Below are positions 1-64,000 of a stretch of DNA of 64,000 bases, one piece after another. Within the stretch, counting starts at the first letter, position 1, and each line of letters begins with the position of its first letter. The notes beneath the pieces were generated by a model. The model was not told where the DNA came from and did not search any database. It saw only the letters and a list, made by a program, of their open reading frames with translations. Origin of the DNA: Pedobacter glucosidilyticus DSM 23534 (GTDB taxonomy: Bacteria > Bacteroidota > Bacteroidia > Sphingobacteriales > Sphingobacteriaceae); contig NZ_AULF01000003.1 of the NCBI RefSeq assembly GCF_000425145.1, positions 124,001 to 188,000 on the forward strand, given 5' to 3'. Both the position numbers and the translations under genes were made by a program.

Positions 1-1414
1 CATTGATAATGATCAACTCGAAACCTACCGAATAATTAAACCAGCTTAAAGAATTAGCATCAATAACAAAAGACAAAATTGGCGATAAAATACAAATAAT
101 AGGAACTAAACTATCTTTTACATTTCTGTAAGTTAACATCCCAAAAGCAAATAAGCCTAACAGAGGTCCATAAGTGTACCCTGCAGCTTTAAAAATAGCA
201 TTAACAACAGAATCATCGTTGATAAGTTTAAATATCAATACCACAAGAAAAATCAATACCGAAAAAACAATATGAACATAATGCCTGATATTAACCAGTT
301 TTGATGAATTTTGATCTTGCTTTTTATCGAAACCTAAAAAATCTACACAAAAAGAAGTGGTAAGGGCTGTTAAAGCAGAATCTGTTGTAGCAAATGTAGC
401 GGCAGTTAAACCCAACATGAAAACAATGGCTGGCACTACTCCTAGATAATTTAAGGCTATTTCTGGAAAAAGATGGTCTGGTGTACCTAAAGCTTTTACA
501 TCAATACCTTTGGCTGCAGCGAAAGTATAAAGTAAAGCTCCCACACTTAAAAAGAAAATATTGATACAAACAAATATCCCTGTAAAGGTAAGCATGTTCT
601 TTTGTGCCTCACCTATATTTTTACAGCTTAAGTTTTTCTGCATCAAATCTTGGTCTAAGCCTGTCATGGCAATAGTGATAAATAAACCACCTAGAAACTG
701 TTTAATAAAATGATTTCTATTACCCACAAAATCATCCCAAAAGAAAATTTGCGAATAACTACTGGTTTTAACTGTTTCTATAGTGCTAGCAATATCAAGA
801 TTTAAACTTTTAGCGATGAAATAGATAGACAATACAACAGATGAAAGTAAGAATACTGTTTGTAAGGTATCTGTAATGATAATGGTTTTTAAACCTCCTT
901 TAAAAGTGTAAGACCATATCAATAACAAGCAAATGATGATGGTTATCCAAAAAGGCACATTCCATGCATCGAAAATAAATTTCTGTAATACAATAGCTAC
1001 CAAATACAATCTAAAAGCAGAGCCTATGGTACGAGAAACCAAAAAGATCATGGCTCCAGATTTATAGCTCCAGAAACCTAGTCTACGCTCTAAGTAAGAA
1101 TAAATAGAAATGATATTTAACCTATAGTACAAAGGTAGCAATACCGTAGCTATCAAAACAAAGCCCACAGCATTTCCTAAAACAAATTGAAAATAACCAA
1201 AAGCACTTTTATCTACAGCACCAGGAACAGAGATAAATGTAACACCCGAAAGTGCAGTACCTATCATCCCGAAGGCAACAAAATACCACTTAGAGTTTCT
1301 GTTAGCAATAAAAAAACTAGCATTATCTGATGAGCCTTTAGAGGTGAAATATGATACCCCTATAAGCACCAAAAAGTAAATGATTAAAAAAGATAATAGC
1401 GTAATGGGCTCCAT
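1..1414 (-). CDS. Sodium:solute symporter (SSS family), 3' end outside window
   Basis: Inner-membrane Na+-coupled transporter; the first 471 codons are visible and the C-terminus lies left of position 1. The reading frame starts at an ATG at 1414 (MEPITLLSFLIIYFLV) and continues open to the edge. Many hydrophobic helices alternate with short loops. The segment AMTGLDQDLMQKNLSC (about residues 245-260) is typical of Bacteroidota SSS proteins of the sugar/sialic-acid-like branch. It starts 14 bases after the murQ stop codon, so it is almost certainly cotranscribed with murQ. By context the cargo is inferred to be MurNAc or a MurNAc-containing fragment released by the upstream glycosidases. The substrate cannot be read from the sequence; family assignment is firm. 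Confidence 0.9.
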   Translation of the reverse strand, partial: MEPITLLSFLIIYFLVLIGVSYFTSKGSSDNASFFIANRNSKWYFVAFGMIGTALSGVTFISVPGAVDKSAFGYFQFVLGNAVGFVLIATVLLPLYYRLNIISIYSYLERRLGFWSYKSGAMIFLVSRTIGSAFRLYLVAIVLQKFIFDAWNVPFWITIIICLLLIWSYTFKGGLKTIIITDTLQTVFLLSSVVLSIYFIAKSLNLDIASTIETVKTSSYSQIFFWDDFVGNRNHFIKQFLGGLFITIAMTGLDQDLMQKNLSCKNIGEAQKNMLTFTGIFVCINIFFLSVGALLYTFAAAKGIDVKALGTPDHLFPEIALNYLGVVPAIVFMLGLTAATFATTDSALTALTTSFCVDFLGFDKKQDQNSSKLVNIRHYVHIVFSVLIFLVVLIFKLINDDSVVNAIFKAAGYTYGPLLGLFAFGMLTYRNVKDSLVPIICILSPILSFVIDANSLSWFNYSVGFELIIIN

Positions 1415-1428
1415 GTATGATTTAATTT

Positions 1429-2241
1429 TTAATGGCTAATAAGAACACTTTCAATAGCTTTTCTTACGCTACCATATTTTTCTAGTAATTGCGTTGCAAC
1501 ATCGTGGTCTTTACCTGTTTCTTGCATAATCATGTTAATACCTCTGCTAAATAACTTATGATTAGTCAATTGCATATCAACCATTTTATTGCCTTTTACA
1601 CGACCCAGTTGAATCATAACACTGGTACTTAACATATTGAGAATAAGTTTTTGTGCTGTACCAGATTTCATACGGGTAGAGCCAGAAACAAACTCAGGAC
1701 CAACAACTACTTCTACCGGGTATTGTGCTTCTGCAGCCACCGGACTACCCACATTACAAACTACACAACCTGTAACAATACCATGTGCATTGGCGGTATT
1801 CAATCCTCCTATCACATAAGGTGTAGTGCCTGATGCTGCAATACCTACTACCACATCGTCTTCGGTAATATCAAATTCTTGCAAGTCTTTCCAGGCTTGC
1901 TCTGTATCGTCTTCTGCAAACTCTACGGCTCTGCGTATGGCAGTATCTCCACCTGCAATAATACCAACAATCCAATCAAACGGAACACCAAAAGTAGGCG
2001 GACATTCTGATGCGTCTAAAACGCCTAACCTGCCACTAGTACCAGCACCTATATAAAATAAGCGACCACCTTTTTTCATTTTCTCGGCCGTAATGGTCGC
2101 TAATTTCTCCAGTTGAGGAATAGCTTTAGCAACAGCATCGGCAACTGTTTGGTCTTCTTTATTGATGTTATATAAAATTTCTCCAACGCTCATTTTATCT
2201 AAGTCGTGGTAGTTAGATTCTTTTTCTGTTACAATTTCCAT
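1429..2241 (-). CDS. murQ: N-acetylmuramic acid 6-phosphate etherase MurQ
   Basis: Cytoplasmic etherase that splits MurNAc-6-phosphate into GlcNAc-6-phosphate and D-lactate, the committed step of MurNAc catabolism. The 270-residue protein has the SIS-fold signature GAGTSGRLG (65-73), the DASECPPT segment with the family catalytic Glu (Glu79) and the GSTRMKSGTAQK block (187-198). It is slightly shorter than the E. coli enzyme (about 298 residues) at the C-terminus but has all core motifs. The start at 2241 aligns with the family N-terminus. It lies 26 bases downstream of the GH3 gene and 14 bases upstream of the symporter. No MurNAc kinase is in the window, so the phosphorylated substrate must come from a kinase gene elsewhere, possibly just left of position 1. 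Confidence 0.97.
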   Translation of the reverse strand: MEIVTEKESNYHDLDKMSVGEILYNINKEDQTVADAVAKAIPQLEKLATITAEKMKKGGRLFYIGAGTSGRLGVLDASECPPTFGVPFDWIVGIIAGGDTAIRRAVEFAEDDTEQAWKDLQEFDITEDDVVVGIAASGTTPYVIGGLNTANAHGIVTGCVVCNVGSPVAAEAQYPVEVVVGPEFVSGSTRMKSGTAQKLILNMLSTSVMIQLGRVKGNKMVDMQLTNHKLFSRGINMIMQETGKDHDVATQLLEKYGSVRKAIESVLISH

Positions 2242-2267
2242 GTTTATTTTTTTTAATTCTCTCTCTT

Positions 2268-3971
2268 TTATTTATTTGCAATGCCAAACCCAAAATGATA
2301 GCCCCCACCAATGCTTACTGGCAAAGTACCATTGGCTTTTATCTCACCTTTTAAAAAACTTAAAACGGCTTCATGCATCAATTTATCATCCTCATAAGCA
2401 GCTACCAGATTGTTTAAATCGGTAAAATTACTCATGGCATAAGGTGTACCAAAAGCAATGTTAATAGCTTTATTTTGTAGGTTAACCTGCTTAATAAAAT
2501 TGATGGCTGTTTGACTAATACCAAAATTGTTAGCCGGGTATTTTGTGTATTGATGCACACCAATAATCATTACATCGTATTTGCTTTGTAATTGCTGCAA
2601 TAAAACATTGGCTTCTTTTTCAGTCGCATCGTAAGGTAAACAATAGCTATCTGCCGTATAGGTATTTTTCAAGAGCTCAGAAAAATGATTTTCAGCTTTT
2701 AAACCCACACCTACAAATGCTATTTTTTGTTTATAGTTAAGCGGAGAAATGGTAGAATCTGTTTGTTTAAGCACTGTAATAGCTTGCTTATAGATTTCCT
2801 TTTTTAAAGGAACAACCAACTCGTTAAGCTCGTTAACTAAATTTATAGTATCAATAACAGGTACTTGATAAAGACCTAAATTGTATTTAGCAATTAAAAC
2901 ACGATTTACTTTAGCCTGTATATCTTCCCAGCTTAATTCTTTTTTACGGATAGCTTTTCTAATCCTTTTGATGCTCCCTTTAATATCGCCAGGCAAACAT
3001 AACATATCATTACCTGCAATTAAAGACTGTGCTGCTGCCTCACCTTGCGGATAAAACTTAGCAACACCTTTCATTTCCAGCGCATCGGTAAAATTAATCC
3101 CTTTAAAACCTAAGTCGTTCCTTACCAAATCAGTTACATTTTTTTTGGATAAGGAGGAAGCTTGATTAACTGTAGCATCAATAGCTGGGATGTATAAATG
3201 CCCCATCATCATACTGCCAACACCAGCTTTAATCATTTCTTTAAAAGGATAAATCTCTAAAGAATCTAATTGTAATTTAGATTTAGGGATTACCGGCAAA
3301 TCATAATGAGAATCAACACTTACATCGCCATGCCCCGGAAAATGTTTAGCGCAAGCCATCACACCTGCTTGCTGCATACCTTGCGTAAGCGCTATGCCAA
3401 ACCTAGCTACTTTGTATTTGCTCTCCCCAAAAGACCTTACATTTATTACCGGATTAGCAGGATTGTTATTGATATCAACCACAGGCGCATAATTAACCTG
3501 TATACCTGCCCTTTTACATTGTATACCCATAGCATGCCCCATTTGATAAGCTAAATCTGCATTGGCTACAGCACCTAAAGTTAATTGATTGGGGAAACGT
3601 AAGATGTCATCAAAGCGCATCCCAACACCAGTTTCGCCATCTATACAAACCATTAAAGGTGTACGGGCTTGCTGTTGTAGCTGATTAACCGTTAGGGCTT
3701 GTTGGATAGCTTTCCCCTGAAAAAGGCAAATAGAACCAATGTTATATTTTTGGATATATCTTGATACTTCTTTGGTATAAAAAATAGCAGAATCACCACT
3801 TCTTTCTGATAACCTCAATACCATGAGTTGAGCAATTTTCTCTCTCCTGTTTAGCTTTTTATAAACGCTATCTGCCCATTGTTGCGAAGCCTTAGAAACT
3901 TGTAAAAATTCTTGCGCCTGCACTCCGCCTGATAATAACATCAGGGAAAATATGATGAGTTTTTTAATCAT
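2268..3971 (-). CDS. Glycoside hydrolase family 3, NagZ-type beta-N-acetylhexosaminidase (exported)
   Basis: Predicted periplasmic or surface exo-beta-N-acetylglucosaminidase that removes terminal GlcNAc from muropeptides. A signal peptide (MIKKLIIFSLMLLSGGVQAQ) precedes a GH3 TIM barrel. The motif KHFPGHGDVSVDSHYDLP (about 209-226) carries the His/Asp acid-base dyad of NagZ enzymes, and FTDALEMKG (about 292-300) carries the nucleophile Asp. The region after about 370 fits the second alpha/beta domain seen in Bacillus-type NagZ; no beta-lactamase-like domain is attached, unlike many longer Bacteroidota homologues. The ATG overlaps the end of the phosphoesterase gene by 8 bases, indicating translational coupling. 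Export implies that GlcNAc is removed before uptake. Activity on other beta-hexosaminides is possible. Confidence 0.92.
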   Translation of the reverse strand: MIKKLIIFSLMLLSGGVQAQEFLQVSKASQQWADSVYKKLNRREKIAQLMVLRLSERSGDSAIFYTKEVSRYIQKYNIGSICLFQGKAIQQALTVNQLQQQARTPLMVCIDGETGVGMRFDDILRFPNQLTLGAVANADLAYQMGHAMGIQCKRAGIQVNYAPVVDINNNPANPVINVRSFGESKYKVARFGIALTQGMQQAGVMACAKHFPGHGDVSVDSHYDLPVIPKSKLQLDSLEIYPFKEMIKAGVGSMMMGHLYIPAIDATVNQASSLSKKNVTDLVRNDLGFKGINFTDALEMKGVAKFYPQGEAAAQSLIAGNDMLCLPGDIKGSIKRIRKAIRKKELSWEDIQAKVNRVLIAKYNLGLYQVPVIDTINLVNELNELVVPLKKEIYKQAITVLKQTDSTISPLNYKQKIAFVGVGLKAENHFSELLKNTYTADSYCLPYDATEKEANVLLQQLQSKYDVMIIGVHQYTKYPANNFGISQTAINFIKQVNLQNKAINIAFGTPYAMSNFTDLNNLVAAYEDDKLMHEAVLSFLKGEIKANGTLPVSIGGGYHFGFGIANK

Positions 3972-5811
3972 GTTGCTTATATTTTAGATAGCTTATTTTG
4001 CCATCCATTGTACTTACCATTACTGCATTATTACGGATGGGTTTAATGGTATTGATTAAACAATTTGAGGTTTTATGTTTCCAAATTACCGCTCCATCCT
4101 TTTGGTTAAGCGCCACAGCTAAACCAGAATGGGTAGATATAAAAACTTGATTTTTATAGGTTGTAATAGCTGCCGGATTAAGCTCATAAGACAATTGTAA
4201 TGGAGATTCCCAGCTAACCTTAAAATTTTCTGCCGATGTAGAAACGCCTATAATTTTACCATCCATGGTTTTAGCATAAACCAATTGTTCATCAACAGAT
4301 AAACCTATAGATTCTCTTACCCTGTTATTTGCTAACGTCTCCCGCCAGATAACTTTTCCACTTTCGGCATCAAAAGCGGTCATATACCTATCTGGTGCTA
4401 CAATAAAAACTTTACCATTTGCAGCAACAGGCCAACATGCGGCCGGCGAATACATCCTGTTGGCAGAGCCATTGGTCCATTTCCAAGCCTCTTTACCTGT
4501 TTTGGCATCTAAAGCATAAAAATAATTTCCCCAACTACCAAAATACAGCTTGCCTTGGTACAAAAGTGGCTTGGTTACCACAAAACCCTTAACTTGCGGA
4601 TAGTCCCAGATTAAATTTCCATCAGTTACAGATAAAGCTCTAAAATGCCCATCAGACGAGCCAAAATAAACCCTATTATCCATAACTAAAGGACTGCCCA
4701 AAATAGCTTTAGCTGTTTTATACTTCCACTCTAAATTTCCAGTTTTAGCATTTAAACAATACAAATACCCATCTGTAGAGCCAACTAAAACACTATTTTG
4801 ATAAACATAAGGGGTACTGTATATTTTACCCTGTGTTTGAAATTTCCATTGCTGCTTTCCTTTAGTCTTGGTTAAAGCATAAACCTCACCTTTGGTATTA
4901 GCACTGATAAATAAATGCTTAAATTGAGCTATACCAACACCCAAATCACTATCATCCTGAAACTCCCACTTCACTTTTACCTGAAGATACTGCTTATTTA
5001 CAGCAAAATTTGGTCGTGGATAGTTACTTGGCTGAAGATGAAAAGCATGGTCTTTAAGTGTTACACTTAACCAAGTTTCTTTTAAATCAGTTAAAGGTTT
5101 TTGAGTGGTAAATGTAGCTTCGTTATTGGCTATAGTAACAATGTTATAACCTCCAACAGTATCTTTAGCCCTTAAATTAGAACGTCCCATCACGTTTGGA
5201 ATACCCTCAAATTCATATTTTTTGTTTTGATGACCATGCCCGCACAGCATCAATTGGATATTCTTTTTCTTGAGAATATCGATAGCGCTGTACCAATTGT
5301 TTAAAGAAGAATCCTGCGGATAATGATTCACATAAATAATTGGAGTTCTATCCTTAACGGTATTTAAAACAGAGTCTAGCCAAACAATATCTTCTCTAGG
5401 AATTTGACCCGGCCCCATCCTCATATACGGACCAGAACCAGTACCTACAAACCTGTATCCATTATAAGTAAAGGTAAAAGTACCCGATTTAAAAGTAGTT
5501 AAAAATGAATTTCCGCCACTCTCAGACCAATTGGTATCATGGTTACCCGGAGTTACATAATAAGGCTTGTTTAAACTATCCAAAATCTGCTTAGCCAATT
5601 TTAGCTCTTCATCAGAGCCAAATTCAGTTACATCACCTGATACGATAACAAATTTAAGTTCAGAGTTACGATTGATATCCTTAACGGTTCTACGTAAATC
5701 ATCAGCACCTGTTACATTACCAATATGGGTATCTGTAACATGAGCAAATTTGAAGGGTTGAGCAAAGGAATTGAATCCTAACAACAACAAAAAAATCAAA
5801 ATTGGCCTCAT
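3964..5811 (-). CDS. Exported metallophosphoesterase fused to PQQ-like beta-propeller
   Basis: Two-domain exported protein. After a signal peptide (MRPILIFLLLLGFNSFAQ) comes a calcineurin-like phosphoesterase domain with DTH (27-29), GDVTEFG (Asp60), GNHD (89-92), a distal NHYPQ and GHGHQ, which together make a full dinuclear metal site. From about residue 290 to the end are repeated WKF/GSxDGxLYxLNAKTG blades of a PQQ-like propeller. The start at 5811 was chosen for the signal peptide; an ATG 9 bases upstream is also possible, and a longer frame to 5868 would put extra residues before the signal. It heads the unit with GH3, murQ and symporter and has motif repeats just upstream. The physiological phosphoester is unknown; a role in dephosphorylating cell-wall or teichoic-type fragments is only a guess. 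Confidence 0.85.
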   Translation of the reverse strand: MRPILIFLLLLGFNSFAQPFKFAHVTDTHIGNVTGADDLRRTVKDINRNSELKFVIVSGDVTEFGSDEELKLAKQILDSLNKPYYVTPGNHDTNWSESGGNSFLTTFKSGTFTFTYNGYRFVGTGSGPYMRMGPGQIPREDIVWLDSVLNTVKDRTPIIYVNHYPQDSSLNNWYSAIDILKKKNIQLMLCGHGHQNKKYEFEGIPNVMGRSNLRAKDTVGGYNIVTIANNEATFTTQKPLTDLKETWLSVTLKDHAFHLQPSNYPRPNFAVNKQYLQVKVKWEFQDDSDLGVGIAQFKHLFISANTKGEVYALTKTKGKQQWKFQTQGKIYSTPYVYQNSVLVGSTDGYLYCLNAKTGNLEWKYKTAKAILGSPLVMDNRVYFGSSDGHFRALSVTDGNLIWDYPQVKGFVVTKPLLYQGKLYFGSWGNYFYALDAKTGKEAWKWTNGSANRMYSPAACWPVAANGKVFIVAPDRYMTAFDAESGKVIWRETLANNRVRESIGLSVDEQLVYAKTMDGKIIGVSTSAENFKVSWESPLQLSYELNPAAITTYKNQVFISTHSGLAVALNQKDGAVIWKHKTSNCLINTIKPIRNNAVMVSTMDGKISYLKYKQHD

Positions 5812-5830
5812 AAATATCATATTGTCGATA

Positions 5831-5872
5831 TATGCGTTTATCAAACAAATTAACGCAAAATAACGCAAAAGT
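5831..5872 (-). promoter_or_regulatory. Candidate operator: tandem AACGCAAAA plus inverted TGCGTTT
   Basis: Two perfect adjacent copies of the 10-mer TAACGCAAAA occupy 5851-5870, and an inverted ATGCGTTTA sits at 5832-5840, 20-60 bases ahead of the phosphoesterase start. The same GCGTT/AACGC core appears before SusC2, SusC1, the T9SS GHL10 gene and the distant NamZ gene. Interpretation as a shared regulator site is an inference from recurrence. Confidence 0.5.
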
Positions 5873-5923
5873 TAAAAGTATAAGCCGAATATATTTTTTA
5901 CAATATCATTCGGCCTACAAGTT

Positions 5924-6370
5924 TTATCTTACTGTCAAAACTAGATTTGAACTTTTAGTTAAGGTATTTTTATTAGTAACAACCACCTGCATATTTATAG
6001 TGGTACCAACACTAACATTGGGTACCGTATAATTTAAAAGAAGAGAGTCTGTCTTAGAAACATTAGAATAAGCACTTTGATAAGGAGTGGTAGAAACTGT
6101 TTGTTGCGTACCTGTTCCTACGGTTGCTTTAAGTTCAACCTTATCAATAGGATCATCAGACCAGTATCTAAGATCAAATCTTACATTTTGTCCAGCTGTT
6201 ACATTATTGTTAGCTTGTGTTGGCGTTATACTAAAGCCAGCTATTACAGGTAACTTACCTATCACGGTAACATTATCTTTAAGCCATTGGTCAGCATCTT
6301 TTTCACATGCAGTAAAGCATATAGGTAATGCTAAAAGAACCATTAAATATCTAAATTTATATAATTTCAT
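5924..6370 (-). CDS. Small PUL lipoprotein with Ig-like fold (unknown function)
   Basis: Not assigned to a named family. The start at 6370 gives MKLYKFRYLMVLLALPICFTACEKD, a lipoprotein signal with the lipobox Cys at residue 22; a longer frame from 6397 would bury this signal. The rest (about 125 residues) is beta-rich, with alternating polar/hydrophobic strands and ending in SSNLVLTVR, like the Ig/fibronectin-type surface lipoproteins that follow SusD in many PULs. It lies 11 bases after the SusD2 gene, so it is in the same transcript. A role as an accessory surface glycan-binding protein is inferred from position only. About 100 bases separate it from the phosphoesterase gene. Confidence 0.7.
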   Translation of the reverse strand: MKLYKFRYLMVLLALPICFTACEKDADQWLKDNVTVIGKLPVIAGFSITPTQANNNVTAGQNVRFDLRYWSDDPIDKVELKATVGTGTQQTVSTTPYQSAYSNVSKTDSLLLNYTVPNVSVGTTINMQVVVTNKNTLTKSSNLVLTVR

Positions 6371-6381
6371 AACTTTATCAT

Positions 6382-7851
6382 TTATTGAAACAACCATAAT
6401 TTAACACCTTGATTAGGAATTCTAGGAACATTTGGATTTCTGCCAGGTTCATTATCTGGATAATTCCCTCTTTGAATCCATTGTACAGCACCATTAGTTC
6501 TATTGGTAAAAGGCGGAGTTAAACCTCTATAAATGTTGGTATCGTAATCATATCTCCTCATATCTGTCCATGTTTCCATCTGTAAAAATAAAGCAATATA
6601 TTTCTGAAGCATGATATCAGATAATGTTAAAGCATTAAAACCTTTTGAAATTAATGGGTTATTAACATATAAATCTGCATTGGCAGTACTTACACCAAAT
6701 TTTTGCATACTCGCTCTAATACCACTTAAATAAGCATTATAAGCCTCTAATTTATTTACACTAAACAAGGCTTCAGCCTTAATAAATTGAGCTTCGGCAT
6801 AAGTTAAAATTGGGACAGGAGAAGTAGTTTTACCATAATAAGTATTAGCGGTAATATCGGTATTAGCCAAATTTGCTCCTTGCTCATTGTCTTGTGTACC
6901 AACCGGACGACCTATATAACTTGCTGCACCTCCATTATCAACAAGTAAAGGTAATCTTGGATCAAATAATGCAGGATAAACACCTGTTAAACTTCCATTT
7001 AAAAGATCTACAAAATATTTAGAGGGTCTTGCATAACGTGACGCTGCTGCCGTTACAGACAAATTGGTAAACCAAGGATGATTCCTTTCTGTAGTATAAA
7101 CAAGCTGCAAGTCAGAAGCTCCAGTAGCATCATTAATACCTCTGTCTATATCTGTTACGGCTAAAGCTGCATTGGCAGCGTTCTTTTTGGATAAATGAAT
7201 ATAATATCTTCCTCTTGCAGTATAGGCCGCTCTTAACCATCTATCTATATTACCTCTATAAAATAAATCTGTTGTACCTACTCTAGCACTTGCTAATGCA
7301 GGTTGTGGTTGAGATAAATCAGCAATAGCACCGTCCAACAAGCTTTTTAAATAATTGTTATATATATCTTCTTGCGAATCATATCTAGGGCTTAAAGTAA
7401 CAGATGGATTAAAAGCTTCTGAATAAGGTAAATCTCCCCAAATATCTGTACTCTGCATCAAAGTTAAAGCAGTTAACAGTTTTGCGATACCAGCATAATG
7501 CGGTAAGTTATTTTGCTCTGCTCGCTCTCTTAAATCTTTCAGTGTAGGAAGAGCTCTTAAATATGCTGATTCCCAAATATTATCAAAACCATAAGGATTA
7601 TAAGAATCAATATTAGCGGCTTGATTAGCATTACCTGCCAGATATTGAGGATAGAAATTACCAAATTGTCCAACATTCCAAAAAGAAGTTGCAGTATATT
7701 GTATGGCGGATGGTAATAATCCAGCTTCTGTAACTTGTCCGCCCGTTAACCTATCAGGGTCTTGGTTAATATCGAGTTGCTTTTCGCATGAACTCATGAC
7801 CATTAGGCCACAAAAAGCATAAGTTAATATTTTAATTTTATTCGTTTTCAT
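6382..7851 (-). CDS. SusD/RagB-type outer-membrane lipoprotein (SusD2)
   Basis: Surface glycan-binding lipoprotein that acts as the lid of its SusC partner. The 489-residue precursor has a lipoprotein signal (Cys22 in MSSCEKQ) directly followed by LDINQDPD, the N-terminal hallmark of the SusD-like_2 group. Tetratricopeptide-like helices, the segment ILTYAEAQFIKAEALF (about 347-362) and the C-terminal ETWTDMRRYDYDTN block are typical of the family. It starts 10 bases after the SusC2 stop. Its ligand is unknown; the surrounding murQ, NagZ and GHL10 genes suggest peptidoglycan fragments. Confidence 0.93.
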   Translation of the reverse strand: MKTNKIKILTYAFCGLMVMSSCEKQLDINQDPDRLTGGQVTEAGLLPSAIQYTATSFWNVGQFGNFYPQYLAGNANQAANIDSYNPYGFDNIWESAYLRALPTLKDLRERAEQNNLPHYAGIAKLLTALTLMQSTDIWGDLPYSEAFNPSVTLSPRYDSQEDIYNNYLKSLLDGAIADLSQPQPALASARVGTTDLFYRGNIDRWLRAAYTARGRYYIHLSKKNAANAALAVTDIDRGINDATGASDLQLVYTTERNHPWFTNLSVTAAASRYARPSKYFVDLLNGSLTGVYPALFDPRLPLLVDNGGAASYIGRPVGTQDNEQGANLANTDITANTYYGKTTSPVPILTYAEAQFIKAEALFSVNKLEAYNAYLSGIRASMQKFGVSTANADLYVNNPLISKGFNALTLSDIMLQKYIALFLQMETWTDMRRYDYDTNIYRGLTPPFTNRTNGAVQWIQRGNYPDNEPGRNPNVPRIPNQGVKLWLFQ

Positions 7852-7861
7852 ATTGTTAAAG

Positions 7862-10800
7862 TTAGAAGGTAACGTTTAAACCCAAATAAATATTTCTTGT
7901 AGTAGGTATACCTGTTCCTACATATCCAACTGCATTTGATGCTGCACCATAGGTACTAGACTCAGGATCAAAACCAACAAAAGGAGTTGTTACCCATAAA
8001 TTATTTGCTGTAACAGATAATGATGCTGATTTAACAAAGCTACTGTTCGGCAATAAGGATTTAGGTAGGCGATATCCTAAAGAAATATTTTGCAATCTTA
8101 TCCATGAACCATCCTGAAAACCATTGTTTTCTGGAGCTAACCTATATTGGAATGCGTTATTATAAAAGTTTTGATCTATCGTAACAGGAGTTTCATTAAC
8201 AACATATTGAGGGGCTGTAGGAGTTCCAACATTTCTAACTCCATTAAATACAACTACAGCATTTCTCAACTCTGTTTCGGCTCCTATACCGGTAATATAT
8301 CTTTGCCATTTAGATATATCATTTACAAATCCACCTTTTCTAAAGTTAAACTGAAAAGAGAAATCAAAGTTTTTATAGCTAAAAGAAGATCCCAAACCAC
8401 CAATCCAATCTGGAAAAGCATTACCTATTAAATAATTTTCTGATAAGGGTTGTGGCACAATTGGAAATCCATCATTACCTATCAATAATTTGCCATTATT
8501 TACACCGGTTGGGTCATCAGTTACTCTTCTATAAGGCCAACCATACCAGTCGCCTGGTCTACCTCCTCTTTTTATAATTTGTTTATTCCATGGACTTTCT
8601 GGATTAAAAGTAATCTCATTAACCCCTTCTGGCATAGATAATACTCTACCTTTTGTTTGAGACCAATTTGCATTTAAATTCCATTTGAAATCTTTATTGC
8701 TGATGATATTTGCTGTTAATAAAAATTCTAAAGAATTATTTCTTATCTCACCTGCGTTGGTAACAAATAAATCAAATCCGGAAGCATAACTTACTGGTAC
8801 GGGTACAATTTGGTCAACGCTATTGGTGATGGCGTAATTAGCATCTAAAGTTATTTTATCTTTAAAAAATCTTAATTCAGTACCAAACTCTAACCCCTTT
8901 GTTCTTTCTGGTCTTAATGTTTCTGAACCAAAAGTTATATTCCTATTGATTCCACTAACTCCGCTAAAAGCTTGTAAAGTAGAATAATAAACACCAATCT
9001 GATAAGGGTCTGCATCTTTACCTACCTCTGCATAAGACGCTCTCAATTTACCAAATGATAAAAAAGACTCTTTACTTAGGTTTAATGCATCAGTAAATAT
9101 GTATGCTAAACTTGCAGATGGATAAAAGAATGAACGGTTATCTCTTGGTAAAGTTGAAGACCAATCATTTCTTGCCGTTAAATCCAAAAACAATTGATTT
9201 TTATAAGCCAATTTTAAATCTCCAAAGACACCAATAATATTTCTTTGAGGATTTGCGCTGGCAGTTGTATAAACAACATAATTATTGATACTTTCTAAAC
9301 CCGGAACAACCGCTTGAGAACCATTGGTACTTAAGCTAGAGCGCTTAATTGCGGTATAAGAATGTCCCAACAAAAAAGTAGCAGAAAAATCCTCATTAAT
9401 TTGCTTGGTTGCTCTAGCCAAAAAGTTTGAATTTATCTCAGAATAACCAATTCTTTGTTCAGACATGGATCCCAGTCTGGAGATTAGTAAACCAACTTCA
9501 TTATAAGATTTTCTAAAATCGGTATAATGATCTACTCCCACCTTATAGTTAAAATTTAACCAGTTATTTGGAGAATAATCAACACCAGTATTACCAATTA
9601 TCCTATTTACTTTATCTGTTAAGAATGAATTTTCAGAAAAATAGAAAGGGTTATCAATAGCTGCATTATATACTTTCTGAGAACCATCGGGATTAAGATA
9701 ATCAGCTGGATTCACTGTATTAGTATGGCGCATCAGATAAAAAATCGCACCAGAACTGATACCTGTTCTAGGGTTTGTACCACCAGAATTAACATAATTA
9801 GCAGAAGCATCAAATTTCAGTTTATCAGACGCTCTGTAAGTACCAGCCATTTTTACTGATGTTCTTCCGTATTCAGAATTTGGAGTAACACCTGTTTGAT
9901 CAAAATTTGAAAATGAAGTATAGTAATTGGCCTTATCATTACCACCACTTAAGGTTACCGAGTTTTGCAATTGATGCCCGGTTTTAAAATATAAATCATA
10001 AGGATTATAAACTGCTGTACCTGGTGCAATTGGAGGTCCCCATGTATTAACATTGCTTGCTAAAGCACCGTTGTTTCCGTTACCATATCTTGTTTGTATC
10101 GGAGGAGTATTAGCTACGTCGTCAAAGCTATAAGATGTCCTATAACTCACCTCTGTTCTGCCGCTTTTACCAGATTTTGTGGTGATAACAACAGCACCAT
10201 TAGCTGCTCTTAGGCCGTAAAGAACAGATGCAGCAGGCCCTTTTAATATGGTCATGGATTCAATATCATCAGGATTGATGTCTGCAATACGATTTGGTGT
10301 TTGAAAATTATCTGCCCCAAAATTATCTGTAGCATTAGACACAGGTATACCATCTATAACAAATAATGGCTGGTTATCCGCAGACGGGCTTAAGGAATTA
10401 ATACCTCTTACTTGTACCCTTGTACCAGCACCGGCAGCTCCACCAGAACCTGTTATCTGTACACCTACAACTTTACCTTTTAAAGCGTTCAAAGGATTTG
10501 CCTGATTGGTAGAAGTAATATCCTGACTTGTAATTTCTTGTACAGAGTAACCTAATGATCTCTTATTTTGCTTAACACCTAAAGCAGTTACTACAACTTC
10601 ATTTAATGCCTTGTTATCTTGTTTTAAACTGACATTAATATTCGTTTGATTATTAATTGCGAGTTCTTGGCTTACATATCCTAAATAAGAGAATACAAGC
10701 ACATCGTTTGCTTTAACTCTTAAAGTAAACTTTCCCTCTGCATTTGTTTGAGTCCCCTGACCCGAGCTCTTAATCTGGACGGAAACTCCTGGTAATACTA

Positions 10801-10909
10801 AACCATCTTCGGATGATGTAACTGTACCAGACACTACTGTCTCTTGTCCTATCGCATGAAGCGTAGCCAAAAGAAGTAAAATTAGCACTGAAAACAAGTT
10901 TTTTTTCAT
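7862..10909 (-). CDS. SusC/RagA TonB-dependent outer-membrane transporter (SusC2)
   Basis: Outer-membrane TonB-dependent importer, 1015 residues with start at 10909 (MKKNLFSVLILLLLATLHAIGQ signal); a longer frame to 10993 adds 28 residues before the signal and is rejected. Order: signal, carboxypeptidase-regulatory-like domain (about 25-100, GVSVQIKSSGQGTQTNAEGKF), plug with the SusC signature QPLFVIDGIPVSN (about 186-198) and ADINPDDIESMTILKGPAAS, then a 22-strand barrel ending in YLGLNVTF. No N-terminal STN domain is present, so it is not expected to signal to an anti-sigma factor itself. SusD2 follows at once. The upstream gap holds two candidate operator copies. Confidence 0.95.
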   Translation of the reverse strand: MKKNLFSVLILLLLATLHAIGQETVVSGTVTSSEDGLVLPGVSVQIKSSGQGTQTNAEGKFTLRVKANDVLVFSYLGYVSQELAINNQTNINVSLKQDNKALNEVVVTALGVKQNKRSLGYSVQEITSQDITSTNQANPLNALKGKVVGVQITGSGGAAGAGTRVQVRGINSLSPSADNQPLFVIDGIPVSNATDNFGADNFQTPNRIADINPDDIESMTILKGPAASVLYGLRAANGAVVITTKSGKSGRTEVSYRTSYSFDDVANTPPIQTRYGNGNNGALASNVNTWGPPIAPGTAVYNPYDLYFKTGHQLQNSVTLSGGNDKANYYTSFSNFDQTGVTPNSEYGRTSVKMAGTYRASDKLKFDASANYVNSGGTNPRTGISSGAIFYLMRHTNTVNPADYLNPDGSQKVYNAAIDNPFYFSENSFLTDKVNRIIGNTGVDYSPNNWLNFNYKVGVDHYTDFRKSYNEVGLLISRLGSMSEQRIGYSEINSNFLARATKQINEDFSATFLLGHSYTAIKRSSLSTNGSQAVVPGLESINNYVVYTTASANPQRNIIGVFGDLKLAYKNQLFLDLTARNDWSSTLPRDNRSFFYPSASLAYIFTDALNLSKESFLSFGKLRASYAEVGKDADPYQIGVYYSTLQAFSGVSGINRNITFGSETLRPERTKGLEFGTELRFFKDKITLDANYAITNSVDQIVPVPVSYASGFDLFVTNAGEIRNNSLEFLLTANIISNKDFKWNLNANWSQTKGRVLSMPEGVNEITFNPESPWNKQIIKRGGRPGDWYGWPYRRVTDDPTGVNNGKLLIGNDGFPIVPQPLSENYLIGNAFPDWIGGLGSSFSYKNFDFSFQFNFRKGGFVNDISKWQRYITGIGAETELRNAVVVFNGVRNVGTPTAPQYVVNETPVTIDQNFYNNAFQYRLAPENNGFQDGSWIRLQNISLGYRLPKSLLPNSSFVKSASLSVTANNLWVTTPFVGFDPESSTYGAASNAVGYVGTGIPTTRNIYLGLNVTF

Positions 10910-10978
10910 ACAATCTTTTTTAAGTTGAACGTATTGGGTAATATTAGCACTTAGATGATTATTAAATATAAAAATAAA

Positions 10979-11025
10979 TGCGCAAAAACGCAATTTTTTT
11001 TAAAAAAAACGCATAAAAACGCATC
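10979..11025 (-). promoter_or_regulatory. Candidate operators upstream of SusC2
   Basis: TGCGCAAAAACGCAA (10980-10994) and ACGCATAAAAACGCAT (11009-11024) lie 71-115 bases ahead of the SusC2 start, separated by an A/T run. Both carry the ACGCA core in paired spacing; the second abuts the stop codon of the upstream GHL10 gene. They resemble the sites at 20.9, 24.5 and 5.85 kb. Function inferred from recurrence. Confidence 0.5.
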
Positions 11026-12532
11026 ACTTATTTATAATATTAGACGGTTTACTTTCTCTGTTATTAAAATTTAAGGCTGTTAAGATGTATTGATGTTTCT
11101 TACGCTTATTAATGTGAAGTTCTATTTGATTAGCTGGAGCCCAAATAACTTTAATAATTTTTGCCGGATTACCCAGATCAATTTCTTCTTTCTTATCAAA
11201 CTGATACAATACATATTTTCTTACTGATGATGAAACACCCATTTGATTTGCAGACTTCCAACTCAATATAATTTTACCTTTTTCCTTTTTTGCTATAAGA
11301 TGCTCCGGTGCCGAAGGCGCAGTATCACTTAACCATGTCATTACTGGTGGTATAGCTTTATATTTATAAAAATTTTGCCTTAAAGAGTCTTGAAAACCTC
11401 CGAGGTTATGGGTTACAGACTTAGAACTAAAAAAAACGCTCCCTTGTATATGAGGATTATTTCTTAAATATCTGATTTGATTAGGCATTTGTTGCTTATC
11501 ATTCCAACCATTTTTATCTTCTACTAAACGGTAAACCCCATGTCCTATGTAGACATGCTTACCAAAAGCATTTTTAGCCCACCAATCTACCAACTTCTCA
11601 TAAGCAGCTGGTGCATAGTTAAATGGAAAATATATTTGAGGGTTGATATAATCTATCCAACCTTGTTGTAACCATTTTTTACTGTCAGCATATAGTTGGC
11701 TATAATGTTGAAAACCTGTAGTTTCTGAACCTTGGGGATCCTCTTTCATATTTCTGTATATCCCAGACGGAGAAATACCAAACTTTAGATAGGGCTGAAT
11801 AGCCCTTAAACTATCAGATACTTGTTTAATCAATAGGTCAACATTATCTCGTCTCCAATCATCTATCGTCATTATCCCTCTAGGGTATGCTTTAAAAGTC
11901 AAGCTATCAGGCATGGCTTGCTTATCTGGATATGGATAGAAATAATCATCAAAATGCACCCCATCTACATCATAATTTCTTACCACATTGGTGATAATTT
12001 TAGTGATATAGTCTCTTACTTCGGGTAAACCTGGATTAAAATATTTCTTTGTACCATAGGTAAAAAACCAATCAGGCTTTTTATAAAGTAAATGATTGGA
12101 AGATACGTTAGCCGTATCTAAATCATTTGTTGCTCTGTAAGGATTAAACCATGCATGTAATTCCATACCCCTCTTATGTGCTTCTGCTATAGCAAAAGCC
12201 AATGGATCATAAAATGGCTCTGGAGCAAGCCCTTGTTTACCAGACAAAAACATGGTCCAGGGCTCGTTACTTTTAGCATAAAGCGCATCTGCTGATGGTC
12301 TTACTTGTAAAAAAATAGCATTCATGCCATTTTTTTCATGCTCATCAAATAGTTTAATTAATTCTTCCTGCTGTGAAGAAGAGTGAAGTCCTGGTTTTGA
12401 AGGCCAGTCAATATTCTTAACTGTTGCAACCCAAACAGCTCTAAACTCTGTTTTAGGTGTTTGCTGTGCAACTAATTTACCACCTAATAAAAAGAAAAGT
12501 ATAGGCAATAGCAGGTTATACCTTTTGTTCAT
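11024..12532 (-). CDS. GHL10-type glycosidase (DUF187, YngK-like), exported
   Basis: Exported TIM-barrel glycosidase-like protein, 502 residues. A signal peptide (MNKRYNLLLPILFFLLGGKLVAQ) is followed by the family opening EFRAVWVATVKNIDWPS, NAIFLQVRPSADALY, GMELHAWFNPYRA and VDGVHFDDYFYPYP (about 193-206), which carries acidic residues at the barrel mouth; WIDYINPQIYFPF is the strand-7 motif. The C-terminal 110 residues look like a fibronectin-type beta domain. Family members occur with murein-recycling genes, but the exact bond cleaved is not settled by sequence. It lacks the T9SS tail of its paralogue at 22.7 kb, with which it shares all these motifs, so the two may act in different compartments. 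Confidence 0.88.
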   Translation of the reverse strand: MNKRYNLLLPILFFLLGGKLVAQQTPKTEFRAVWVATVKNIDWPSKPGLHSSSQQEELIKLFDEHEKNGMNAIFLQVRPSADALYAKSNEPWTMFLSGKQGLAPEPFYDPLAFAIAEAHKRGMELHAWFNPYRATNDLDTANVSSNHLLYKKPDWFFTYGTKKYFNPGLPEVRDYITKIITNVVRNYDVDGVHFDDYFYPYPDKQAMPDSLTFKAYPRGIMTIDDWRRDNVDLLIKQVSDSLRAIQPYLKFGISPSGIYRNMKEDPQGSETTGFQHYSQLYADSKKWLQQGWIDYINPQIYFPFNYAPAAYEKLVDWWAKNAFGKHVYIGHGVYRLVEDKNGWNDKQQMPNQIRYLRNNPHIQGSVFFSSKSVTHNLGGFQDSLRQNFYKYKAIPPVMTWLSDTAPSAPEHLIAKKEKGKIILSWKSANQMGVSSSVRKYVLYQFDKKEEIDLGNPAKIIKVIWAPANQIELHINKRKKHQYILTALNFNNRESKPSNIINK

Positions 12533-12545
12533 AAAAAGTTTTTTT

Positions 12546-12694
12546 TTAAAAGGCTGTCTCCAATCAGTACTCTTTGCATCAGGCGGAGCACCTGCTTTAG
12601 GTAAGCAGGGAGTCGAAGCCTTTTCTGAGCGAATTAGATAACATCTAAAATCTGTTCCAATCAGGACAAATACGATTTTTGGAGACAGCCTCTT
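12546..12694. repeat. Interspersed intergenic repeat with 11-bp terminal inverted repeats
   Basis: AGGCTGTCTCC (12551-12561) and its exact reverse complement GGAGACAGCCT (12680-12690) bracket about 140 bases that contain an internal hairpin around GCAGG/CCTGC. Read on the minus strand, the blocks GCTGTC, AAAAATC, ATTTGTC and ATTG occur in the same order as at 54,907-54,940, so the two loci belong to one family. It lies between the GH18 and GHL10 genes and may act as an mRNA stem-loop inside the transcript. Confidence 0.6.
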
Positions 12695-12719
12695 TAAATA
12701 ATAAAGATTTTGTTAAGGT

Positions 12720-13766
12720 TTAGTAAGTTCTGCCTATAGCATCATTTGCAGCTTTTAACAGAGATTTATCACCATTTATATCCTGATAAAATTCCCAAAA
12801 CATAATTCCATTAGCATTATTTTTTGCCATTTGTGCTTTTTGTTTCACAGTAGGGATACCATTATAATAATAGGTTATACCATCAGAATTAGTAAAAGAA
12901 TTAGCGTCAGGATCAGCACCAAGACGTATCAAATCTCTAAAGGTTAAAGCGGCATTCGCTGCATTTTTACCGTAAGCAGGTATACCTACTACAGCTTTTT
13001 CTTTAGGGATACCTTTTTGGTTTAACCAGTAATTGATAACATCCTCAGTAAGTACCAATGAAGCATGGTTAGGATTTCCCTTATAACCAGCGCCATCATA
13101 AGCCATAAGATTAATAAAATCCATAGCCTCTACAGCTCCAAGGGTAATACCATCTCTAATTCCACCAGGAAAAACACCTGCAGTAACCGCTGCACTTAAA
13201 TATTTATGCCAAGCGTGTAGTTCTGTAGAAAGCTCTCTCATGAAACTTTCATAAGTAATGTGTTGCCCTTTATCTGCTGTAGGGTATTCCCAGTCGATAT
13301 CTATACCATCAAGGTCATTAACAACCGCAAAATCTACGATATTCTTTATAAAGACCGACCTTAATGCAGGGTCTTTTACAATATTTTCATAAATCTGCTT
13401 TTCTGCGGCTGATACTCCAGCTATAGAAACACCAAACTTTACCCCATTTTCTTTAGCTAATTTTTTCATTTTCTCAAAATTAGCCGGACGAGCTATAGCT
13501 TTAAGTGTACCATTTGCATTTGGATAAGCAAAGGCAAAATGTAAATGGGTGATCATTTTAAACTTAGCTAATTCTATAGAATCTGGTTCTCTGCCTTCGG
13601 CATAATAAGCTACAACTTTAAAATTTCTATCTGACACATAAGGAGTTGTAGGTTTCTCTCTCACGGCTCCAGTATTATAACCGTCAGGAACTATAGCTAC
13701 CTCTTTCTGACAAGCCTGAATGGTTATCAGGACTAAAAAATAGATATAAAATACTTTTTTCATCAT
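12720..13766 (-). CDS. GH18-family glycosidase lipoprotein
   Basis: Predicted surface lipoprotein of 348 residues. The signal MMKKVFYIYFLVLITIQAC ends at Cys19. A GH18 barrel follows: VAYYAEGREPD (about 52-62), ITHLHFAFAYP and the catalytic DGIDIDWEY (153-161) with general acid Glu160, the DxxDxDxE motif intact; FINLMAYDGAG supplies the second substrate-contact motif and NGIMFWEFYQD the C-terminal Trp strand. GH18 includes chitinases and endo-N-acetylglucosaminidases; cleavage of GlcNAc-containing glycan strands fits the murQ/NagZ context, but chitin or glycoprotein cannot be excluded. Cotranscribed with the lipoproteins upstream; a hairpin lies in the gap before it. Confidence 0.9.
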   Translation of the reverse strand: MMKKVFYIYFLVLITIQACQKEVAIVPDGYNTGAVREKPTTPYVSDRNFKVVAYYAEGREPDSIELAKFKMITHLHFAFAYPNANGTLKAIARPANFEKMKKLAKENGVKFGVSIAGVSAAEKQIYENIVKDPALRSVFIKNIVDFAVVNDLDGIDIDWEYPTADKGQHITYESFMRELSTELHAWHKYLSAAVTAGVFPGGIRDGITLGAVEAMDFINLMAYDGAGYKGNPNHASLVLTEDVINYWLNQKGIPKEKAVVGIPAYGKNAANAALTFRDLIRLGADPDANSFTNSDGITYYYNGIPTVKQKAQMAKNNANGIMFWEFYQDINGDKSLLKAANDAIGRTY

Positions 13767-13777
13767 TCTAAATTTTT

Positions 13778-13809
13778 AGAAGACTGCCCTTAAAAAAAGG
13801 ACAGTCTTA
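13778..13809 (-). other. Stem-loop inside the SusC1 operon
   Basis: AAGACTG (13780-13786) pairs with CAGTCTT (13802-13808), extended by CCTT/AAGG after one mismatch, leaving an A-rich loop. It lies between the PKD lipoprotein and GH18 genes. No U-run follows in the direction of transcription, so it is more likely an mRNA-stabilising or processing hairpin than a strong terminator. Confidence 0.5.
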
Positions 13810-13817
13810 ATATTCAT

Positions 13818-15452
13818 TTATCTTCTAACATTGTCTATAGCAATACCATAAGGTGCATAACCTCTGGTAGCTGGTATAAAGGCTGGGGCAGTACTACCAT
13901 CCAAAGGATATATTTTCACACCTGAGTTTACTGCAGGATTATTTCTAATTGTAGGGGCGTTAGGATCACCTGATATATCCAAATCGCTACGGTATCCATA
14001 ATATAAATACCCTCCAGTTGGTAAACTGGCATCTAAATTTAATGCTAAACCAGTTATGTAAACCCATTCATTTGCAGAACCTTCTTGTGAAAAAGCATTT
14101 GCTGCTACTTGCATACTTGGGCCATTATCAATAGCTACTACATTGTTACCATCAAGATCTGCTCTGTACAAACCATAAGCCCCAACATTAACAGCAAAAT
14201 AAATCTTACCATGCACTTGGTCTACTACAAATGATCTGATGGCATAATTCATAATGTTTCCACCTAATGGTGCAATGAAGTTTCCAGCTGTACTAAATCT
14301 CCAGATTCCTTTTCCTGTTGTACCGGTTTTAGAAAGCCAAAGCTCATTATTTACAAATTTTATATCACCATCAAAATAAGTAGCAGTTGATACGCCAGCA
14401 TTTGCTGCAGTTAGAGCAAATCTTGATAGTGGATACTGTGCATCCACAGCGTTAAGAGGTACTGTTCTTACCCCACCGTTTCGTTCTGTAAACCAAATAT
14501 TTCCGCTATTATCAAAAGTATGCATCCATGGATCATTTCTATAATCAACAACTTGTGGTGCAGGAGGTGCTACAAAGTTGGAAGACCTGGTTAAAATTAC
14601 CGGATTAGAACCATTAATATCATAAGAAGTAATATTCCCATCAGGGGCTGCATTTACACCTGAACTAAACCTTAATCCTTTACCTGTCTCTACAACATAA
14701 ATTCTGTTATTAAAAACACTCATAGATAATGGGTGTAAAGTTGTAGCAATATTAGTTTGTTGAACAACTGCGTTTTGCGCAAAACTTAGTCTATAAATCC
14801 TCTGGGTAATGGCATCTGTAAAATACAAGCTTCTTGCCAGCTCACCTTTTACTTCAATAATCCTGGTTACCGTTAGTATTTCTTCACCATCATTAACAGT
14901 TAATGTTATGGTATGAAGACCCTCTCTTTCAAAAGCAACAGTTGGATTTTGTTCATTTGAAACTAAACCTGGCTCATCAAAATCCCATGAGAATGTAATA
15001 TCTCTATCTGGAAATTTAAAGGCAGAAGCCTGAAATTCGTAATCATTAAACACCTCTATATTGGCTGGAGCTGTAATAACTGGGGTTCTCTTTCTTACAA
15101 CAAGCTCTCTAACCAAAGAATCCACCCTACCATCTTGCCAAGCTGTTAAGGTTACTTTATAGGTGCCTGGCAGTTCGTACACTATAGTATCAGGCACAAT
15201 CTTGGTACTAGAAGATATATCTTGTAGCCCTTCATTAGTTAAAATTTTACCCTGCGGAAAGTTCCATAAAAACCTTTCTGAAAACCTTGAACGGTTTGTT
15301 AAAATAAGTTTGGTTGGAGCGGTGATATTACCCTGAGGAAAATCAAAATAAACATCAAATTCTCCCGTGGGCTCAATTCTGCTGATTTCATCTTGCTTGC
15401 AAGCTCCTGCAAACAAAAAAACCGCCATTAAATACAATAAATATTTTTTCAT
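13818..15452 (-). CDS. PKD-domain surface lipoprotein with C-terminal propeller-like region
   Basis: 544-residue lipoprotein (signal MKKYLLYLMAVFLFAGAC, Cys18). Two PKD-like Ig domains follow: about 30-122, with FLWNFPQG and PGTYKVTLTAWQDG, and about 123-202, with FSWDFDEP and EGLHTITLTVNDGE. From about 210 the sequence has repeated IYxxDxxGNN-type strands (YFTDAITQRIYRL, IYFAVNVGAYGLYRADLDG), suggesting a beta-propeller. No catalytic motif is recognised. It sits between a small lipoprotein (11 bases upstream) and GH18, the place where PULs usually encode SusE/SusF-like surface glycan-binding proteins; that role is an inference. Confidence 0.75.
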   Translation of the reverse strand: MKKYLLYLMAVFLFAGACKQDEISRIEPTGEFDVYFDFPQGNITAPTKLILTNRSRFSERFLWNFPQGKILTNEGLQDISSSTKIVPDTIVYELPGTYKVTLTAWQDGRVDSLVRELVVRKRTPVITAPANIEVFNDYEFQASAFKFPDRDITFSWDFDEPGLVSNEQNPTVAFEREGLHTITLTVNDGEEILTVTRIIEVKGELARSLYFTDAITQRIYRLSFAQNAVVQQTNIATTLHPLSMSVFNNRIYVVETGKGLRFSSGVNAAPDGNITSYDINGSNPVILTRSSNFVAPPAPQVVDYRNDPWMHTFDNSGNIWFTERNGGVRTVPLNAVDAQYPLSRFALTAANAGVSTATYFDGDIKFVNNELWLSKTGTTGKGIWRFSTAGNFIAPLGGNIMNYAIRSFVVDQVHGKIYFAVNVGAYGLYRADLDGNNVVAIDNGPSMQVAANAFSQEGSANEWVYITGLALNLDASLPTGGYLYYGYRSDLDISGDPNAPTIRNNPAVNSGVKIYPLDGSTAPAFIPATRGYAPYGIAIDNVRR

Positions 15453-15463
15453 CTTTAATATGT

Positions 15464-16228
15464 CTAATATTTAGCCTGAAAAACTGTTAATACTTCGTTA
15501 AAGGCTTTATTTTGTGAGGTTACCTTTACCTTCAGATTTGTAATCAGCTCTCCTTTTTTAGTTGCCGTCCTCAAAGCATTATTAATCAAAAGCTGCCTGG
15601 TTAAGTTAGCGTTTAGATTAGCTCTTCCGGCTGCTGTTAAGGAACCACCACTAATATCACTAGTAGGTGCCGTTGGAAATAAAGCTCTATAATCTAAAAC
15701 ATTAATATTTCTACTCAAATGATCTTTCAAAGAGGCAAATCCTTCATCAGAAAGCGCATTGATTAATTCTGCATCCTTAATATCCTGTGGTACAAACTTT
15801 TTATAAACATTTCTGATAACGTAAGCATCGCTAAGTGTTTCGTAAAATTTGTTCAGCTCATTATTCTCGTTTATAATGGTATAGTAGATATTATCTGTTT
15901 CAACAGAATCTACTACAAGATATACGGGTACATCATCCACAAAAGAATTTAAAGTAGTATTATTCAAAACAAGGTTTACTGCATACTTTTCTACTACAGT
16001 TTCAGAAAATTCTACTTTATCAATAATGTCATTAATATGCCATGTAGAGGCTGTAAGAATAATAGAGTCTCCTATTGCGGGTGTTCTGTTATTTAAAGTA
16101 ACTCTTAAAGTTGCTCTGTGGGCATTATTATCAAGTGTATTACCTAAATCTGTAATCGGACTTTCTTTTTTACAGGATAGCAGTCCTAGGGCCAATCCTG
16201 CAATTAAAAATATGTTAATGCATTTCAT
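15464..16228 (-). CDS. PUL-associated lipoprotein, unknown function
   Basis: 254-residue lipoprotein with signal MKCINIFLIAGLALGLLSC (Cys19). The N-terminal half is beta-rich (ATLRVTLNNRT, DKVEFSETVVEKY), and the C-terminal half is helical, with many Asn and Leu. No family recognised. It starts 4 bases after the SusD1 stop, so translation is probably coupled. Position right after SusD suggests an accessory surface binding protein for the same ligand. Confidence 0.7.
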   Translation of the reverse strand: MKCINIFLIAGLALGLLSCKKESPITDLGNTLDNNAHRATLRVTLNNRTPAIGDSIILTASTWHINDIIDKVEFSETVVEKYAVNLVLNNTTLNSFVDDVPVYLVVDSVETDNIYYTIINENNELNKFYETLSDAYVIRNVYKKFVPQDIKDAELINALSDEGFASLKDHLSRNINVLDYRALFPTAPTSDISGGSLTAAGRANLNANLTRQLLINNALRTATKKGELITNLKVKVTSQNKAFNEVLTVFQAKY

Positions 16229-16232
16229 GTCG

Positions 16233-17753
16233 TTAGTTTTTTAATTGTGACTGTTCTGCCCACCACACTGGATTAAATACCCAATCTCTGGCATCTGCAC
16301 CAAATCTTGCAATCTCCTGTGGGTTATAAATATATTCGGTTTGTCTATCGTACGGAAGTCTTTGAATCCATCTTCCTTGCCATTCTGCAAGCGCATTTCT
16401 TGGATAATAGATTCCCGGATAAGCTGTTGTACTATATCCATACCTACGCATATCTACCCAAGTTTCTCCTTGAAGATACATGGCAACATATTTTTGCATC
16501 ATGATATCACTGATTTTTAATACAGTAGGATCTGAAACTACTTTAGATGTAGTCATATATGCGGCAATATCAGCATCAGAAACCCCTAATCTTCTTAAGT
16601 TAGTTTCTATACCTAGCTCATAAGCTGCGTGTGCTGCCTCAAGATTTCCTTTATAAAACAAAGCTTCTGCTTTTATGAAATAAAGCTCTTCCTTTAGGAT
16701 AAATGGCGCAGGAGAATCATTTCTTGTCCAAAAACCATTATACAAGTTCGCAAAATCTGCCATGGTAGTTCCTGTTGGTAAACCCAGCGTAGACAAACCT
16801 TCTGAAGCTCTAGCAGCTAAATACCTGTTATTGGCTCCTGGCGTTGTAAGTTTAAACAATCTAGGATCGTAAGTTAAACCGGCTTCATTTAATGTTAAAT
16901 AATTCATTAAAAAATCGGTATGCATAGATTCCACCAATACATTTCTTATATCAGCGAAGTTAAATTCAGGACTTGCAACTTGTGGGCCCCATAAATTCAT
17001 TTCCCATTCTCTGGTAGCACCAGCTGGATATTTGTATATCGCATCATCAAAATTTGCTAATGCATCATCTACAGTGGTAATTAAACGATCGTATCCATTA
17101 TCAAAATTTGCTGTATGCAAATACATTCTAGCTTTTACTGCTTTTGCAAAAGCAGCCCATTTTCTCAAGTCGCCACTAAAAATTAAATCGGAAGTAGCAT
17201 TCATAGGTCTATCAGAAGGACTCGCTTTTTCAAGATCAGCCAAACCTTCATTCAATAAGCTTTCAATACCTGCATATACTTGTTGTTGCGGATCGTAAAC
17301 AGGATTGAAACTCGCACTATAAGCCTGAGAATAAGGCATATCTCCAAAAGAATCTGTTGCAGTAAGGTAAGAGTAAGCTAACATAATTTTAGCTACACCT
17401 AAATAATTAAATGAGCCCTCTCTTTGTGCAGTTTCAATTAAGCCTCTACAATTACTTCCAACATCAAAATAATGCCATCTCCATGCGCCTAAACGGGTAA
17501 TGGCGTTATAATCTAATTGAGACTCGATTCTTGTATTTGATAATCTTGTAGTAAGGTAAAAAGAGTGATAACTAGCAAAACGAGCATGTGAATAATTGTG
17601 ATAGGCCATATTTCCTAAAATGGCTGGTAACCTTAAATTAGATGGTGAGGTTACCGGGTTTACTGGATTTACATTAATATCGAGTTTAGAACACGATGTT
17701 AATAGAAATACCGCCAGTAATATCGAAAATGTTTTAAAAATATTTTTCATCAT
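16233..17753 (-). CDS. SusD/RagB-type outer-membrane lipoprotein (SusD1)
   Basis: 506-residue SusD-like_2 protein. Lipoprotein signal to Cys21 (LLTSCSK), then LDINVNPVNP as in SusD2. Family blocks include LIETAQREGSFNYLGVAKIMLAY-type helices, FILKEELYFIKAEALF (about 349-364) and GETWVDMRRYGYSTT near the C-terminus. It begins 8 bases after SusC1. The protein is clearly paralogous to SusD2 but diverged, suggesting that the two SusCD pairs take up different products, for example glycan strands versus smaller muropeptides. Confidence 0.93.
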   Translation of the reverse strand: MMKNIFKTFSILLAVFLLTSCSKLDINVNPVNPVTSPSNLRLPAILGNMAYHNYSHARFASYHSFYLTTRLSNTRIESQLDYNAITRLGAWRWHYFDVGSNCRGLIETAQREGSFNYLGVAKIMLAYSYLTATDSFGDMPYSQAYSASFNPVYDPQQQVYAGIESLLNEGLADLEKASPSDRPMNATSDLIFSGDLRKWAAFAKAVKARMYLHTANFDNGYDRLITTVDDALANFDDAIYKYPAGATREWEMNLWGPQVASPEFNFADIRNVLVESMHTDFLMNYLTLNEAGLTYDPRLFKLTTPGANNRYLAARASEGLSTLGLPTGTTMADFANLYNGFWTRNDSPAPFILKEELYFIKAEALFYKGNLEAAHAAYELGIETNLRRLGVSDADIAAYMTTSKVVSDPTVLKISDIMMQKYVAMYLQGETWVDMRRYGYSTTAYPGIYYPRNALAEWQGRWIQRLPYDRQTEYIYNPQEIARFGADARDWVFNPVWWAEQSQLKN

Positions 17754-17760
17754 TCTTTGA

Positions 17761-20700
17761 TTAAAATCCTACAGTTACTCCTAATGAAAATGTTCTTGAC
17801 AAAGGAATATTTCCAAAATCAACTCCCATGGTACTTCCCCCTCCGCCTCCGGCATTAGGTCCTGCACTATTTACTTCCGGATCACCTCCGCTATAATTGG
17901 TAATTAAAATTGGATTTTGAGCTGATGCTTCAAAGCTTAATCTTCCTACTTTAAGTCTTTCTGCCATTTTTTTAGGTACACTATAACCCAAAGTAATGTA
18001 TCTAACTCTGGCCCAGTTTACGGTCTCTATAAAATTAGTTCCAACAGGTGTGTATCTATTCGTGAAAAACGCAAAATCTAATGCTACTTCTCTGGTATTT
18101 TTGATAAAAGAACCATCTGCTTGCTGTACAACTCCGTTAAAAACATACATTTTATCTCTGTACACACCAATATCTTCTGCTAATCCTCTAGAAACCATCC
18201 CTAACCGTGTGGCGTTATATACATCACCCCCAAAACGGAAGTCCCATAAGAATGATAGGGTAAATGCTTTGTAATTAAATTTATTTAATAAACCTAAGTT
18301 TAATTTTGGCTCTCTGTTACCAATATATAGTTGTGAACTTTGTGAGTTAATAACCGGATAACCTGTATTATCTATAATGGTAAATCCGTCTTCATTTTTA
18401 AGATAATCGGTACCAATAATACCTAATACAGGCATATCAATCATAGACCCTGCGATAGCAGCTGTATAAGGTTGGCCAAATGTATAAGGGAATACTGTAA
18501 TTTGACCTGGGAATTCTAGCATTTTAGACCTGTTTCTCCAACCATTTAAGGTAACGTCCCAATTAAAGTTCTTACCTTTTATCGGGCTACCGTTTAATGA
18601 AACTTCAACCCCTCTGTTTCTTAACCTACCTGCATTAAAAGCTTTAATAACAAAACCCGTTGTTAGTGGTACTCTGGCAGTAACAATTTGATTGCTACTT
18701 TCTTTATCATAGTATGCAACATCAATCCCTAACCTGTTCTTAAGTATTCTAAATTCAGCTCCATATTCATTCTCAATCGTAGTTTCTGGTAATAAGTCTG
18801 CATTTCCACCGGTAGGATCATTTTGATAACCTCCGCCTACACCCAAAAACTGTCTTAAATTTGTATTTGTTCTGTAAATAGGTGCATCTTTACCAACTTT
18901 TGCATAACTGGCTCTTAATTTACCATACCAAGTACCTCTGTTTTCAAACAACTCTGAAAATGTAAAACTAGCCGAATAAGAAGGTGAATAAAAAGACCTG
19001 TTTTGTTCTGGCAAAGTAGATGTCCAGTCGTTTCTACCCGTTATACCGATAGTTAACATACTTTTGTAATCCAACTTAAAATCACCATAGGTTGCATAGC
19101 GTCTTCTACGCGGAAAAGCCTCTGTAACGGTTAAGTTATTTCTGTCGATGTTGTTAACACTATAAATACCAGGTACAATAAAATTCTCGCCCGAAATGGC
19201 ATTTGTTCTTGATTCAAAATACTCTGATGAACCTCCAAGAATTAAGGTCGCTCTTAAATCTTTAGTGATATTTTTATCGAAAGTACTGTTTAAGATATTG
19301 GTGATAAACTTGTAATTACCTTTATTCTCAAAAAGGCGACCTGTTAATAAACCTGGTGTACCTTCCACTGTGATATTAGAGTAGGTTTGATTGTAGAAAT
19401 CCTGACCTATTCTGTAGGATAGATTTATCCAGTTATTAACTTTATAATCTAAGTTTCCGTTAACAACTATACGTTGGGTGTTTGTATTTCTTGGATTTTT
19501 CATCACATTCCACATAGGTGAAAGGATTAAGGTTTCATCTGAACCTGTGATATCCGAATACTCATAAAAAGGAGAGCCGTTAGGCTGCTCATACCTTAAA
19601 ATGTCATAACGTAATGGATAATTATAAATACTATTTGCATAACCACCTGATGTGCCTCCTACTATACCTTCTTTAATGTTATTAGAAATATAATTGGCAG
19701 ACCCACCTAAACTTAAGTTTTTAGCAAGCTTTGCTGTTCCTTTTAAAAGAAAAGTAATCCTTTCTGAACCTGTGTTTGGGATTATCGAAGAACCATCTCT
19801 ATAATTACCACTCATGTAATAATTGTATTTTTCGGTACCTCCATTAATATTTAAATTGACATCATTTACAAAACCGGTTTCAAAAAAACGATTAATATTA
19901 TCGTAAATAGGCTCATCATATCTAAACTTACGACCCCAAGATGAAGTTGATCTTTCATCAAAAACACCTCCAATACCTGTGGTAAATAACTTTTGCTGAC
20001 CTGGTGTTTTTCCTACAGTTTCTACAAAGCTTTTGTATCCTCCGTTAATTTGTACAGCACCCGTTTTACCTTTTTTAGTAGTGATGATGATAGCTCCAGA
20101 AGCGGCATCTATCCCGTATAACGCTGCTGCTGCCGCTCCTTTTAATATAGAAATATCTTCTATATCCTCTGGATTGAAATCGGCCAGTCGGTTGATGGTA
20201 CCATTTGTAGATGCATTACTTACCCTAATTCCATCTACAATCATTAAAGGCTGGTTGTCCCCGGTTAGGGATGAAACACCTCTTAAAATAATTTCTGATG
20301 GTAAACCAGGAGATCCTCCTGACGAGGTAATTTGCGCACCAGCTATTTGCCCTTGTAAACTGTTGATGATATTGGATTGATTAGCATCTCTTAAATCATC
20401 TCCTTTTACGGTTTGAACAGCATAGGTAAGTGTACGTTTATCTCTTTCTATACCTAAAGCTGTTACAACAACTTCACCTAAAACTTTAGTATCGGCACTT
20501 AAAGCTACGTTTATAACGTTAGAAGCGCCTACTGTTCTTTCAGTAGTTTGCATACCTACGAAAGAAAATACTAAAACTGCATTTTCCGGCACAGAAATTT
20601 TATAATTTCCATCTACATTGGTTTGTATGGCTTTTGAAGTCCCCTTTAAAGACACAGCAACACCAGGGAGCGGTTGTCCGTCTCCAGCGTCTGTTACCTT

Positions 20701-20784
20701 TCCACTTATCTCTTTCTGTTGCGCAAAAACTTGCAAAGAGAACAAGACTAGTCCAAAAACACTCGCGATTAGTCTTTTTTTCAT
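17761..20784 (-). CDS. SusC/RagA TonB-dependent outer-membrane transporter (SusC1)
   Basis: 1007-residue TonB-dependent transporter. Signal peptide (MKKRLIASVFGLVLFSLQVFAQ), carboxypeptidase-regulatory-like domain (GVAVSLKGTSKAIQTNVDGNY, about 37-57), plug with QPLMIVDGIRVSN (about 178-190) and ADFNPEDIEDISILKGAAAAALYG, then a barrel ending in FSLGVTVGF. No STN domain. It starts a transcript with SusD1, two lipoproteins, GH18 and GHL10. The GCATAAAA...TTTTATGC palindrome and TTTTGCGTTTTTATGC motif lie about 100-125 bases upstream. The divergent barrel relative to SusC2 suggests a different cargo. Confidence 0.95.
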   Translation of the reverse strand: MKKRLIASVFGLVLFSLQVFAQQKEISGKVTDAGDGQPLPGVAVSLKGTSKAIQTNVDGNYKISVPENAVLVFSFVGMQTTERTVGASNVINVALSADTKVLGEVVVTALGIERDKRTLTYAVQTVKGDDLRDANQSNIINSLQGQIAGAQITSSGGSPGLPSEIILRGVSSLTGDNQPLMIVDGIRVSNASTNGTINRLADFNPEDIEDISILKGAAAAALYGIDAASGAIIITTKKGKTGAVQINGGYKSFVETVGKTPGQQKLFTTGIGGVFDERSTSSWGRKFRYDEPIYDNINRFFETGFVNDVNLNINGGTEKYNYYMSGNYRDGSSIIPNTGSERITFLLKGTAKLAKNLSLGGSANYISNNIKEGIVGGTSGGYANSIYNYPLRYDILRYEQPNGSPFYEYSDITGSDETLILSPMWNVMKNPRNTNTQRIVVNGNLDYKVNNWINLSYRIGQDFYNQTYSNITVEGTPGLLTGRLFENKGNYKFITNILNSTFDKNITKDLRATLILGGSSEYFESRTNAISGENFIVPGIYSVNNIDRNNLTVTEAFPRRRRYATYGDFKLDYKSMLTIGITGRNDWTSTLPEQNRSFYSPSYSASFTFSELFENRGTWYGKLRASYAKVGKDAPIYRTNTNLRQFLGVGGGYQNDPTGGNADLLPETTIENEYGAEFRILKNRLGIDVAYYDKESSNQIVTARVPLTTGFVIKAFNAGRLRNRGVEVSLNGSPIKGKNFNWDVTLNGWRNRSKMLEFPGQITVFPYTFGQPYTAAIAGSMIDMPVLGIIGTDYLKNEDGFTIIDNTGYPVINSQSSQLYIGNREPKLNLGLLNKFNYKAFTLSFLWDFRFGGDVYNATRLGMVSRGLAEDIGVYRDKMYVFNGVVQQADGSFIKNTREVALDFAFFTNRYTPVGTNFIETVNWARVRYITLGYSVPKKMAERLKVGRLSFEASAQNPILITNYSGGDPEVNSAGPNAGGGGGSTMGVDFGNIPLSRTFSLGVTVGF

Positions 20785-20880
20785 AATGTTAAATTTGATT
20801 GAGTAAAGTTCACGAATTAAGAATAATTGGCTGTTAATTAATTATTTATTGATTTTTACAATTGCTTTAAGCTAATATAA

Positions 20881-20947
20881 GCATAAAATTTTAATTTTGC
20901 GTTTTTATGCAATTTTATTTTTCCACACTGTAAAAAACCGCAAAAAC
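20881..20947 (-). promoter_or_regulatory. Candidate operators upstream of SusC1
   Basis: TTTTGCGTTTTTATGC lies at 20895-20910, inside a larger palindrome GCATAAAA (20881-20888)/TTTTATGC (20903-20910); ACCGCAAAAAC follows at 20937-20947. The site is about 100-125 bases from the SusC1 start. It shares the GCATAAAAACGCA form with the SusC2 site at 11,010-11,023. Confidence 0.5.
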
Positions 20948-20958
20948 AATCAGTTGAA

Positions 20959-20999
20959 TAAAAAAGCAGGCGAAGTCTGCCTGCTTCTTGTTTTTTTTA
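20959..20999 (-). terminator. Terminator after the T9SS cargo gene
   Basis: AAGCAGGC (20964-20971) and GCCTGCTT (20979-20986) form a perfect 8-bp stem with a 7-base loop, flanked by A-runs on one side and T-runs on the other, so it could work in both directions. It ends the GHL10/T9SS cargo transcript and insulates it from the SusC1 promoter. Confidence 0.75.
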
Positions 21000-21010
21000 C
21001 TGTATAGGTA

Positions 21011-22621
21011 TTACTGTTTTACAAATTTTATGGATTGTACTTCGTTTTGTAAGCTTATAACTTTAATAAAATAGATACCTGGCATCAAAGTGGATACATC
21101 AATACTAGTAAGTTCATCGGCTTTTCCTTTAATAAAATCTTGACCTACCATATTGTAAACGGTATAACTAGCTCCTTTTAAAGAAAGCGGTGTACTTAGG
21201 GTCAAAGTATTTTGAGCAGGATTAGGATAAATTTTAACAGCTAATTCATTTAAAACATTATTTACTACTCTAATCGTTGAGTATTCAACATCGCCATTTA
21301 AGTCGATTTGTTTTAAACGATAGTAGTGGGTACCTGCTGGCACTGTTTTATCTTCATAGCTATAATTAATTAAGGATGAAGAATTACCTTGTACAGCTTT
21401 AGAAGCAACAAAACCAATTGAGGCGAATTCCACTCCGTCTGTAGATCTTTGAACATCAAACCCCCTATTATTAGACTCAGAGGCAGTTGTCCAATTTAAT
21501 TTGCTAACGCCATTGGATAATCCAGCAGTAAATGAAGTTAAAGAAACTGGAAGGGTTGACGCAGTAGTATAAGCAGCCATACCATTATTACAAATTAAAT
21601 TATAGAAAGTATAAGTTCCATTACCGTTCTTTTTATAAGCAACATCCGCATAAGCATTTGTATTTTGATAAAATGTTAATGGAGCTGCTGCTGTCACATC
21701 ACTTAATTTGCCAGTTCCAACTTCTGTAACACCGTCTGTAGGTGGTGTCGTGAAATTTGTTATTTTATACAATTTAAAATCAAATCCTAGTCCTGTGGCA
21801 GCATTGTATGACCCTCCTATTACCGCACCTGAAACAGCTAAATACTTTTCTGAACCTTCTTGTATGTATTCTGTATTAGCGTAAATTTGATTGATTGCAG
21901 ACGAAGCTACCGCACTAGTGGAAGTAATCGTTCCAGTTGAAGCTATGGAAATTCTTCTTGCTTCAACACTTGGAGCATTTATCCATATATCCGATGATGA
22001 TGGAATAGCAGAAATAGAAGATCTTGCTTGACTAGCAGCTCCTAAGGTTACTGTATTATCAAGTGTAAATGTTACTCCATCTGTAGTTTTACAGATAAAT
22101 AATTTCGTGTTATTAGCTCCACTTAAATATATTACAGTATTTACTCCTGTACCAGTTACAGCAAAAGAATCTCCAACACGACCGGTTATCGAAATTGCAG
22201 ATGTAGTTGGTGCAGTATCTGATTCTGAAGCCCACCTATAAATGTAAATTGTTGCAGCATCTGTAACAGACGCTGGATTAGTCATATTACACGCATAAAT
22301 CACACCATCATCGGTAACTCTAATCTTAGTATATTTAAAACTTTGTGTCCAAGCTGGTGCCGTATTTAACACAGTTAGAGTTGATGGGCTACTCAATGCT
22401 CCAGTAGCAGGATTCAAGATACTGATTTTATTATTACGCTCAGGCAAATAAAGTTTATCTGTTACTTTATTATAGGCAATAGTTGTCTGTAAAGATGTAT
22501 TACCAATCAAAGCTCCCGTAGTTGTTGTAGCAAGAATTTCCCAATTTTTTGTTAAAGGTCCTTGACTGTAAGCATTTAAACTCCCAGCCAAAAGCAACAT
22601 ACAAAGTAATTTTTTTCTCAT
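21011..22621 (-). CDS. Secreted protein with type IX secretion sorting tail
   Basis: 536-residue exported protein: signal MRKKLLCMLLLAGSLNAYSQ, a long Ser/Thr/Ala-rich beta region (about 20-360) with propeller-like repeats, a fibronectin-like segment around LNWTTASESNNRGFDVQRSTDG (split by family variation, about 375-455), then a type A T9SS C-terminal domain: VKIYPNPAQNTLTLS, GASYTVYNMVGQ and GIYFIKV, ending KFVKQ. The tail directs export through the type IX system and surface attachment. No catalytic motif is seen. It lies 47 bases after the T9SS GHL10 gene and is likely cotranscribed; a surface adhesion or substrate-capture role is an inference. Confidence 0.8.
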   Translation of the reverse strand: MRKKLLCMLLLAGSLNAYSQGPLTKNWEILATTTTGALIGNTSLQTTIAYNKVTDKLYLPERNNKISILNPATGALSSPSTLTVLNTAPAWTQSFKYTKIRVTDDGVIYACNMTNPASVTDAATIYIYRWASESDTAPTTSAISITGRVGDSFAVTGTGVNTVIYLSGANNTKLFICKTTDGVTFTLDNTVTLGAASQARSSISAIPSSSDIWINAPSVEARRISIASTGTITSTSAVASSAINQIYANTEYIQEGSEKYLAVSGAVIGGSYNAATGLGFDFKLYKITNFTTPPTDGVTEVGTGKLSDVTAAAPLTFYQNTNAYADVAYKKNGNGTYTFYNLICNNGMAAYTTASTLPVSLTSFTAGLSNGVSKLNWTTASESNNRGFDVQRSTDGVEFASIGFVASKAVQGNSSSLINYSYEDKTVPAGTHYYRLKQIDLNGDVEYSTIRVVNNVLNELAVKIYPNPAQNTLTLSTPLSLKGASYTVYNMVGQDFIKGKADELTSIDVSTLMPGIYFIKVISLQNEVQSIKFVKQ

Positions 22622-22668
22622 AATAATAATTTTTAAGTGATATAGTTGGATTAATTTTCTTTTAACAT

Positions 22669-24462
22669 TTATTGAATAATTATTTTAGAACGCTCTATCA
22701 AACCTTTCCCTTGTATATATAAAATATATAAGCCTGATTGCAGATTTACATTTAGCAAGAAACTGGATTGCCTTCTCGTAGATAAAGATTCCTCAAATAC
22801 TTTTCTTCCTGTTAAATCCGCAATGGATACCGCTATCTCATCTTCTTTGTAGGTATCAGGAAAAACCAAATGAACTTGATTTTGTGTAATTGGGTTAGGA
22901 TAAATCTTAACGACTTGATGATTAATTTCTTGTTCGCCTGGTAAGCTGGTGGTTAGAGTTGAAACGATATTAGACCCAATACTTTCATTATGAAAACGAT
23001 CTAAGGCTGTTACTTGATAATGATAATTCCCATTACCTATGGTTTTATCGGCAAATCTACCCGCACCAGCAGGTACTATAGCTAAAATATTTGCTGCATT
23101 TGTTAAATCGATGGTAGCGTTTAAAGACCTATATACCACAATTTGCTTTACCTTATCAAACTCTCCTAAACTATTCTGATTGGGTAAAGACCAATTTAAC
23201 ACCAAAGAATCTGCTCCAAACTTAGCCCCTTGTAGATTAGCAACCGCTTGCGGGGCTACATTATCTTTCCAAGGCATTAAAGGCAATAGTGCTTTTGTAT
23301 TGTAGAAACGTAGTCTTAAAGAATCTCTAAAATTAAGCCTTGTGGTACTTAACAAGCTGTTGGTATTATAGAACACTTCGCCATAAACATTAGCAAAACT
23401 TCTGTTTAATCTAATTTGGTTCGGTATCTCTGATCGCTGTGTCCAATTTGTTCCTTGGGTAGCATCATTAACTTTATAACCAGCCATACCAATATAGATA
23501 TGTCTTCCGGCAGCATTATTATTCCACCATGGTACTATACGACTATAATCTGCACCGGGCTGCCCTATATACCAATATACCTGCGGAGTTAAATAGTCAA
23601 CCCATCCTTCAGCAATCCATTTTTTAGAATCAGCATATAATTGCGAATAATGTTGTAGGCCGGAAGTTGGTGTTCCAATATCTGGGTTGCTACTGTTTCT
23701 ATAGATACCAGATGGCGACACCCCGAACTTAACCCAGGGCTTAGCTGCGTTAATCAATTGGTATACTCCTTGTATCAGAAGGTTCACATTATCTCTTCTC
23801 CAATCATCCCTGTTAGTAAAACCTCTAGCATGATTCTGAAAAGTAACATCATCATTAAAAGTAGCATTAGGGTAAAAATAATCATCAAAGTGTATCCCAT
23901 CCACATCATATCGGTTAACAATATCCGAGATAACAGTATTGATGTAAGTTCTAACCTCAGGTAAACCAGGGTCTAGCGTTCTTAAATTACCAGCTTGTAA
24001 CAGCCATTCGGGATGCCTTCTAGCCACATGGTTAGCAGCAAAACTATTGATTGTATTAACATTACTAATCGCCCGGTATGGGTTCAACCAAGCATGAAGC
24101 TCCATCCCTCTTTTCTTACACTCTTCTATAGCAAATTGTAAAGGATCCCAAAAAGGAGAAGGCGCAAGCCCTTGCGTTCCAGTCAAATCGGCAGACCAAG
24201 GTTCAATGGTACTTGCATATAAAGCGTCACACTGACTTCTTACTTGCAGGTATATCACATTTATACCCGTTGCTTGATGATGATTTAAAATATTGATTAA
24301 TGCACTTTTTTGCTGAGCAACAGATTGTGTCCTAACAGGCCAATCTATATTAGAAAAGGTTGTAAGCCATGCCCCCCTAAGCCCTCTCTTTGTACTGTTT
24401 TGAGCAAAAGCAGCATTTAAATTTATAACAAAAAGGAATAGCAAAGTAAATCTTATCACCAT
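22669..24462 (-). CDS. GHL10-type glycosidase (DUF187) with T9SS tail
   Basis: 597-residue paralogue of the protein at 11,024-12,532. Signal peptide, then GLRGAWLTTFSNIDWPVRT, NVIYLQVRSQCDALYAST, GMELHAWLNPYRA and YDVDGIHFDDYFYPN (about 190-204), all shared with the paralogue; WVDYLTPQVYWYIGQ is the late-barrel motif. A fibronectin-like domain (about 410-500) is followed by a type A T9SS tail (VKIYPNPITQNQVHLVFP, VSIADLTGRKVF, GLYILYIQGKG). Thus this copy is predicted to be secreted or cell-surface bound, acting on polymer outside the cell. Motif copies directly upstream link it to the SusCD units. Exact cleavage specificity is unknown. Confidence 0.88.
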   Translation of the reverse strand: MVIRFTLLFLFVINLNAAFAQNSTKRGLRGAWLTTFSNIDWPVRTQSVAQQKSALINILNHHQATGINVIYLQVRSQCDALYASTIEPWSADLTGTQGLAPSPFWDPLQFAIEECKKRGMELHAWLNPYRAISNVNTINSFAANHVARRHPEWLLQAGNLRTLDPGLPEVRTYINTVISDIVNRYDVDGIHFDDYFYPNATFNDDVTFQNHARGFTNRDDWRRDNVNLLIQGVYQLINAAKPWVKFGVSPSGIYRNSSNPDIGTPTSGLQHYSQLYADSKKWIAEGWVDYLTPQVYWYIGQPGADYSRIVPWWNNNAAGRHIYIGMAGYKVNDATQGTNWTQRSEIPNQIRLNRSFANVYGEVFYNTNSLLSTTRLNFRDSLRLRFYNTKALLPLMPWKDNVAPQAVANLQGAKFGADSLVLNWSLPNQNSLGEFDKVKQIVVYRSLNATIDLTNAANILAIVPAGAGRFADKTIGNGNYHYQVTALDRFHNESIGSNIVSTLTTSLPGEQEINHQVVKIYPNPITQNQVHLVFPDTYKEDEIAVSIADLTGRKVFEESLSTRRQSSFLLNVNLQSGLYILYIQGKGLIERSKIIIQ

Positions 24463-24548
24463 ATTTTGCGTTTTCTTACGTAATATTAAGAAAAAATAAA
24501 TTTAAAAACGCAAATTATTGCAAATAAATTTATATAAAAACGCAAAAA
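24463..24548 (-). promoter_or_regulatory. Candidate operators upstream of T9SS GHL10 gene
   Basis: Three copies of the core: TTTTGCGTTTT (24464-24474, almost touching the start codon), TAAAAACGCAAAT (24503-24515) and TATAAAAACGCAAAAAC (24533-24549). The last overlaps the AMP nucleosidase terminator stem. Spacing and sequence match the sites at the other three units of the locus. Confidence 0.5.
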
Positions 24549-24577
24549 CCCGTAAAATACTTACTTTACGGGTTTTT
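24544..24577 (-). terminator. Terminator of the AMP nucleosidase region
   Basis: AAAAACCCGTAAA (24544-24556) and TTTACGGGTTTTT (24565-24577) form a perfect 13-bp stem with an 8-base loop and a T-run on either strand. It follows the duplicated AMP nucleosidase 3' end and was probably that gene's original terminator before the 188-codon gene was inserted. Confidence 0.85.
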
Positions 24578-24596
24578 CTAAATATATAGATAGCCA

Positions 24597-24694
24597 AATC
24601 CTTAAAACTTTAGATGCTTAACCGTTAATCCGTTGTTGATTAATTGTTTTAAAGAGTCTATACCTATTTTTAAATGAGATTCTACATGTTTTAC
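24597..24694 (-). repeat. Duplicated 3' end of the AMP nucleosidase gene (copy A)
   Basis: These 98 bases are identical to 25,492-25,589, which contain the last 93 coding bases including the stop codon of the AMP nucleosidase gene and 5 bases beyond. The match stops sharply on both sides. The two copies are 895 bases apart and bracket the 188-codon gene, as expected when a small DNA unit integrates at the 3' end of a host gene and restores it. Confidence 0.9.
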
Positions 24695-24719
24695 TGACTT
24701 TCCGTTAAAATAATAAATC

Positions 24720-25286
24720 TCAAATCAGCATATCATCGAATTGAGTTAGATGGGTAAATAAATAGTTTATAACTCTGGCTTCACCTAAATTAAATGGGTC
24801 TACTGAATAATTAGGAATTTTTACTTTTAATATTTCTTCTGGGATTAGAACATGCTTTGGATATATACTTTTAAAAAGTTCAAGCACTTGATGAAATTGC
24901 TCATGTTCCCAAGGACATTTACACCAAAAAGCCCTTACTCCATGAGGAGGTTCTATAGTCATAAAAAAATAAGCTGGAAATATTGGGCTTACACATATCA
25001 ATAAAATAAGCGAGGGCATCAATCTGATTTGTATATGAAAACATCCATTATATTTAGCAGGCGTAGAATAATCTGAAAAACCAATTCCCATCTTATCCAA
25101 ATTTTCTTTAAATAAATTCCATTGTGACCAATCGCTGCCTGATTTTTCTAATTTTTGCATTAAGGATTTGTACTCTACGGTTTCATACATTACCTCCCAA
25201 TCAAATACCTCATTCAAACCTTTAGGGTAATAATAGCTGATGCATCCCTTAATCTTTTCAAGCAATTGCTCGTTTTCTTTCTCCAT
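24720..25286 (-). CDS. Hypothetical protein, inserted accessory gene
   Basis: 188-residue protein not assigned to a family. No signal peptide; acidic N-terminal helix (MEKENEQLLEKIKGC), aromatic-rich middle (GSDWSQWNLFKENLDKMG), one hydrophobic stretch (SLILLICVSPIFPAYFF, about 91-107) and a Cys/Trp-rich segment FWCKCPWEHEQFHQVLELF. The size, charge pattern and isolation resemble orphan immunity-type proteins of polymorphic toxin systems, but I see no diagnostic motif and this is only a suggestion. It lies between two identical copies of the AMP nucleosidase 3' end, so it was acquired by insertion. It has its own 200-bp A/T-rich leader (25,287-25,491). Confidence 0.6.
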   Translation of the reverse strand: MEKENEQLLEKIKGCISYYYPKGLNEVFDWEVMYETVEYKSLMQKLEKSGSDWSQWNLFKENLDKMGIGFSDYSTPAKYNGCFHIQIRLMPSLILLICVSPIFPAYFFMTIEPPHGVRAFWCKCPWEHEQFHQVLELFKSIYPKHVLIPEEILKVKIPNYSVDPFNLGEARVINYLFTHLTQFDDMLI

Positions 25287-25491
25287 AGCTAGATAATTTA
25301 AAACTATTTATTTCATTCTGTTAAAATAAGTTTAAAACATATATTTTAAAAAATCCCTTAACCTTATCAGATACAAACATATTGGTTTGTAAAATTATCT
25401 TTATCACAATTTAAATAAACATCATAAAACTACTTTAACAGACGATACCCTCGGATACTTAACAGGATTTCTAACCATTCTGATAGAAATC

Positions 25492-25589
25492 AATCCTTAA
25501 AACTTTAGATGCTTAACCGTTAATCCGTTGTTGATTAATTGTTTTAAAGAGTCTATACCTATTTTTAAATGAGATTCTACATGTTTTAC
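25492..25589 (-). repeat. 98-bp direct repeat, copy B (within AMP nucleosidase gene)
   Basis: Native or restored 3' end of the AMP nucleosidase gene, identical over 98 bases to 24,597-24,694. Complete identity of coding and stop-flanking bases implies a recent event or ongoing recombination between the copies. Confidence 0.9.
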
Positions 25590-26351
25590 AGCTGTTTGTG
25601 AGGCATCTGCTTCTGCGGTTTTAACACCTTCCGGAATCATGGGTTGGTCTGATACCAGTAAGATAGCTCCGGTTGGAATTTTGTTAGCAAAGCCAGTTGT
25701 AAATATGGTAGCTGTCTCCATGTCAATAGCCATAGCCCTCAAACCTTTCAAGTACTTTTTAAACTCTCTGTCATGCTCCCAAACCCTTCTGTTGGTAGTA
25801 TAAACGGTTCCCGTCCAATAGTCTCTAGAGTGGTCTCTTATGGTAGTAGAAATAGCTTTCTGCAAAGCAAAAGCAGGTAATGCTGGTACTTCTGCCGGCA
25901 GATAATCGTTAGAAGTTCCTTCTCCTCTAATGGCAGCAATAGGAAGAATCAAATCCCCTATTTGATTCTTCTTTTTTAAACCACCGCATTTACCTAAAAA
26001 AACTACTGCTTTGGGTTTTATGGCAGTTAATAAATCCATCATGGTAGCCGCTAAGGCACTCCCCATCCCAAAATTGATAATGGTAATACCATCTGCAGTT
26101 ACGCTTTGCATAGGTTTGTCTAAACCATATATGGGCGCTCCATCATGCCAATCAGCAAATAGCTGTACATATTTAGAAAAATTAGTCAGGATAATATAAT
26201 CTCCAAATTCATCTAATGCTCTGCCTGTATAGCGTGGCAACCAGTTTTTCACGATATCATCTTTAGATTTTAGTCCAACTTTTACCGGACTATTTACTTC
26301 ATGTTGTGGTACCTTAACTGTTTTCTTTTTCACGTCTTTCTCTTCGTTCAT
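25497..26351 (-). CDS. AMP nucleosidase
   Basis: Cytoplasmic phosphorylase-superfamily enzyme predicted to hydrolyse AMP to adenine and ribose 5-phosphate. The 284-residue protein has the nucleoside-phosphorylase fold: TIINFGMGSALAATMMDLL (about 90-108), VVFLGKCGGLKKK and the purine/ribose-binding AIDMETATIFTTGFAN with its MET motif, then LLVSDQPM. The short Lys-rich N-terminus and the length match the Bacteroidota form rather than the 480-residue E. coli Amn. The last 31 codons are duplicated downstream. It is separated from clpX by a terminator, so it has its own promoter. Confidence 0.88.
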   Translation of the reverse strand: MNEEKDVKKKTVKVPQHEVNSPVKVGLKSKDDIVKNWLPRYTGRALDEFGDYIILTNFSKYVQLFADWHDGAPIYGLDKPMQSVTADGITIINFGMGSALAATMMDLLTAIKPKAVVFLGKCGGLKKKNQIGDLILPIAAIRGEGTSNDYLPAEVPALPAFALQKAISTTIRDHSRDYWTGTVYTTNRRVWEHDREFKKYLKGLRAMAIDMETATIFTTGFANKIPTGAILLVSDQPMIPEGVKTAEADASQTAVKHVESHLKIGIDSLKQLINNGLTVKHLKF

Positions 26352-26385
26352 AAATTTCTTTTTTAATTATAACCATGGTTGATAA

Positions 26386-26418
26386 CAAAAACGCCCCGTG
26401 ATATTTGTCCGGGGCGCT
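26386..26418 (-). terminator. clpX terminator
   Basis: CGCCCCG (26392-26398) pairs with CGGGGCG (26410-26416) around an 11-base loop, followed in the minus direction by a run of U from the AAAAA at 26,387-26,391. It ends the clpP-clpX transcript. This G+C-rich stem stands out in an A+T-rich region. Confidence 0.8.
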
Positions 26419-26422
26419 TCAA

Positions 26423-27664
26423 TTATGCAACTTTTAATTTTTTGAGATCTGATTTTTCAAATTTCTCCCGGGCATAATCCATGTCTATCAATAAAGTTTT
26501 CGACTTCTGCTTCTGTGATGGTATTTCAAACATCGCATCAATCATGATGGCTTCGCAAATAGATCTTAAACCACGAGCCCCCAACTTAAACTCTAAAGCT
26601 TTATCTACAATAAACTCATAAACTTCTTTGGTAAACTCTAAACTGATATCCTCATACTCAAACAGTTTTTTATACTGTTTAATCAATGAATTTTTAGGCT
26701 CTGTTAAAATGTTTAATAAAGTTTCTCTATCTAAAGGATTAAGATAAGTTAATACGGGCACCCTTCCTATCAACTCTGGTATCATCCCAAAAGATTTTAA
26801 ATCTTGCGGTGTGATGTATTTATACAGATTTTCTAGATCTACCTCACTATCTTCCGTTTTAATTTTATAGCCTACAGTTTGTGTTCTTAAACGATTGGCA
26901 ATTTTCTTTTCGATACCGTCAAAAGCACCTCCGCAAATAAATAGAATGTTATTGGTATTTACCGGAATCATTTTTTGGTCAGGATGCTTACGACCGCCCT
27001 GAGGAGGTACATTTACAATAGTACCTTCCAATATTTTTAACAAGGCCTGTTGCACACCTTCACCAGAAACATCTCTGGTGATGGATGGATTGTCGCTTTT
27101 ACGAGCTACTTTATCAACCTCATCAATATACACAATCCCTCTTTCTGCCGCAGCTACATCATAGTCGGCAGCTTGTAGCAAGCGGGTTAAGATGCTCTCC
27201 ACATCTTCACCAACATAACCAGCTTCGGTTAAAACTGTAGCATCACAAATACAAAAAGGTACATTTAAAATTTTGGCAATAGTTTTGGCTAACAATGTTT
27301 TACCTGTACCTGTCTCGCCCACCATCATGATGTTAGATTTTTCAATCTCTATCTCATCTTTACCAATCTTTTGATTTAACCTTTTGTAATGGTTATAAAC
27401 CGCAACGGCCAATACTTTTTTAGCACTATCCTGCCCTATTACATATTGGTCTATATGGCTTTTTATTTCTTGTGGTTTTAATAAAGTAAGGGTGGCATGT
27501 GCATTTTTACCTTTTCTTAGGGTAAATTCTTCTGCCAGAATATCATTAGCCTGTGCCACGCATTTATCACAAATGTGCGCATCCAATCCGGCAATAAGCA
27601 TTAAAGAATCCTGCTTACCAGCACCACAGAAAGAGCATTTGATATCTTTTTGATTTTTACTCAT
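26423..27664 (-). CDS. clpX: ATP-dependent Clp protease ATP-binding subunit ClpX
   Basis: AAA+ unfoldase that feeds substrates to ClpP, 413 residues. It has an N-terminal C4 zinc-binding domain (CSFCGAG and CDKC, about 10-35), Walker A GETGTGKT (about 118-125), pore loop GYVGEDVES, Walker [10 protein letters not shown], and sensor/arginine-finger region [13 protein letters not shown]. The ClpP-docking loop, IGF in E. coli, reads VGY here ([11 protein letters not shown]), a difference also expected in relatives. The start codon overlaps the clpP stop by one base (TAATG), giving translational coupling. Confidence 0.98.
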
Positions 27665-28365
27665 TATTGTTTATTTGAATTTACGCTTAACACTTCATCA
27701 ATCATTCCAAATTCTTTGGCCTCATCTGCTTTCATCCAGTAATCACGGTCTGATGCTTTCTCTACCCACTCATAAGTTTGACCAGAATGTTTAGAAATGA
27801 TGTCATAAAGTTCTTTTTTAAGCTTTAGCATTTCTCTTAAATTGATTTCCATATCTGAAGCCACACCTTGCGCCCCACCAGATGGCTGATGAATCATGAT
27901 ACGGGCATGAGGTAAAGCAGCTCTTTTACCTTTTGCACCAGCACACATCAATACTGCACCCATAGAAGCTGCCATACCTGTACAAATGGTTGCCACATCC
28001 GGAGATATAAATTGCATGGTATCATAAATACCTAAACCAGCATATACAGAACCTCCTGGCGAGTTGATGTATATCTGAATATCACGTTTAGCATCTGTAG
28101 ATTGTAAGAACAACAACTGTGCTTGAATGATATTGGCATTTTGATCATATACGGCATCACCTAAGAAAATGATACGATCCATCATCAATCTCGAAAAAAC
28201 ATCCATCTGAGCAACATTTAACTGGCGCTCTTCTATGATATAAGGTGTCATGGATTTCGGCATCATGATCCCCTCTACATTATTGATGTATTTATCTACA
28301 TGCATACCACCTATCCTGTGGTGCTTAACGGCATATTTACGGAACTCGTTTTTATCTATATTCAT
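27664..28365 (-). CDS. clpP: ATP-dependent Clp protease proteolytic subunit ClpP
   Basis: Serine peptidase that forms the tetradecameric barrel of ClpXP. The catalytic Ser is in GMAASMGAVL (about 127-136), His in MIHQPSGGAQG (about 152-162) and Asp in SDRDYWM near the C-terminus. At 233 residues it is longer than the E. coli mature form because of an N-terminal extension (MNIDKNEFRKYAVKHHRI) that is usual in this phylum. It is the first gene of the clpPX unit, about 280 bases downstream of trigger factor and separated from it by a hairpin. Confidence 0.97.
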   Translation of the reverse strand: MNIDKNEFRKYAVKHHRIGGMHVDKYINNVEGIMMPKSMTPYIIEERQLNVAQMDVFSRLMMDRIIFLGDAVYDQNANIIQAQLLFLQSTDAKRDIQIYINSPGGSVYAGLGIYDTMQFISPDVATICTGMAASMGAVLMCAGAKGKRAALPHARIMIHQPSGGAQGVASDMEINLREMLKLKKELYDIISKHSGQTYEWVEKASDRDYWMKADEAKEFGMIDEVLSVNSNKQ

Positions 28366-28594
28366 TGTATGTATTTTTAATTAAAGCTTTTTTTTACCGT
28401 GTTTTATCAAATGTAAACCACAACACAAGTTATTTAAATCTTCTAAAAGCGCAATATTATCATCATCAATTATATGTAATATTTATTTAAATCTAAAAGA
28501 ATAATTTATTTAATCATGGCGCTAACAGTGACTTTATATTTAACAACTCTTTGTAAAGAAAGTTTATTGCCTTAACATGTCCTTTTTATAAATA

Positions 28595-28622
28595 CAAAAA
28601 GCAGCTCTTTTGAAGCTGCTTC
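28595..28622 (-). terminator. Trigger factor terminator
   Basis: AAGCAGCT (28,599-28,606) and AGCTGCTT (28,614-28,621) form an 8-bp stem with a 7-base loop; the preceding A-run provides the U-tract on the minus strand. It lies 20 bases after the trigger factor stop codon. The remainder of 28,366-28,594 is A/T-rich leader of clpP with nothing else recognised. Confidence 0.75.
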
Positions 28623-28641
28623 TTGCCTGAGGTAACTTAAA

Positions 28642-29985
28642 TTAAGCTAACTCTTGAAATTTCACATAATCAATTTCTTTTTTATCTAACGTGATAACGG
28701 TTTTTAAGAAATCAAATACTTTTTGAGCTTTCACTTCATCAAAAATACGATTAGCATTTTCTTTGGTTTGTAAAAACTGTACAGCATATTGACTCAATTG
28801 CTCTTCTGTTAAAGCTTGAGGGCTATACATTCTAAACTGCGCATCTAAACGTTGTTTAGCGGCCTCTAAAACATCCTCATACTTAATTTCGATGCTATTA
28901 TCTTTGATAATTTTGTTTTCTACTAAAGTCCATCTTAGGTTTTTAGCAAAATCATCATAACCTTTTTCTAATTCTTCGTCGGTTAATTCCTTGTTGGTCA
29001 TTTTTAACCATCTTTTCAAGAAATCATCAGGCAATTGCATATCTGCTTTAGAAGCACCGTATTGGTACAAATCTGCTGCTAACTTACGGTCTGCATCCTG
29101 AGCCATCATAGACTCAACTTCTTCTGTAATTTTTGCTACAAATTCTGCTTCTGTAGTTACAGCACCCTCACCAAATAGTTTATCAAAAAACTCCTGATTT
29201 AAATCAGCTTCTTCTAATCTATTGATATTTTTAACGGTTAACTTAAATTTAGTTTGAGGGATGATTGGATTCTCCTCATCTAATTTTAAGATTTTAACGA
29301 TTTGTGTATGGTCATTAACAGCATTTACTAAATCAAATGCTTCAACAACATCACCTTTTTTCAAACCGATTAAAGATTTTTGAATATTTTCATCACTTAC
29401 AATCTCTAATCTTAATGAAGAAGTTACATTGATACCGCCTTCTAGAACCTCGTTATGTTGATCTAGCTGAACAAACTCGCCAAAAATTACATCACCTGCT
29501 TCTACAACTTCAGGATTTGTCATTTTACCATAACTTCTTCTGATGTTTTTGATACGAGCATCTAAAGTTTCTTTGTCTGCTTTTACTACGTATTGCGTTA
29601 ATTTGTCTTTTGAAGTAAACTCAACATTTATTTCTGGTGCTAGACCAAGCTCGTAATTGAATACAAACTCATCGTTAAAATCCCAGTTAAATTGGCTATC
29701 ATCTTCTTTTGGAAGAGGCTGCCCTAAGATTTCGATGTTATTTTGTTGTAAATAGTTATTTACAGTATCAGAAAGCAGGGTATTGATTTCATCCACTAAA
29801 ATACTTTTACCATACATTTTTTTGATATGTGAAGGAGGAACCATTCCTGGACGAAATCCTGGAATTTTAGCTTTTTTAGCCTGTTCTTTAATGGCTTTAT
29901 TTACTTTCTCCTGGTAATCATCAGGACTGATTTTTACGGTTACCACTGCATTAAGATCACCGGTTTTTTCCTGTGTAATGTTCAT
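28642..29985 (-). CDS. tig: Trigger factor
   Basis: Ribosome-associated chaperone and peptidyl-prolyl isomerase family protein, 447 residues. The start at 29985 (MNITQEKTGDLNAVVTV) matches the family; the frame to 30,021 adds 12 unlikely residues. The ribosome-binding signature GFRPGMVPPSHIKKMYG (about 44-60) is clear. The middle FKBP-like domain is diverged (AGDVIFGEFVQLDQ), and the C-terminal half is the helical chaperone arm. tig next to clpP and clpX is the classic bacterial order and links folding with degradation. Confidence 0.96.
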   Translation of the reverse strand: MNITQEKTGDLNAVVTVKISPDDYQEKVNKAIKEQAKKAKIPGFRPGMVPPSHIKKMYGKSILVDEINTLLSDTVNNYLQQNNIEILGQPLPKEDDSQFNWDFNDEFVFNYELGLAPEINVEFTSKDKLTQYVVKADKETLDARIKNIRRSYGKMTNPEVVEAGDVIFGEFVQLDQHNEVLEGGINVTSSLRLEIVSDENIQKSLIGLKKGDVVEAFDLVNAVNDHTQIVKILKLDEENPIIPQTKFKLTVKNINRLEEADLNQEFFDKLFGEGAVTTEAEFVAKITEEVESMMAQDADRKLAADLYQYGASKADMQLPDDFLKRWLKMTNKELTDEELEKGYDDFAKNLRWTLVENKIIKDNSIEIKYEDVLEAAKQRLDAQFRMYSPQALTEEQLSQYAVQFLQTKENANRIFDEVKAQKVFDFLKTVITLDKKEIDYVKFQELA

Positions 29986-30020
29986 TTCTGAGTATTTTTT
30001 AAATGATACGACTATATACA

Positions 30021-30050
30021 AAAATCCCTCTCAATTTCTTGAAAGGGATT
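30021..30050 (-). terminator. Terminator after tRNA-Leu
   Basis: AATCCCT (30,023-30,029) pairs with AGGGATT (30,044-30,050); on the minus strand the stem is followed by UUUUUG. It lies just after the tRNA 3' end and before the trigger factor start, separating the two transcripts. Confidence 0.7.
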
Positions 30051-30056
30051 GGTTTG

Positions 30057-30138
30057 TGCGGAAGAAGGGACTCGAACCCCCACGCCGTGAAGCGCCAGAT
30101 CCTAAGTCTGGTGCGGCTACCAATTACGCCACTTCCGC
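30057..30138 (-). tRNA. tRNA-Leu (anticodon UAG)
   Basis: 82-base cloverleaf. Acceptor GCGGAAG/CTTCCGC pairs fully with discriminator A; the D arm is GCG...CGC; the anticodon stem CCAGA/TCTGG closes the loop CTTAGGA with anticodon TAG; a long variable arm (CGC...GCG) marks class II, as expected for leucine; the T loop is TTCGAGT. The 3' CCA is not encoded. Reads CUA and probably other CUN codons. Confidence 0.96.
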
Positions 30139-30182
30139 ATTTAGGATTTTATTCTCCAAAAGGCTTTAACGTTTTGGGACTG

Positions 30183-30213
30183 CAAAGATATAATTTGTCT
30201 TATTTAAATCAAA
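30183..30213 (-). promoter_or_regulatory. Bacteroidota-type promoter of tRNA-Leu
   Basis: On the minus strand TTTG (30,213-30,210) is followed after 19 bases by TATCTTTG (30,190-30,183), an exact match to the -33 TTTG / -7 TAnnTTTG promoter of this phylum. It ends 45 bases before the tRNA 5' end. This also supports the taxonomic placement. Confidence 0.75.
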
Positions 30214-30313
30214 TGCTTTTCTTATTTTTTTTGATTTTTAAAAGAGCTGTCTTAGATTAACCAGTTAAACGTTTCTACATCAATAGGTTGCAAAACATTA
30301 AGCTTTTAAAGAT

Positions 30314-31084
30314 TTATAATTTCCATCTTAAGCCGGTGAAAATATCTAGTCTGGTTAAGCTTTCATAATTGCCTTCTTCTAATTCAACGGTTTGGGTCAT
30401 ATTGCCTATTTGCATATCATATTTCCTAAGTGTGCCACCTACTAACCCAATACCTAGGCCAAAAGAAAGATTTTTGGAGAGGTAAAAATCTGCGCTAAAG
30501 TCCATATTCACACCTACAGTACCTCCTTTTATAGTTATATCAGTATTCATAAGTTTACCAATATCTCTATAATCCAGATAACCTAAACCAAAACCTGTTA
30601 TTAATTCTATTTTTCTATTTTTAGAATAGTATCGACTATAAAGTATTGGACCAATAAACTGTGTAGTAATATTATCTTCTACATTTTGAAGAGATGGTCC
30701 AAAACCAGAGCCATCATCGGCAAATACTTTACCTTCATTTTTAGAATTAAAGTTAATGTATTTTAATCCTAAGCCGATCTGTTGTCTCCAAAAGTAACTC
30801 GCATCCACACTAAAATGAGCTCCAGATTTAAGACCTCTTACATAATCTTTAGATTCTGCAGGTACTTGATCGTTAATTTTAGCTAATAAAAAACTTAAAC
30901 CTCCGCTTCCACCTAACCTAAATTTAGAAAAAGTTGTTGCAGCTGGTTTTGCAACACTGTCTTTCTTTAAACTATCAGTTGTTTTAGTGATAGCTGGCCT
31001 TTGAGCTAAATTAGTTGCTGTAGTTTGTGCTTTTAAATTTGTTGCAACAGCAACTACTATTGCAATAAGTAAAATTTTCTTCAT
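30314..31084 (-). CDS. Outer-membrane beta-barrel (porin-like) protein
   Basis: 256-residue exported protein with signal MKKILLIAIVVAVATNLKAQ, a Lys/Thr/Ala linker (about 21-52) and alternating amphipathic strands such as FRLGGSGGLSFLLAKI, FGPILYSRYYSKNRKIELITGFG-like hairpins and NLSFGLGIGLVGGTLRKYD, ending in an aromatic-basic strand (FTGLRWKL) typical of outer-membrane insertion. This fits the small beta-barrel protein family common in the phylum; cargo or partner unknown. Monocistronic by spacing; a TATCTTCG box (31,118-31,111) about 25 bases upstream may be its -7 element. Confidence 0.8.
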   Translation of the reverse strand: MKKILLIAIVVAVATNLKAQTTATNLAQRPAITKTTDSLKKDSVAKPAATTFSKFRLGGSGGLSFLLAKINDQVPAESKDYVRGLKSGAHFSVDASYFWRQQIGLGLKYINFNSKNEGKVFADDGSGFGPSLQNVEDNITTQFIGPILYSRYYSKNRKIELITGFGLGYLDYRDIGKLMNTDITIKGGTVGVNMDFSADFYLSKNLSFGLGIGLVGGTLRKYDMQIGNMTQTVELEEGNYESLTRLDIFTGLRWKL

Positions 31085-31179
31085 AGGTATAACCGTATTT
31101 ATTTTGGCTACGAAGATATTTATTTTCTTGAATGGATAAAAAATGCTTTTATGAAATTTGCTAACAAGGTGTAATCATG

Positions 31180-31370
31180 CTATTTCTTCATTATAGCAGC
31201 TTCTTCAAGTTCTTTTTCCGTATATATTTTTGATATGCTCATTAATGGTTGATTTGGCTTTACCAAACAAAGTAGCCATTTGATCTTGGATGAGCCAAAC
31301 AGTTTCTCCTTCAAGTTGAACATCAATTTTAATGTTCCCCTCAGCATTTTTATAGTATAAGTTCGATTCC
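31180..31370 (-). pseudogene. RhuM-family protein fragment (frameshifted remnant)
   Basis: The minus strand encodes LYYKNAEGNIKIDVQLEGE followed by TVWLIQDQMATLFGKAKSTI and NEHIKNIY, the N-terminal region of RhuM-type DNA-binding/virulence-associated proteins. Then the frame shifts by one base: the continuation TEKELEEAAIMKK is in the next frame and ends in TAG at 31,180. No start codon or remaining C-terminal part (about 250 residues in intact members) is present. It is thus a decayed remnant of an accessory gene next to the GxxExxY gene. Confidence 0.75.
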
Positions 31371-31388
31371 CATTGTCTGAACCACTGA

Positions 31389-31865
31389 TTATATTGATGT
31401 TCTTGATTGAATTGATTTCTGATTGAACTTTGAATTGATAAGTCTTTTAAATTCTAAACTCTTCGCCCCAAAATTAATGAGTAAACCTACTTCTAAATGA
31501 TAAGCTTCTAAATAATTGATGGCTTGAGCCAAATGGACATCTTCTGTGTGAGTTAATGCCTTTAATTCAACAGATATAACATCTTCAATCAAAAAATCTA
31601 CTCTTCTTGTTCCAATTTGCTCTTCTTTATAAAAAATAGGCATTTCGTGTTCCCTTGAAAACCCAACACCTTGCAACATCATTTCTTTTGCCAATGCTCT
31701 CTGATAAATAACTTCTTGAAAACCATTCCCCAATATCTTATGCACTTCCATTGCACAGCCAATAATTTTGCCTGTTAATTCAGAATATTTATAATTTGTC
31801 TTAACCACTGATTTTTGTGATTTATCTGATTCATTTGATTTTATATTGTTAGTATTTTCAATCAT
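31389..31865 (-). CDS. GxxExxY protein
   Basis: 158-residue soluble protein of the GxxExxY family, named after the motif seen here as GNGFQEVIYQ (about 47-56). A PD-(D/E)xK-like core follows: RRVDFLIEDVISVELKAL (about 88-105), with Asp, Glu and Lys in nuclease-like positions, and an AQAINYLEAYHLEVGLLINFG block. The N-terminal 25 residues are polar and could be dispensable; a later start is possible. The family is common in Bacteroidota and phage-rich regions, without a proven function. It lies in an islet of accessory remnants (RhuM fragment left, degenerate sequence right). Confidence 0.85.
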   Translation of the reverse strand: MIENTNNIKSNESDKSQKSVVKTNYKYSELTGKIIGCAMEVHKILGNGFQEVIYQRALAKEMMLQGVGFSREHEMPIFYKEEQIGTRRVDFLIEDVISVELKALTHTEDVHLAQAINYLEAYHLEVGLLINFGAKSLEFKRLINSKFNQKSIQSRTSI

Positions 31866-32510
31866 AGAATTTTATTTTTTTATGTCAATCATAATATAAT
31901 CATTTAATCAAAAATCATAATTCATCATATTAGTCAGATTCAATCAACGGTTCCGACTTTTCTTCTACTTCACAAAAAGTGTATGCTTCTGCAACATTTT
32001 TCATACATTTTAAACAAGTATTCCAAACGCTCGGTATCGTTTTAAAAGGTTGCTATTTCTTATCTCAGTGGAGTTCATTTACTTGTATTTGTTATTCTAT
32101 TGGGATATACTTAGTGGCTTAATTTTATGAATTTTAATTATAAAATAAAATTCTTTTAAACAATATTTTAAATTCCATCTTATTAAAATCTTTATGGATA
32201 TTTTGATGAATATATCATCATTTAACTGCTACTAAAATAACCAGATTTATTTCAAAAGCTCTAAATACGGCGGATATAAATGGTAGTTAGCCTAATAAAG
32301 ATAAGCCGACAATCCAATTTCTTGAGGTGAACAACAATCAACATATCGTAATTTATTTACCAATTTTTCCTAGCTAACAGGGTACTAACAGGGTGCTAAC
32401 AGGGTGATAACAGGGTACTCACTCGTTTTATAACCCTATAAGCTACTTATAAATACTTTGTAATTACATATTAATTAACTAGTTTTATAGAAATCAATCT
32501 ACATCAAACT
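31866..32510. other. Gene-free A/T-rich stretch with possible coding remnant and tandem repeat
   Basis: No intact gene. On the minus strand at about 31,935-32,080, short adjacent frames in different phases (for example RLEYLFKMYEK, then MLQKHTLFVK after a shift) suggest a decayed gene end, but no family can be named. The right part is A/T-rich and carries four 11-bp repeats at 32,374-32,417, then the leader of the DUF6266 gene. Confidence 0.4.
32374..32417. repeat. Four tandem 11-bp repeats (CTAACAGGGTA)
   Basis: Units CTAACAGGGTA, CTAACAGGGTG, CTAACAGGGTG and ATAACAGGGTA are contiguous, with only end-position changes. The array is 94 bases ahead of the DUF6266 start. An 11-bp period places each copy on the same DNA face, so it could be a multi-site operator, or simply a variable repeat. 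Confidence 0.85.
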
Positions 32511-33143
32511 ATGGGAAAAATAAAAGACGGCATACTAGGTGCCTTCAGCGGAAAAGTAGGAACAGTGGTAGGCGTACAAAGTAGCAGAGGCAATTATATG
32601 CGCTCATTACCAAGAAAAAGAACTGTTTTCACAGAAAAAGAATTACTTAATCAAGCTAAGTTTAAACTGATACAGGATTATCTTAAGCCTGTCCAAGAAC
32701 TCTTAACAGTTGGATATAAAGGGTATTTCACCAAAACTGGCGGCTATCGGGCTGCTATCGCCTATACCAGAAAACATGCTTTAGTAGCTGATGATGCAGG
32801 CTTTTATATAGACCCAGCCTTATTTAAGATAAGCGGTGGAGACCTTGAACAGGCCTTAAACCCTAATCTTAACCATACACAGCAGGGAGTATTACAATTT
32901 TCATGGGATGCAACACAAAATATAGGATTAGCAGACCAATTACTCGCTTTGGTTTATGACCCTGTAGCTAAAGAGGGAATAAGCGTTGTATATGATGGAG
33001 CATTGCGTAAAAGCGGAAATTTTAGCTTACAGCTACCATTAGATTTTGCTAAACGGGAAGTTGATGTTTATATAGGCTTTATGGCAGCCGACCGTTCCAG
33101 ACAATCTGATAGCCAATACTTAGGCAGAGTAAAGCTTATTTGA
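32511..33143 (+). CDS. DUF6266 family protein
   Basis: 210-residue protein opening with MGKIKDGILGAFSGKVGTVV and GVQSSRGNYMRSLPRKRT, the conserved start of DUF6266 proteins of Bacteroidota. No signal peptide or catalytic motif; the middle shows beta strands (QGVLQFSWDATQNIG, LLALVYDPVAKEG) that suggest a beta-sandwich, and the end reads RQSDSQYLGRVKLI. Function unknown; the family often occurs in several copies near mobile or phage-like regions. It follows an 11-bp tandem repeat, and its last 8 bases overlap the convergent binding-protein gene. Confidence 0.85.
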   Translation: MGKIKDGILGAFSGKVGTVVGVQSSRGNYMRSLPRKRTVFTEKELLNQAKFKLIQDYLKPVQELLTVGYKGYFTKTGGYRAAIAYTRKHALVADDAGFYIDPALFKISGGDLEQALNPNLNHTQQGVLQFSWDATQNIGLADQLLALVYDPVAKEGISVVYDGALRKSGNFSLQLPLDFAKREVDVYIGFMAADRSRQSDSQYLGRVKLI

Positions 33144-33942
33144 CAGGTAAATTTATGGTTAGATTTTTATAAAGGTTAGAAAAATACGCTGGTGCTTTTA
33201 ATAATCTGCTGCCGTACCAGCTAAACATTTCGCCATCAACCAAAGTGATAAAAGCTCTTGGAAAATATTTTTGAAGCTCTTCTATATGTTTTTGTTTAAA
33301 TGGATAGGGTTCTGTAGAAAGTAAGATGACCTGAGGTTGTAATTTTTGCAAAGCTTCCAAAGTTATTTCTGGGTATCTGTTTTCTGATAGCACATTCTCA
33401 AAACCGCCATATTTTAGTATATCATCAATAAAAGTATGTTTACCAGCTAGCATATAAGGGTCCTTCCAAATGAAATAAGCTGCTTTTAATGGTTTTGATG
33501 AAGGTATTAAATTATCAAAATTAGCTTTGATAGTATCAGCAATTTGAATTGCTTTAGCTTTGGTTGCTACAAGCTCCCCTACTTGCTTTATCATCGTTAA
33601 AGCTTCTGTTAAGGTATTGATATCACTTATCCAAACTGGAAATTCTTGTGCTAAGGCTTCTATTTGATCTTGCTGATTTTCTTCCTTGTTAGCGATAATC
33701 AAATCGGGCTTTAAGGCTCTAATTTTATTGATGTTAAGGGTTTTTGTTCCTCCTATCTTAGTCTTTTTCTGGAATTGTTCTGCGGGATGAATACAAAACT
33801 TGGTAATACCAACAACTTCTTCATACAAACCCAAATCAAACAACAATTCTGTTTGCGAGGGTACTAAAGATATGATTCTTTGGGGTGGATAATTTATATT
33901 AATTGTCCTGCCTAGTTGGTCTGTAAATGATTTGTTTTGCAT
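33136..33942 (-). CDS. BtuF-like periplasmic-binding-fold protein lacking a signal peptide
   Basis: 268-residue protein of the cobalamin/siderophore helical-backbone binding fold: QRIISLVPSQTELLFDLGL (about 21-39), KIGGTKTLNINKIRALKPDLIIAN (split by loops, about 62-85), LAGKHTFIDDILKYGGFENV (about 165-184). The start at 33942 (MQNKSFTDQLGR) goes directly into the mature fold with no signal or lipobox; upstream in-frame codons do not supply one. No permease or ATPase gene is adjacent. The form is known in the phylum as a stand-alone cobalamin-binding-like protein, so a cytosolic role, or a missed non-classical export, should be considered. Confidence 0.85.
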   Translation of the reverse strand: MQNKSFTDQLGRTININYPPQRIISLVPSQTELLFDLGLYEEVVGITKFCIHPAEQFQKKTKIGGTKTLNINKIRALKPDLIIANKEENQQDQIEALAQEFPVWISDINTLTEALTMIKQVGELVATKAKAIQIADTIKANFDNLIPSSKPLKAAYFIWKDPYMLAGKHTFIDDILKYGGFENVLSENRYPEITLEALQKLQPQVILLSTEPYPFKQKHIEELQKYFPRAFITLVDGEMFSWYGSRLLKAPAYFSNLYKNLTINLPVK

Positions 33943-34016
33943 GAATAGCAAAATTAATAAAAAAAGAAAGTCGGGACTTTAACAGCACCGACTTTAATAA
34001 CACTTTATAACTTAAA

Positions 34017-34499
34017 CTATCTATTATTAACAGGGTTTGGCGTGGTAGAAAATTTATAGGTTTGTATATCTTCTCCACTTCCATAAGTAAATTCTAATTC
34101 TGTAGCTGTTAATTTGGTGATGTTAAATTCAAAAGTTCTAATCTCCGAAGCTAAAGTACCATTGCTAACTCCTGATACATGATTTCCTAATTTCATATTA
34201 GCTACAGCTTTACGAGGACCGGGAAAACTTATAGAAATGGTTTTTTGATCATTTATTAAAGTATAATTACCATCGCCCCAATCCCAAGTTTCTTCAAAAG
34301 TACCATTAGCTTTGAAGTCCCAATAATCATCTAAATAAAATGAGGTTGTACTAAAATCGCCACTAGCATAAGATTTATAATACCATTTTTTCACCAATAA
34401 GGTTTGGTTGTCTGGACCATCATCTTTTTTACAAGAGGTAAAAGTTACACTTGTTGCTAAGGTAACAAGTAGTAAAAATAAGAGTTGAATTTTTTTCAT
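34017..34499 (-). CDS. Lipocalin-like lipoprotein
   Basis: 160-residue lipoprotein with start at 34499 (MKKIQLLFLLLVTLATSVTFTSC, Cys23). The mature part has an eight-strand lipocalin-like pattern: LLVKKWYYKSYASGDF, DYWDFKANGTFEETWDWGDG, ISISFPGPRKAVANMKL and ATELEFTYGSGEDIQTYKF. Such small lipocalin-like lipoproteins are frequent in Bacteroidota without known ligands. It stands alone between the binding protein and the LytS gene. Confidence 0.8.
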   Translation of the reverse strand: MKKIQLLFLLLVTLATSVTFTSCKKDDGPDNQTLLVKKWYYKSYASGDFSTTSFYLDDYWDFKANGTFEETWDWGDGNYTLINDQKTISISFPGPRKAVANMKLGNHVSGVSNGTLASEIRTFEFNITKLTATELEFTYGSGEDIQTYKFSTTPNPVNNR

Positions 34500-34615
34500 G
34501 ACTTTTAGATTTTGATTTTGTTTATTCAAAAGTATTTAAAATCAACATCTTTAAAATTATAAGTTCATGAAACCAAGGTCTAGCTTCATGAACTGCATTT
34601 TTTATTTCACAAGAT

Positions 34616-36481
34616 TTATATTGAAAAAATAAGAGGCAGCTTCATTTCTACTTTTGTACCTGCTGTTAAACCCTTCTCATCTTTTAAATCTGTATAGCTA
34701 AAGACCTCATCTAAGGTACGTGTTGGATTTAACAGCTGTAACCTTTGTGCAATGGCTTTAGTAGAAAATGATTCGTGTTGAACTGCCTTAATTTGAGCTG
34801 ATGCTTCTCTGCCAATACCATTATCGGTTACCGTACACAAAATACAGTTTTCATCTTCCGATAAACGGAAATCAACTTCTAAAATTTTCGCTCCCGTTTT
34901 ATGCATCAAACCGTGTTTAATACTATTTTCTACCAAAGGTTGTATTAACATAGGTGGTATTTTCAGATAATCGTCATCTATATGCTCCTCTACATTTAAC
35001 TTATAGAGAAAGTCTTGTTGGAATCGCATATTTTCCAGTTCCAGATATTTGGTAAGTAGCTCTACTTCTGTACTTAAACTGATACTTTTTTTACCTGATA
35101 CTTCCAGAATTTGCCGGGTTAGATAGGTAAAATTGCTCAATTGCTCATTTGCTTTTAATTTATCGCCATACATAAACTGCTCTTGTATGCTGTTTAAGGC
35201 ATTAAAAATAAAGTGCGGATTCATCTGGCTTTTTAAAGCCTTAAGCTCACTTTCGGTAACTTTCTTTTCTGCTATCAATAACTTTTCTGCTTCTGCCAAT
35301 TGTGTTTTTAGCAATTCATTCTTTTGTTTGATTTGGTATCTAGAAAAAAGGAAATATGCTATAGCGGCAATAGCCAGAAAAGCTCCAATGATACTGTAGA
35401 TGTAAATATTTTTTTTGGCTGATTGTAATTGGGCTATTTTTTGCTTTTGATTGAGATTTCGAATAGTCGCTTCTTTCTTTTCTGTTTCGTATTTGGCATT
35501 TACATCTGCAATAATTTGTTGCTTTTCTTTACCATAAATACTGTCATTTACGGCCATATAAGCTAACGTTGACTGATAGGCATTTTTAAAATCGCCCTGT
35601 TTCTCATAAACTTCTAAAAGTGTTTTATTAATTTTTAACAGCGTGTTTTGATCGTTATCCTGTTTAGCTATTTGCAAAGCTTCTTTAAGATATTTAACCG
35701 CATTTTCCAGTTGATTAAGTTTAAGATAGGCCTGACCAATACTTTTATAACTATTACCTAAAAGTTTAGTAAAACCATTTTCTTTGGCTACCGCTATGGA
35801 GGAAGTGAGGTAAGTAAGGGCCTCTTGATGCTTACCCAAATAGTTGAGTTCTTCGCCAATATTACCCTTGGATAGGGCTATACCATAAGAAATCTGTAAT
35901 CTTTCACAAATACTTAATACTTTCTGATGATAAATTACCGCTTGTTTATGATCTCCTAAAGAGGAGTAGGCTGCACCCATATTGGTTAAAATAGCAGCCC
36001 TATTTTGAGATAAACCTGCTCCCATTTTCATTAAAATAGCATCCGCTTCTTTAAATTCCTGAAGTGCCTTTTGTTGCTGATTAGTTCTGGTATATAGGCT
36101 GGCTAGGTTGCTTTTACCAATGATGATGTTTCTATAATTTTTCTCTTGCTCTGCTAAACGCAAAGCTTTTATATAATAAACGATGGCTTTATCGTAAATG
36201 GCCTGCTGGTAATAATAGTTACCCAAACAGTTTAATGCAGCGGTTTCGCCATTTTTAAATTTTAGCTTTTTTGCTAGCTGAAAAGCTTCCTGAGCATATT
36301 TTAAAGCTAGTGTATCTCCTGTAAAAATATTGGCTATACAATAATCAACCAATAAATTTACCCGGGTGGTATCCTGTTTCTGGTACGATGAGATTTCTTT
36401 TAATAAAGAATCTTTCAAGGTATCGGCTTTTAAGACGCTGCTGAAACTAAAAAAAAGGATAATTGAAAATATTTTTTTCAT
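34616..36481 (-). CDS. LytS-family sensor histidine kinase with TPR sensor region
   Basis: 621-residue sensor. After a signal (MKKIFSIILFFSFSSVLKA), TPR repeats fill about 25-330 (AALNCLGNYYYQQAIYDKA, LTNMGAAYSSLGDHKQAVI and similar), then a helix and one transmembrane segment (IYIYSIIGAFLAIAAIAYFL, about 357-376). The cytoplasmic His_kinase domain has the phospho-acceptor in MNPHFIFNALNSIQEQ (about 416-431) and a GHKL ATPase with PLVENSIKHGL and DNGIGR. The stop codon shares one base with the start of its regulator upstream. The TPR region probably senses an envelope partner, unknown here. Confidence 0.93.
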   Translation of the reverse strand: MKKIFSIILFFSFSSVLKADTLKDSLLKEISSYQKQDTTRVNLLVDYCIANIFTGDTLALKYAQEAFQLAKKLKFKNGETAALNCLGNYYYQQAIYDKAIVYYIKALRLAEQEKNYRNIIIGKSNLASLYTRTNQQQKALQEFKEADAILMKMGAGLSQNRAAILTNMGAAYSSLGDHKQAVIYHQKVLSICERLQISYGIALSKGNIGEELNYLGKHQEALTYLTSSIAVAKENGFTKLLGNSYKSIGQAYLKLNQLENAVKYLKEALQIAKQDNDQNTLLKINKTLLEVYEKQGDFKNAYQSTLAYMAVNDSIYGKEKQQIIADVNAKYETEKKEATIRNLNQKQKIAQLQSAKKNIYIYSIIGAFLAIAAIAYFLFSRYQIKQKNELLKTQLAEAEKLLIAEKKVTESELKALKSQMNPHFIFNALNSIQEQFMYGDKLKANEQLSNFTYLTRQILEVSGKKSISLSTEVELLTKYLELENMRFQQDFLYKLNVEEHIDDDYLKIPPMLIQPLVENSIKHGLMHKTGAKILEVDFRLSEDENCILCTVTDNGIGREASAQIKAVQHESFSTKAIAQRLQLLNPTRTLDEVFSYTDLKDEKGLTAGTKVEMKLPLIFSI

Positions 36482-37233
36482 TAAGAAAGGTTATTTTGTT
36501 GCATAAATTGTTCAAATTCTTCTTTTCGCTCTCTGGATATAGGCAGCATCACTTGGTCATCATAACTCACAAATAAGCCCTCTTTTTTACTGTACTTTTT
36601 CAATAACTCTGTATTGATTAAATAAGACCTGTGGATTCTAAAAAAGCGGGCATCTGTACACAATAAATCTTCAAAATATTTTATTTTTTTTACTGCCAGG
36701 TGCTTACCTTCTTTGTGGTGTACATGGGTATAAGACCCATCGGCTTCAAAATAAAAAACATCATTCAAGTCCAGAAATATCATACCGTCACCAATGTTAA
36801 CCGCCAGCTTTTTGATACGCTTTTCTGATAAATTATCCTGAAGTATTTTAAGTTGATTTTCTTTATGAAGATGATAACCTTCTAATTTATTTACTGCATC
36901 TATCAGTTTCTGTATTCCTATAGGTTTAAGAATATAATCAACTGCAGAAACTTCAAAAGCTTTAATTGCATATTCTGAATAAGCAGTACAAAATATAGTT
37001 TTAAATTTGGGCGAATTAAAATAATCAAATAAAGCAAATCCGTTTTCATTAGGCATTTCAATATCTAAAAAAACAAGGTCTATTTCGTTTTTATTGATGA
37101 GCTTTACAGCAGTTTTTACATCAGGAGCTTCATCTATAACCAAAACCTGAGGACAGTATTCCTCTAAAAAGTTCCTCAATAAAGAGCGGGCTTTAGCTTC
37201 ATCATCAACAATGATGGCTTTATATGGTAACAT
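36481..37233 (-). CDS. LytTR-type response regulator
   Basis: 250-residue regulator: receiver domain 1-120 with Asp10/Asp11, phospho-acceptor Asp57 (VFLDIEMPNENG) and Lys in VDYILKPIG, then a LytTR DNA-binding domain (about 140-245, FRIHRSYLINTELLKKYSK). It is directly upstream of its kinase, with one base of overlap, and divergent from a glycosyltransferase gene 68 bases away, which is a possible target. LytTR proteins bind short direct repeats; none is obvious in the 68-base gap. Confidence 0.95.
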   Translation of the reverse strand: MLPYKAIIVDDEAKARSLLRNFLEEYCPQVLVIDEAPDVKTAVKLINKNEIDLVFLDIEMPNENGFALFDYFNSPKFKTIFCTAYSEYAIKAFEVSAVDYILKPIGIQKLIDAVNKLEGYHLHKENQLKILQDNLSEKRIKKLAVNIGDGMIFLDLNDVFYFEADGSYTHVHHKEGKHLAVKKIKYFEDLLCTDARFFRIHRSYLINTELLKKYSKKEGLFVSYDDQVMLPISRERKEEFEQFMQQNNLS

Positions 37234-37301
37234 GGTTTTTTTTGCTGAATTAAACTTTAATTATAATTTAATTTGAGATCCGTAAATTAAGTAATTTTTA
37301 A

Positions 37302-38627
37302 ATGAATTTAAATATTAAAGGCTATCAAGCCTCAGATTTAATTAAAATTATTGTTTACTTACTGAGTATCTGCTACCTCAGTTATGGTATAGCAGACCGG
37401 GTACAAATTTTTGAGTTTTGGTTAGGAATAGCTATCGCCTTTGCCTGCTATTTTACACTTATCAATGATAGACACATTTCAAACAGGTTAATTTTTCGGA
37501 CCTCTATATTCATCAGGTTTCTAATTCTTTTTAGCTTTCCTATTTTAAGTGATGATGTTTACCGCTTTATCTGGGATGGGCAATTGTTGCACCAAGGAAT
37601 CAATCCTTTTGGTTATCAACCTGCTGATTTTATACAAAACCCTGCTGCCTGGGTAGATATATTCTTGTTTAATAACATGAATTCTCCTGATTATTACTCG
37701 GTTTACCCTCCTGTAAATCAGCTTGCTTTTTACTTAAGTGCTATACCGGGTAAAGGAAATCTGCTAGCATCTGTTGTTATTTTAAGGAGTTTTATCCTGT
37801 TGTTTGATGTTGGAAATATCATCCTTATTAAAAAGCTTTTAAACCATTATCAAAAAGATGAACGATTGGTTTTCTTATATGCTTTAAATCCTTTAGTCAT
37901 TATTGAATTTACCGGGAACCTGCATTTTGAAGCGGTGATGATATTTTTTACTCTCCTATTTGTTTGGATGCTATTAAAAAACAGATGGATTTTAGCTGCT
38001 ATCTCCTTAGCATTAGCTATTTGCAGCAAACTTTTACCTATCATTTTTATCCCCTTGTTGATCAAAAAAGTAGGTTTAAAAAAAACGATTTTCATCGGCC
38101 TGATTACAGGCTTTGTTTGTCTACTACTATTCTTGCCTTTTATACATTCAGAAAAATTATTGTTAAATTTTAAAGAGAGCTTAAATCTTTATTATGGAAA
38201 ATTCGAGTTTAACGGAAGCTTTTATCAATTATTTAGAACTATAGGATGGGAAATCTACAACTATAACCCCATTGCAAAAACCAGTAAGTTACTTATTGCT
38301 CTTACTTTAGCGGGCTTTATCATCACCTATATTAAAAGCAAAAATTTGCTTGAAGGTATTTTCTGGTTAATTTTCATTTACAATATTTTTGGAGCTATTG
38401 TACACCCATGGTATATCTTATTTTTAGTTGCACTAAGCCCTTTTGTAAAATGGCGCTTTGGTATAGTTTGGAGTTTATTGATTTGCCTAAGCTATTATAC
38501 TTACAGCACTCGGCCTTATCAAGAAAGTATAGTTTTAGTGATAATAGAGTATGGTTTGTTGATGGGATTTTTGATTTATGAGGTTTGGAATCCATCAAAA
38601 ACGCAAAAATTAAAAACAACTCTATAA
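37302..38627 (+). CDS. GT-C polyprenol-phosphate-sugar-dependent glycosyltransferase (GT87-like)
   Basis: 441-residue inner-membrane protein with about 10-12 hydrophobic helices. The periplasmic loop after the first helices bears SDDVYRFIWDG (about 83-93), an acidic DD motif of GT-C mannosyl- and related glycosyltransferases that use polyprenyl-phosphate sugars, and YYSVYPPVNQLAF (about 130-142) as in GT87-like proteins. It probably adds a hexose to a membrane or envelope glycan on the periplasmic side. The gene is single and divergent from the LytTR regulator. Its last bases overlap the decayed C-terminal frame of the toxin gene on the other strand. Confidence 0.8.
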   Translation: MNLNIKGYQASDLIKIIVYLLSICYLSYGIADRVQIFEFWLGIAIAFACYFTLINDRHISNRLIFRTSIFIRFLILFSFPILSDDVYRFIWDGQLLHQGINPFGYQPADFIQNPAAWVDIFLFNNMNSPDYYSVYPPVNQLAFYLSAIPGKGNLLASVVILRSFILLFDVGNIILIKKLLNHYQKDERLVFLYALNPLVIIEFTGNLHFEAVMIFFTLLFVWMLLKNRWILAAISLALAICSKLLPIIFIPLLIKKVGLKKTIFIGLITGFVCLLLFLPFIHSEKLLLNFKESLNLYYGKFEFNGSFYQLFRTIGWEIYNYNPIAKTSKLLIALTLAGFIITYIKSKNLLEGIFWLIFIYNIFGAIVHPWYILFLVALSPFVKWRFGIVWSLLICLSYYTYSTRPYQESIVLVIIEYGLLMGFLIYEVWNPSKTQKLKTTL

Positions 38628-38917
38628 AACTAATTTAGCTGGGTCTTGGCGTGTATCCCAAAACACCAAAAGTTCTACATTATTTGCTTTAATTCTATAA
38701 AATAACTTACTTGCTTCAAAAGCACACATTTATGTATACCACCTTCTTTAGAATAAGGGAAAAGTAAAGGATTTACTGAAATGTGCTCTAATACTTCTTC
38801 TGTCCGATTAAAAAAGGCTTCAATCTCCTTTATTGTCCAATGATGTTCTAAATATTCTAGAATGTTATAATAACTACTTTTCGCAATGGGAGACCAGATG
38901 ATTGGATAATATCTCAT
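38622..38917 (-). pseudogene. RelE/ParE-type toxin, broken by a -1 frameshift
   Basis: The intact frame (38,675-38,917; 80 residues) starts MRYYPIIWSPIAKSSYYNI and has the ParE pattern through HKCVLLKQVS, then ends with an atypical YFIELKQIM. Reading one base differently from about 38,705 gives LFYRIKANNVELLVFWDTRQ then DPAKLVL and a stop at 38,622, exactly the C-terminal strand set expected for this toxin family. One base has therefore been lost near 38,700-38,711, removing the strand and Arg usually needed for activity. The antitoxin upstream is intact. A sequencing slip remains possible. Confidence 0.75.
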
Positions 38918-38918
38918 A

Positions 38919-39152
38919 TTATCTGTTTAAAAAGCGACTCTTCATTTCCTCCATTACTTGAGGATTAGGAATACCCTCACCTTTATCATGTTCTAATTGA
39001 GATTGATGAATTGCTTTTTTTACTTCTAATGGAATATCACTCCAAAAGTCACTTTCTGATAAACCTATTAAAGATTGTATCTCATTCAATAAAGCTTCAT
39101 CATTACTCGTGACAATTTTCTCTACTATCTTATATTTTAACGAAATATCCAT
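38919..39152 (-). CDS. Antitoxin of the ParE/RelE-type pair
   Basis: 77-residue acidic protein, MDISLKYKIVEKIVTSNDEA, with helix-rich core and the segment DIPLEVKKAIHQSQLEHDKG (about 39-58), a pattern of small Bacteroidota addiction-module antitoxins that precede ParE toxins. It ends one base before the toxin start, the usual order. DNA binding and autoregulation are expected from the family but not visible. It may persist after loss of the toxin. Confidence 0.75.
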   Translation of the reverse strand: MDISLKYKIVEKIVTSNDEALLNEIQSLIGLSESDFWSDIPLEVKKAIHQSQLEHDKGEGIPNPQVMEEMKSRFLNR

Positions 39153-39571
39153 CTTTAATAATTTATACTAAATCTAAGAAAAAAATACCTTTACGCACAA
39201 GACTTTTCGGCCTCATAGGCGGCCAACCCTAACCACTTTTTTCTTGAAAAAAAAGTGGCCAAAAATTCCTGCTTACCGGCAGGCAGGCAAGACTGATGAA
39301 TATTTGTAGTTTCGTCTCTAAATAAATCTTTATCTACAATCCTGAGTGGTGTGAATGGTTTTACTCGATGAAAGTTTCTACAACACCTGTCGGATTGTTT
39401 TCCGCTAGTTCTTTATGAAAGTTGATGCAAAAGATTTATGGGGCTTTCCGGCCAAATCTTCATAGGCCGTCTTTCGTTCTTCGGAAAATTGAATTTTAAT
39501 ATTTTTGGAAGTTCCTAAATATCCGCATGCTAGTTCTTTTTACTTTTGACTTTCTACTTTTTACTTTCTAC
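39153..39571. repeat. Gene-free stretch with hairpin-rich intergenic repeat
   Basis: No gene. CCACTTTTTT (39,233-39,242) and AAAAAAAAGTGG (39,247-39,258) form a strong hairpin with a short loop, preceded by GGCC...GGCC (39,209-39,224) and followed by a G+C-richer ACCGGCAGGCAGGCA (39,276-39,290). On the minus strand short phase-shifted frames (for example ELAENNPTGVVETFIE) hint at a decayed coding end, not assignable. Its composition, unlike the flanks, suggests an interspersed repeat. Confidence 0.5.
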
Positions 39572-39976
39572 TTAAGAACCTAATTCTATAATTCTATCAA
39601 ACTCATTTTGCTTGAGTGGCATTACAGACAATCTACCTTGTCTTACCAAAGAAATATCCTTTAAAAACGGGTCGTTTTTGATGGTTTCTAAAGTTACCGG
39701 ATTTTTTAAGGTTTCTACAGGAGCTAAATCTACCACTACCCAATTGGTATCATCAGTTGTAGGGTCTTGATAAAATTCCTTTACCACTTTAGCAATACCT
39801 ACCACATGTTTACCTTCATTACTATGGTAAAACATCACTAAATCGCCTTCTTTCATGGCTTTTAGATTATTTCTGGCTTGGTAATTACGCACACCATCCC
39901 AAAAAGTTCTACCATCTTTATTAAACTGCTCCCAGCTGTATTTAAATGGCTCTGATTTTACTAACCAATAATTCAT
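39572..39976 (-). CDS. EVE domain protein
   Basis: 134-residue single-domain EVE protein: MNYWLVKSEPFKYSWEQF, FWDGVRNYQARNNLKAMKEG (about 25-44) and GDLVMFYHSNEGKHVVGIAKV (around 44-64) are diagnostic. EVE proteins have a PUA-like fold that binds modified bases in nucleic acids and occur both as housekeeping proteins and in modification-dependent defence. Alone here, with neither nuclease nor methylase beside it, so the housekeeping form is more likely. Confidence 0.92.
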   Translation of the reverse strand: MNYWLVKSEPFKYSWEQFNKDGRTFWDGVRNYQARNNLKAMKEGDLVMFYHSNEGKHVVGIAKVVKEFYQDPTTDDTNWVVVDLAPVETLKNPVTLETIKNDPFLKDISLVRQGRLSVMPLKQNEFDRIIELGS

Positions 39977-40229
39977 TTTATATGTATATTAAAATATTAT
40001 ACAAACAATTTAATTCCTCCATTTCATCATCAAAGTAAAAATGATGTATGGACTGATAACATCAGGAAAAACGCTATGTTTTACCATGTGTAAAAAACCG
40101 TTGATGAAGACATCAAAGCTACTCAATCATCCATGATTAAAAGGCATCGGTAAACGTTTACAAACATATTTCGCTTTTAGAGTTTCCACTTCTTAATCAT
40201 AAACTATTCTCAAAAAAGCTATTCAATAA

Positions 40230-41189
40230 CTAACATACTTTTGAATTAACCTCTTTTAAAAATTCTTCTACCCTCAAAGGCATCCATGATTCTGCTTTAG
40301 AGATAGGAAAGGCAGAGTGACCTCCTCGCTTAGGCATTTCCAGAAATAGATGATCTGCTTGCTTAGCAATCTCCACTGGAAAACAACCATTTGTTAATAG
40401 AGGGTCGTTTTTAGCATTCACCAACAAGGTTGGAATCTTGATATTCGAAAGAGCATCCAAGCAACTACTTGCTTTATAAAAGTCATCTAAAGACTTGAAA
40501 CCAAAAAAAGGTGCTGTAAAATAAACAGAAAATTCTTGTAATGAGGTTATTTTGTCTAGCTTTTCTAAATCGTAAGCACCAGGATGATTGGCTTCTAGCT
40601 TACGGATTTTATTCTTCAATTTCTTTAAAATTTTTACGGAGTAGATACGATTATATAAACCGTCAAGTTTACGTTCAGAGCTTCTTAGTTCACAAGGTAC
40701 AGAAAAACCAATAACGGCTTTTAGGCTGTGAGGTGCATGGTGTCTGCCTGCAAAATTTAGTACCATATTACCCCCTAATGAAAAACCAACAAGCACCATA
40801 GAAGGATAGCTTTCTGCATACTTTAATATCACAGTTTCAATATCATTTGTAAACCCGCCGTAATAAGCCTGCGGCAAACGATTCATTTCTCGACCACAAC
40901 TTCTTGCATGAATAGCTAAAATCGTCCATCCAAGTTTACTAAAGTGTATTGCCATCTGTTGTACATAATGACTTCTGGAGTTGCCCTCAACGCCATGACA
41001 AAGAATCATGAGCTTTTCTTGACTACCTTTTATCCAATCTAATTCAATAAAATCACCATCTGATGTCTCTAATTTTTCTGTGGTATAAAGCTTATGATTT
41101 ATTTTAAAGCTTATCGCAGGTACAATAGTTTGTAAATGAGCGCTAAAAAGATAAAATGGAGGACGATATTTGGACTTAATGATGGGCAT
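40230..41189 (-). CDS. YheT-type alpha/beta hydrolase
   Basis: 319-residue cytoplasmic hydrolase of the YheT/EMB8 group. It opens with YRPPFYLFSAHLQTIVPAI (about 8-26), shows the oxyanion strand LMILCHGVEGNSRSHYVQ, the nucleophile elbow VGFSLGGNMVLNF (about 137-149) with catalytic Ser, the Asp in LLVNAKNDPLL and His in KRGGHSAFP. Substrate unknown; family members act as esterases. The 242-base gap to the divergent acyltransferase gene probably holds both promoters. Confidence 0.88.
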   Translation of the reverse strand: MPIIKSKYRPPFYLFSAHLQTIVPAISFKINHKLYTTEKLETSDGDFIELDWIKGSQEKLMILCHGVEGNSRSHYVQQMAIHFSKLGWTILAIHARSCGREMNRLPQAYYGGFTNDIETVILKYAESYPSMVLVGFSLGGNMVLNFAGRHHAPHSLKAVIGFSVPCELRSSERKLDGLYNRIYSVKILKKLKNKIRKLEANHPGAYDLEKLDKITSLQEFSVYFTAPFFGFKSLDDFYKASSCLDALSNIKIPTLLVNAKNDPLLTNGCFPVEIAKQADHLFLEMPKRGGHSAFPISKAESWMPLRVEEFLKEVNSKVC

Positions 41190-41383
41190 GAAGAATTATT
41201 GATATTAAGTAAGCGTATTATTTTATAAATCAAGTTAAATATATGTAAGTAAAAATACTTCGTTATAATTATATTAAAAATAATCAAATTAAATAGATTG
41301 TTATCCTAAAAAAATTTATTTAACATACAGAGATTACTTAATTGTAAATCAACAGACAATTTCTTTAATTATTTTAAAAAAAA

Positions 41384-41391
41384 TATCTTTG
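41384..41391 (+). promoter_or_regulatory. -7 promoter box (TATCTTTG) of the acyltransferase gene
   Basis: TATCTTTG matches the Bacteroidota -7 consensus TAnnTTTG and lies 40 bases ahead of the acyltransferase start. The -33 position has no clear TTTG, so strength is uncertain. The rest of 41,190-41,431 is A/T-rich with nothing else recognised. Confidence 0.5.
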
Positions 41392-41431
41392 CTCATCACA
41401 TACATACCATTAAAAACTATTTATATTAAAA

Positions 41432-42088
41432 ATGATAAAAGACTACCCTCCTAATAAAATTGTAAAATGGATTGCTGCAAATATTGTAGAAAGATGGGTT
41501 TTGCGTCATTTCTCTTCTATTAAATTTATCGGTGATTTAGATGTATCAAAAGATTGTTCATGTTTAATGTTGATGAACCATTACAGCTATAACGATGGTG
41601 CTATTTTACACCGCGTTTGCCGATCAATTTTAAAAAAGGAATTTAAAGCGATGAGTGTTGAGTCACAACTGAAAATTTTTCCACTTCTAAAGTATGTTGG
41701 CTGTTTTCCGATAGATAGGAAGTCGAGGAAAATGATTGAATCTTTAAATTATGCAGCAGGATTACTTCGAGATCCTAGCATCATGTTGGGGCTATACCCT
41801 CAGGCCGGAATGTACTCTATGCATTTGAATAAGATTCACTTTGGAAGCGGACTTAACTATATTTTTAAACGTATAAAAGAAACACCTCTTCAGGTTTTTT
41901 TTGGCGTTACCCTGCTTGATTACCTCGAAAATTTCAAACCTGTTGCCAGGGTATATTTTATGGAATACAAGGGGATAAATGAGGTAGAAGAAATGGAAAA
42001 AGCTTATAACCAATTTTATGCTGAATGTAAAAGAAAACAACAGCATTTATTTAACCCACCGGAAAGGGTGATTGATGAGGTGAAATAA
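41432..42088 (+). CDS. Lysophospholipid acyltransferase (PlsC-like)
   Basis: 218-residue 1-acyl-glycerol-3-phosphate acyltransferase-like protein. The catalytic H(x4)D motif is NHYSYND (about 50-56). The second block, usually PEGTRS, reads YPQAGMYSMH here, so the Glu-Gly is not conserved; specificity may therefore differ. The segment FPIDRKSRKMIESLNYA (about 93-109) is typical. No long transmembrane helix apart from weak N-terminal hydrophobicity; peripheral membrane location inferred. Confidence 0.8.
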   Translation: MIKDYPPNKIVKWIAANIVERWVLRHFSSIKFIGDLDVSKDCSCLMLMNHYSYNDGAILHRVCRSILKKEFKAMSVESQLKIFPLLKYVGCFPIDRKSRKMIESLNYAAGLLRDPSIMLGLYPQAGMYSMHLNKIHFGSGLNYIFKRIKETPLQVFFGVTLLDYLENFKPVARVYFMEYKGINEVEEMEKAYNQFYAECKRKQQHLFNPPERVIDEVK

Positions 42089-42141
42089 TTCGTATAGCCA
42101 ACGACAGCAGAAAAACCATATACTAACATTAATGCTAATCA

Positions 42142-42786
42142 ATGAGTATTGACCATATTTTTATTTTTACAGACAATAATGGACAGGATGCTGACGAATT
42201 GGTAAACTTCGGATTAACTGAAGGAAGTAACAGAGTTCACTTAGGGCAAGGGACTGCAAACCGCAAGTTTTATTTCGACAACTTTTTCTTAGAAATTTTG
42301 TGGGTGCATGATGTAAATGAGATTACTAGCGACAAGACTAAATCTATGGGGCTTTGGCAAAGAGCAGCATATAAAACTAACTATTTTTCGCCTTTTGGAC
42401 TATGTATAGTAAACACTGATAACAGTGAAACAATTTTTAAAAATGCCTTTAAATATCAACCTGATTATTTTCCACAAGGAATGGAAATTGACATTATAAA
42501 AAATGAAGACCAATCTGATTTACCATGGACTTTTAGATTGCCATTCAAAGGAGAAAATAAACATGAAAACGAACCTAAAACACATAAAAATGATATTTCT
42601 GTTTTAACAAATGCAATTTTTGAGTATAAATCAGTTTCTGATAAAACATTTTTAGAAAATTTTAAGCATCAAAACCAAACTCAATTTATAGAGTCTTCAA
42701 GACATTGGCTGAATTTGATTTTCGACAACGGAAAACAAGGAAAAAAACAAGAGTTCGAGAAACTAAAATTAACAATTGAATACTAA
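42142..42786 (+). CDS. VOC/glyoxalase-like domain protein
   Basis: 214-residue soluble protein. The first half matches a glyoxalase-like fold: MSIDHIFIFTDNNGQDADEL, GSNRVHLGQGTANRKFYF (about 28-45), DNFFLEILWVHDVNEI (about 46-61), where His and Glu occur at metal-like positions. The second half is polar and irregular. Function unknown. It is the first of three plus-strand accessory genes (with a barrel protein and Fic) between core genes; no shared operon is certain, as each has its own short leader. Confidence 0.75.
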   Translation: MSIDHIFIFTDNNGQDADELVNFGLTEGSNRVHLGQGTANRKFYFDNFFLEILWVHDVNEITSDKTKSMGLWQRAAYKTNYFSPFGLCIVNTDNSETIFKNAFKYQPDYFPQGMEIDIIKNEDQSDLPWTFRLPFKGENKHENEPKTHKNDISVLTNAIFEYKSVSDKTFLENFKHQNQTQFIESSRHWLNLIFDNGKQGKKQEFEKLKLTIEY

Positions 42787-42826
42787 TCATAAAATTGTGC
42801 ATCATCAGTTTATTGACTAGAATACT

Positions 42827-43585
42827 GTGAAACAATTATTTTTCATATTTACATCAACGATTTTAATCAACTTAAACTCTTTTGGACAAAAATGGACTCC
42901 TGAAATAATCTGTTCAACAGATACATTAGTTATAGAGCCTTATATTTCAATGAAGTATAGTCCTAAAAAAAAGGATACAGTTAACATTGAACCTTATAAA
43001 GTTGTGCAATGCCATACACGTTCCAGAATTGGATTTCGTATGGATATTGCCGTTTCTAATTATTATTATAGAAATAAAACAACAAGCTGGATTGGGCAAC
43101 ACGGAGGACCGAATTTCAACTTCTTTCTTACAGTTGATAAACTTAATTTCGGTTTTAGATTTAAACCTTGGTCTATTAACCCTAAAAAGGAGTTGAATTT
43201 TAATGGACAAACGCTTCTAACAACTGCTACACTCAATAACATAAAACTTGATTATTATGTAGGATATTCGTTTGATTTTGAAAAACTAATTTCTATTGAG
43301 CCCTATTTAGGATACAATAGAACATCTTTTTTTGTGATTAATGAGGATGAATTGAATCAAGCATTTACTTTCAATAAAACTGGGGGGCTTATTTTTGGTA
43401 CAACTTTAAACAAGTATTTTAAATTAAAAAATTACAGCTATTTATCTGTTTTTGGAACCCTTGGATATAGCTTTACAGATTATAAAAAAGTTCATCCTGA
43501 TTTAGATAATGGATACTTTGAATGGAATCTTGGAATTGCTGTAAAATCATTTGGAATAAAACGATTTAATAAGAGGATAGAATAA
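42827..43585 (+). CDS. Exported hypothetical protein, probable outer-membrane barrel (GTG start)
   Basis: 252-residue protein; the start is a GTG that gives a good signal peptide (MKQLFFIFTSTILINLNSFGQ). The mature part alternates aromatic and polar residues in strands: FGFRFKPWSINPKKE, IKLDYYVGYSFDFEKL, SYLSVFGTLGYSFTDYK and FEWNLGIAVKSFGIKRF, which fit a small outer-membrane beta-barrel. No family name assigned. It lies 40 bases after the VOC gene and may be cotranscribed. Confidence 0.65.
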   Translation: MKQLFFIFTSTILINLNSFGQKWTPEIICSTDTLVIEPYISMKYSPKKKDTVNIEPYKVVQCHTRSRIGFRMDIAVSNYYYRNKTTSWIGQHGGPNFNFFLTVDKLNFGFRFKPWSINPKKELNFNGQTLLTTATLNNIKLDYYVGYSFDFEKLISIEPYLGYNRTSFFVINEDELNQAFTFNKTGGLIFGTTLNKYFKLKNYSYLSVFGTLGYSFTDYKKVHPDLDNGYFEWNLGIAVKSFGIKRFNKRIE

Positions 43586-43702
43586 GTATAATGCTTAATT
43601 GTGAATAATATTTTTTAAAGACGCCTACTAAAACTTTATCTAACACCTTAATGTGTATCTAACATTTTAAGCACTATTAAGCTTAATTACATATCTTTGA
43701 AT

Positions 43703-44485
43703 ATGACATTTGAAACACTTAATAGTGAACTGTTAGACGATTATACAAGAGCCATTAATGTATTACCACTTGATAAGTTATCTAAGATTAAGAAGAATGA
43801 GATTCCTGTAGATTACTTTCAGTTTTATAAATCTGTTTCATCTGTTTATTCCTCCAAGATAGAGGGAGAAGATATTGATTTTGACAGCTATTTTAAGCAT
43901 AAATTTCTAAAAGTAGAATTCAAGCCAGATTATACCAGAAGGGCTGATGATTTGTACGCTGCATACGACTTTATTGATACTCATAGTTTGAATCTTGAGA
44001 ATCTAAAGCAAGCTCATGCACTTATTACCACAAATATTTTACCCGTTTCTTATCAAGGAGTTACTAGGCAAAATCCAATGTATGTTTTAAACAGCAATGA
44101 TCAGATTGAGTATGTTGCAGCCGAACCTAGATTGGTTAATGATGAATTAGAAAAACTTTTTAGAGACATAGAAAAACTCTTAAAGTTAGGACTTAATCAA
44201 TATGAGATATTTTACTATGCATCGCTTATCCATTTAGTATTCGTTAAAATTCACCCATTCCAAGACGGTAACGGGAGAACCGCAAGGCTGTTAGAGAAAT
44301 GGTTTTTACTTGAAAAAATTGGACTAGAAGCAACAACAATTCAATTGGAGAAAAACTACTATATTAAATTGAACAACTATTATAGTAATATTAAAGCGCT
44401 AGGACTAGAATATGGCGAGTTGGATTATAAAAAGAGTTTAGACTTTTTACTAATGACCGTTAAATGGATTGAAGAACAAGAATAA
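43703..44485 (+). CDS. Fic family protein
   Basis: 260-residue Fic-domain enzyme, predicted to transfer AMP (or another nucleotide moiety) to target proteins. The catalytic motif HPFQDGNGRTAR (about 192-203) is complete, and LIHLVFVKI precedes it as in the family. The N-terminal part carries YSSKIEGED (about 50-58), matching the inhibitory (S/T)xxxE(G/N) motif, so it is the self-inhibited type with the brake in the same chain. The start was set at the ATG at 43703; a TTG two codons earlier is less likely. No separate antitoxin is adjacent, in line with intramolecular inhibition. Confidence 0.9.
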   Translation: MTFETLNSELLDDYTRAINVLPLDKLSKIKKNEIPVDYFQFYKSVSSVYSSKIEGEDIDFDSYFKHKFLKVEFKPDYTRRADDLYAAYDFIDTHSLNLENLKQAHALITTNILPVSYQGVTRQNPMYVLNSNDQIEYVAAEPRLVNDELEKLFRDIEKLLKLGLNQYEIFYYASLIHLVFVKIHPFQDGNGRTARLLEKWFLLEKIGLEATTIQLEKNYYIKLNNYYSNIKALGLEYGELDYKKSLDFLLMTVKWIEEQE

Positions 44486-44654
44486 GTATAACTCATATTT
44501 TGTGATTTTAGATTTTAAATCATCATCTCAATAGTTAAATACTCTTTTTGATTTTTTTAAAACAGCGTTTTTAAATTAGATTAACAACTTAAACTAAAAA
44601 TAATAAATAGCAATTTTAGTTCAGATTAAGTATTAAGATTCTAAAAAAGCTCAA

Positions 44655-45659
44655 TTAATGCAATATCTTCCACACCAATTCACGCATCAAATCGCCGTGT
44701 TCTGTATTGCCAGTAGACTCTACCCCTTTAGATTTCAAATCGTATTCTCGCAATAAAGAAATCACCTGAAATGTTTTACCTAAGTTGTAGTTACGAGCAG
44801 CTAAATCATAATCTTTTACAAAGTAAGGGTTTACACCTAGTTCTTTGACCAATTGCGATTTATCTTGAACATAATGATACTTCAAAATCTTGGTAAACCA
44901 TGTATTTAAATTACCCATCACCAATACAATAGGGTTCGATTTTGGATTAGCCTCAAAATAATTGATAATCTGATTGGCTTTTAAAGCATCTTTTCTGGCT
45001 AAAGCATTTTGCAGCTCAAAAACATTATACTCTTTACTGATACCAATATTATCCTGAACTTCTTTGGTTGTAATTTCTTGTCCTTGCGGCACATTCAGCA
45101 TTAATTTTTCTAGCTCGTTGGCAATTTTGCTTAAATCGTTACCCAAATATTCTGCTAAAAGTGCTGATGCTTTAGGATTGATATGATGCTTTTTGCTTTT
45201 GATAAAATCTTCTATCCAAGCTGGAACTTTGTTATCGTAAATGGTATTAGATTCGAAAACTAAGCCCGTTTTCTCTAAAACTTTATAAACTTTCTTACGC
45301 TTATCAAACTTTCCATACTTGTAACAAAGCACTAAAATAGTGCTAGGCAAGGGCTTTTCGCAATAAGCTTGAAACTGATCAGCAGCTTTATCTAGTTTCA
45401 ATTCCTGCGCTTCTTTTACCAAAACCAATTGATAATCACTCATCATAGGGTAACGCTTAGCGGCATTGATCACCTGTATAGCTTCTGTATCTTTACCATA
45501 TAAAATGGTTTGGTTAAAGCCCTTTTCGGCATCAGACAAGACATATTGTTCTAGCGCATCAGCAATTAAATCTATATAATAACTTTCCTCGCCATGCAAA
45601 AGGTAAATAGGTTTTAGCTTTCTAGTCTTAATATCTTTGATGATTTCTTCTGCCGTCAT
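44655..45659 (-). CDS. holA: DNA polymerase III subunit delta
   Basis: 334-residue clamp-loader subunit that opens the sliding clamp. Family features: MTAEEIIKDIKTRKLKPIYL, LLHGEESYYIDLIADAL (about 19-35), FNQTILYGKDTEA, YPMMSDYQLVLVKEAQEL (about 67-84) and the C-terminal LKSKGVESTGNTEHGDLMRELV. Single gene, divergent from the HsdR_N-type protein with 68 bases between. Confidence 0.93.
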   Translation of the reverse strand: MTAEEIIKDIKTRKLKPIYLLHGEESYYIDLIADALEQYVLSDAEKGFNQTILYGKDTEAIQVINAAKRYPMMSDYQLVLVKEAQELKLDKAADQFQAYCEKPLPSTILVLCYKYGKFDKRKKVYKVLEKTGLVFESNTIYDNKVPAWIEDFIKSKKHHINPKASALLAEYLGNDLSKIANELEKLMLNVPQGQEITTKEVQDNIGISKEYNVFELQNALARKDALKANQIINYFEANPKSNPIVLVMGNLNTWFTKILKYHYVQDKSQLVKELGVNPYFVKDYDLAARNYNLGKTFQVISLLREYDLKSKGVESTGNTEHGDLMRELVWKILH

Positions 45660-45727
45660 GATGAACGAAATTAGCTATAATCATCAAAATAATTCAGCAT
45701 ATTTAAAATTCGTTCTAATTTAGCAGC

Positions 45728-46186
45728 ATGTTTAAACCTATACCTTTAAACCTTCCGCCCTACCCTTTTAAGCTTACGCAAAAAGAAGAGCAGCTTTTTA
45801 TTTATGATGAGCTAAGGAAAAAGCAATTGGTTTTAACACCAGAAGAGTGGGTTAGGCAGCATTTTGTGCAATATCTCATCATCCAAAAAAAATATCCAAA
45901 AGGCTTAATCAAATTAGAGGGAGGTTTAAACCTAAATCAATTAAAAAAACGTACTGATATTGTTGTTTTTGATAAAGATGGTAAAGCCGATGTTTTGGTA
46001 GAATGTAAGGCTACTCATGTAAAAATAAATCAGGATGTTTTTGACCAAGCTGCTAGATATAACATGATTCATCAGGTAAATTATTTGGTGGTTACCAATG
46101 GTATTACACATGCTTATTGCAGGATGGATTACGTGAACCAGACTTATCAATTCTTAGAAGAACTGCCTTTTTATAGGAATAAATAA
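45728..46186 (+). CDS. HsdR N-terminal-domain (PD-(D/E)xK) protein
   Basis: 152-residue stand-alone protein equal to the nuclease-like N-terminal domain of type I restriction HsdR. It has TPEEWVRQHFVQYLI (about 37-51), KRTDIVVFDKDGKADVLVECKA (split by a turn, about 75-96), where Asp77, Glu94 and Lys96 fit PD-(D/E)xK, and AARYNMIHQVNYLVVTNG. No helicase, methylase or specificity gene is near, so it is not a restriction system. A DNA repair or replication role beside holA is a speculation. Confidence 0.88.
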   Translation: MFKPIPLNLPPYPFKLTQKEEQLFIYDELRKKQLVLTPEEWVRQHFVQYLIIQKKYPKGLIKLEGGLNLNQLKKRTDIVVFDKDGKADVLVECKATHVKINQDVFDQAARYNMIHQVNYLVVTNGITHAYCRMDYVNQTYQFLEELPFYRNK

Positions 46187-46269
46187 TGATTTATCCCGTT
46201 TGATTTTTTATTTGAGAGGATAACCTTTATGGAATCACTCCGTATAAACGTGTAATTAAACAATAAATC

Positions 46270-46758
46270 ATGAGTGATAAAATTTACATCAAATGCAAGG
46301 AAACTAAGCTTTCTAAGCATCAAATTTTAATCTATCTCACGACTCTCAACATTGGTATTATTACCAGCTTATTATTTTTTAATCAGGTGCTCATTAAGGA
46401 TTTATTTTCTTATTTGGTTTACACCATTAGCCCAATTGTGACTTTATTGGTATTTCACCTCTATTACATCTTCAAGATTGAGGAGAACCAATTTATCTTA
46501 ATCACAAATGAATTTCTACTGATAAAAGATAACTCGGGTATCGAGCAACAAGATTTAAAGTTGTCTTTTACTTCTTTAAGAGGTTTTGAAACTCGGTTTA
46601 ACGCTATTATTTTTCACCATCAAAACGGAGAAACTTATCGCGTGGGTTTAGACAATGTAAGGTGCGATACGAAGCGTTGGGAAATCAAAGAATTTTTAAG
46701 AAATCATATAGAAGAATTAAAACCTGTTAACCATATAGATGGGTTGTTGGTTGGTTAG
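46270..46758 (+). CDS. Hypothetical membrane protein
   Basis: 162-residue protein with two transmembrane helices (ILIYLTTLNIGIITSLLFF, about 19-37, and YLVYTISPIVTLLVFHLYYI, about 48-67), followed by a soluble beta-rich domain (FILITNEFLLIKDNSG, NAIIFHHQNGETYRVGLDNV) resembling a bacterial PH-like fold. No family named. Separate from neighbours by short gaps; its 3' end runs into a GGTTAG-rich repeat array. Confidence 0.65.
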   Translation: MSDKIYIKCKETKLSKHQILIYLTTLNIGIITSLLFFNQVLIKDLFSYLVYTISPIVTLLVFHLYYIFKIEENQFILITNEFLLIKDNSGIEQQDLKLSFTSLRGFETRFNAIIFHHQNGETYRVGLDNVRCDTKRWEIKEFLRNHIEELKPVNHIDGLLVG

Positions 46759-46888
46759 TTTGTTAGGTGGTTAGTTTGTTAGGTGGTTAGGGAGTAGTTC
46801 ATTAGGCATTAGTTTGTTAGGTGGTTAGGTCGTTAGGTGGTTAGGGAGTAGTTCATTAGGCATTGGTTGGTTAGGTGGTTAGGTCGTT
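46750..46888. repeat. GGTTAG-rich tandem array with two 54-bp units
   Basis: Two 54-base units (46,781-46,834 and 46,835-46,888) differ only where AGTTTGTT is replaced by GGTTGGTT. A shorter related tract of GGTGGTTAGTTTGTT units precedes them (46,750-46,780). The array begins within the last codons of the membrane protein gene and shows nested periodicity, typical of slippage-prone DNA. Confidence 0.85.
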
Positions 46889-47154
46889 GCGATGAGGAAT
46901 GAAGAAGCAATGTCATTTGTATTTATTGAAGGATTGATTTTTGAATGAGAGATTGACATTTATATTGATTGAAGGATTGATTTTTGAATGAGAGATTGAT
47001 AGATTTTGATCTTTTCCTTTTGAATTTCCCTATTGATTGATTTAAATTCAGTTGCCAGTTTTTGGTTTCCTGTTACCAGTTGAATATCATTTTAGGCATT
47101 CTTAAAGGTTTTTGAATTTTTCCTTTTGAATTTTTAACTTTTAACTTTTAATTC
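46889..47154. repeat. Gene-free stretch with a 43-bp-spaced direct repeat
   Basis: GAAGGATTGATTTTTGAATG plus AGAGATTGA occurs at 46,929-46,957 and 46,971-46,999-level spacing of about 43 bases. The following 150 bases are low-complexity (TTTTGAATTT and similar) with no gene. Confidence 0.55.
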
Positions 47155-47194
47155 CAAAAAAAGAAGCAATCTTATTTTAATGGATTGCTTCTTT
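47155..47194 (-). terminator. valS terminator
   Basis: AAGAAGCAATC (47,161-47,171) and GATTGCTTCTT (47,183-47,193) form a perfect 11-bp stem with an 11-base loop; the A-run at 47,155-47,160 gives the U-tract on the minus strand. Confidence 0.85.
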
Positions 47195-47225
47195 CTACTT
47201 TATACTTTCTACGCTGTACTTTCTA

Positions 47226-49901
47226 CTATAAAAAAGCCGCTAAGCTTTCTTTTAATATTTTGATTTTTGCTTCGGCATCGGCTTTTTTGTTTTGCTCGTT
47301 AGCTACTACTTCAGGTTTTGCATTTTGCACAAAACGCTCGTTACTCAATTTAGCATCAACAGCTTTTAAAAAGCCTTCTAAATAAACAATTTCTTTATTG
47401 ATTTTTTCTTTTTCTGCTTCGGCATCTATATTTCCCGCTAAAGGAACAAAGAATTCGTCTCTACCAGCTAAGAAAGAAGCAGCACCACTTAATTTATCTG
47501 GCGTATAAGATATTTCGCTGATGTTTGCCAGCTTAGCAATAATAGCTTTATAAGATTCGAAATTGATATCAGAACTTACTTTTATAGCCAAGTTTAAAGC
47601 TTCTTTAGGCGAAATTTGTTTGGTATTTCTGATATTTCTAATCTCTGATACCACTTGTTTTACCACCTCTATTTCTTTCAATAACTGCGCATTTACAGCC
47701 TTACTTTCTGGCATTTGAGCAATGATACAACAATCTGTTGCTGCTCTTGCTCCAAAAACCTCATCATGCCATAATTCTTCTGTTAAGAAAGGCATAAACG
47801 GATGTAATAGCTTTAGAATGTTTTCAAAATAAGCAACAGTAGCTTTATAAGTTGCAACATCAATAGGTTGTTGATAAGCTGGTTTTACCATTTCTAAGTA
47901 CCAAGCACAGAAATCATCCCAAACTAATTTATAAGAAGCCATTAATGCTTCTGATAAGCGGTACTGGTTAAAATTGCTTTCTATTTCTGCTAAAGCTTCA
48001 TTAAAACGACTGTCAAACCAAGCTATGGTAGTTTCATTTACATTGGGTAAAGTTTCATCAACTTCCCAACCTTTAACCAATCTAAAGGCGTTCCATACTT
48101 TATTAGCAAAGTTTCTTCCTTGTTCGCAAGATGATTCATCAAACATGATATCATTACCTGCTGGCGAGCATAAAAGCATTCCTACACGTACACCATCGGC
48201 ACCGTATTGCGCTATTAAATCTAATGGATCTGGCGAGTTGCCTAAAGATTTAGACATTTTTCTGCCTATTTTATCTCTAACAATACCTGTTAAGTATACG
48301 TTTTTGAAAGGTACTTCGCCTCTAAACTCGTGGCCGGCCATAATCATACGAGCTACCCAGAAAAACAAAATCTCAGGTGCTGTAACTAAATCATTGGTGG
48401 GATAATAATAATTTACATCGGCATTTCCTTTAGCTTCTGGATGACCACAAACCGTTGGATCGAAAACCGATATTGGCCACAACCAAGAAGAAAACCAGGT
48501 ATCTACCACGTCTTCATCTTGCCTTAAATCGTTTAATGTTAGATTTACAAATTCAGATTTTAGATTTTTAAACTGATTTAGAGCCTCTTCGGCTGTTTTA
48601 GCAACCACAACTTCTCCATTAGGCGCATACCAAGCCGGTATTTGCTGGCCCCACCACAACTGACGAGAAATACACCAATCCTTCACATGCTCCATCCAAT
48701 GGCGGTAGGTATTGATAAATTTGTCTGGTATCAGCTTAATATCACCGTTGTTTACATAATCTAAAGCCGGGCCAGCCATTTCTGCCATTTTACAGAACCA
48801 CTGCATAGAAAGTTTAGGTTCTATGGCTGCATCGGTACGTTCAGAAAAACCTATTTGAGATTTATAATCCTCAACTTTTTCTAAATGCCCTGCTTCTTCT
48901 AGTAATTTAGCTATTTTCTTACGAGCGATAAACCTATCCTCGCCTACTAAAATTTGTGCTTTTTCGTTTAAAGTACCATCATCATTTAAAATATCAATAA
49001 CCTCTAAATGGTGTTTAATACCTAATTCATAATCGTTTAAATCATGTGCTGGCGTTACTTTTAAACATCCGGTACCAAACTCCATATCCACATATTCATC
49101 GGCTATAACCGTAATCTCTTTATTAATTAGTGGGATAAAGACTTTTTTACCTTTTAAATGACTGTAACGTTCATCATTTGGATTGATACAAATGGCGGCA
49201 TCAGCCATGATGGTTTCTGGACGCGTAGTTGCAATAATCAAGTATTGTAAGTCAGTAGTCTGCTGACCGCCGTCCGCTGACTGTGGACTTAAAGCATACT
49301 TAATATAGTACAACTTCTGATTTACCTCTTTACGGATAACTTCCTCATCAGAAACGGCTGTTAAACCTTTCGGGTCCCAGTTTACCATTCTAACACCACG
49401 GTAAATAAGTCCTTGTTTATGTAGATGGATAAAAGTATCTATCACGGCTTCAGACAAAGCAGGATCCATGGTAAAGGCTGTTCTATCCCAATCGCAAGAA
49501 GCACCTAGCTTTTTTAATTGCTCTAAGATGATGCCTCCGTATTTATCTTTCCACTCGTAAGCGTATTTCAGAAATTCTTCTCTAGAAATATCTTTTTTGT
49601 TGATGCCTTTCTCTTTAAGCATGGCAACAACCTTAGCTTCGGTAGCAATAGAGGCATGGTCTGTACCTGGTACCCAACAAGCATTCTTACCTTTCATTCT
49701 GGCTCTGCGTATCAATACATCCTGGATGGTATTGTTAAGCATGTGCCCCATGTGTAAAACCCCAGTAACATTTGGCGGAGGAATGACTATAGTGTAAGGT
49801 TCTCTCTCATCCGGAACGGATTTAAAGAATTTATGATCTAGCCAATACTGGTACCACTTTGCTTCTGCCTCTTTTGGGTTATAGGTTTTAGAAATGCTCA
49901 T
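47226..49901 (-). CDS. valS: Valyl-tRNA synthetase
   Basis: Class I aminoacyl-tRNA synthetase, 891 residues, charging tRNA-Val. The HIGH-type motif is in PPNVTGVLHMGHMLNN (about 38-53), and KMSKS in GRKMSKSLGNSPDPLD (about 536-551). The CP1 editing region holds IATTRPETIMADAAIC (about 226-241). The C-terminal coiled coil begins at EAEKEKINKEIVYLEGF. Complete; single gene. A TATTTTTG box (49,938-49,931 on the minus strand) 30 bases upstream could be its -7 element. Confidence 0.98.
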   Translation of the reverse strand: MSISKTYNPKEAEAKWYQYWLDHKFFKSVPDEREPYTIVIPPPNVTGVLHMGHMLNNTIQDVLIRRARMKGKNACWVPGTDHASIATEAKVVAMLKEKGINKKDISREEFLKYAYEWKDKYGGIILEQLKKLGASCDWDRTAFTMDPALSEAVIDTFIHLHKQGLIYRGVRMVNWDPKGLTAVSDEEVIRKEVNQKLYYIKYALSPQSADGGQQTTDLQYLIIATTRPETIMADAAICINPNDERYSHLKGKKVFIPLINKEITVIADEYVDMEFGTGCLKVTPAHDLNDYELGIKHHLEVIDILNDDGTLNEKAQILVGEDRFIARKKIAKLLEEAGHLEKVEDYKSQIGFSERTDAAIEPKLSMQWFCKMAEMAGPALDYVNNGDIKLIPDKFINTYRHWMEHVKDWCISRQLWWGQQIPAWYAPNGEVVVAKTAEEALNQFKNLKSEFVNLTLNDLRQDEDVVDTWFSSWLWPISVFDPTVCGHPEAKGNADVNYYYPTNDLVTAPEILFFWVARMIMAGHEFRGEVPFKNVYLTGIVRDKIGRKMSKSLGNSPDPLDLIAQYGADGVRVGMLLCSPAGNDIMFDESSCEQGRNFANKVWNAFRLVKGWEVDETLPNVNETTIAWFDSRFNEALAEIESNFNQYRLSEALMASYKLVWDDFCAWYLEMVKPAYQQPIDVATYKATVAYFENILKLLHPFMPFLTEELWHDEVFGARAATDCCIIAQMPESKAVNAQLLKEIEVVKQVVSEIRNIRNTKQISPKEALNLAIKVSSDINFESYKAIIAKLANISEISYTPDKLSGAASFLAGRDEFFVPLAGNIDAEAEKEKINKEIVYLEGFLKAVDAKLSNERFVQNAKPEVVANEQNKKADAEAKIKILKESLAAFL

Positions 49902-50220
49902 ATTATGTTTACGGAAATCTTAATAAAGCGCAAAAATACGGTTTCTTATGAGATTTATATCATCAGCAAATGCTATTCATCAATTCTTAACGCCTATTCA
50001 TCCTTGTAACAATATTTTTATGTATCATGAGTTAATAGTTGTATAATCTTGTATCACCATGAAAATAAGAATGAATACACACATTCTTGATGCCTTTTTA
50101 TCTAAAACAGGTTTAAGATTTATTTATAACTGGTTTAATCGTTAGTAACAAAATTATTGATGTTTAAACATTTTGTTGGTGTAAAAGGTAAATTTAGTCA
50201 GCTAATTAACTAACAGAATT
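49902..50220. other. Divergent intergenic region between valS and the M13 peptidase
   Basis: No gene. It should hold both promoters. Nearest candidates are TATTTTTG for valS (minus, 49,938-49,931) and TAAATTTA before the peptidase (plus, about 50,189-50,196). Otherwise A/T-rich and unremarkable. Confidence 0.4.
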
Positions 50221-52281
50221 ATGAAATTCAGCATTGCCCTATCAGCCATAGGATTAAGTATGGCTGCCTTAACATTATTTGCTACAGAGCCCAAAAGCTC
50301 TGATGACAAGAGCAAAAAAGAAGTAAAAAAATTTATTGACCCTGCCAATATGGATTTTAGTGTGAAGCCAGGCGATGATTTTGCACAATATGCCAATGGT
50401 ATTTGGGTTAAAAATAATCCTATTCCAGCTAAAGAAACCAGATGGGGTAGTTTTTACGAATTGAGAGATTTCAACATCAATGCCGTAAAAACCATATTAA
50501 ATAATGCTGCGGCCAAAACTAACGCTCCTGCTGGCTCGCCAGAAAGAAGAGTTGGAGATTTCTACAAAGCCGCTATGGATAGTATAACCATAGAAAAGCT
50601 GGGCTACAATCCAATAAAGGCAGATTTAGCTAAAATAGACGCCTTAAAAAGCACCAATGATATCATTCATGCTATTGCTACTTTACGTACACAAGGTATA
50701 GCTTCGCCAGTTTTTGGCTTTTATATTGGTCAAGATAGGAAGAACCCACAATTAATGGTAGCTCAATTAAGCCAAGGTGGCACTACCCTACCTGATAGAG
50801 ATTATTACCTTAAAGATGATGCTCGAAGTGTAAAAATAAGAGACGCTTATAACCAATACGTACAAAAGCTATTTACACTTACAGGTTCATCGGCAGAAGA
50901 AGCCAAAAAACATGCTGCTACTATTTTTAATTTAGAAAAATCATTCGCTGCGGCACAAATGAGCCGTTTAGAAATGAGAGACCCTTATAAAACTTACAAT
51001 AAGTTTGCTGTTGCAGATTTTTCTAAAACCACACCCAACCTAAATTGGAAGGATTTATTAGCAAAAATGAAAGTTCAGGGAGAGGACACCATTTTAGTAA
51101 GCAATCCTAAATTTTTCAAATCTGCTGATAGCTTATTAACCCAAACTGCTGTTGCTGATTTAAAAACTTATCTAAAGTGGAATATCATTAAAAATGCTGC
51201 TTCACACCTCAGTTCAGACTTTGTAAAGGCAAATTTTGAATATTCAAGAGTTTTAAGCGGCCAAAAAGTACAAACGCCACGCTGGCAAAGAATGTCTTCT
51301 TTAACTGATGGTACCATTGGTGATTTGCTAGGACAATTATATGTACAGCAACACTTTAAGCCAGAGGCTAAAGCAAGAATGAAAGAACTAGTAAACAACC
51401 TTTCTATTGCATTTGAAAAAAGAATTAAAGCTTTAGATTGGATGAGCGAAGAAACCAAAGTGAAAGCATTAGATAAATTACATGCTTTTACACCTAAAAT
51501 TGGTTATACCGATAAGTGGGAAACTTATGATGGCTTAGTAATTAAACCAAATACGCACTTCCAAAATGTTAGAAACTCTGGCGAGTGGGCTTATAACAAA
51601 ATGATAAGCAGATTAGGAAAACCAGTAGATAAAACACAATGGGGAATGACACCACCAACGGTAAATGCCTATTACAGTCCAGTGATGAATGAAATTGTAT
51701 TTCCAGCGGGTATTTTACAATTCCCATTCTTTGACCCTAATGCAGATGATGCGATCAATTACGGAGGTATTGGTGCTGTTATTGGGCATGAAATGTCTCA
51801 TGGTTTTGATGATTCTGGCAGCCAGTATGATAAAGATGGAGCTTTACGGAATTGGTGGACAGCAGATGATTTAGCAAGATTTAAAGCAAAATCTGCTGAT
51901 TTGGTAGAACAATTTAATCAATACAGGGTGTTAGATACCATCCCAGTAAACGGTAAATTAACTTTGGGAGAAAATATTGGCGACCTTGGTGGTTTAAATA
52001 TTGCTTATGAAGCGTTTAAAATGACCGAGCAAGGAAAATCAAATACTAAAATAGATGGTTTTACGCCAGATCAAAGATTTTTCTTAGCATGGGCACAAGT
52101 GTGGAGAGGTAGTTCTTTACCAGAAACAGCAGCTCAGCTAATTATTGTAGATACACATTCGCCAAACGAATACAGAACTATTGGACCTTTGGTAAATATG
52201 GATGCATGGTATACTGCTTTTGATGTGAAACCAGGAGACAAACTTTATAAAGCGCCAGAAAATAGAATAAAAATCTGGTAA
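50221..52281 (+). CDS. M13-family zinc metallopeptidase (PepO/neprilysin-like)
   Basis: 686-residue exported endopeptidase. An N-terminal signal-like helix (MKFSIALSAIGLSMAALTLF) has no clear lipobox. The M13_N region starts FSVKPGDDFAQYANGIWVKN (about 41-60). The catalytic site is VIGHEMSHGFDDSG (about 520-533), zinc-binding HExxH, with the third ligand Glu in LGENIGDLGGL (about 583-593); NAYYSPVMNEIVFPAG is the substrate-strand block. The C-terminus PENRIKIW keeps the terminal Trp. Probably degrades or processes peptides in the periplasm. Confidence 0.95.
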   Translation: MKFSIALSAIGLSMAALTLFATEPKSSDDKSKKEVKKFIDPANMDFSVKPGDDFAQYANGIWVKNNPIPAKETRWGSFYELRDFNINAVKTILNNAAAKTNAPAGSPERRVGDFYKAAMDSITIEKLGYNPIKADLAKIDALKSTNDIIHAIATLRTQGIASPVFGFYIGQDRKNPQLMVAQLSQGGTTLPDRDYYLKDDARSVKIRDAYNQYVQKLFTLTGSSAEEAKKHAATIFNLEKSFAAAQMSRLEMRDPYKTYNKFAVADFSKTTPNLNWKDLLAKMKVQGEDTILVSNPKFFKSADSLLTQTAVADLKTYLKWNIIKNAASHLSSDFVKANFEYSRVLSGQKVQTPRWQRMSSLTDGTIGDLLGQLYVQQHFKPEAKARMKELVNNLSIAFEKRIKALDWMSEETKVKALDKLHAFTPKIGYTDKWETYDGLVIKPNTHFQNVRNSGEWAYNKMISRLGKPVDKTQWGMTPPTVNAYYSPVMNEIVFPAGILQFPFFDPNADDAINYGGIGAVIGHEMSHGFDDSGSQYDKDGALRNWWTADDLARFKAKSADLVEQFNQYRVLDTIPVNGKLTLGENIGDLGGLNIAYEAFKMTEQGKSNTKIDGFTPDQRFFLAWAQVWRGSSLPETAAQLIIVDTHSPNEYRTIGPLVNMDAWYTAFDVKPGDKLYKAPENRIKIW

Positions 52282-52439
52282 TCAAAGTGTTTGCTATTTA
52301 AGCCGTTTATGATATAGTTTAGCTATTTCATAAACGGCTTTTTATTTGGAGTTAAAATTAAAATCCTGTGCCATCAGGCAAACAAAAATGTATTTGCTTC
52401 CGTATATTTATACGCAAATATGAGTCGTAGCGTTAATTT

Positions 52440-52937
52440 ATGATGTTTAAAAAAATTTATTATTTACTTCTGTTGGCTTTACCACAGTCTATATCAGCAC
52501 AAATAAAAAACCCTGAATTTAAAGAAATGCTGGATAGTATTTACAGTCATCATGTACCTCTCATTACTGTTGATTCTTTAAAACAGCTAAAGAATGTGTA
52601 TTTATTAGATACCAGAGAAAAAGAAGAATTTGAAGTTAGTCATTTAAAACACGCTCGAAATGTAGGTTATATCTGGTTTGATATGCGAGATATTTACGAT
52701 ATTCCAAAAGATGCTACAATAGTTGTATATTGCTCTGTAGGTTATAGAAGCGAGAAAATAGGAGAAAAACTTATTAAAAACGGGTATAAAAATGTTTTTA
52801 ATTTGTATGGAAGTATATTTGAATGGGTCAATCAGGGATATCCTGTATATAAATCAGACGGTGTACAAACTTCTGAGGTACATACCTACAATAAGAAATG
52901 GTCTAAATGGGTATCAAGAGGCACAAAAGTTTTTTAA
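52440..52937 (+). CDS. Exported rhodanese-like domain protein
   Basis: 165-residue protein with a signal peptide (MMFKKIYYLLLLALPQSISAQ) and one rhodanese domain: VYLLDTREKEEFEVSHLKHA (about 54-73) and the active loop VVYCSVGYRSEKIG (about 99-112) with Cys102. Predicted periplasmic sulfur-transfer or redox-related role; partner unknown. 18 bases before mnmD, itself part of tRNA thiouridine modification, but the signal peptide argues against a common pathway. Confidence 0.88.
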   Translation: MMFKKIYYLLLLALPQSISAQIKNPEFKEMLDSIYSHHVPLITVDSLKQLKNVYLLDTREKEEFEVSHLKHARNVGYIWFDMRDIYDIPKDATIVVYCSVGYRSEKIGEKLIKNGYKNVFNLYGSIFEWVNQGYPVYKSDGVQTSEVHTYNKKWSKWVSRGTKVF

Positions 52938-52955
52938 TTTAAATATCATTGTTAT

Positions 52956-53639
52956 ATGCTAGAGCCTGATAGGCTAACAGTTGTTACTACAGCAGATGGT
53001 TCTAAAACCATCTATCATCCTATTATCAAAGAAAATTACCATAGCCGAAACGGTGCTTTACAAGAAAGTAACCATGTATTTTTAAATTCTGGTTTACGTT
53101 ATTATCTGGCTGATAAACAACATACAGAAGTTTCTGTATTAGAAATTGGTTTTGGTACAGGCTTAAACTTCTTACTAACTGCTGATTTTTGTAAAGGCAA
53201 AGAAATAAAGCTCCAATATGTAGGTATCGAAGCTTATCCACTTAATTTAAGTTTGATTGAAGAAACAGCTTACCAAGAAATTGTATCTGCTAATACCTGG
53301 GGGATGTTTACCAAATTATATGATGAAGCTTTACAAAAGCCTGTTGCTTTAAATGAATTTTGTGAGCTTCATATTGCACCTATTCCACTAGAAAACTTCT
53401 CTAGCACACAACTTTTTGATGTGATTTATTTTGATGCTTTTGCATCTTCTAACCAACCAGAAATGTGGACCAAAGAAGCCATCACTAAAACCATTTCTTT
53501 TTTAAAACCAGGTGGTGTGTTTGTTACTTATGCCATCACTGGCGATTTAAAACGCATCATGAAATCACTTAACATGAAAATAGAAAAAGCCCCTGGAGCG
53601 GCTGGAAAGCGTGAGATGTTAAGAGCTGTGAAAAGCTGA
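52956..53639 (+). CDS. mnmD: tRNA (5-methylaminomethyl-2-thiouridine) methyltransferase MnmD
   Basis: 227-residue SAM-dependent methyltransferase equal to the N-terminal half of E. coli MnmC; completes mnm5(s2)U34 from nm5(s2)U34 in tRNA. SAM-binding VLEIGFGTGLNFLLT (about 62-76), DVIYFDAFASSNQPEMW (about 156-172) and late FLKPGGVFVTYAITGDLKR are diagnostic. The oxidase half of MnmC is absent, as in the single-domain form. Confidence 0.92.
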   Translation: MLEPDRLTVVTTADGSKTIYHPIIKENYHSRNGALQESNHVFLNSGLRYYLADKQHTEVSVLEIGFGTGLNFLLTADFCKGKEIKLQYVGIEAYPLNLSLIEETAYQEIVSANTWGMFTKLYDEALQKPVALNEFCELHIAPIPLENFSSTQLFDVIYFDAFASSNQPEMWTKEAITKTISFLKPGGVFVTYAITGDLKRIMKSLNMKIEKAPGAAGKREMLRAVKS

Positions 53640-53642
53640 AGA

Positions 53643-53748
53643 GGCGGAAGGCTAAAGGCAGAAGGCTAAAGGCAGAAGGCTAAAGGCGGAAGGCTAAAGG
53701 CGGAAGGCTAAAGGCGGAAGGCTAAAGGCGGAAGGCAGAAGGCTAATG
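53643..53748. repeat. 14-bp tandem repeat array (GGCGGAAGGCTAAA)
   Basis: Six full units at 53,643-53,726, each GGCGGAAGGCTAAA or GGCAGAAGGCTAAA, and a degenerate seventh to about 53,748, start 3 bases after the mnmD stop. High G+C compared with the flanks. Copy number should vary between strains. The rest of the gap to 53,926 shows no gene. Confidence 0.9.
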
Positions 53749-53926
53749 AAATCGAAAAAGAACTTAGAACTGGTGACTGATACAAAATCAATCAATAGAA
53801 AAAAATGCCAATCTACCATATCTTATTGCTCATCAAGTATAACGGTTTGATATAGAATTGCTATAAATTGCCTATTGATTTGTTATTGCTCACACAAGCA
53901 AATCAATTATTTTATGAACCAATTTG

Positions 53927-54880
53927 ATGACTAACATGAAAGAAGAAAAAGAAAATCATATACAACGCAGAGCTTTTATTCAGAAAAGTGCATTGTTTGC
54001 TGCTTCTGCCTTAATGCTTCCTTTTTTAAGTGATGATACATACGGTTTTGTAAACCCTCCTCAAAAAAATAAGTTGGTGCCAAATGTAAAGCTTAATAAC
54101 GGCGTTCTCATGCCAGTACTTGGTTTTGGCACTTTTCAATTAAGAGAATCTGTATGTCAGCAAAGCGTAGAGGAGGCACTTGCTGTAGGTTATAGACTAA
54201 TTGATACTGCTACTTTATATAGAAATGAAGAATACGTAGGTGCAGCTATTAAAGAAAGCGGAATTAAAAGAGAAGAACTTTTCATCACTTCAAAAGTATG
54301 GGTAACCGATTCTGGCTATGAAAAATCTAAAATTGCTTTTGAGACTTCATTAAAGAAACTAGGTACTGATTATCTGGATTTATACCTCATCCACCGCCCA
54401 AGAGGAGATTTTAAAGGCTCATGGAAGATGATGGAAGAACTTTATAAAGAAGGTAGAATAAGAGCTATTGGCCTCAGTAATTTTACACCTGCTCAATATG
54501 CTGATTTTATGAAAGAAGCTAAAATAGTCCCTACGGTAAACCAAGTAGAATCTCATGCTTTTTTCCATCAGGTAGATACTTATAAAGATTCAAAACAAAA
54601 TAAGGTACAAATGGAAGCTTATACACCTTTTGCACAAGGTAGAAACGGACTATTTACCAACCCTGTTTTAGCTGAAATTGGCAAAAAATATAATAAAACC
54701 AACGCACAAGTAAGTTTAAGATGGCATTACCAAAGAGGTGTTGTTGCTATCCCTAGAAGTTCTAAAAAAGAACATATCATTGAAAACTTCAACATCTTTG
54801 ATTTTAAACTGAGCAAAGCTGATATGGCCACTATTACCGCTTTAGATTTAAATAAAACACAGTTTCCTACTTGGGGTTGA
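53927..54880 (+). CDS. Aldo/keto reductase with Tat-type signal
   Basis: NADPH-dependent oxidoreductase, about 317 residues. The N-terminus holds RRAFIQKSALFAASALMLPF, a twin-arginine motif plus hydrophobic stretch, suggesting export in folded form. The AKR core has VLGFGTFQL, the tetrad Asp/Tyr in LIDTATLYRNEEYVG, Lys in FITSKVWVTDSGY and His in DLYLIHRPRGDF, and GLSNFTPAQ. Start at ATG 53927; another ATG at 53936 would also keep the signal. Substrate unknown. An interspersed repeat follows. Confidence 0.88.
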   Translation: MTNMKEEKENHIQRRAFIQKSALFAASALMLPFLSDDTYGFVNPPQKNKLVPNVKLNNGVLMPVLGFGTFQLRESVCQQSVEEALAVGYRLIDTATLYRNEEYVGAAIKESGIKREELFITSKVWVTDSGYEKSKIAFETSLKKLGTDYLDLYLIHRPRGDFKGSWKMMEELYKEGRIRAIGLSNFTPAQYADFMKEAKIVPTVNQVESHAFFHQVDTYKDSKQNKVQMEAYTPFAQGRNGLFTNPVLAEIGKKYNKTNAQVSLRWHYQRGVVAIPRSSKKEHIIENFNIFDFKLSKADMATITALDLNKTQFPTWG

Positions 54881-54899
54881 TTTTTTCAACAGATAAAAT

Positions 54900-55035
54900 T
54901 TAAAAGAAGCTGTCCTAAAAATCACATTTGTCACATTGAGCGGAGTCGAAATGTTCTTTTATATACTCAAAAAAGGCTTCAACTCCGCTCAGCCTGACAT
55001 AAAGTGGTGATTTGAGACATTCTATTTTAGGTTTC
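54900..55035. repeat. Interspersed repeat with GAGCGGAGTCGAA hairpin
   Basis: AAGCTGTCCTAAAAATCACA begins a unit related to that at 12.55 kb. Inside, TTGAGCGGAGTCGAA (54,936-54,950) and TTCAACTCCGCTCAG (54,978-54,992) are near-perfect inverted copies. The element fills the gap between the reductase and the convergent small gene. Confidence 0.7.
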
Positions 55036-55050
55036 TATATTCTTTATAAA

Positions 55051-55341
55051 CTAATCTTCCTCCCTATCCAATGCTGTACCTATTTCATCAATGTGTTGTT
55101 GATTTAAATCGCCCCAAAGCTGTTCCCACTCGTTATCTATTTTTCTTATTTGCGTAATGAGTTTACCTTGCTGTTCTATTTTAAAAAAACTAATTCCATC
55201 AGTAGTTTCCTCTTTTTTAGCATTCAGCTGAGTTTCTTCACCATCTAATCTTATTTTTAGATGAATGGGTTCTTGGTTCATGTTTTTCATAAATTGTGGA
55301 TATAGTTTATAGCTATCAAAGGTTATACCGTAATATTTCAT
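55051..55341 (-). CDS. Hypothetical protein (96 aa)
   Basis: Small acidic soluble protein, MKYYGITFDSYKLYPQFM, rich in Glu and Gln, without signal or membrane segment and without a recognised family. The internal pattern SFFKIEQQGKLITQIRKID suggests two or three beta strands. It is divergent from the following receptor-like gene by 40 bases. Codon use resembles neighbours, so it is probably real. Confidence 0.6.
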   Translation of the reverse strand: MKYYGITFDSYKLYPQFMKNMNQEPIHLKIRLDGEETQLNAKKEETTDGISFFKIEQQGKLITQIRKIDNEWEQLWGDLNQQHIDEIGTALDREED

Positions 55342-55381
55342 TTTTCTTGTTAAAATTTTATATTTACAAAAAAATCTATAG

Positions 55382-57460
55382 TTGAAACATCTACTTTTTT
55401 TGCTACTTTTTAGTAGCTCCTTCTTATTTGCTCAGGATACTTCTAGGCTAGATGTCGGGCGATTAACTCTAAATCAGGATTTAATTATCTCCAAAACTAT
55501 CGAAAGTAAAGATTTTAGAAATTTACCTATTGATAATATTGATGATATCATTAAAACATTTTTCTTAGGCAATATAACTACACAACCCTACTTTAAACCA
55601 TTATATCTTGTAGAAGGTTCTATCATGAATAATATATCGGTTTATAGTTTGTTTGATATAGAAAGCATTAGCTTAATTGAAAATCTAGGTGCTAGAGTTC
55701 TTTTTGGGAATACACAAAGTAGGCCAATCTTTCTCATTAAAATTAAAAAGGAAAAAAGACAAGGGTGGTCAGGTAACTTTTCTACTCAACTATCTTTTAA
55801 AGATTATGAAAACAGAAAACCGCAGAGTTTATTTGCTTTTAATAATCCTTTTACTTCAACTCAATCTTTGTATTCTAATTTTTCTAAAGATAGTACTCGT
55901 TTAGAATTTAACCAGCAGTACTATTCTTCTTTAAATTATTCGTCAGATAAAATTACATTCAAAATATCTGGTGCTTTTAGTAAACAAAAGAACCCAGAAT
56001 TTACTAGTTTATCTAATAGTAACCTTGTTAACAACAGAAGACGCTTTACTTCTAGTTTGCCTTCGATAAGCTCACCCCTGGCAAATGTTTTATTTTCATA
56101 TTCATTAAATAAGAATTTTGATATTAGCCTCAATAGCGCTTATTTTCAACAAGAACAAGATACCCAAGGTAATCTTTCCAACTTTGATTACTCTCAAACC
56201 AGTATATCAAAAAACACAGGTAAACAATATTTATTTCAAAATGGTGTTGATATCAGGTACAAAAGCAAAATAGGTTTCCAAAACTTACTTTCTTTAGGTT
56301 ATAATAAATCAGCATTTGATATAAACATTGAGCGATTTTCTCAAATGACAAACTATAATTCAAATAATTTATATTTAGAAGATGCCAAACTTGAATCATT
56401 AAGATTAAGAAATCATTTATCATACACTAAAAAAACGAATTTATTTAGCATTTTAACAGCTATAGATTTAGAGCTTGCAAAAAACTCTTATGATCAAAAC
56501 ACGAGCACTACTAATTATTTCAATAATAATTTATCATCTAGAGGTTCAGATTCAGCCACAGCAAATTTCAAATCATCCTACTTAACACCATATCTTGAAA
56601 TTAACTATAAAAACCTTTTAGCTTTTAGAAATGCATGGCTGTTTGATTTTAACAAAAATAATCCATCCTATAAAAAAAATTCACCTACACCATTTATTGG
56701 TCTAGACTTTTATCCTATCAAACAGAAAGATTTGCAAATCTTATTAAACTCATCTTATTTCAGAAATATTACTTTAAACAATAATCCTCAGTTGACAGGA
56801 GTATCTAGAGGTTTAATTACAAGCCCTATAAATTTGAATTATAACTTTTTAGTTCCATTCGAAAAAAGTGAAAGTAATTTAGATTATTACCAAGCAGCAG
56901 CAAAAATTAGTTACAAAAAAAACTCTTTAACCTATAATTGGTCGAAATTTGAATATCCTACTATAGATAATATTTTATTACCAGGATTTTCTGAAATCGT
57001 CTATATTCCAAATGTTTTAATCAACTCTAGTGTATTGCAATCCATTAACCTAGAGTCTGTAATTTTTGAAAATTCTAATTTTAAATGGAATACTACTTTA
57101 AATTTTAATTGGTATAATAGTAAGAGTGACGCAGATTATATCCCTCAACCTAATATGGTTGATGATTATAAAACTGGAAGCTTCAACAATCGTTTAAACT
57201 ATAAAAATTTCAATTTGGGAATTAATATGCTCTACGGTTTTGATTTTAATTATAAAACAGTTTCTCTATCAAGCCCAACAAGACAAATTGATGTTGAGGA
57301 AAAAATCATAAGGTTAGAAAATCTTTATTTAGCTTACAACTTTAAAAAAGGCAGTCATCAATTAGACACCTATTTATTTTCTAGAAATCCTTTTGCGCTT
57401 CACCCTACCCATCAAACTATTATTAAACAGTATGGAGTGGGTTTAACTTACAAGTATTAA
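55382..57460 (+). CDS. TonB-receptor-like outer-membrane protein with degenerate plug (TTG start)
   Basis: 692-residue exported protein. It starts at a TTG that gives a perfect signal (MKHLLFLLLFSSSFLFAQ). About 55-125 mimic a TonB plug: PLYLVEGSIMNNISVYSLFD and IESISLIENLGARVLFG follow the SusC pattern VVDGV...IESIEVLKD...ALYG, but the regulatory-like domain is missing and the plug is short. The rest is strand after strand rich in Tyr, Asn and Phe, ending YGVGLTYKY, a barrel C-terminus. Function unknown. It ends 3 bases before mazG. Confidence 0.75.
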   Translation: MKHLLFLLLFSSSFLFAQDTSRLDVGRLTLNQDLIISKTIESKDFRNLPIDNIDDIIKTFFLGNITTQPYFKPLYLVEGSIMNNISVYSLFDIESISLIENLGARVLFGNTQSRPIFLIKIKKEKRQGWSGNFSTQLSFKDYENRKPQSLFAFNNPFTSTQSLYSNFSKDSTRLEFNQQYYSSLNYSSDKITFKISGAFSKQKNPEFTSLSNSNLVNNRRRFTSSLPSISSPLANVLFSYSLNKNFDISLNSAYFQQEQDTQGNLSNFDYSQTSISKNTGKQYLFQNGVDIRYKSKIGFQNLLSLGYNKSAFDINIERFSQMTNYNSNNLYLEDAKLESLRLRNHLSYTKKTNLFSILTAIDLELAKNSYDQNTSTTNYFNNNLSSRGSDSATANFKSSYLTPYLEINYKNLLAFRNAWLFDFNKNNPSYKKNSPTPFIGLDFYPIKQKDLQILLNSSYFRNITLNNNPQLTGVSRGLITSPINLNYNFLVPFEKSESNLDYYQAAAKISYKKNSLTYNWSKFEYPTIDNILLPGFSEIVYIPNVLINSSVLQSINLESVIFENSNFKWNTTLNFNWYNSKSDADYIPQPNMVDDYKTGSFNNRLNYKNFNLGINMLYGFDFNYKTVSLSSPTRQIDVEEKIIRLENLYLAYNFKKGSHQLDTYLFSRNPFALHPTHQTIIKQYGVGLTYKY

Positions 57461-57463
57461 ACC

Positions 57464-58261
57464 ATGAACGTATTTGATACCCAGCACAGTCCTGCAACTT
57501 CTTTTGAAAGGTTATTAGCTATCATGGATGATTTAAGATCTCAATGCCCTTGGGATAAAAAGCAAACCATGGAGACCTTAAGGCATTTAACCATTGAAGA
57601 AACCTACGAACTTTCTGACGCTATTTTAGAAGGAGACATGCAAGAAATTAGAAAGGAACTGGGCGATTTGATGTTGCATTTGGTTTTCTATGCCAAGATA
57701 GGCTCAGAAACTAATGATTTTAATATCGTTGATGTGTTAAATGGTATTTGTGAAAAATTAATTAACAGACATCCGCATATTTACAGCGATACCAAAGCAG
57801 AAACAGAAGAAGAAGTAAAGCAAAACTGGGAGAAAATTAAACTAAAAGAAGGAAATAAATCTGTTCTAGGTGGTGTTCCTGCATCTTTACCTGCTTTAAT
57901 AAAAGCGTCTAGAATTCAAGAAAAAGCCCGCGGAGTAGGTTTTGACTGGGATGATAAAACCCAAGTTTGGGAAAAAGTTGAAGAAGAACTTCAGGAATTT
58001 AAAAACGAATTTAATATTGCAGATAAACATGCAATAGATAAAGAAAAAGCAGAAAATGAGTTTGGTGATTTGATGTTTTCACTCATCAATTATGCCCGCT
58101 TTTTAGACATTAACCCGGAAGACGCCTTAGAGAAAACAAATAAAAAATTTATTAAAAGATTCCAATATTTAGAAAGTAAAGCTTTAGAAACGGGCAAATC
58201 TTTAAAAGATATGTCGTTAGCAGAAATGGATGTATTTTGGAATGAAGCAAAAAAACTTTGA
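57464..58261 (+). CDS. mazG: Nucleoside triphosphate pyrophosphohydrolase MazG
   Basis: 265-residue house-cleaning enzyme hydrolysing NTPs to NMPs and PPi. Two MazG helical domains: the first with CPWDKKQTMETLRHLTIEET (about 28-47) and EIRKELGDLMLHLVFYAKIG, the second with EEELQEFKNEF and ENEFGDLMFSLINYAR. Metal-binding EExxE and ExxD sets are present. Very close to the receptor-like gene, so likely cotranscribed. Confidence 0.94.
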   Translation: MNVFDTQHSPATSFERLLAIMDDLRSQCPWDKKQTMETLRHLTIEETYELSDAILEGDMQEIRKELGDLMLHLVFYAKIGSETNDFNIVDVLNGICEKLINRHPHIYSDTKAETEEEVKQNWEKIKLKEGNKSVLGGVPASLPALIKASRIQEKARGVGFDWDDKTQVWEKVEEELQEFKNEFNIADKHAIDKEKAENEFGDLMFSLINYARFLDINPEDALEKTNKKFIKRFQYLESKALETGKSLKDMSLAEMDVFWNEAKKL

Positions 58262-58317
58262 TAACGGTGTATCAGTAAGAAGAAAGCATACGTAAGTAGT
58301 GGTATAAAACCGCTTTT

Positions 58318-58728
58318 ATGTATTTGAATAATCTGCAATCAACTGTTTTCAGTCTTATTCTTGTTTTATTTATAGGATTTGCTGCCTGTGAAAAAACCAG
58401 CCGGGTAGAGCTCCTCGAAAAAGATTATAAAGGTGTTTTTTACATTCAAAATAGCTCTTATCGTTATGAGCCTAGTCCTTTTGTACTTCAACTGAAAAAC
58501 GGTAAATATAGTTTTATACCTGGTTTAAACTCGCCCATGAGAGGCGGTAGCGGCTCTTTTAGTGTAGAAGGTAATGAAGCTATTTTTAGAGATGAAAACT
58601 TTTGGACGGCAGATTTTGATTGGAGTTTCATTTTCAATGGTACATTTGAAATCACCAATCAAGATAAATATTTAATACTCACTAGATTAAACGGAAATTC
58701 CAGCTACATTTATAAACTGGAAAAATAA
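58318..58728 (+). CDS. Small lipoprotein, unknown function
   Basis: 136-residue lipoprotein, signal to the Cys in GFAACEKTS (about residue 24). The mature region is beta-rich with a lipocalin-like run (YSFIPGLNSPMRGGSGSF, FDWSFIFNGTFEIT, YLILTRLNGNSSYIYKL). No family named. The stop lies 2 bases before the sigma factor start, so it may belong to the same unit and could be a surface sensor, but this is a guess. Confidence 0.7.
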   Translation: MYLNNLQSTVFSLILVLFIGFAACEKTSRVELLEKDYKGVFYIQNSSYRYEPSPFVLQLKNGKYSFIPGLNSPMRGGSGSFSVEGNEAIFRDENFWTADFDWSFIFNGTFEITNQDKYLILTRLNGNSSYIYKLEK

Positions 58729-58730
58729 AA

Positions 58731-59300
58731 ATGAAGCATCCTTATAGCAGTTTAAGCGACCAAGAGCTTATCATAAAATGTAGAAAAGACGATGTAAAAG
58801 CACAAGAAATGCTTTATAAGCGCTTTTATGCCTATGCTATGGGGATTTCTTTGCGTTACTGTATTAACCGTGATGATGCCTTAGAAACTGTTAATGATGC
58901 TTTTATTAAATTGTTTAAAACCATTAAAACTTTTGAAAATGAAAGATTGATAAAACCTTGGTTTAGACAAATTGTGGTAAACTCGGCCATAGATAGCAGA
59001 AGAAAAAATCTTAAACATTCTACGGTTTTAGATATAGAATATGCCGAAGAGAAACCAGCCAATAACCAAATTATTTCTAAAATAAATGCACAGGATATTT
59101 TAAAATTATTGGATGAATTACCAGAAATACACAGGTTAATTTTTAACCTTTATGAGATTGATGGCTATTCGCATGAAGAGATTTCAGACATTTTAGACAT
59201 CCCTTCCAGTAGCTCAAGGGTGTATTTATCTAGAGCGAAAGATAAATTAAGAAAACTAGTAAATAACCACTTTTATCTGAATTATGAACGAGCAATTTGA
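58731..59300 (+). CDS. ECF sigma-70 factor
   Basis: 189-residue sigma factor: region 2 (about 21-85, LYKRFYAYAMGISLRYC, DDALETVNDAFIKLFKTI), region 4 (about 125-180, IHRLIFNLYEIDGYSHEEIS and SSSRVYLSRAKDKLRKL). Overlaps by 17 bases with the following TM/barrel gene, implying strict coexpression with a partner that probably controls it. Its regulon is not visible here. Confidence 0.94.
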   Translation: MKHPYSSLSDQELIIKCRKDDVKAQEMLYKRFYAYAMGISLRYCINRDDALETVNDAFIKLFKTIKTFENERLIKPWFRQIVVNSAIDSRRKNLKHSTVLDIEYAEEKPANNQIISKINAQDILKLLDELPEIHRLIFNLYEIDGYSHEEISDILDIPSSSSRVYLSRAKDKLRKLVNNHFYLNYERAI

Positions 59301-60627
59301 TAAGGAGCTGAGAGATCATATAAAAGATACATTTGATGTTTACCATGATCAAATGGCTGATGACGGCTGGAAAAAATATCAACAAAAAGTAAAGCGTAAA
59401 AAATTAAGAGCCTTTTTATTATGGAGTGTACCTAGCGGTATGGCTGCTGCACTGGCGATACTATGGTTGTTGAATATCACGGTTCAAATAGAAAACCAAG
59501 AAACGTTAAAACCTCTTCAAATAGGTAAAAATATCATACAAAAACCCTCTAAAACTATTCATCTTAAAGATAAAGCAGTTTCAAAAGAAATTGAAATAGC
59601 GATGGATAACCAAATTGAAGTATCAGAAAATGAAATAAAGAAAAGAGAAACTTTTGTTAAAACTCCGAAAGCTCATGCAGAAGCCTCTATGGCTTTGGCA
59701 AGCAATTTTGTGGTAGATGACTATTTTTTCTTAAACGATACATCAGCTTCTCCGGTAGAAATTAGTGCTAAAAATATCAGTCTCATGACACAGCTTACAC
59801 AGCATAGCATTACTCCGGTAGATTTTGCTCCATCAACAAGCGAAGTTATTACGGCTGATAGAAAGCATCGCACATCTAATGGCCAAACATCTTCTATACT
59901 GGCTTTAGCTGCTACACCACAAAATGCTTATACAGGAGATGTGAAAAATGCTATTGCTAAACCATTTAAAACCTTAAAAAAAATGAGACTAGGTTTAGAT
60001 GCTTCTACCTTTATGAATTTTACACAAGAGGGTGTTAACGAAGATTTAAACTTGGCTGTAGGAATTATTTCTGAGTACAGGTTATCTAATAAGTTTAGCA
60101 TAAGCTCTGGTTTTAACCTTAACAAACAAACAGCAGCTTTTATCAGTAATAATCCTCAGCAAAATAATACGGCTACAGAAAAAGCTTTTACCAACGCTGT
60201 GGCTGCAGTAGTTACACAAAATTTTTCTAATGCCAGGTTGGTGGGTATAGATATTCCTTTACAGGTTAAATACACTTCTAGCTCGAAAAAAATAAACTGG
60301 TTTATCAGTAGCGGTTTTAGCTCTTATACCTTGTTAAACGAGCGTTATTTAAATAATATTTCGGTTGTAAATTATAGTTTTACAGGCGTAGAAACCAATA
60401 ACATTGTTTTAGAAGAAGAAAACAATAACAACTTATTTTCAAACTTACAGCTTGCCCGTACTTTAAATTTCTCTGTAGGCATTAATATTCCGGTAAAAAA
60501 TGTTACTTCTTTAGCGATAGAACCTTTTATCAAATATCCTTTAAGAACAGTAGGTAATGAAAGGTTAGAAATTGGCTCGAGTGGTGTGAGTTTCAGATTA
60601 AACTTAAACAAATCATTATTTAAATGA
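59284..60627 (+). CDS. Putative anti-sigma-like/outer-membrane-barrel protein, sigma-coupled
   Basis: 447 residues. A cytoplasmic-looking N-terminal (1-45, EQFDKELRDHIKDTFDVYHD) with acidic and basic helices, one transmembrane segment (AFLLWSVPSGMAAALAILWL, about 42-61), a polar linker, and a C-terminal region (about 240-447) with strand pattern of a small outer-membrane barrel (KMRLGLDASTFMNFTQEGV, NARLVGIDIPLQVKYTSSS, SLAIEPFIKYPLRTVG). Overlap with the ECF gene suggests that the N-terminus binds the sigma factor. Its 3' end overlaps the convergent permease gene by 12 bases. Confidence 0.75.
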   Translation: MNEQFDKELRDHIKDTFDVYHDQMADDGWKKYQQKVKRKKLRAFLLWSVPSGMAAALAILWLLNITVQIENQETLKPLQIGKNIIQKPSKTIHLKDKAVSKEIEIAMDNQIEVSENEIKKRETFVKTPKAHAEASMALASNFVVDDYFFLNDTSASPVEISAKNISLMTQLTQHSITPVDFAPSTSEVITADRKHRTSNGQTSSILALAATPQNAYTGDVKNAIAKPFKTLKKMRLGLDASTFMNFTQEGVNEDLNLAVGIISEYRLSNKFSISSGFNLNKQTAAFISNNPQQNNTATEKAFTNAVAAVVTQNFSNARLVGIDIPLQVKYTSSSKKINWFISSGFSSYTLLNERYLNNISVVNYSFTGVETNNIVLEEENNNNLFSNLQLARTLNFSVGINIPVKNVTSLAIEPFIKYPLRTVGNERLEIGSSGVSFRLNLNKSLFK

Positions 60628-61833
60628 TAAAGCTTTAACCGGAGAGATTTTACTAACCAACATAGATGGAATAATTAAAACGGCTAAGCAAATTACCAAT
60701 GTTCCTATATTGATGAGTACAATATCTAACCATTCAAATTGGATAGGAATAAAGCTCATGTAATAAGAAGCTTCGTCAAGCTTAAAAAAGTGGGTTTGTT
60801 GTTGTATATAGCCTAAACCTAGTCCAAAAATATTCCCCATTAGCATACCAAAACCAACCAGGTAAAACGCATTATAAAGAAAAATCTTTCTGATACCCCA
60901 ATTAGATTCGCCCAAAGCTTTCAATAAGCCAATCATGTGTGTACGTTCTAGGATAATGATGAGTAAAGCAGAAATCATATTGATGATAGCCACCATCAAC
61001 ATCAAAACTAAAACCACTTGTGCATTAATATCCAATAAAGAAAGCCACTCAAAAATACTGGGAAAATTGGTGGTTACAGAAACTGCTTTAAGCTGGGTAG
61101 GCAATTCATCTCCAACATCATAACTGCTTGCATCAAGCTGATTAAAATCTTTAATTCTTAGCTCATACCCTCCAACTTGGTTATCATCCCACTTATTTAA
61201 CCTTCTTACCAAATCCATATCTCCAATAACAAAAATCTTATCTACTTCTTCTACTCCTGTACGGTAAATACCAACAATTTCAAACTTACGTTTACGTAAA
61301 GATTCCTGAATAAAGTACATCAAAAAGTTATCGCCAACCTTTAAATTTAATTTCTTAGCAACCAATTCAGAAATTAAAATCTGTTGTTGATGGTTGGGTT
61401 TTGTAAAATCCAGAACTTTCCCTTGTATCAAAACTTTTTGAAAATTACCCCAATGGTAAGTGCTATCAACCCCCTTAAAAACAACACCTTCTACCTCGTC
61501 ATGGGTTTTTATAATACCAGGCTTTGTTGCAAAAGCATCTACCACAGCTAGCTGCGGAAGCTGTTTGATTTGGTTTAATTGCTGTTGCTCCAGAATAAAA
61601 GGAGAGTTCTCATAAGAAGAATTTAAATCGTATTTAAGTATTTGAATATCGCCATTAAAACCTCTTATTTTTTCTCTTATTTCGGTTTTAAAACCTTTCA
61701 TAATCGCAATAGCCAATAACATTACGCACAAACCAAGCGTTATGCCTAGGATGGCAATACGTACAATCAATTTAGAAAATGTACGCTCTGCTTTAAAGGA
61801 AAGCCTTTTGGCTATAAAAAATGCAAGATTCAA
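60616..61833 (-). CDS. ABC transporter permease of the LolE/FtsX type
   Basis: 405-residue permease of the lipoprotein-release type, four transmembrane helices: an N-terminal one (IVRIAILGITLGLCVMLLAI), a large periplasmic domain (about 45-260, AFATKPGIIKTHDEVEGVVF, VDKIFVIGDMDLVRRLNKW) and three at the C-terminus, FtsX-like. The TTG start at 61833 gives MNLAFFIAKRLSF, the usual opening; an ATG at 61875 adds 14 residues and leaves only 32 bases to the divergent gene. No ATPase gene is adjacent. Confidence 0.85.
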   Translation of the reverse strand: MNLAFFIAKRLSFKAERTFSKLIVRIAILGITLGLCVMLLAIAIMKGFKTEIREKIRGFNGDIQILKYDLNSSYENSPFILEQQQLNQIKQLPQLAVVDAFATKPGIIKTHDEVEGVVFKGVDSTYHWGNFQKVLIQGKVLDFTKPNHQQQILISELVAKKLNLKVGDNFLMYFIQESLRKRKFEIVGIYRTGVEEVDKIFVIGDMDLVRRLNKWDDNQVGGYELRIKDFNQLDASSYDVGDELPTQLKAVSVTTNFPSIFEWLSLLDINAQVVLVLMLMVAIINMISALLIIILERTHMIGLLKALGESNWGIRKIFLYNAFYLVGFGMLMGNIFGLGLGYIQQQTHFFKLDEASYYMSFIPIQFEWLDIVLINIGTLVICLAVLIIPSMLVSKISPVKALSFK

Positions 61834-61861
61834 AAATTCTTTTTGTTTATTTGTAAGCCAC

Positions 61862-61895
61862 AAATATGCGACCATTTACGCAAAAAAACACGTTT
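61862..61895 (+). promoter_or_regulatory. Candidate PUL-type operator upstream of NamZ
   Basis: ATATGCG (61,864-61,870) and TTACGCAAAAAAACAC (61,876-61,891) resemble the ATATGCG plus TAACGCAAAA arrangement at 5,830-5,870. They lie 17-45 bases ahead of the NamZ start. Short and A-rich, so the match could be accidental. Confidence 0.35.
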
Positions 61896-61907
61896 AATTA
61901 ATATTCT

Positions 61908-63116
61908 ATGTATAAAATCAGCCTTATTGTAACCTTCATATTGTCCTCTTACGGTTGTATGGCAGGTAATCATCAAACCTCTAATACTCATCAAGATGTA
62001 CAAACAGAGAAAACTATACTTACAGGAGCACAACAAACAGAGGCTTATTTACCCTATTTAAAAGGTAAAAAAGTAGGTTTAGTAATCAATCAAACTGCAG
62101 AAATTAATAAAGTATCATTAGTAGATACTTTAAAAAGTTTAGGTGTTGATATTAAAGCTATTTTTGGTCCCGAACACGGTTTTAGAGGCGATGCTGATGC
62201 TGGCGAGAAAGTTGGAAACTACACGGATAAAAAAACCGGTTTGCCAGTAATCTCTTTGTATGGTAAGAAACACGCTCCATCAAAAGAAGATTTAGCCAAT
62301 ATAGATGTTTTAGTTTATGATATACAGGATGTTGGCGTAAGGTTTTATACTTATACCATAACTTTAGCTTATGTGATGCAGGCTTGCGCCGATAATAAAA
62401 TACCTCTACTAATATTAGATAGGCCTAACCCTAATGGGCAGTTGATAGATGGACCTATTTTAGAGCCAGAATTTAAATCTGGTGTGGGTATGCATAAAAT
62501 CCCTATTGGCCATGGTTTAACACCAGCAGAATTTGCACAAATGGTAAACGGAGAAAAATGGCTTAGCAATGGGGCAAAGTGCGACTTAAAAATTATTAAA
62601 GTTAAAAATTACAGCCATGATATGGTTTATACCTTACCTGTAAAACCTTCTCCTAACCTACCTAATGCTTTATCTATTTACCTATACCCAAGTTTATGTA
62701 TGTTTGAAGGTACAGCTATAAGCCAAGGTAGAGGAACGCTTTATCCTTTCCAAGTTTTAGGGCATCCGGCATTGAAAGGAAAGTATGAATTTAATTTTAC
62801 TCCAGTAAGTATTGTTGGGATGAGTAAAAACCCTCCTCTAGAAAATCAGGTTTGCTATGGTATTGATTTTAGAAATACAGCTTTAAAGGATATTCAAAAT
62901 CAAACCCAACTTAATTTGGGTATCTTATTGCAACTTTACCAAGATTTTCCTGACAAAGAAAAATTCTTTACCCCATTTTTTAACAAACTGGCAGGTAATG
63001 CTCAATTGATGCAGCAAATTAAAGACGGCAAAACAGAAGCAGAAATAAGAGCTAGCTGGGCAAACGGATTGGAATCATACAAAGCAACAAGAAAAAAATA
63101 TTTATTATACAACTAA
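61908..63116 (+). CDS. NamZ-like exo-beta-N-acetylmuramidase (DUF1343, GH171), lipoprotein
   Basis: 402-residue lipoprotein (signal to Cys17, SSYGC). The DUF1343/YbbC family includes Bacillus NamZ, which releases MurNAc from the non-reducing ends of peptidoglycan strands. Family blocks: KKVGLVINQTAEIN (about 54-67), AIFGPEHGFRGDADAGEKVG (about 84-103) with the conserved EHG, VLVYDIQDVGVRFYTYTITL and LLILDRPNPNG. It complements the MurQ/NagZ/symporter set at 1-6 kb: NamZ frees MurNAc and NagZ frees GlcNAc. The gene is upstream of fmt with a 21-base gap. Confidence 0.92.
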   Translation: MYKISLIVTFILSSYGCMAGNHQTSNTHQDVQTEKTILTGAQQTEAYLPYLKGKKVGLVINQTAEINKVSLVDTLKSLGVDIKAIFGPEHGFRGDADAGEKVGNYTDKKTGLPVISLYGKKHAPSKEDLANIDVLVYDIQDVGVRFYTYTITLAYVMQACADNKIPLLILDRPNPNGQLIDGPILEPEFKSGVGMHKIPIGHGLTPAEFAQMVNGEKWLSNGAKCDLKIIKVKNYSHDMVYTLPVKPSPNLPNALSIYLYPSLCMFEGTAISQGRGTLYPFQVLGHPALKGKYEFNFTPVSIVGMSKNPPLENQVCYGIDFRNTALKDIQNQTQLNLGILLQLYQDFPDKEKFFTPFFNKLAGNAQLMQQIKDGKTEAEIRASWANGLESYKATRKKYLLYN

Positions 63117-63137
63117 AACATAATTGAAAATATAAGT

Positions 63138-64000
63138 ATGAGAATCGTATTTATGGGTACACCAGATTTTGCAGTAGCATCTTTAGATGCCTTGGTAAAA
63201 GCTGGTTTTGATATTGTTGGCGTTATTACAGCACCTGATAAGCCAGCAGGGAGAGGGCAAAAAATACAAGAATCTGCTGTAAAAAGATATGCTAAAGAGC
63301 ATCATTTATATATTTTACAACCCGAGAAATTAAAGGCTCCAGAATTTTTAAAAGAGCTAAAAGCACTAGCTGCTGATTTACAGGTTGTAGTAGCTTTTAG
63401 AATGTTGCCAGAAGCCGTTTGGAATATGCCTAAATTAGGAACTATAAACCTTCATGCATCCTTACTACCGCAATACCGTGGGGCTGCACCTATTAATTGG
63501 GCTATTTTAAACGGAGAAAAAGAATCTGGTGTAACTACTTTTTTTTTAAAACACGAAATAGATACTGGCGATATTTTATTCTCTGAGAAAGTTGCTATTA
63601 CCAATGATATGACTGCTGGACAGTTACACGATGAATTGATGATGGTGGGTGCTAAATTGCTTACAGAAACTGTTACAGCTATTAAAGAAGGTAATTATCA
63701 GGAAAAACCACAAGATGATTTTGATATTGCTGTGCTTAAACATGCCCCCAAAATTTTTAAAGAGGATTGTAAAATTATCTGGAACCAACCAGTACAAAAG
63801 GTTTATAACCATATTAGAGGATTAAGCCCATACCCTGCTGCTTTTACTTATTTACAAGATAAAACTTTCAAAATTTTCTCTGCCCAGATAGAAAATGCTG
63901 TAGTTAATATAAAGCCAGGCGCATACTTAACAGATGGTAAAACATATCTGAAATTTGCTGCCTTAGATGGCTTTATAATTGTAAAGGAAATTCAACTAGA
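63138..64000 (+). CDS. fmt: Methionyl-tRNA formyltransferase, 3' end outside window
   Basis: Transfers a formyl group from 10-formyl-THF to Met-tRNA(fMet). The frame starts at ATG 63138 and stays open to the right edge (287 codons of about 300). Motifs: MRIVFMGTPDFAV (1-13), APDKPAGRGQK (about 32-42) and the catalytic INLHASLLPQYRGAAPINWA (about 112-131) with His and Arg; the C-terminal oligonucleotide-binding-like domain begins around residue 205. Probably cotranscribed with NamZ. Confidence 0.95.
   Translation, partial: MRIVFMGTPDFAVASLDALVKAGFDIVGVITAPDKPAGRGQKIQESAVKRYAKEHHLYILQPEKLKAPEFLKELKALAADLQVVVAFRMLPEAVWNMPKLGTINLHASLLPQYRGAAPINWAILNGEKESGVTTFFLKHEIDTGDILFSEKVAITNDMTAGQLHDELMMVGAKLLTETVTAIKEGNYQEKPQDDFDIAVLKHAPKIFKEDCKIIWNQPVQKVYNHIRGLSPYPAAFTYLQDKTFKIFSAQIENAVVNIKPGAYLTDGKTYLKFAALDGFIIVKEIQL

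What the first reader, a model, noticed from the sequence alone, without database searches (positions are those of the whole stretch)
1..24462. A large candidate peptidoglycan (MurNAc) utilisation locus built from two SusCD systems
Seen: a single-strand block of a symporter, MurQ, an exported NagZ-type GH3, a metallophosphoesterase fusion, two SusC/SusD pairs, a GH18, two GHL10 proteins, a T9SS cargo protein and three more lipoproteins. Known: MurQ acts only on MurNAc-6-P, NagZ on muropeptide GlcNAc, and SusCD pairs import oligosaccharides. Inference: the locus is a surface-to-cytoplasm pathway for feeding on cell-wall glycan, not merely recycling one's own wall. I cannot tell whether such a complete murein PUL has been described.
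Basis: partly seen in the sequence, partly recalled or inferred. Interest (0 to 1): 0.75.

Follow-up and report, generated by a model that had tools for sequence, protein, structure and literature searches.

The report
Gene cluster for eating bacterial walls
A bacterium of the family Sphingobacteriaceae carries a large gene cluster that very probably lets it cut up, import and burn the wall sugars of other bacteria, and its relatives carry versions with swapped import parts, so a little-studied way of recycling dead bacterial biomass becomes testable.

Summary
The last, outside the window, encodes a FAD/Fe-S enzyme resembling D-lactate dehydrogenases; MurQ releases D-lactate. Comparison supports peptidoglycan feeding. 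In 101 family genomes, 39 of 125 MurQ copies lie within 20 kb of GHL10 or the exo-muramidase NamZ. Related loci also carry amidases, NlpC/P60, an epimerase-like enzyme, AnmK or beta-lactamases. The locus MurQ is distinct from the genome's second MurQ. Correction: the two SusCD pairs are exchangeable cassettes. At the same site one sister species has only SusCD2, another only SusCD1, a third neither between its flanks, and a fourth lost the locus but kept the dehydrogenase. GHL10a matches Cwp19, a demonstrated lytic transglycosylase. The locus has no recognisable kinase, NamZ or peptide-stripping enzyme; AnmK lies elsewhere. Nothing was assayed, and SusCD2-GH18 might serve chitin-like glycans. 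My paper searches, whose longer lists were only partly shown, found no described SusCD peptidoglycan locus.

The parts
1..1414 (-). SSF-family sodium:solute symporter (492 aa; its end lies outside the window, at -64). Putative MurNAc/anhydro-MurNAc importer.
   Evidence: PF00474; full ORF L005:17936-19414; solved SSF relatives, (third row 5nv9; that it is a sialic-acid transporter is recalled)
1429..2241 (-). MurQ, MurNAc-6-phosphate etherase (270 aa)
   Evidence: NF003915 and TIGR00274 over cut-off; groups with symporter-linked MurQs
2268..3971 (-). Exported NagZ-type GH3 beta-N-acetylglucosaminidase (567 aa)
   Evidence: PF00933; solved YbbD/NagZ relatives; KHFPGHG, DSH, TDALEM motifs
3964..5868 (-). 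Exported metallophosphoesterase + BamB-like beta-propeller fusion; conserved core gene of the locus family
   Evidence: five metal-ligand motifs; 13-sequence alignment and model
5924..6397 (-). LP157, small lipoprotein of the SusCD1 cassette
   Evidence: lipobox; relative beside SusCD1 in G076 (43%) and G101 (80%)
6382..7851 (-). SusD1
   Evidence: PF12771
7862..10993 (-). SusC1 (likely start about 27 codons inside the listed ORF)
   Evidence: TIGR04056 over cut-off
11024..12532 (-). GHL10a, signal peptide, no T9SS tail; putative lytic transglycosylase/muramidase
   Evidence: PF02638; Cwp19 E=2.3e-99
12720..13766 (-). GH18, catalytic DGIDIDWE present; probable lipoprotein (Cys 19, judged by eye; the lipobox pattern did not match)
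   Evidence: PF00704; chitinase-type solved relatives; motif
13818..15452 (-). PKD-domain lipoprotein (544 aa), putative surface glycan-binding protein
   Evidence: PF00801; lipobox
15464..16228 (-). LP254 lipoprotein of the SusCD2 cassette
   Evidence: no Pfam; lipobox; relatives in L020, G048, G006
16233..17753 (-). SusD2
   Evidence: PF12771
17761..20784 (-). SusC2
   Evidence: PF07715 plug and CarbopepD_reg_2; 71% relatives in G048 and G006
21011..22621 (-). T9SS cargo protein, unknown function, fast evolving
   Evidence: PF18962; dN/dS 0.55
22669..24462 (-). GHL10b with T9SS sorting domain, putative secreted peptidoglycan-cleaving enzyme
   Evidence: PF02638 + PF18962

Best explanation
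The locus is an accessory, modular polysaccharide-utilisation locus for bacterial peptidoglycan glycan. Proposed path: secreted GHL10b (T9SS) and surface GH18 cut glycan strands. SusCD1 and/or SusCD2 import the fragments. In the periplasm GHL10a and the NagZ-type GH3 reduce them to GlcNAc and MurNAc or 1,6-anhydro-MurNAc, and the phosphoesterase-propeller protein removes phosphate-linked substituents. The SSF symporter takes up the sugars. AnmK (or a BadF-type kinase), encoded elsewhere, makes MurNAc-6-P. MurQ yields GlcNAc-6-P and D-lactate, and the adjacent FAD/Fe-S dehydrogenase oxidises the D-lactate. Shown here: gene content, linkage in relatives, same-site variation, purifying selection, sequence relation to enzymes of known activity. 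Inferred: each enzyme's substrate and location, what the SusCD pairs carry, the phosphoesterase's role, and induction by peptidoglycan.
For: MurQ over curated cut-offs. Tannerella MurT, an SSF-superfamily symporter in one operon with MurQ, is a MurNAc uptake system (PMC5790795, passages). GHL10a vs Cwp19 E=2.3e-99, with all 12 residues that the Cwp19 structure paper lists for the active site kept (read by eye); Cwp19 is a lytic transglycosylase (PMC6016235, passages). Of 125 MurQ copies in 98 of 101 family genomes (own included), 17 lie within 20 kb of GHL10 and 32 within 20 kb of NamZ, against 1.5 and 1.6 expected. Of the best 80 named MurQ loci (588 found), the 23 with the symporter carry the phosphoesterase fusion in 12, NamZ in 7, GHL10 in 11; the other 57 carry 0, 0 and 2. 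Of 10 family loci read in full (chosen, not random, one of them sister G091), NlpC/P60 and an epimerase-like enzyme are in 5, NamZ in 7, the D-LDH-type enzyme in 7. AnmK in own genome; AnmK beside MurQ in Chitinophaga. Symporter-linked MurQ needs 3 label changes on the tree vs 36.8 in shuffles. Purifying selection.
Against: No enzyme or transporter was assayed. No MurNAc kinase, NamZ, amidase or endopeptidase is recognisable in the locus. GH18's solved relatives are chitinase-type; SusD1 and SusD2 match many SusD structures weakly, a chitin-binding SusD among them. GHL10b has Tyr-Asn where Cwp19 has Phe-Ser. GHL10 and NamZ also have widespread copies away from MurQ. The symporter-linked MurQs are not shown to be one clade; deep forks are weak. 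Sister G103 has the core with no SusCD between PNP and the D-LDH-type gene (a SusC-like ORF, 29%, lies just beyond), and G101 has SusCD1 without GHL10 and with its symporter split in two frames. The D-LDH-type enzyme's matches cover lactate, glycolate and hydroxyglutarate enzymes, none over an NCBIfam cut-off, and it occurs in 7 of the 14 genomes of the genus without the core gene (one only 30% identical). G091 has the locus but no DeoR gene within about 7.5 kb.
Confidence: 0.8

Rival explanations
1. Mixed amino-sugar locus: the core serves MurNAc, but the SusCD2-LP254-PKD-GH18 cassette brings in chitin or other GlcNAc oligosaccharides.
For: GH18 resembles chitinases; a GH3 beta-N-acetylglucosaminidase, RmNag3, cuts chito-oligosaccharides (PMC6987092, passages).
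Against: The same cassette sits in murQ loci of g7 genomes (G048, G006) and Parapedobacter composti beside NamZ, and is the only SusCD seen in sister G091's locus. No GH20 match in the locus.
Confidence: 0.3
2. Recycling of the cell's own wall turnover products.
For: MurQ, NagZ and AnmK are recycling enzymes in other bacteria (recalled).
Against: A second MurQ elsewhere (C21), a MurQ in all 9 same-genus genomes sampled, core gene in only 4 of 18 genomes of the genus; SusCD and T9SS parts face outwards.
Confidence: 0.1
3. Bacteriolysis of competitors: secreted GHL10b and cargo mainly lyse neighbours, uptake being secondary.
For: GHL10b has a T9SS signal; Cwp19 gave lytic bands on Micrococcus cells in zymograms (PMC6016235, passages).
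Against: Most of the locus is uptake and catabolism; G101 keeps core and SusCD1 without any GHL10 at the site.
Confidence: 0.1

Closest known systems
Tannerella forsythia murTKQ operon (MurNAc uptake, kinase, etherase)
   Same: SSF-superfamily symporter next to MurQ; MurNAc catabolism without a PTS (PMC5790795, passages seen)
   Different: Here no kinase in the locus, and SusCD pairs, GHL10, GH18, GH3, a phosphoesterase fusion and a D-LDH-type enzyme are added. Direct sequence comparison with Tf_MurT was not made (sequence not fetched).
Clostridioides difficile Cwp19 (GHL10 lytic transglycosylase)
   Same: GHL10a matches over 360 residues at E=2.3e-99 with all 12 listed active-site residues
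   Different: Cwp19 has CWB2 cell-wall-binding domains and works in autolysis; GHL10b here carries a T9SS tail. Activity here untested.
Bacillus subtilis YbbD/NagZ (within the murQ-nagZ-namZ gene group; the group is recalled)
   Same: Exported GH3 NagZ with MurQ in one gene group; YbbD entries among the best solved matches
   Different: No SusCD or T9SS there (recalled); NamZ is at a separate place here (61908-63116).
Classical SusCD polysaccharide-utilisation loci
   Same: SusC/SusD pairs, surface lipoproteins, glycosidases
   Different: Catabolic end is MurQ and a D-LDH-type enzyme; two different SusCD cassettes in one locus, present or absent in sister species.

Membership tests
SusCD polysaccharide-utilisation locus | Adjacent susC-susD pair | tested here: met
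   Two pairs
SusCD polysaccharide-utilisation locus | Carbohydrate-active enzymes in the same run | tested here: met
   GH3, GH18, two GHL10
SusCD polysaccharide-utilisation locus | Linked regulator | tested here: inconclusive
   DeoR-type gene at window -5994 to -5251 (L005); near the locus in 7 of 10 loci read in full and lost with the locus in G075, but not found near G091's locus
SusCD polysaccharide-utilisation locus | Induction by, and growth on, the glycan | not testable with these tools
   needs expression and growth tests
murTKQ-type MurNAc pathway | MurNAc-6-P etherase MurQ | tested here: met
   over cut-offs
murTKQ-type MurNAc pathway | SSF-superfamily importer next to murQ | tested here: met
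   substrate not tested
murTKQ-type MurNAc pathway | MurNAc kinase MurK (BadF family) in the operon | tested here: not met
   none in the run; three weak BadF hits elsewhere, below cut-off; AnmK on C5
GHL10 lytic transglycosylase (Cwp19 type) | GHL10 domain and the 12 active-site residues listed in the Cwp19 structure paper | tested here: met
   GHL10a 12 of 12; GHL10b 10 of 12 (read by eye); Asp195, discussed apart in the paper, is kept in both
GHL10 lytic transglycosylase (Cwp19 type) | Anhydro-MurNAc products from peptidoglycan | not testable with these tools
   needs enzyme assay
NagZ-type GH3 | KHFPGHG loop with catalytic Asp-His and the nucleophile Asp (motifs recalled) | tested here: met
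   alignment to YbbD
NagZ-type GH3 | Reaches NCBIfam beta-N-acetylhexosaminidase cut-off (NF003740, a 340-position model) | tested here: not met
   160 bits vs cut-off 207; it is nevertheless the best NCBIfam match
Chitin-utilisation locus | GH18 chitinase-type enzyme | tested here: met
Chitin-utilisation locus | GH20 hexosaminidase in the locus | tested here: not met
   no match

The most novel reading that the evidence does not exclude
These loci are a widespread modular family of SusCD systems for foreign, especially Gram-positive, cell walls. The phosphoesterase-propeller protein, together with the NAGPA phosphodiester glycosidase found in several relatives, would strip phosphodiester-linked wall polymers from MurNAc, and a GH9-plus-deacetylase pair would stand in for NagZ in some lineages.
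Probability: 0.25. Interest if true: 0.75.

Novelty: new variant of a known kind. Interest (0 to 1): 0.58.

Why it matters
Peptidoglycan is a major part of dead bacterial biomass, but who feeds on it and how its fragments cross the outer membrane is little known (general knowledge, not searched beyond the calls named). If correct, this locus family gives candidates for peptidoglycan-importing SusCD transporters, a role for GHL10 proteins in feeding, and a natural set of sister species with two, one or no import cassettes, which makes the transport question directly testable.

Tried and rejected
Own-wall recycling only: rejected as the main role because a second MurQ sits elsewhere and the locus is accessory. 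N-glycan feeding through GH18: not favoured; the 60 solved matches shown (of 116) are chitinases and chitinase-like proteins. A promoter pattern for Bacteroidota gave 5 matches vs 5.8 by chance. Foldseek with the phosphoesterase-propeller model lists BamB-like, designed and other propellers in its 50 rows shown (of 1986) and says nothing on the phosphoesterase substrate. A PADLOC scan of three proteins gave only weak hits, all for the phosphoesterase fusion. Paper searches for a peptidoglycan SusCD locus showed none in their listings; some searches listed only 20 of 41, 15 of 119 and 20 of 202 papers, and the library lacks most subscription journals, so this is weak evidence of novelty. Own-genome amidases, AmpG and nagA/nagB were not searched.
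Full report
WHAT IS THERE. The window is part of a 4.02 Mb genome (G000:C2:124001-188000). In transcription order: GHL10b with a T9SS tail; T9SS cargo; SusC2; SusD2; LP254; PKD lipoprotein; GH18; GHL10a; SusC1; SusD1; LP157; metallophosphoesterase-propeller fusion; GH3; MurQ; SSF symporter. Beyond the window start comes one more gene, 15 bases downstream of the symporter: a 945-aa FAD-binding and 4Fe-4S protein (L005:15083-17920; FAD_binding_4, FAD-oxidase_C and Fer4 matches). Its solved relatives include lactate dehydrogenase LctD, glycolate oxidase, a D-lactate dehydrogenase and a D-2-hydroxyglutarate dehydrogenase; no NCBIfam cut-off is reached. MurQ releases D-lactate (PMC5790795, passages), so a D-lactate oxidase here makes sense, but its substrate is inferred. 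The run is 16 genes over about 27.4 kb. It may be several transcripts (terminator-like hairpins).

ENZYMES. MurQ exceeds its curated cut-offs. GHL10a has one solved match at E up to 0.01, Cwp19, at E=2.3e-99 over 360 residues. Cwp19 was shown to be a lytic transglycosylase giving 1,6-anhydro-MurNAc ends (PMC6016235, passages). Of the 12 residues that the Cwp19 structure paper lists for the active site (PMC5765458, passages), 12 are kept in GHL10a and 10 in GHL10b, which has Tyr-Asn in place of Phe-Ser; I read this by eye. GH3 has the NagZ loop and dyad (motifs recalled) and matches YbbD. GH18 keeps DGIDIDWE. The phosphoesterase keeps its metal-ligand motifs, and the solved sequence matches to that domain are the 2dxl/2zo9 phosphohydrolase group at E about 5e-8 (that these are the glycerophosphodiesterase GpdQ is recalled). 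Its model has mean pLDDT 81, and Foldseek finds BamB-like propellers.

LINKAGE IN RELATIVES. In 101 family genomes (own included), MurQ is in 98 (125 copies), GHL10 in 91 and NamZ in 100 (at E up to 1e-30, 1e-30 and 1e-20). GHL10 and NamZ also have widespread copies away from MurQ, so presence alone means little. Within 20 kb, 17 of 125 MurQ copies have a GHL10 and 32 have a NamZ (10 have both), against about 1.5 and 1.6 expected for random places in a 4.4 Mb genome; the 39 copies lie in 38 genomes of 10 genera, and 86 copies have neither. In the best 80 of 588 named MurQ loci from a separate collection, 23 have the symporter. Of these, 12 have the phosphoesterase fusion, 11 GHL10, 7 NamZ, 7 GH3, 4 an amidase and 2 AnmK; of the 57 without the symporter the counts are 0, 2, 0, 3, 0 and 0. 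Flank lengths differ, and fused ORFs such as the one in L020 are missed by the coverage filter. In 10 family loci read in full, chosen from the MurQ hits rather than at random and including sister G091, NamZ is in 7, GHL10 in 6, the phosphoesterase fusion in 9, NlpC/P60 and a mandelate-racemase-type epimerase in 5, beta-lactamase in 3, NAGPA in 3, the D-LDH-type enzyme in 7, the DeoR regulator in 7, and SusC in 10 (named by BLAST to proteins whose Pfam matches come; some SusD partners gave no BLAST hit and were inferred from size, position and lipoprotein start).

TWO MURQ COPIES. On a 110-row tree (three identical rows dropped) the symporter-linked label needs 3 changes against 36.8 in shuffles. 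The locus MurQ groups with symporter-linked MurQs of Pontibacter and other genera (support 83/85 for the 24-row group), and the genome's second MurQ (C21) lies elsewhere. Symporter-linked MurQs are not shown to be a single clade: a Sphingobacterium/Parapedobacter group, Chitinophaga and G103 branch apart, with weak deep forks.

SAME SITE, FIVE STATES. Among 18 genomes of the genus (own included) the phosphoesterase fusion occurs in 4, each at the ClpX-PNP site. The window genome has both SusCD cassettes. G091 lacks the SusCD1-LP157 stretch (window about 5766-11002). G101 has SusCD1 but lacks SusCD2, GH18 and both GHL10s (about 10831-24503), and its symporter is split in two frames. G103 has the core, GHL10a and a cargo-like gene but no SusCD between PNP and the D-LDH-type gene; a SusC-like ORF (29%, cut by the slice end) lies just beyond that gene. 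G075 lacks everything from the symporter to PNP (window -65 to 25492) but keeps the D-LDH-type gene, and has also lost the DeoR gene (-6051 to -5231) while keeping the gene between. Because symporter, D-LDH-type gene and DeoR lie together in other genera, G075 is best read as a loss. The D-LDH-type gene is in 11 of 18 genomes of the genus, 7 of them without the core gene (one only 30% identical). Both cassettes recur in murQ loci of other genera: SusC1/SusD1/LP157 in G076 (67, 59, 43%) and SusC2/SusD2/LP254/PKD/GH18 in G048 (71, 63, 38, 45, 57%) and G006, and all but the SusC, which lies outside the slice, in Parapedobacter composti. So the two SusCD systems look like interchangeable modules around a constant core. 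The locus genes compared with G091 are under purifying selection, the T9SS cargo least.

MECHANISM AND GAPS. The proposed route is given under best explanation. The kinase step could come from AnmK on C5 or from BadF-type proteins, of which three hits below cut-off exist; Tannerella MurK belongs to that family (PMC5790795, passages). A NamZ lies about 37 kb from the locus, at 61908-63116. An epimerase-like gene (52%), a NAGPA gene and three NlpC/P60 genes lie elsewhere in the genome. Thus this version of the locus covers the glycan part, and peptide handling, if any, must come from elsewhere.

NOVELTY. The nearest described system I found is murTKQ of Tannerella. In the passages I saw, its papers describe no SusCD import of wall sugars (PMC5790795, PMC7670621; the one 'susc' match shown in the former is the word susceptibility, the one in the latter was not displayed). 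A 2024 review of TonB-dependent uptake has no match for peptidoglycan fragments or muropeptides (PMC11658791, term search). My searches (three of them listed only in part) showed no described SusCD peptidoglycan locus, within an open-access library only. I class it as a new variant of a known kind.

Noticed in passing
window 24597-24694 and 25492-25589: Perfect 98-base direct repeat: the 3' end of the nucleoside-phosphorylase-like gene is duplicated around an orphan 188-aa gene (24720-25286). Sister genome G091 carries two tandem units about 894 bases apart (L156).
   Followed up: partly
L012, L014, L015, L022, L030, L044; G016 and G074 loci (L172-L175): In 10 of 23 symporter-linked loci GH9 is seen without a GH3 (4 of them with a separate deacetylase hit), in 4 GH3 without GH9, in 3 both, in 6 neither; in L012 and L014 GH9 and deacetylase are one protein. 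Possibly an alternative way to remove GlcNAc by deacetylation then exo-cleavage.
   Followed up: partly
L008:5864-9709 (-): One 1281-aa protein joins a phosphodiester glycosidase (NAGPA), a Golvesin_C domain and a metallophosphoesterase next to NamZ; may act on wall-polymer linkage units.
   Followed up: no
window 61908-63116 (+): NamZ-type exo-muramidase gene standing apart from the locus.
   Followed up: partly
L185:361-1838: The symporter of G101 is split in two reading frames (288 and 184 aa) in a one-contig genome; decay or a sequencing error.
   Followed up: no
window 21011-22621: The T9SS cargo evolves far faster than its neighbours: 52% identity to G091 and dN/dS 0.55, against 94-100% and at most 0.11 for the 12 other locus genes with a counterpart.
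   Followed up: no
L073: A record titled Bifidobacterium breve MAG carries a MurQ that falls inside the Flavobacterium rows of the tree; probably a misbinned contig.
   Followed up: no
L076:10804-11997: In Chitinophaga sp. YR627 the anhydro-MurNAc kinase AnmK sits directly after symporter and MurQ and before a DeoR regulator; C. pinensis (L084) also has an AnmK hit in its slice.
   Followed up: partly
GH3 of G066, G076, G006, G029, G048 loci: GH3 proteins of related loci are about 980-1000 aa against 567 aa here; the extra part was not scanned and may be the beta-lactamase-like domain described for RmNag3 (PMC6987092, passages).
   Followed up: no
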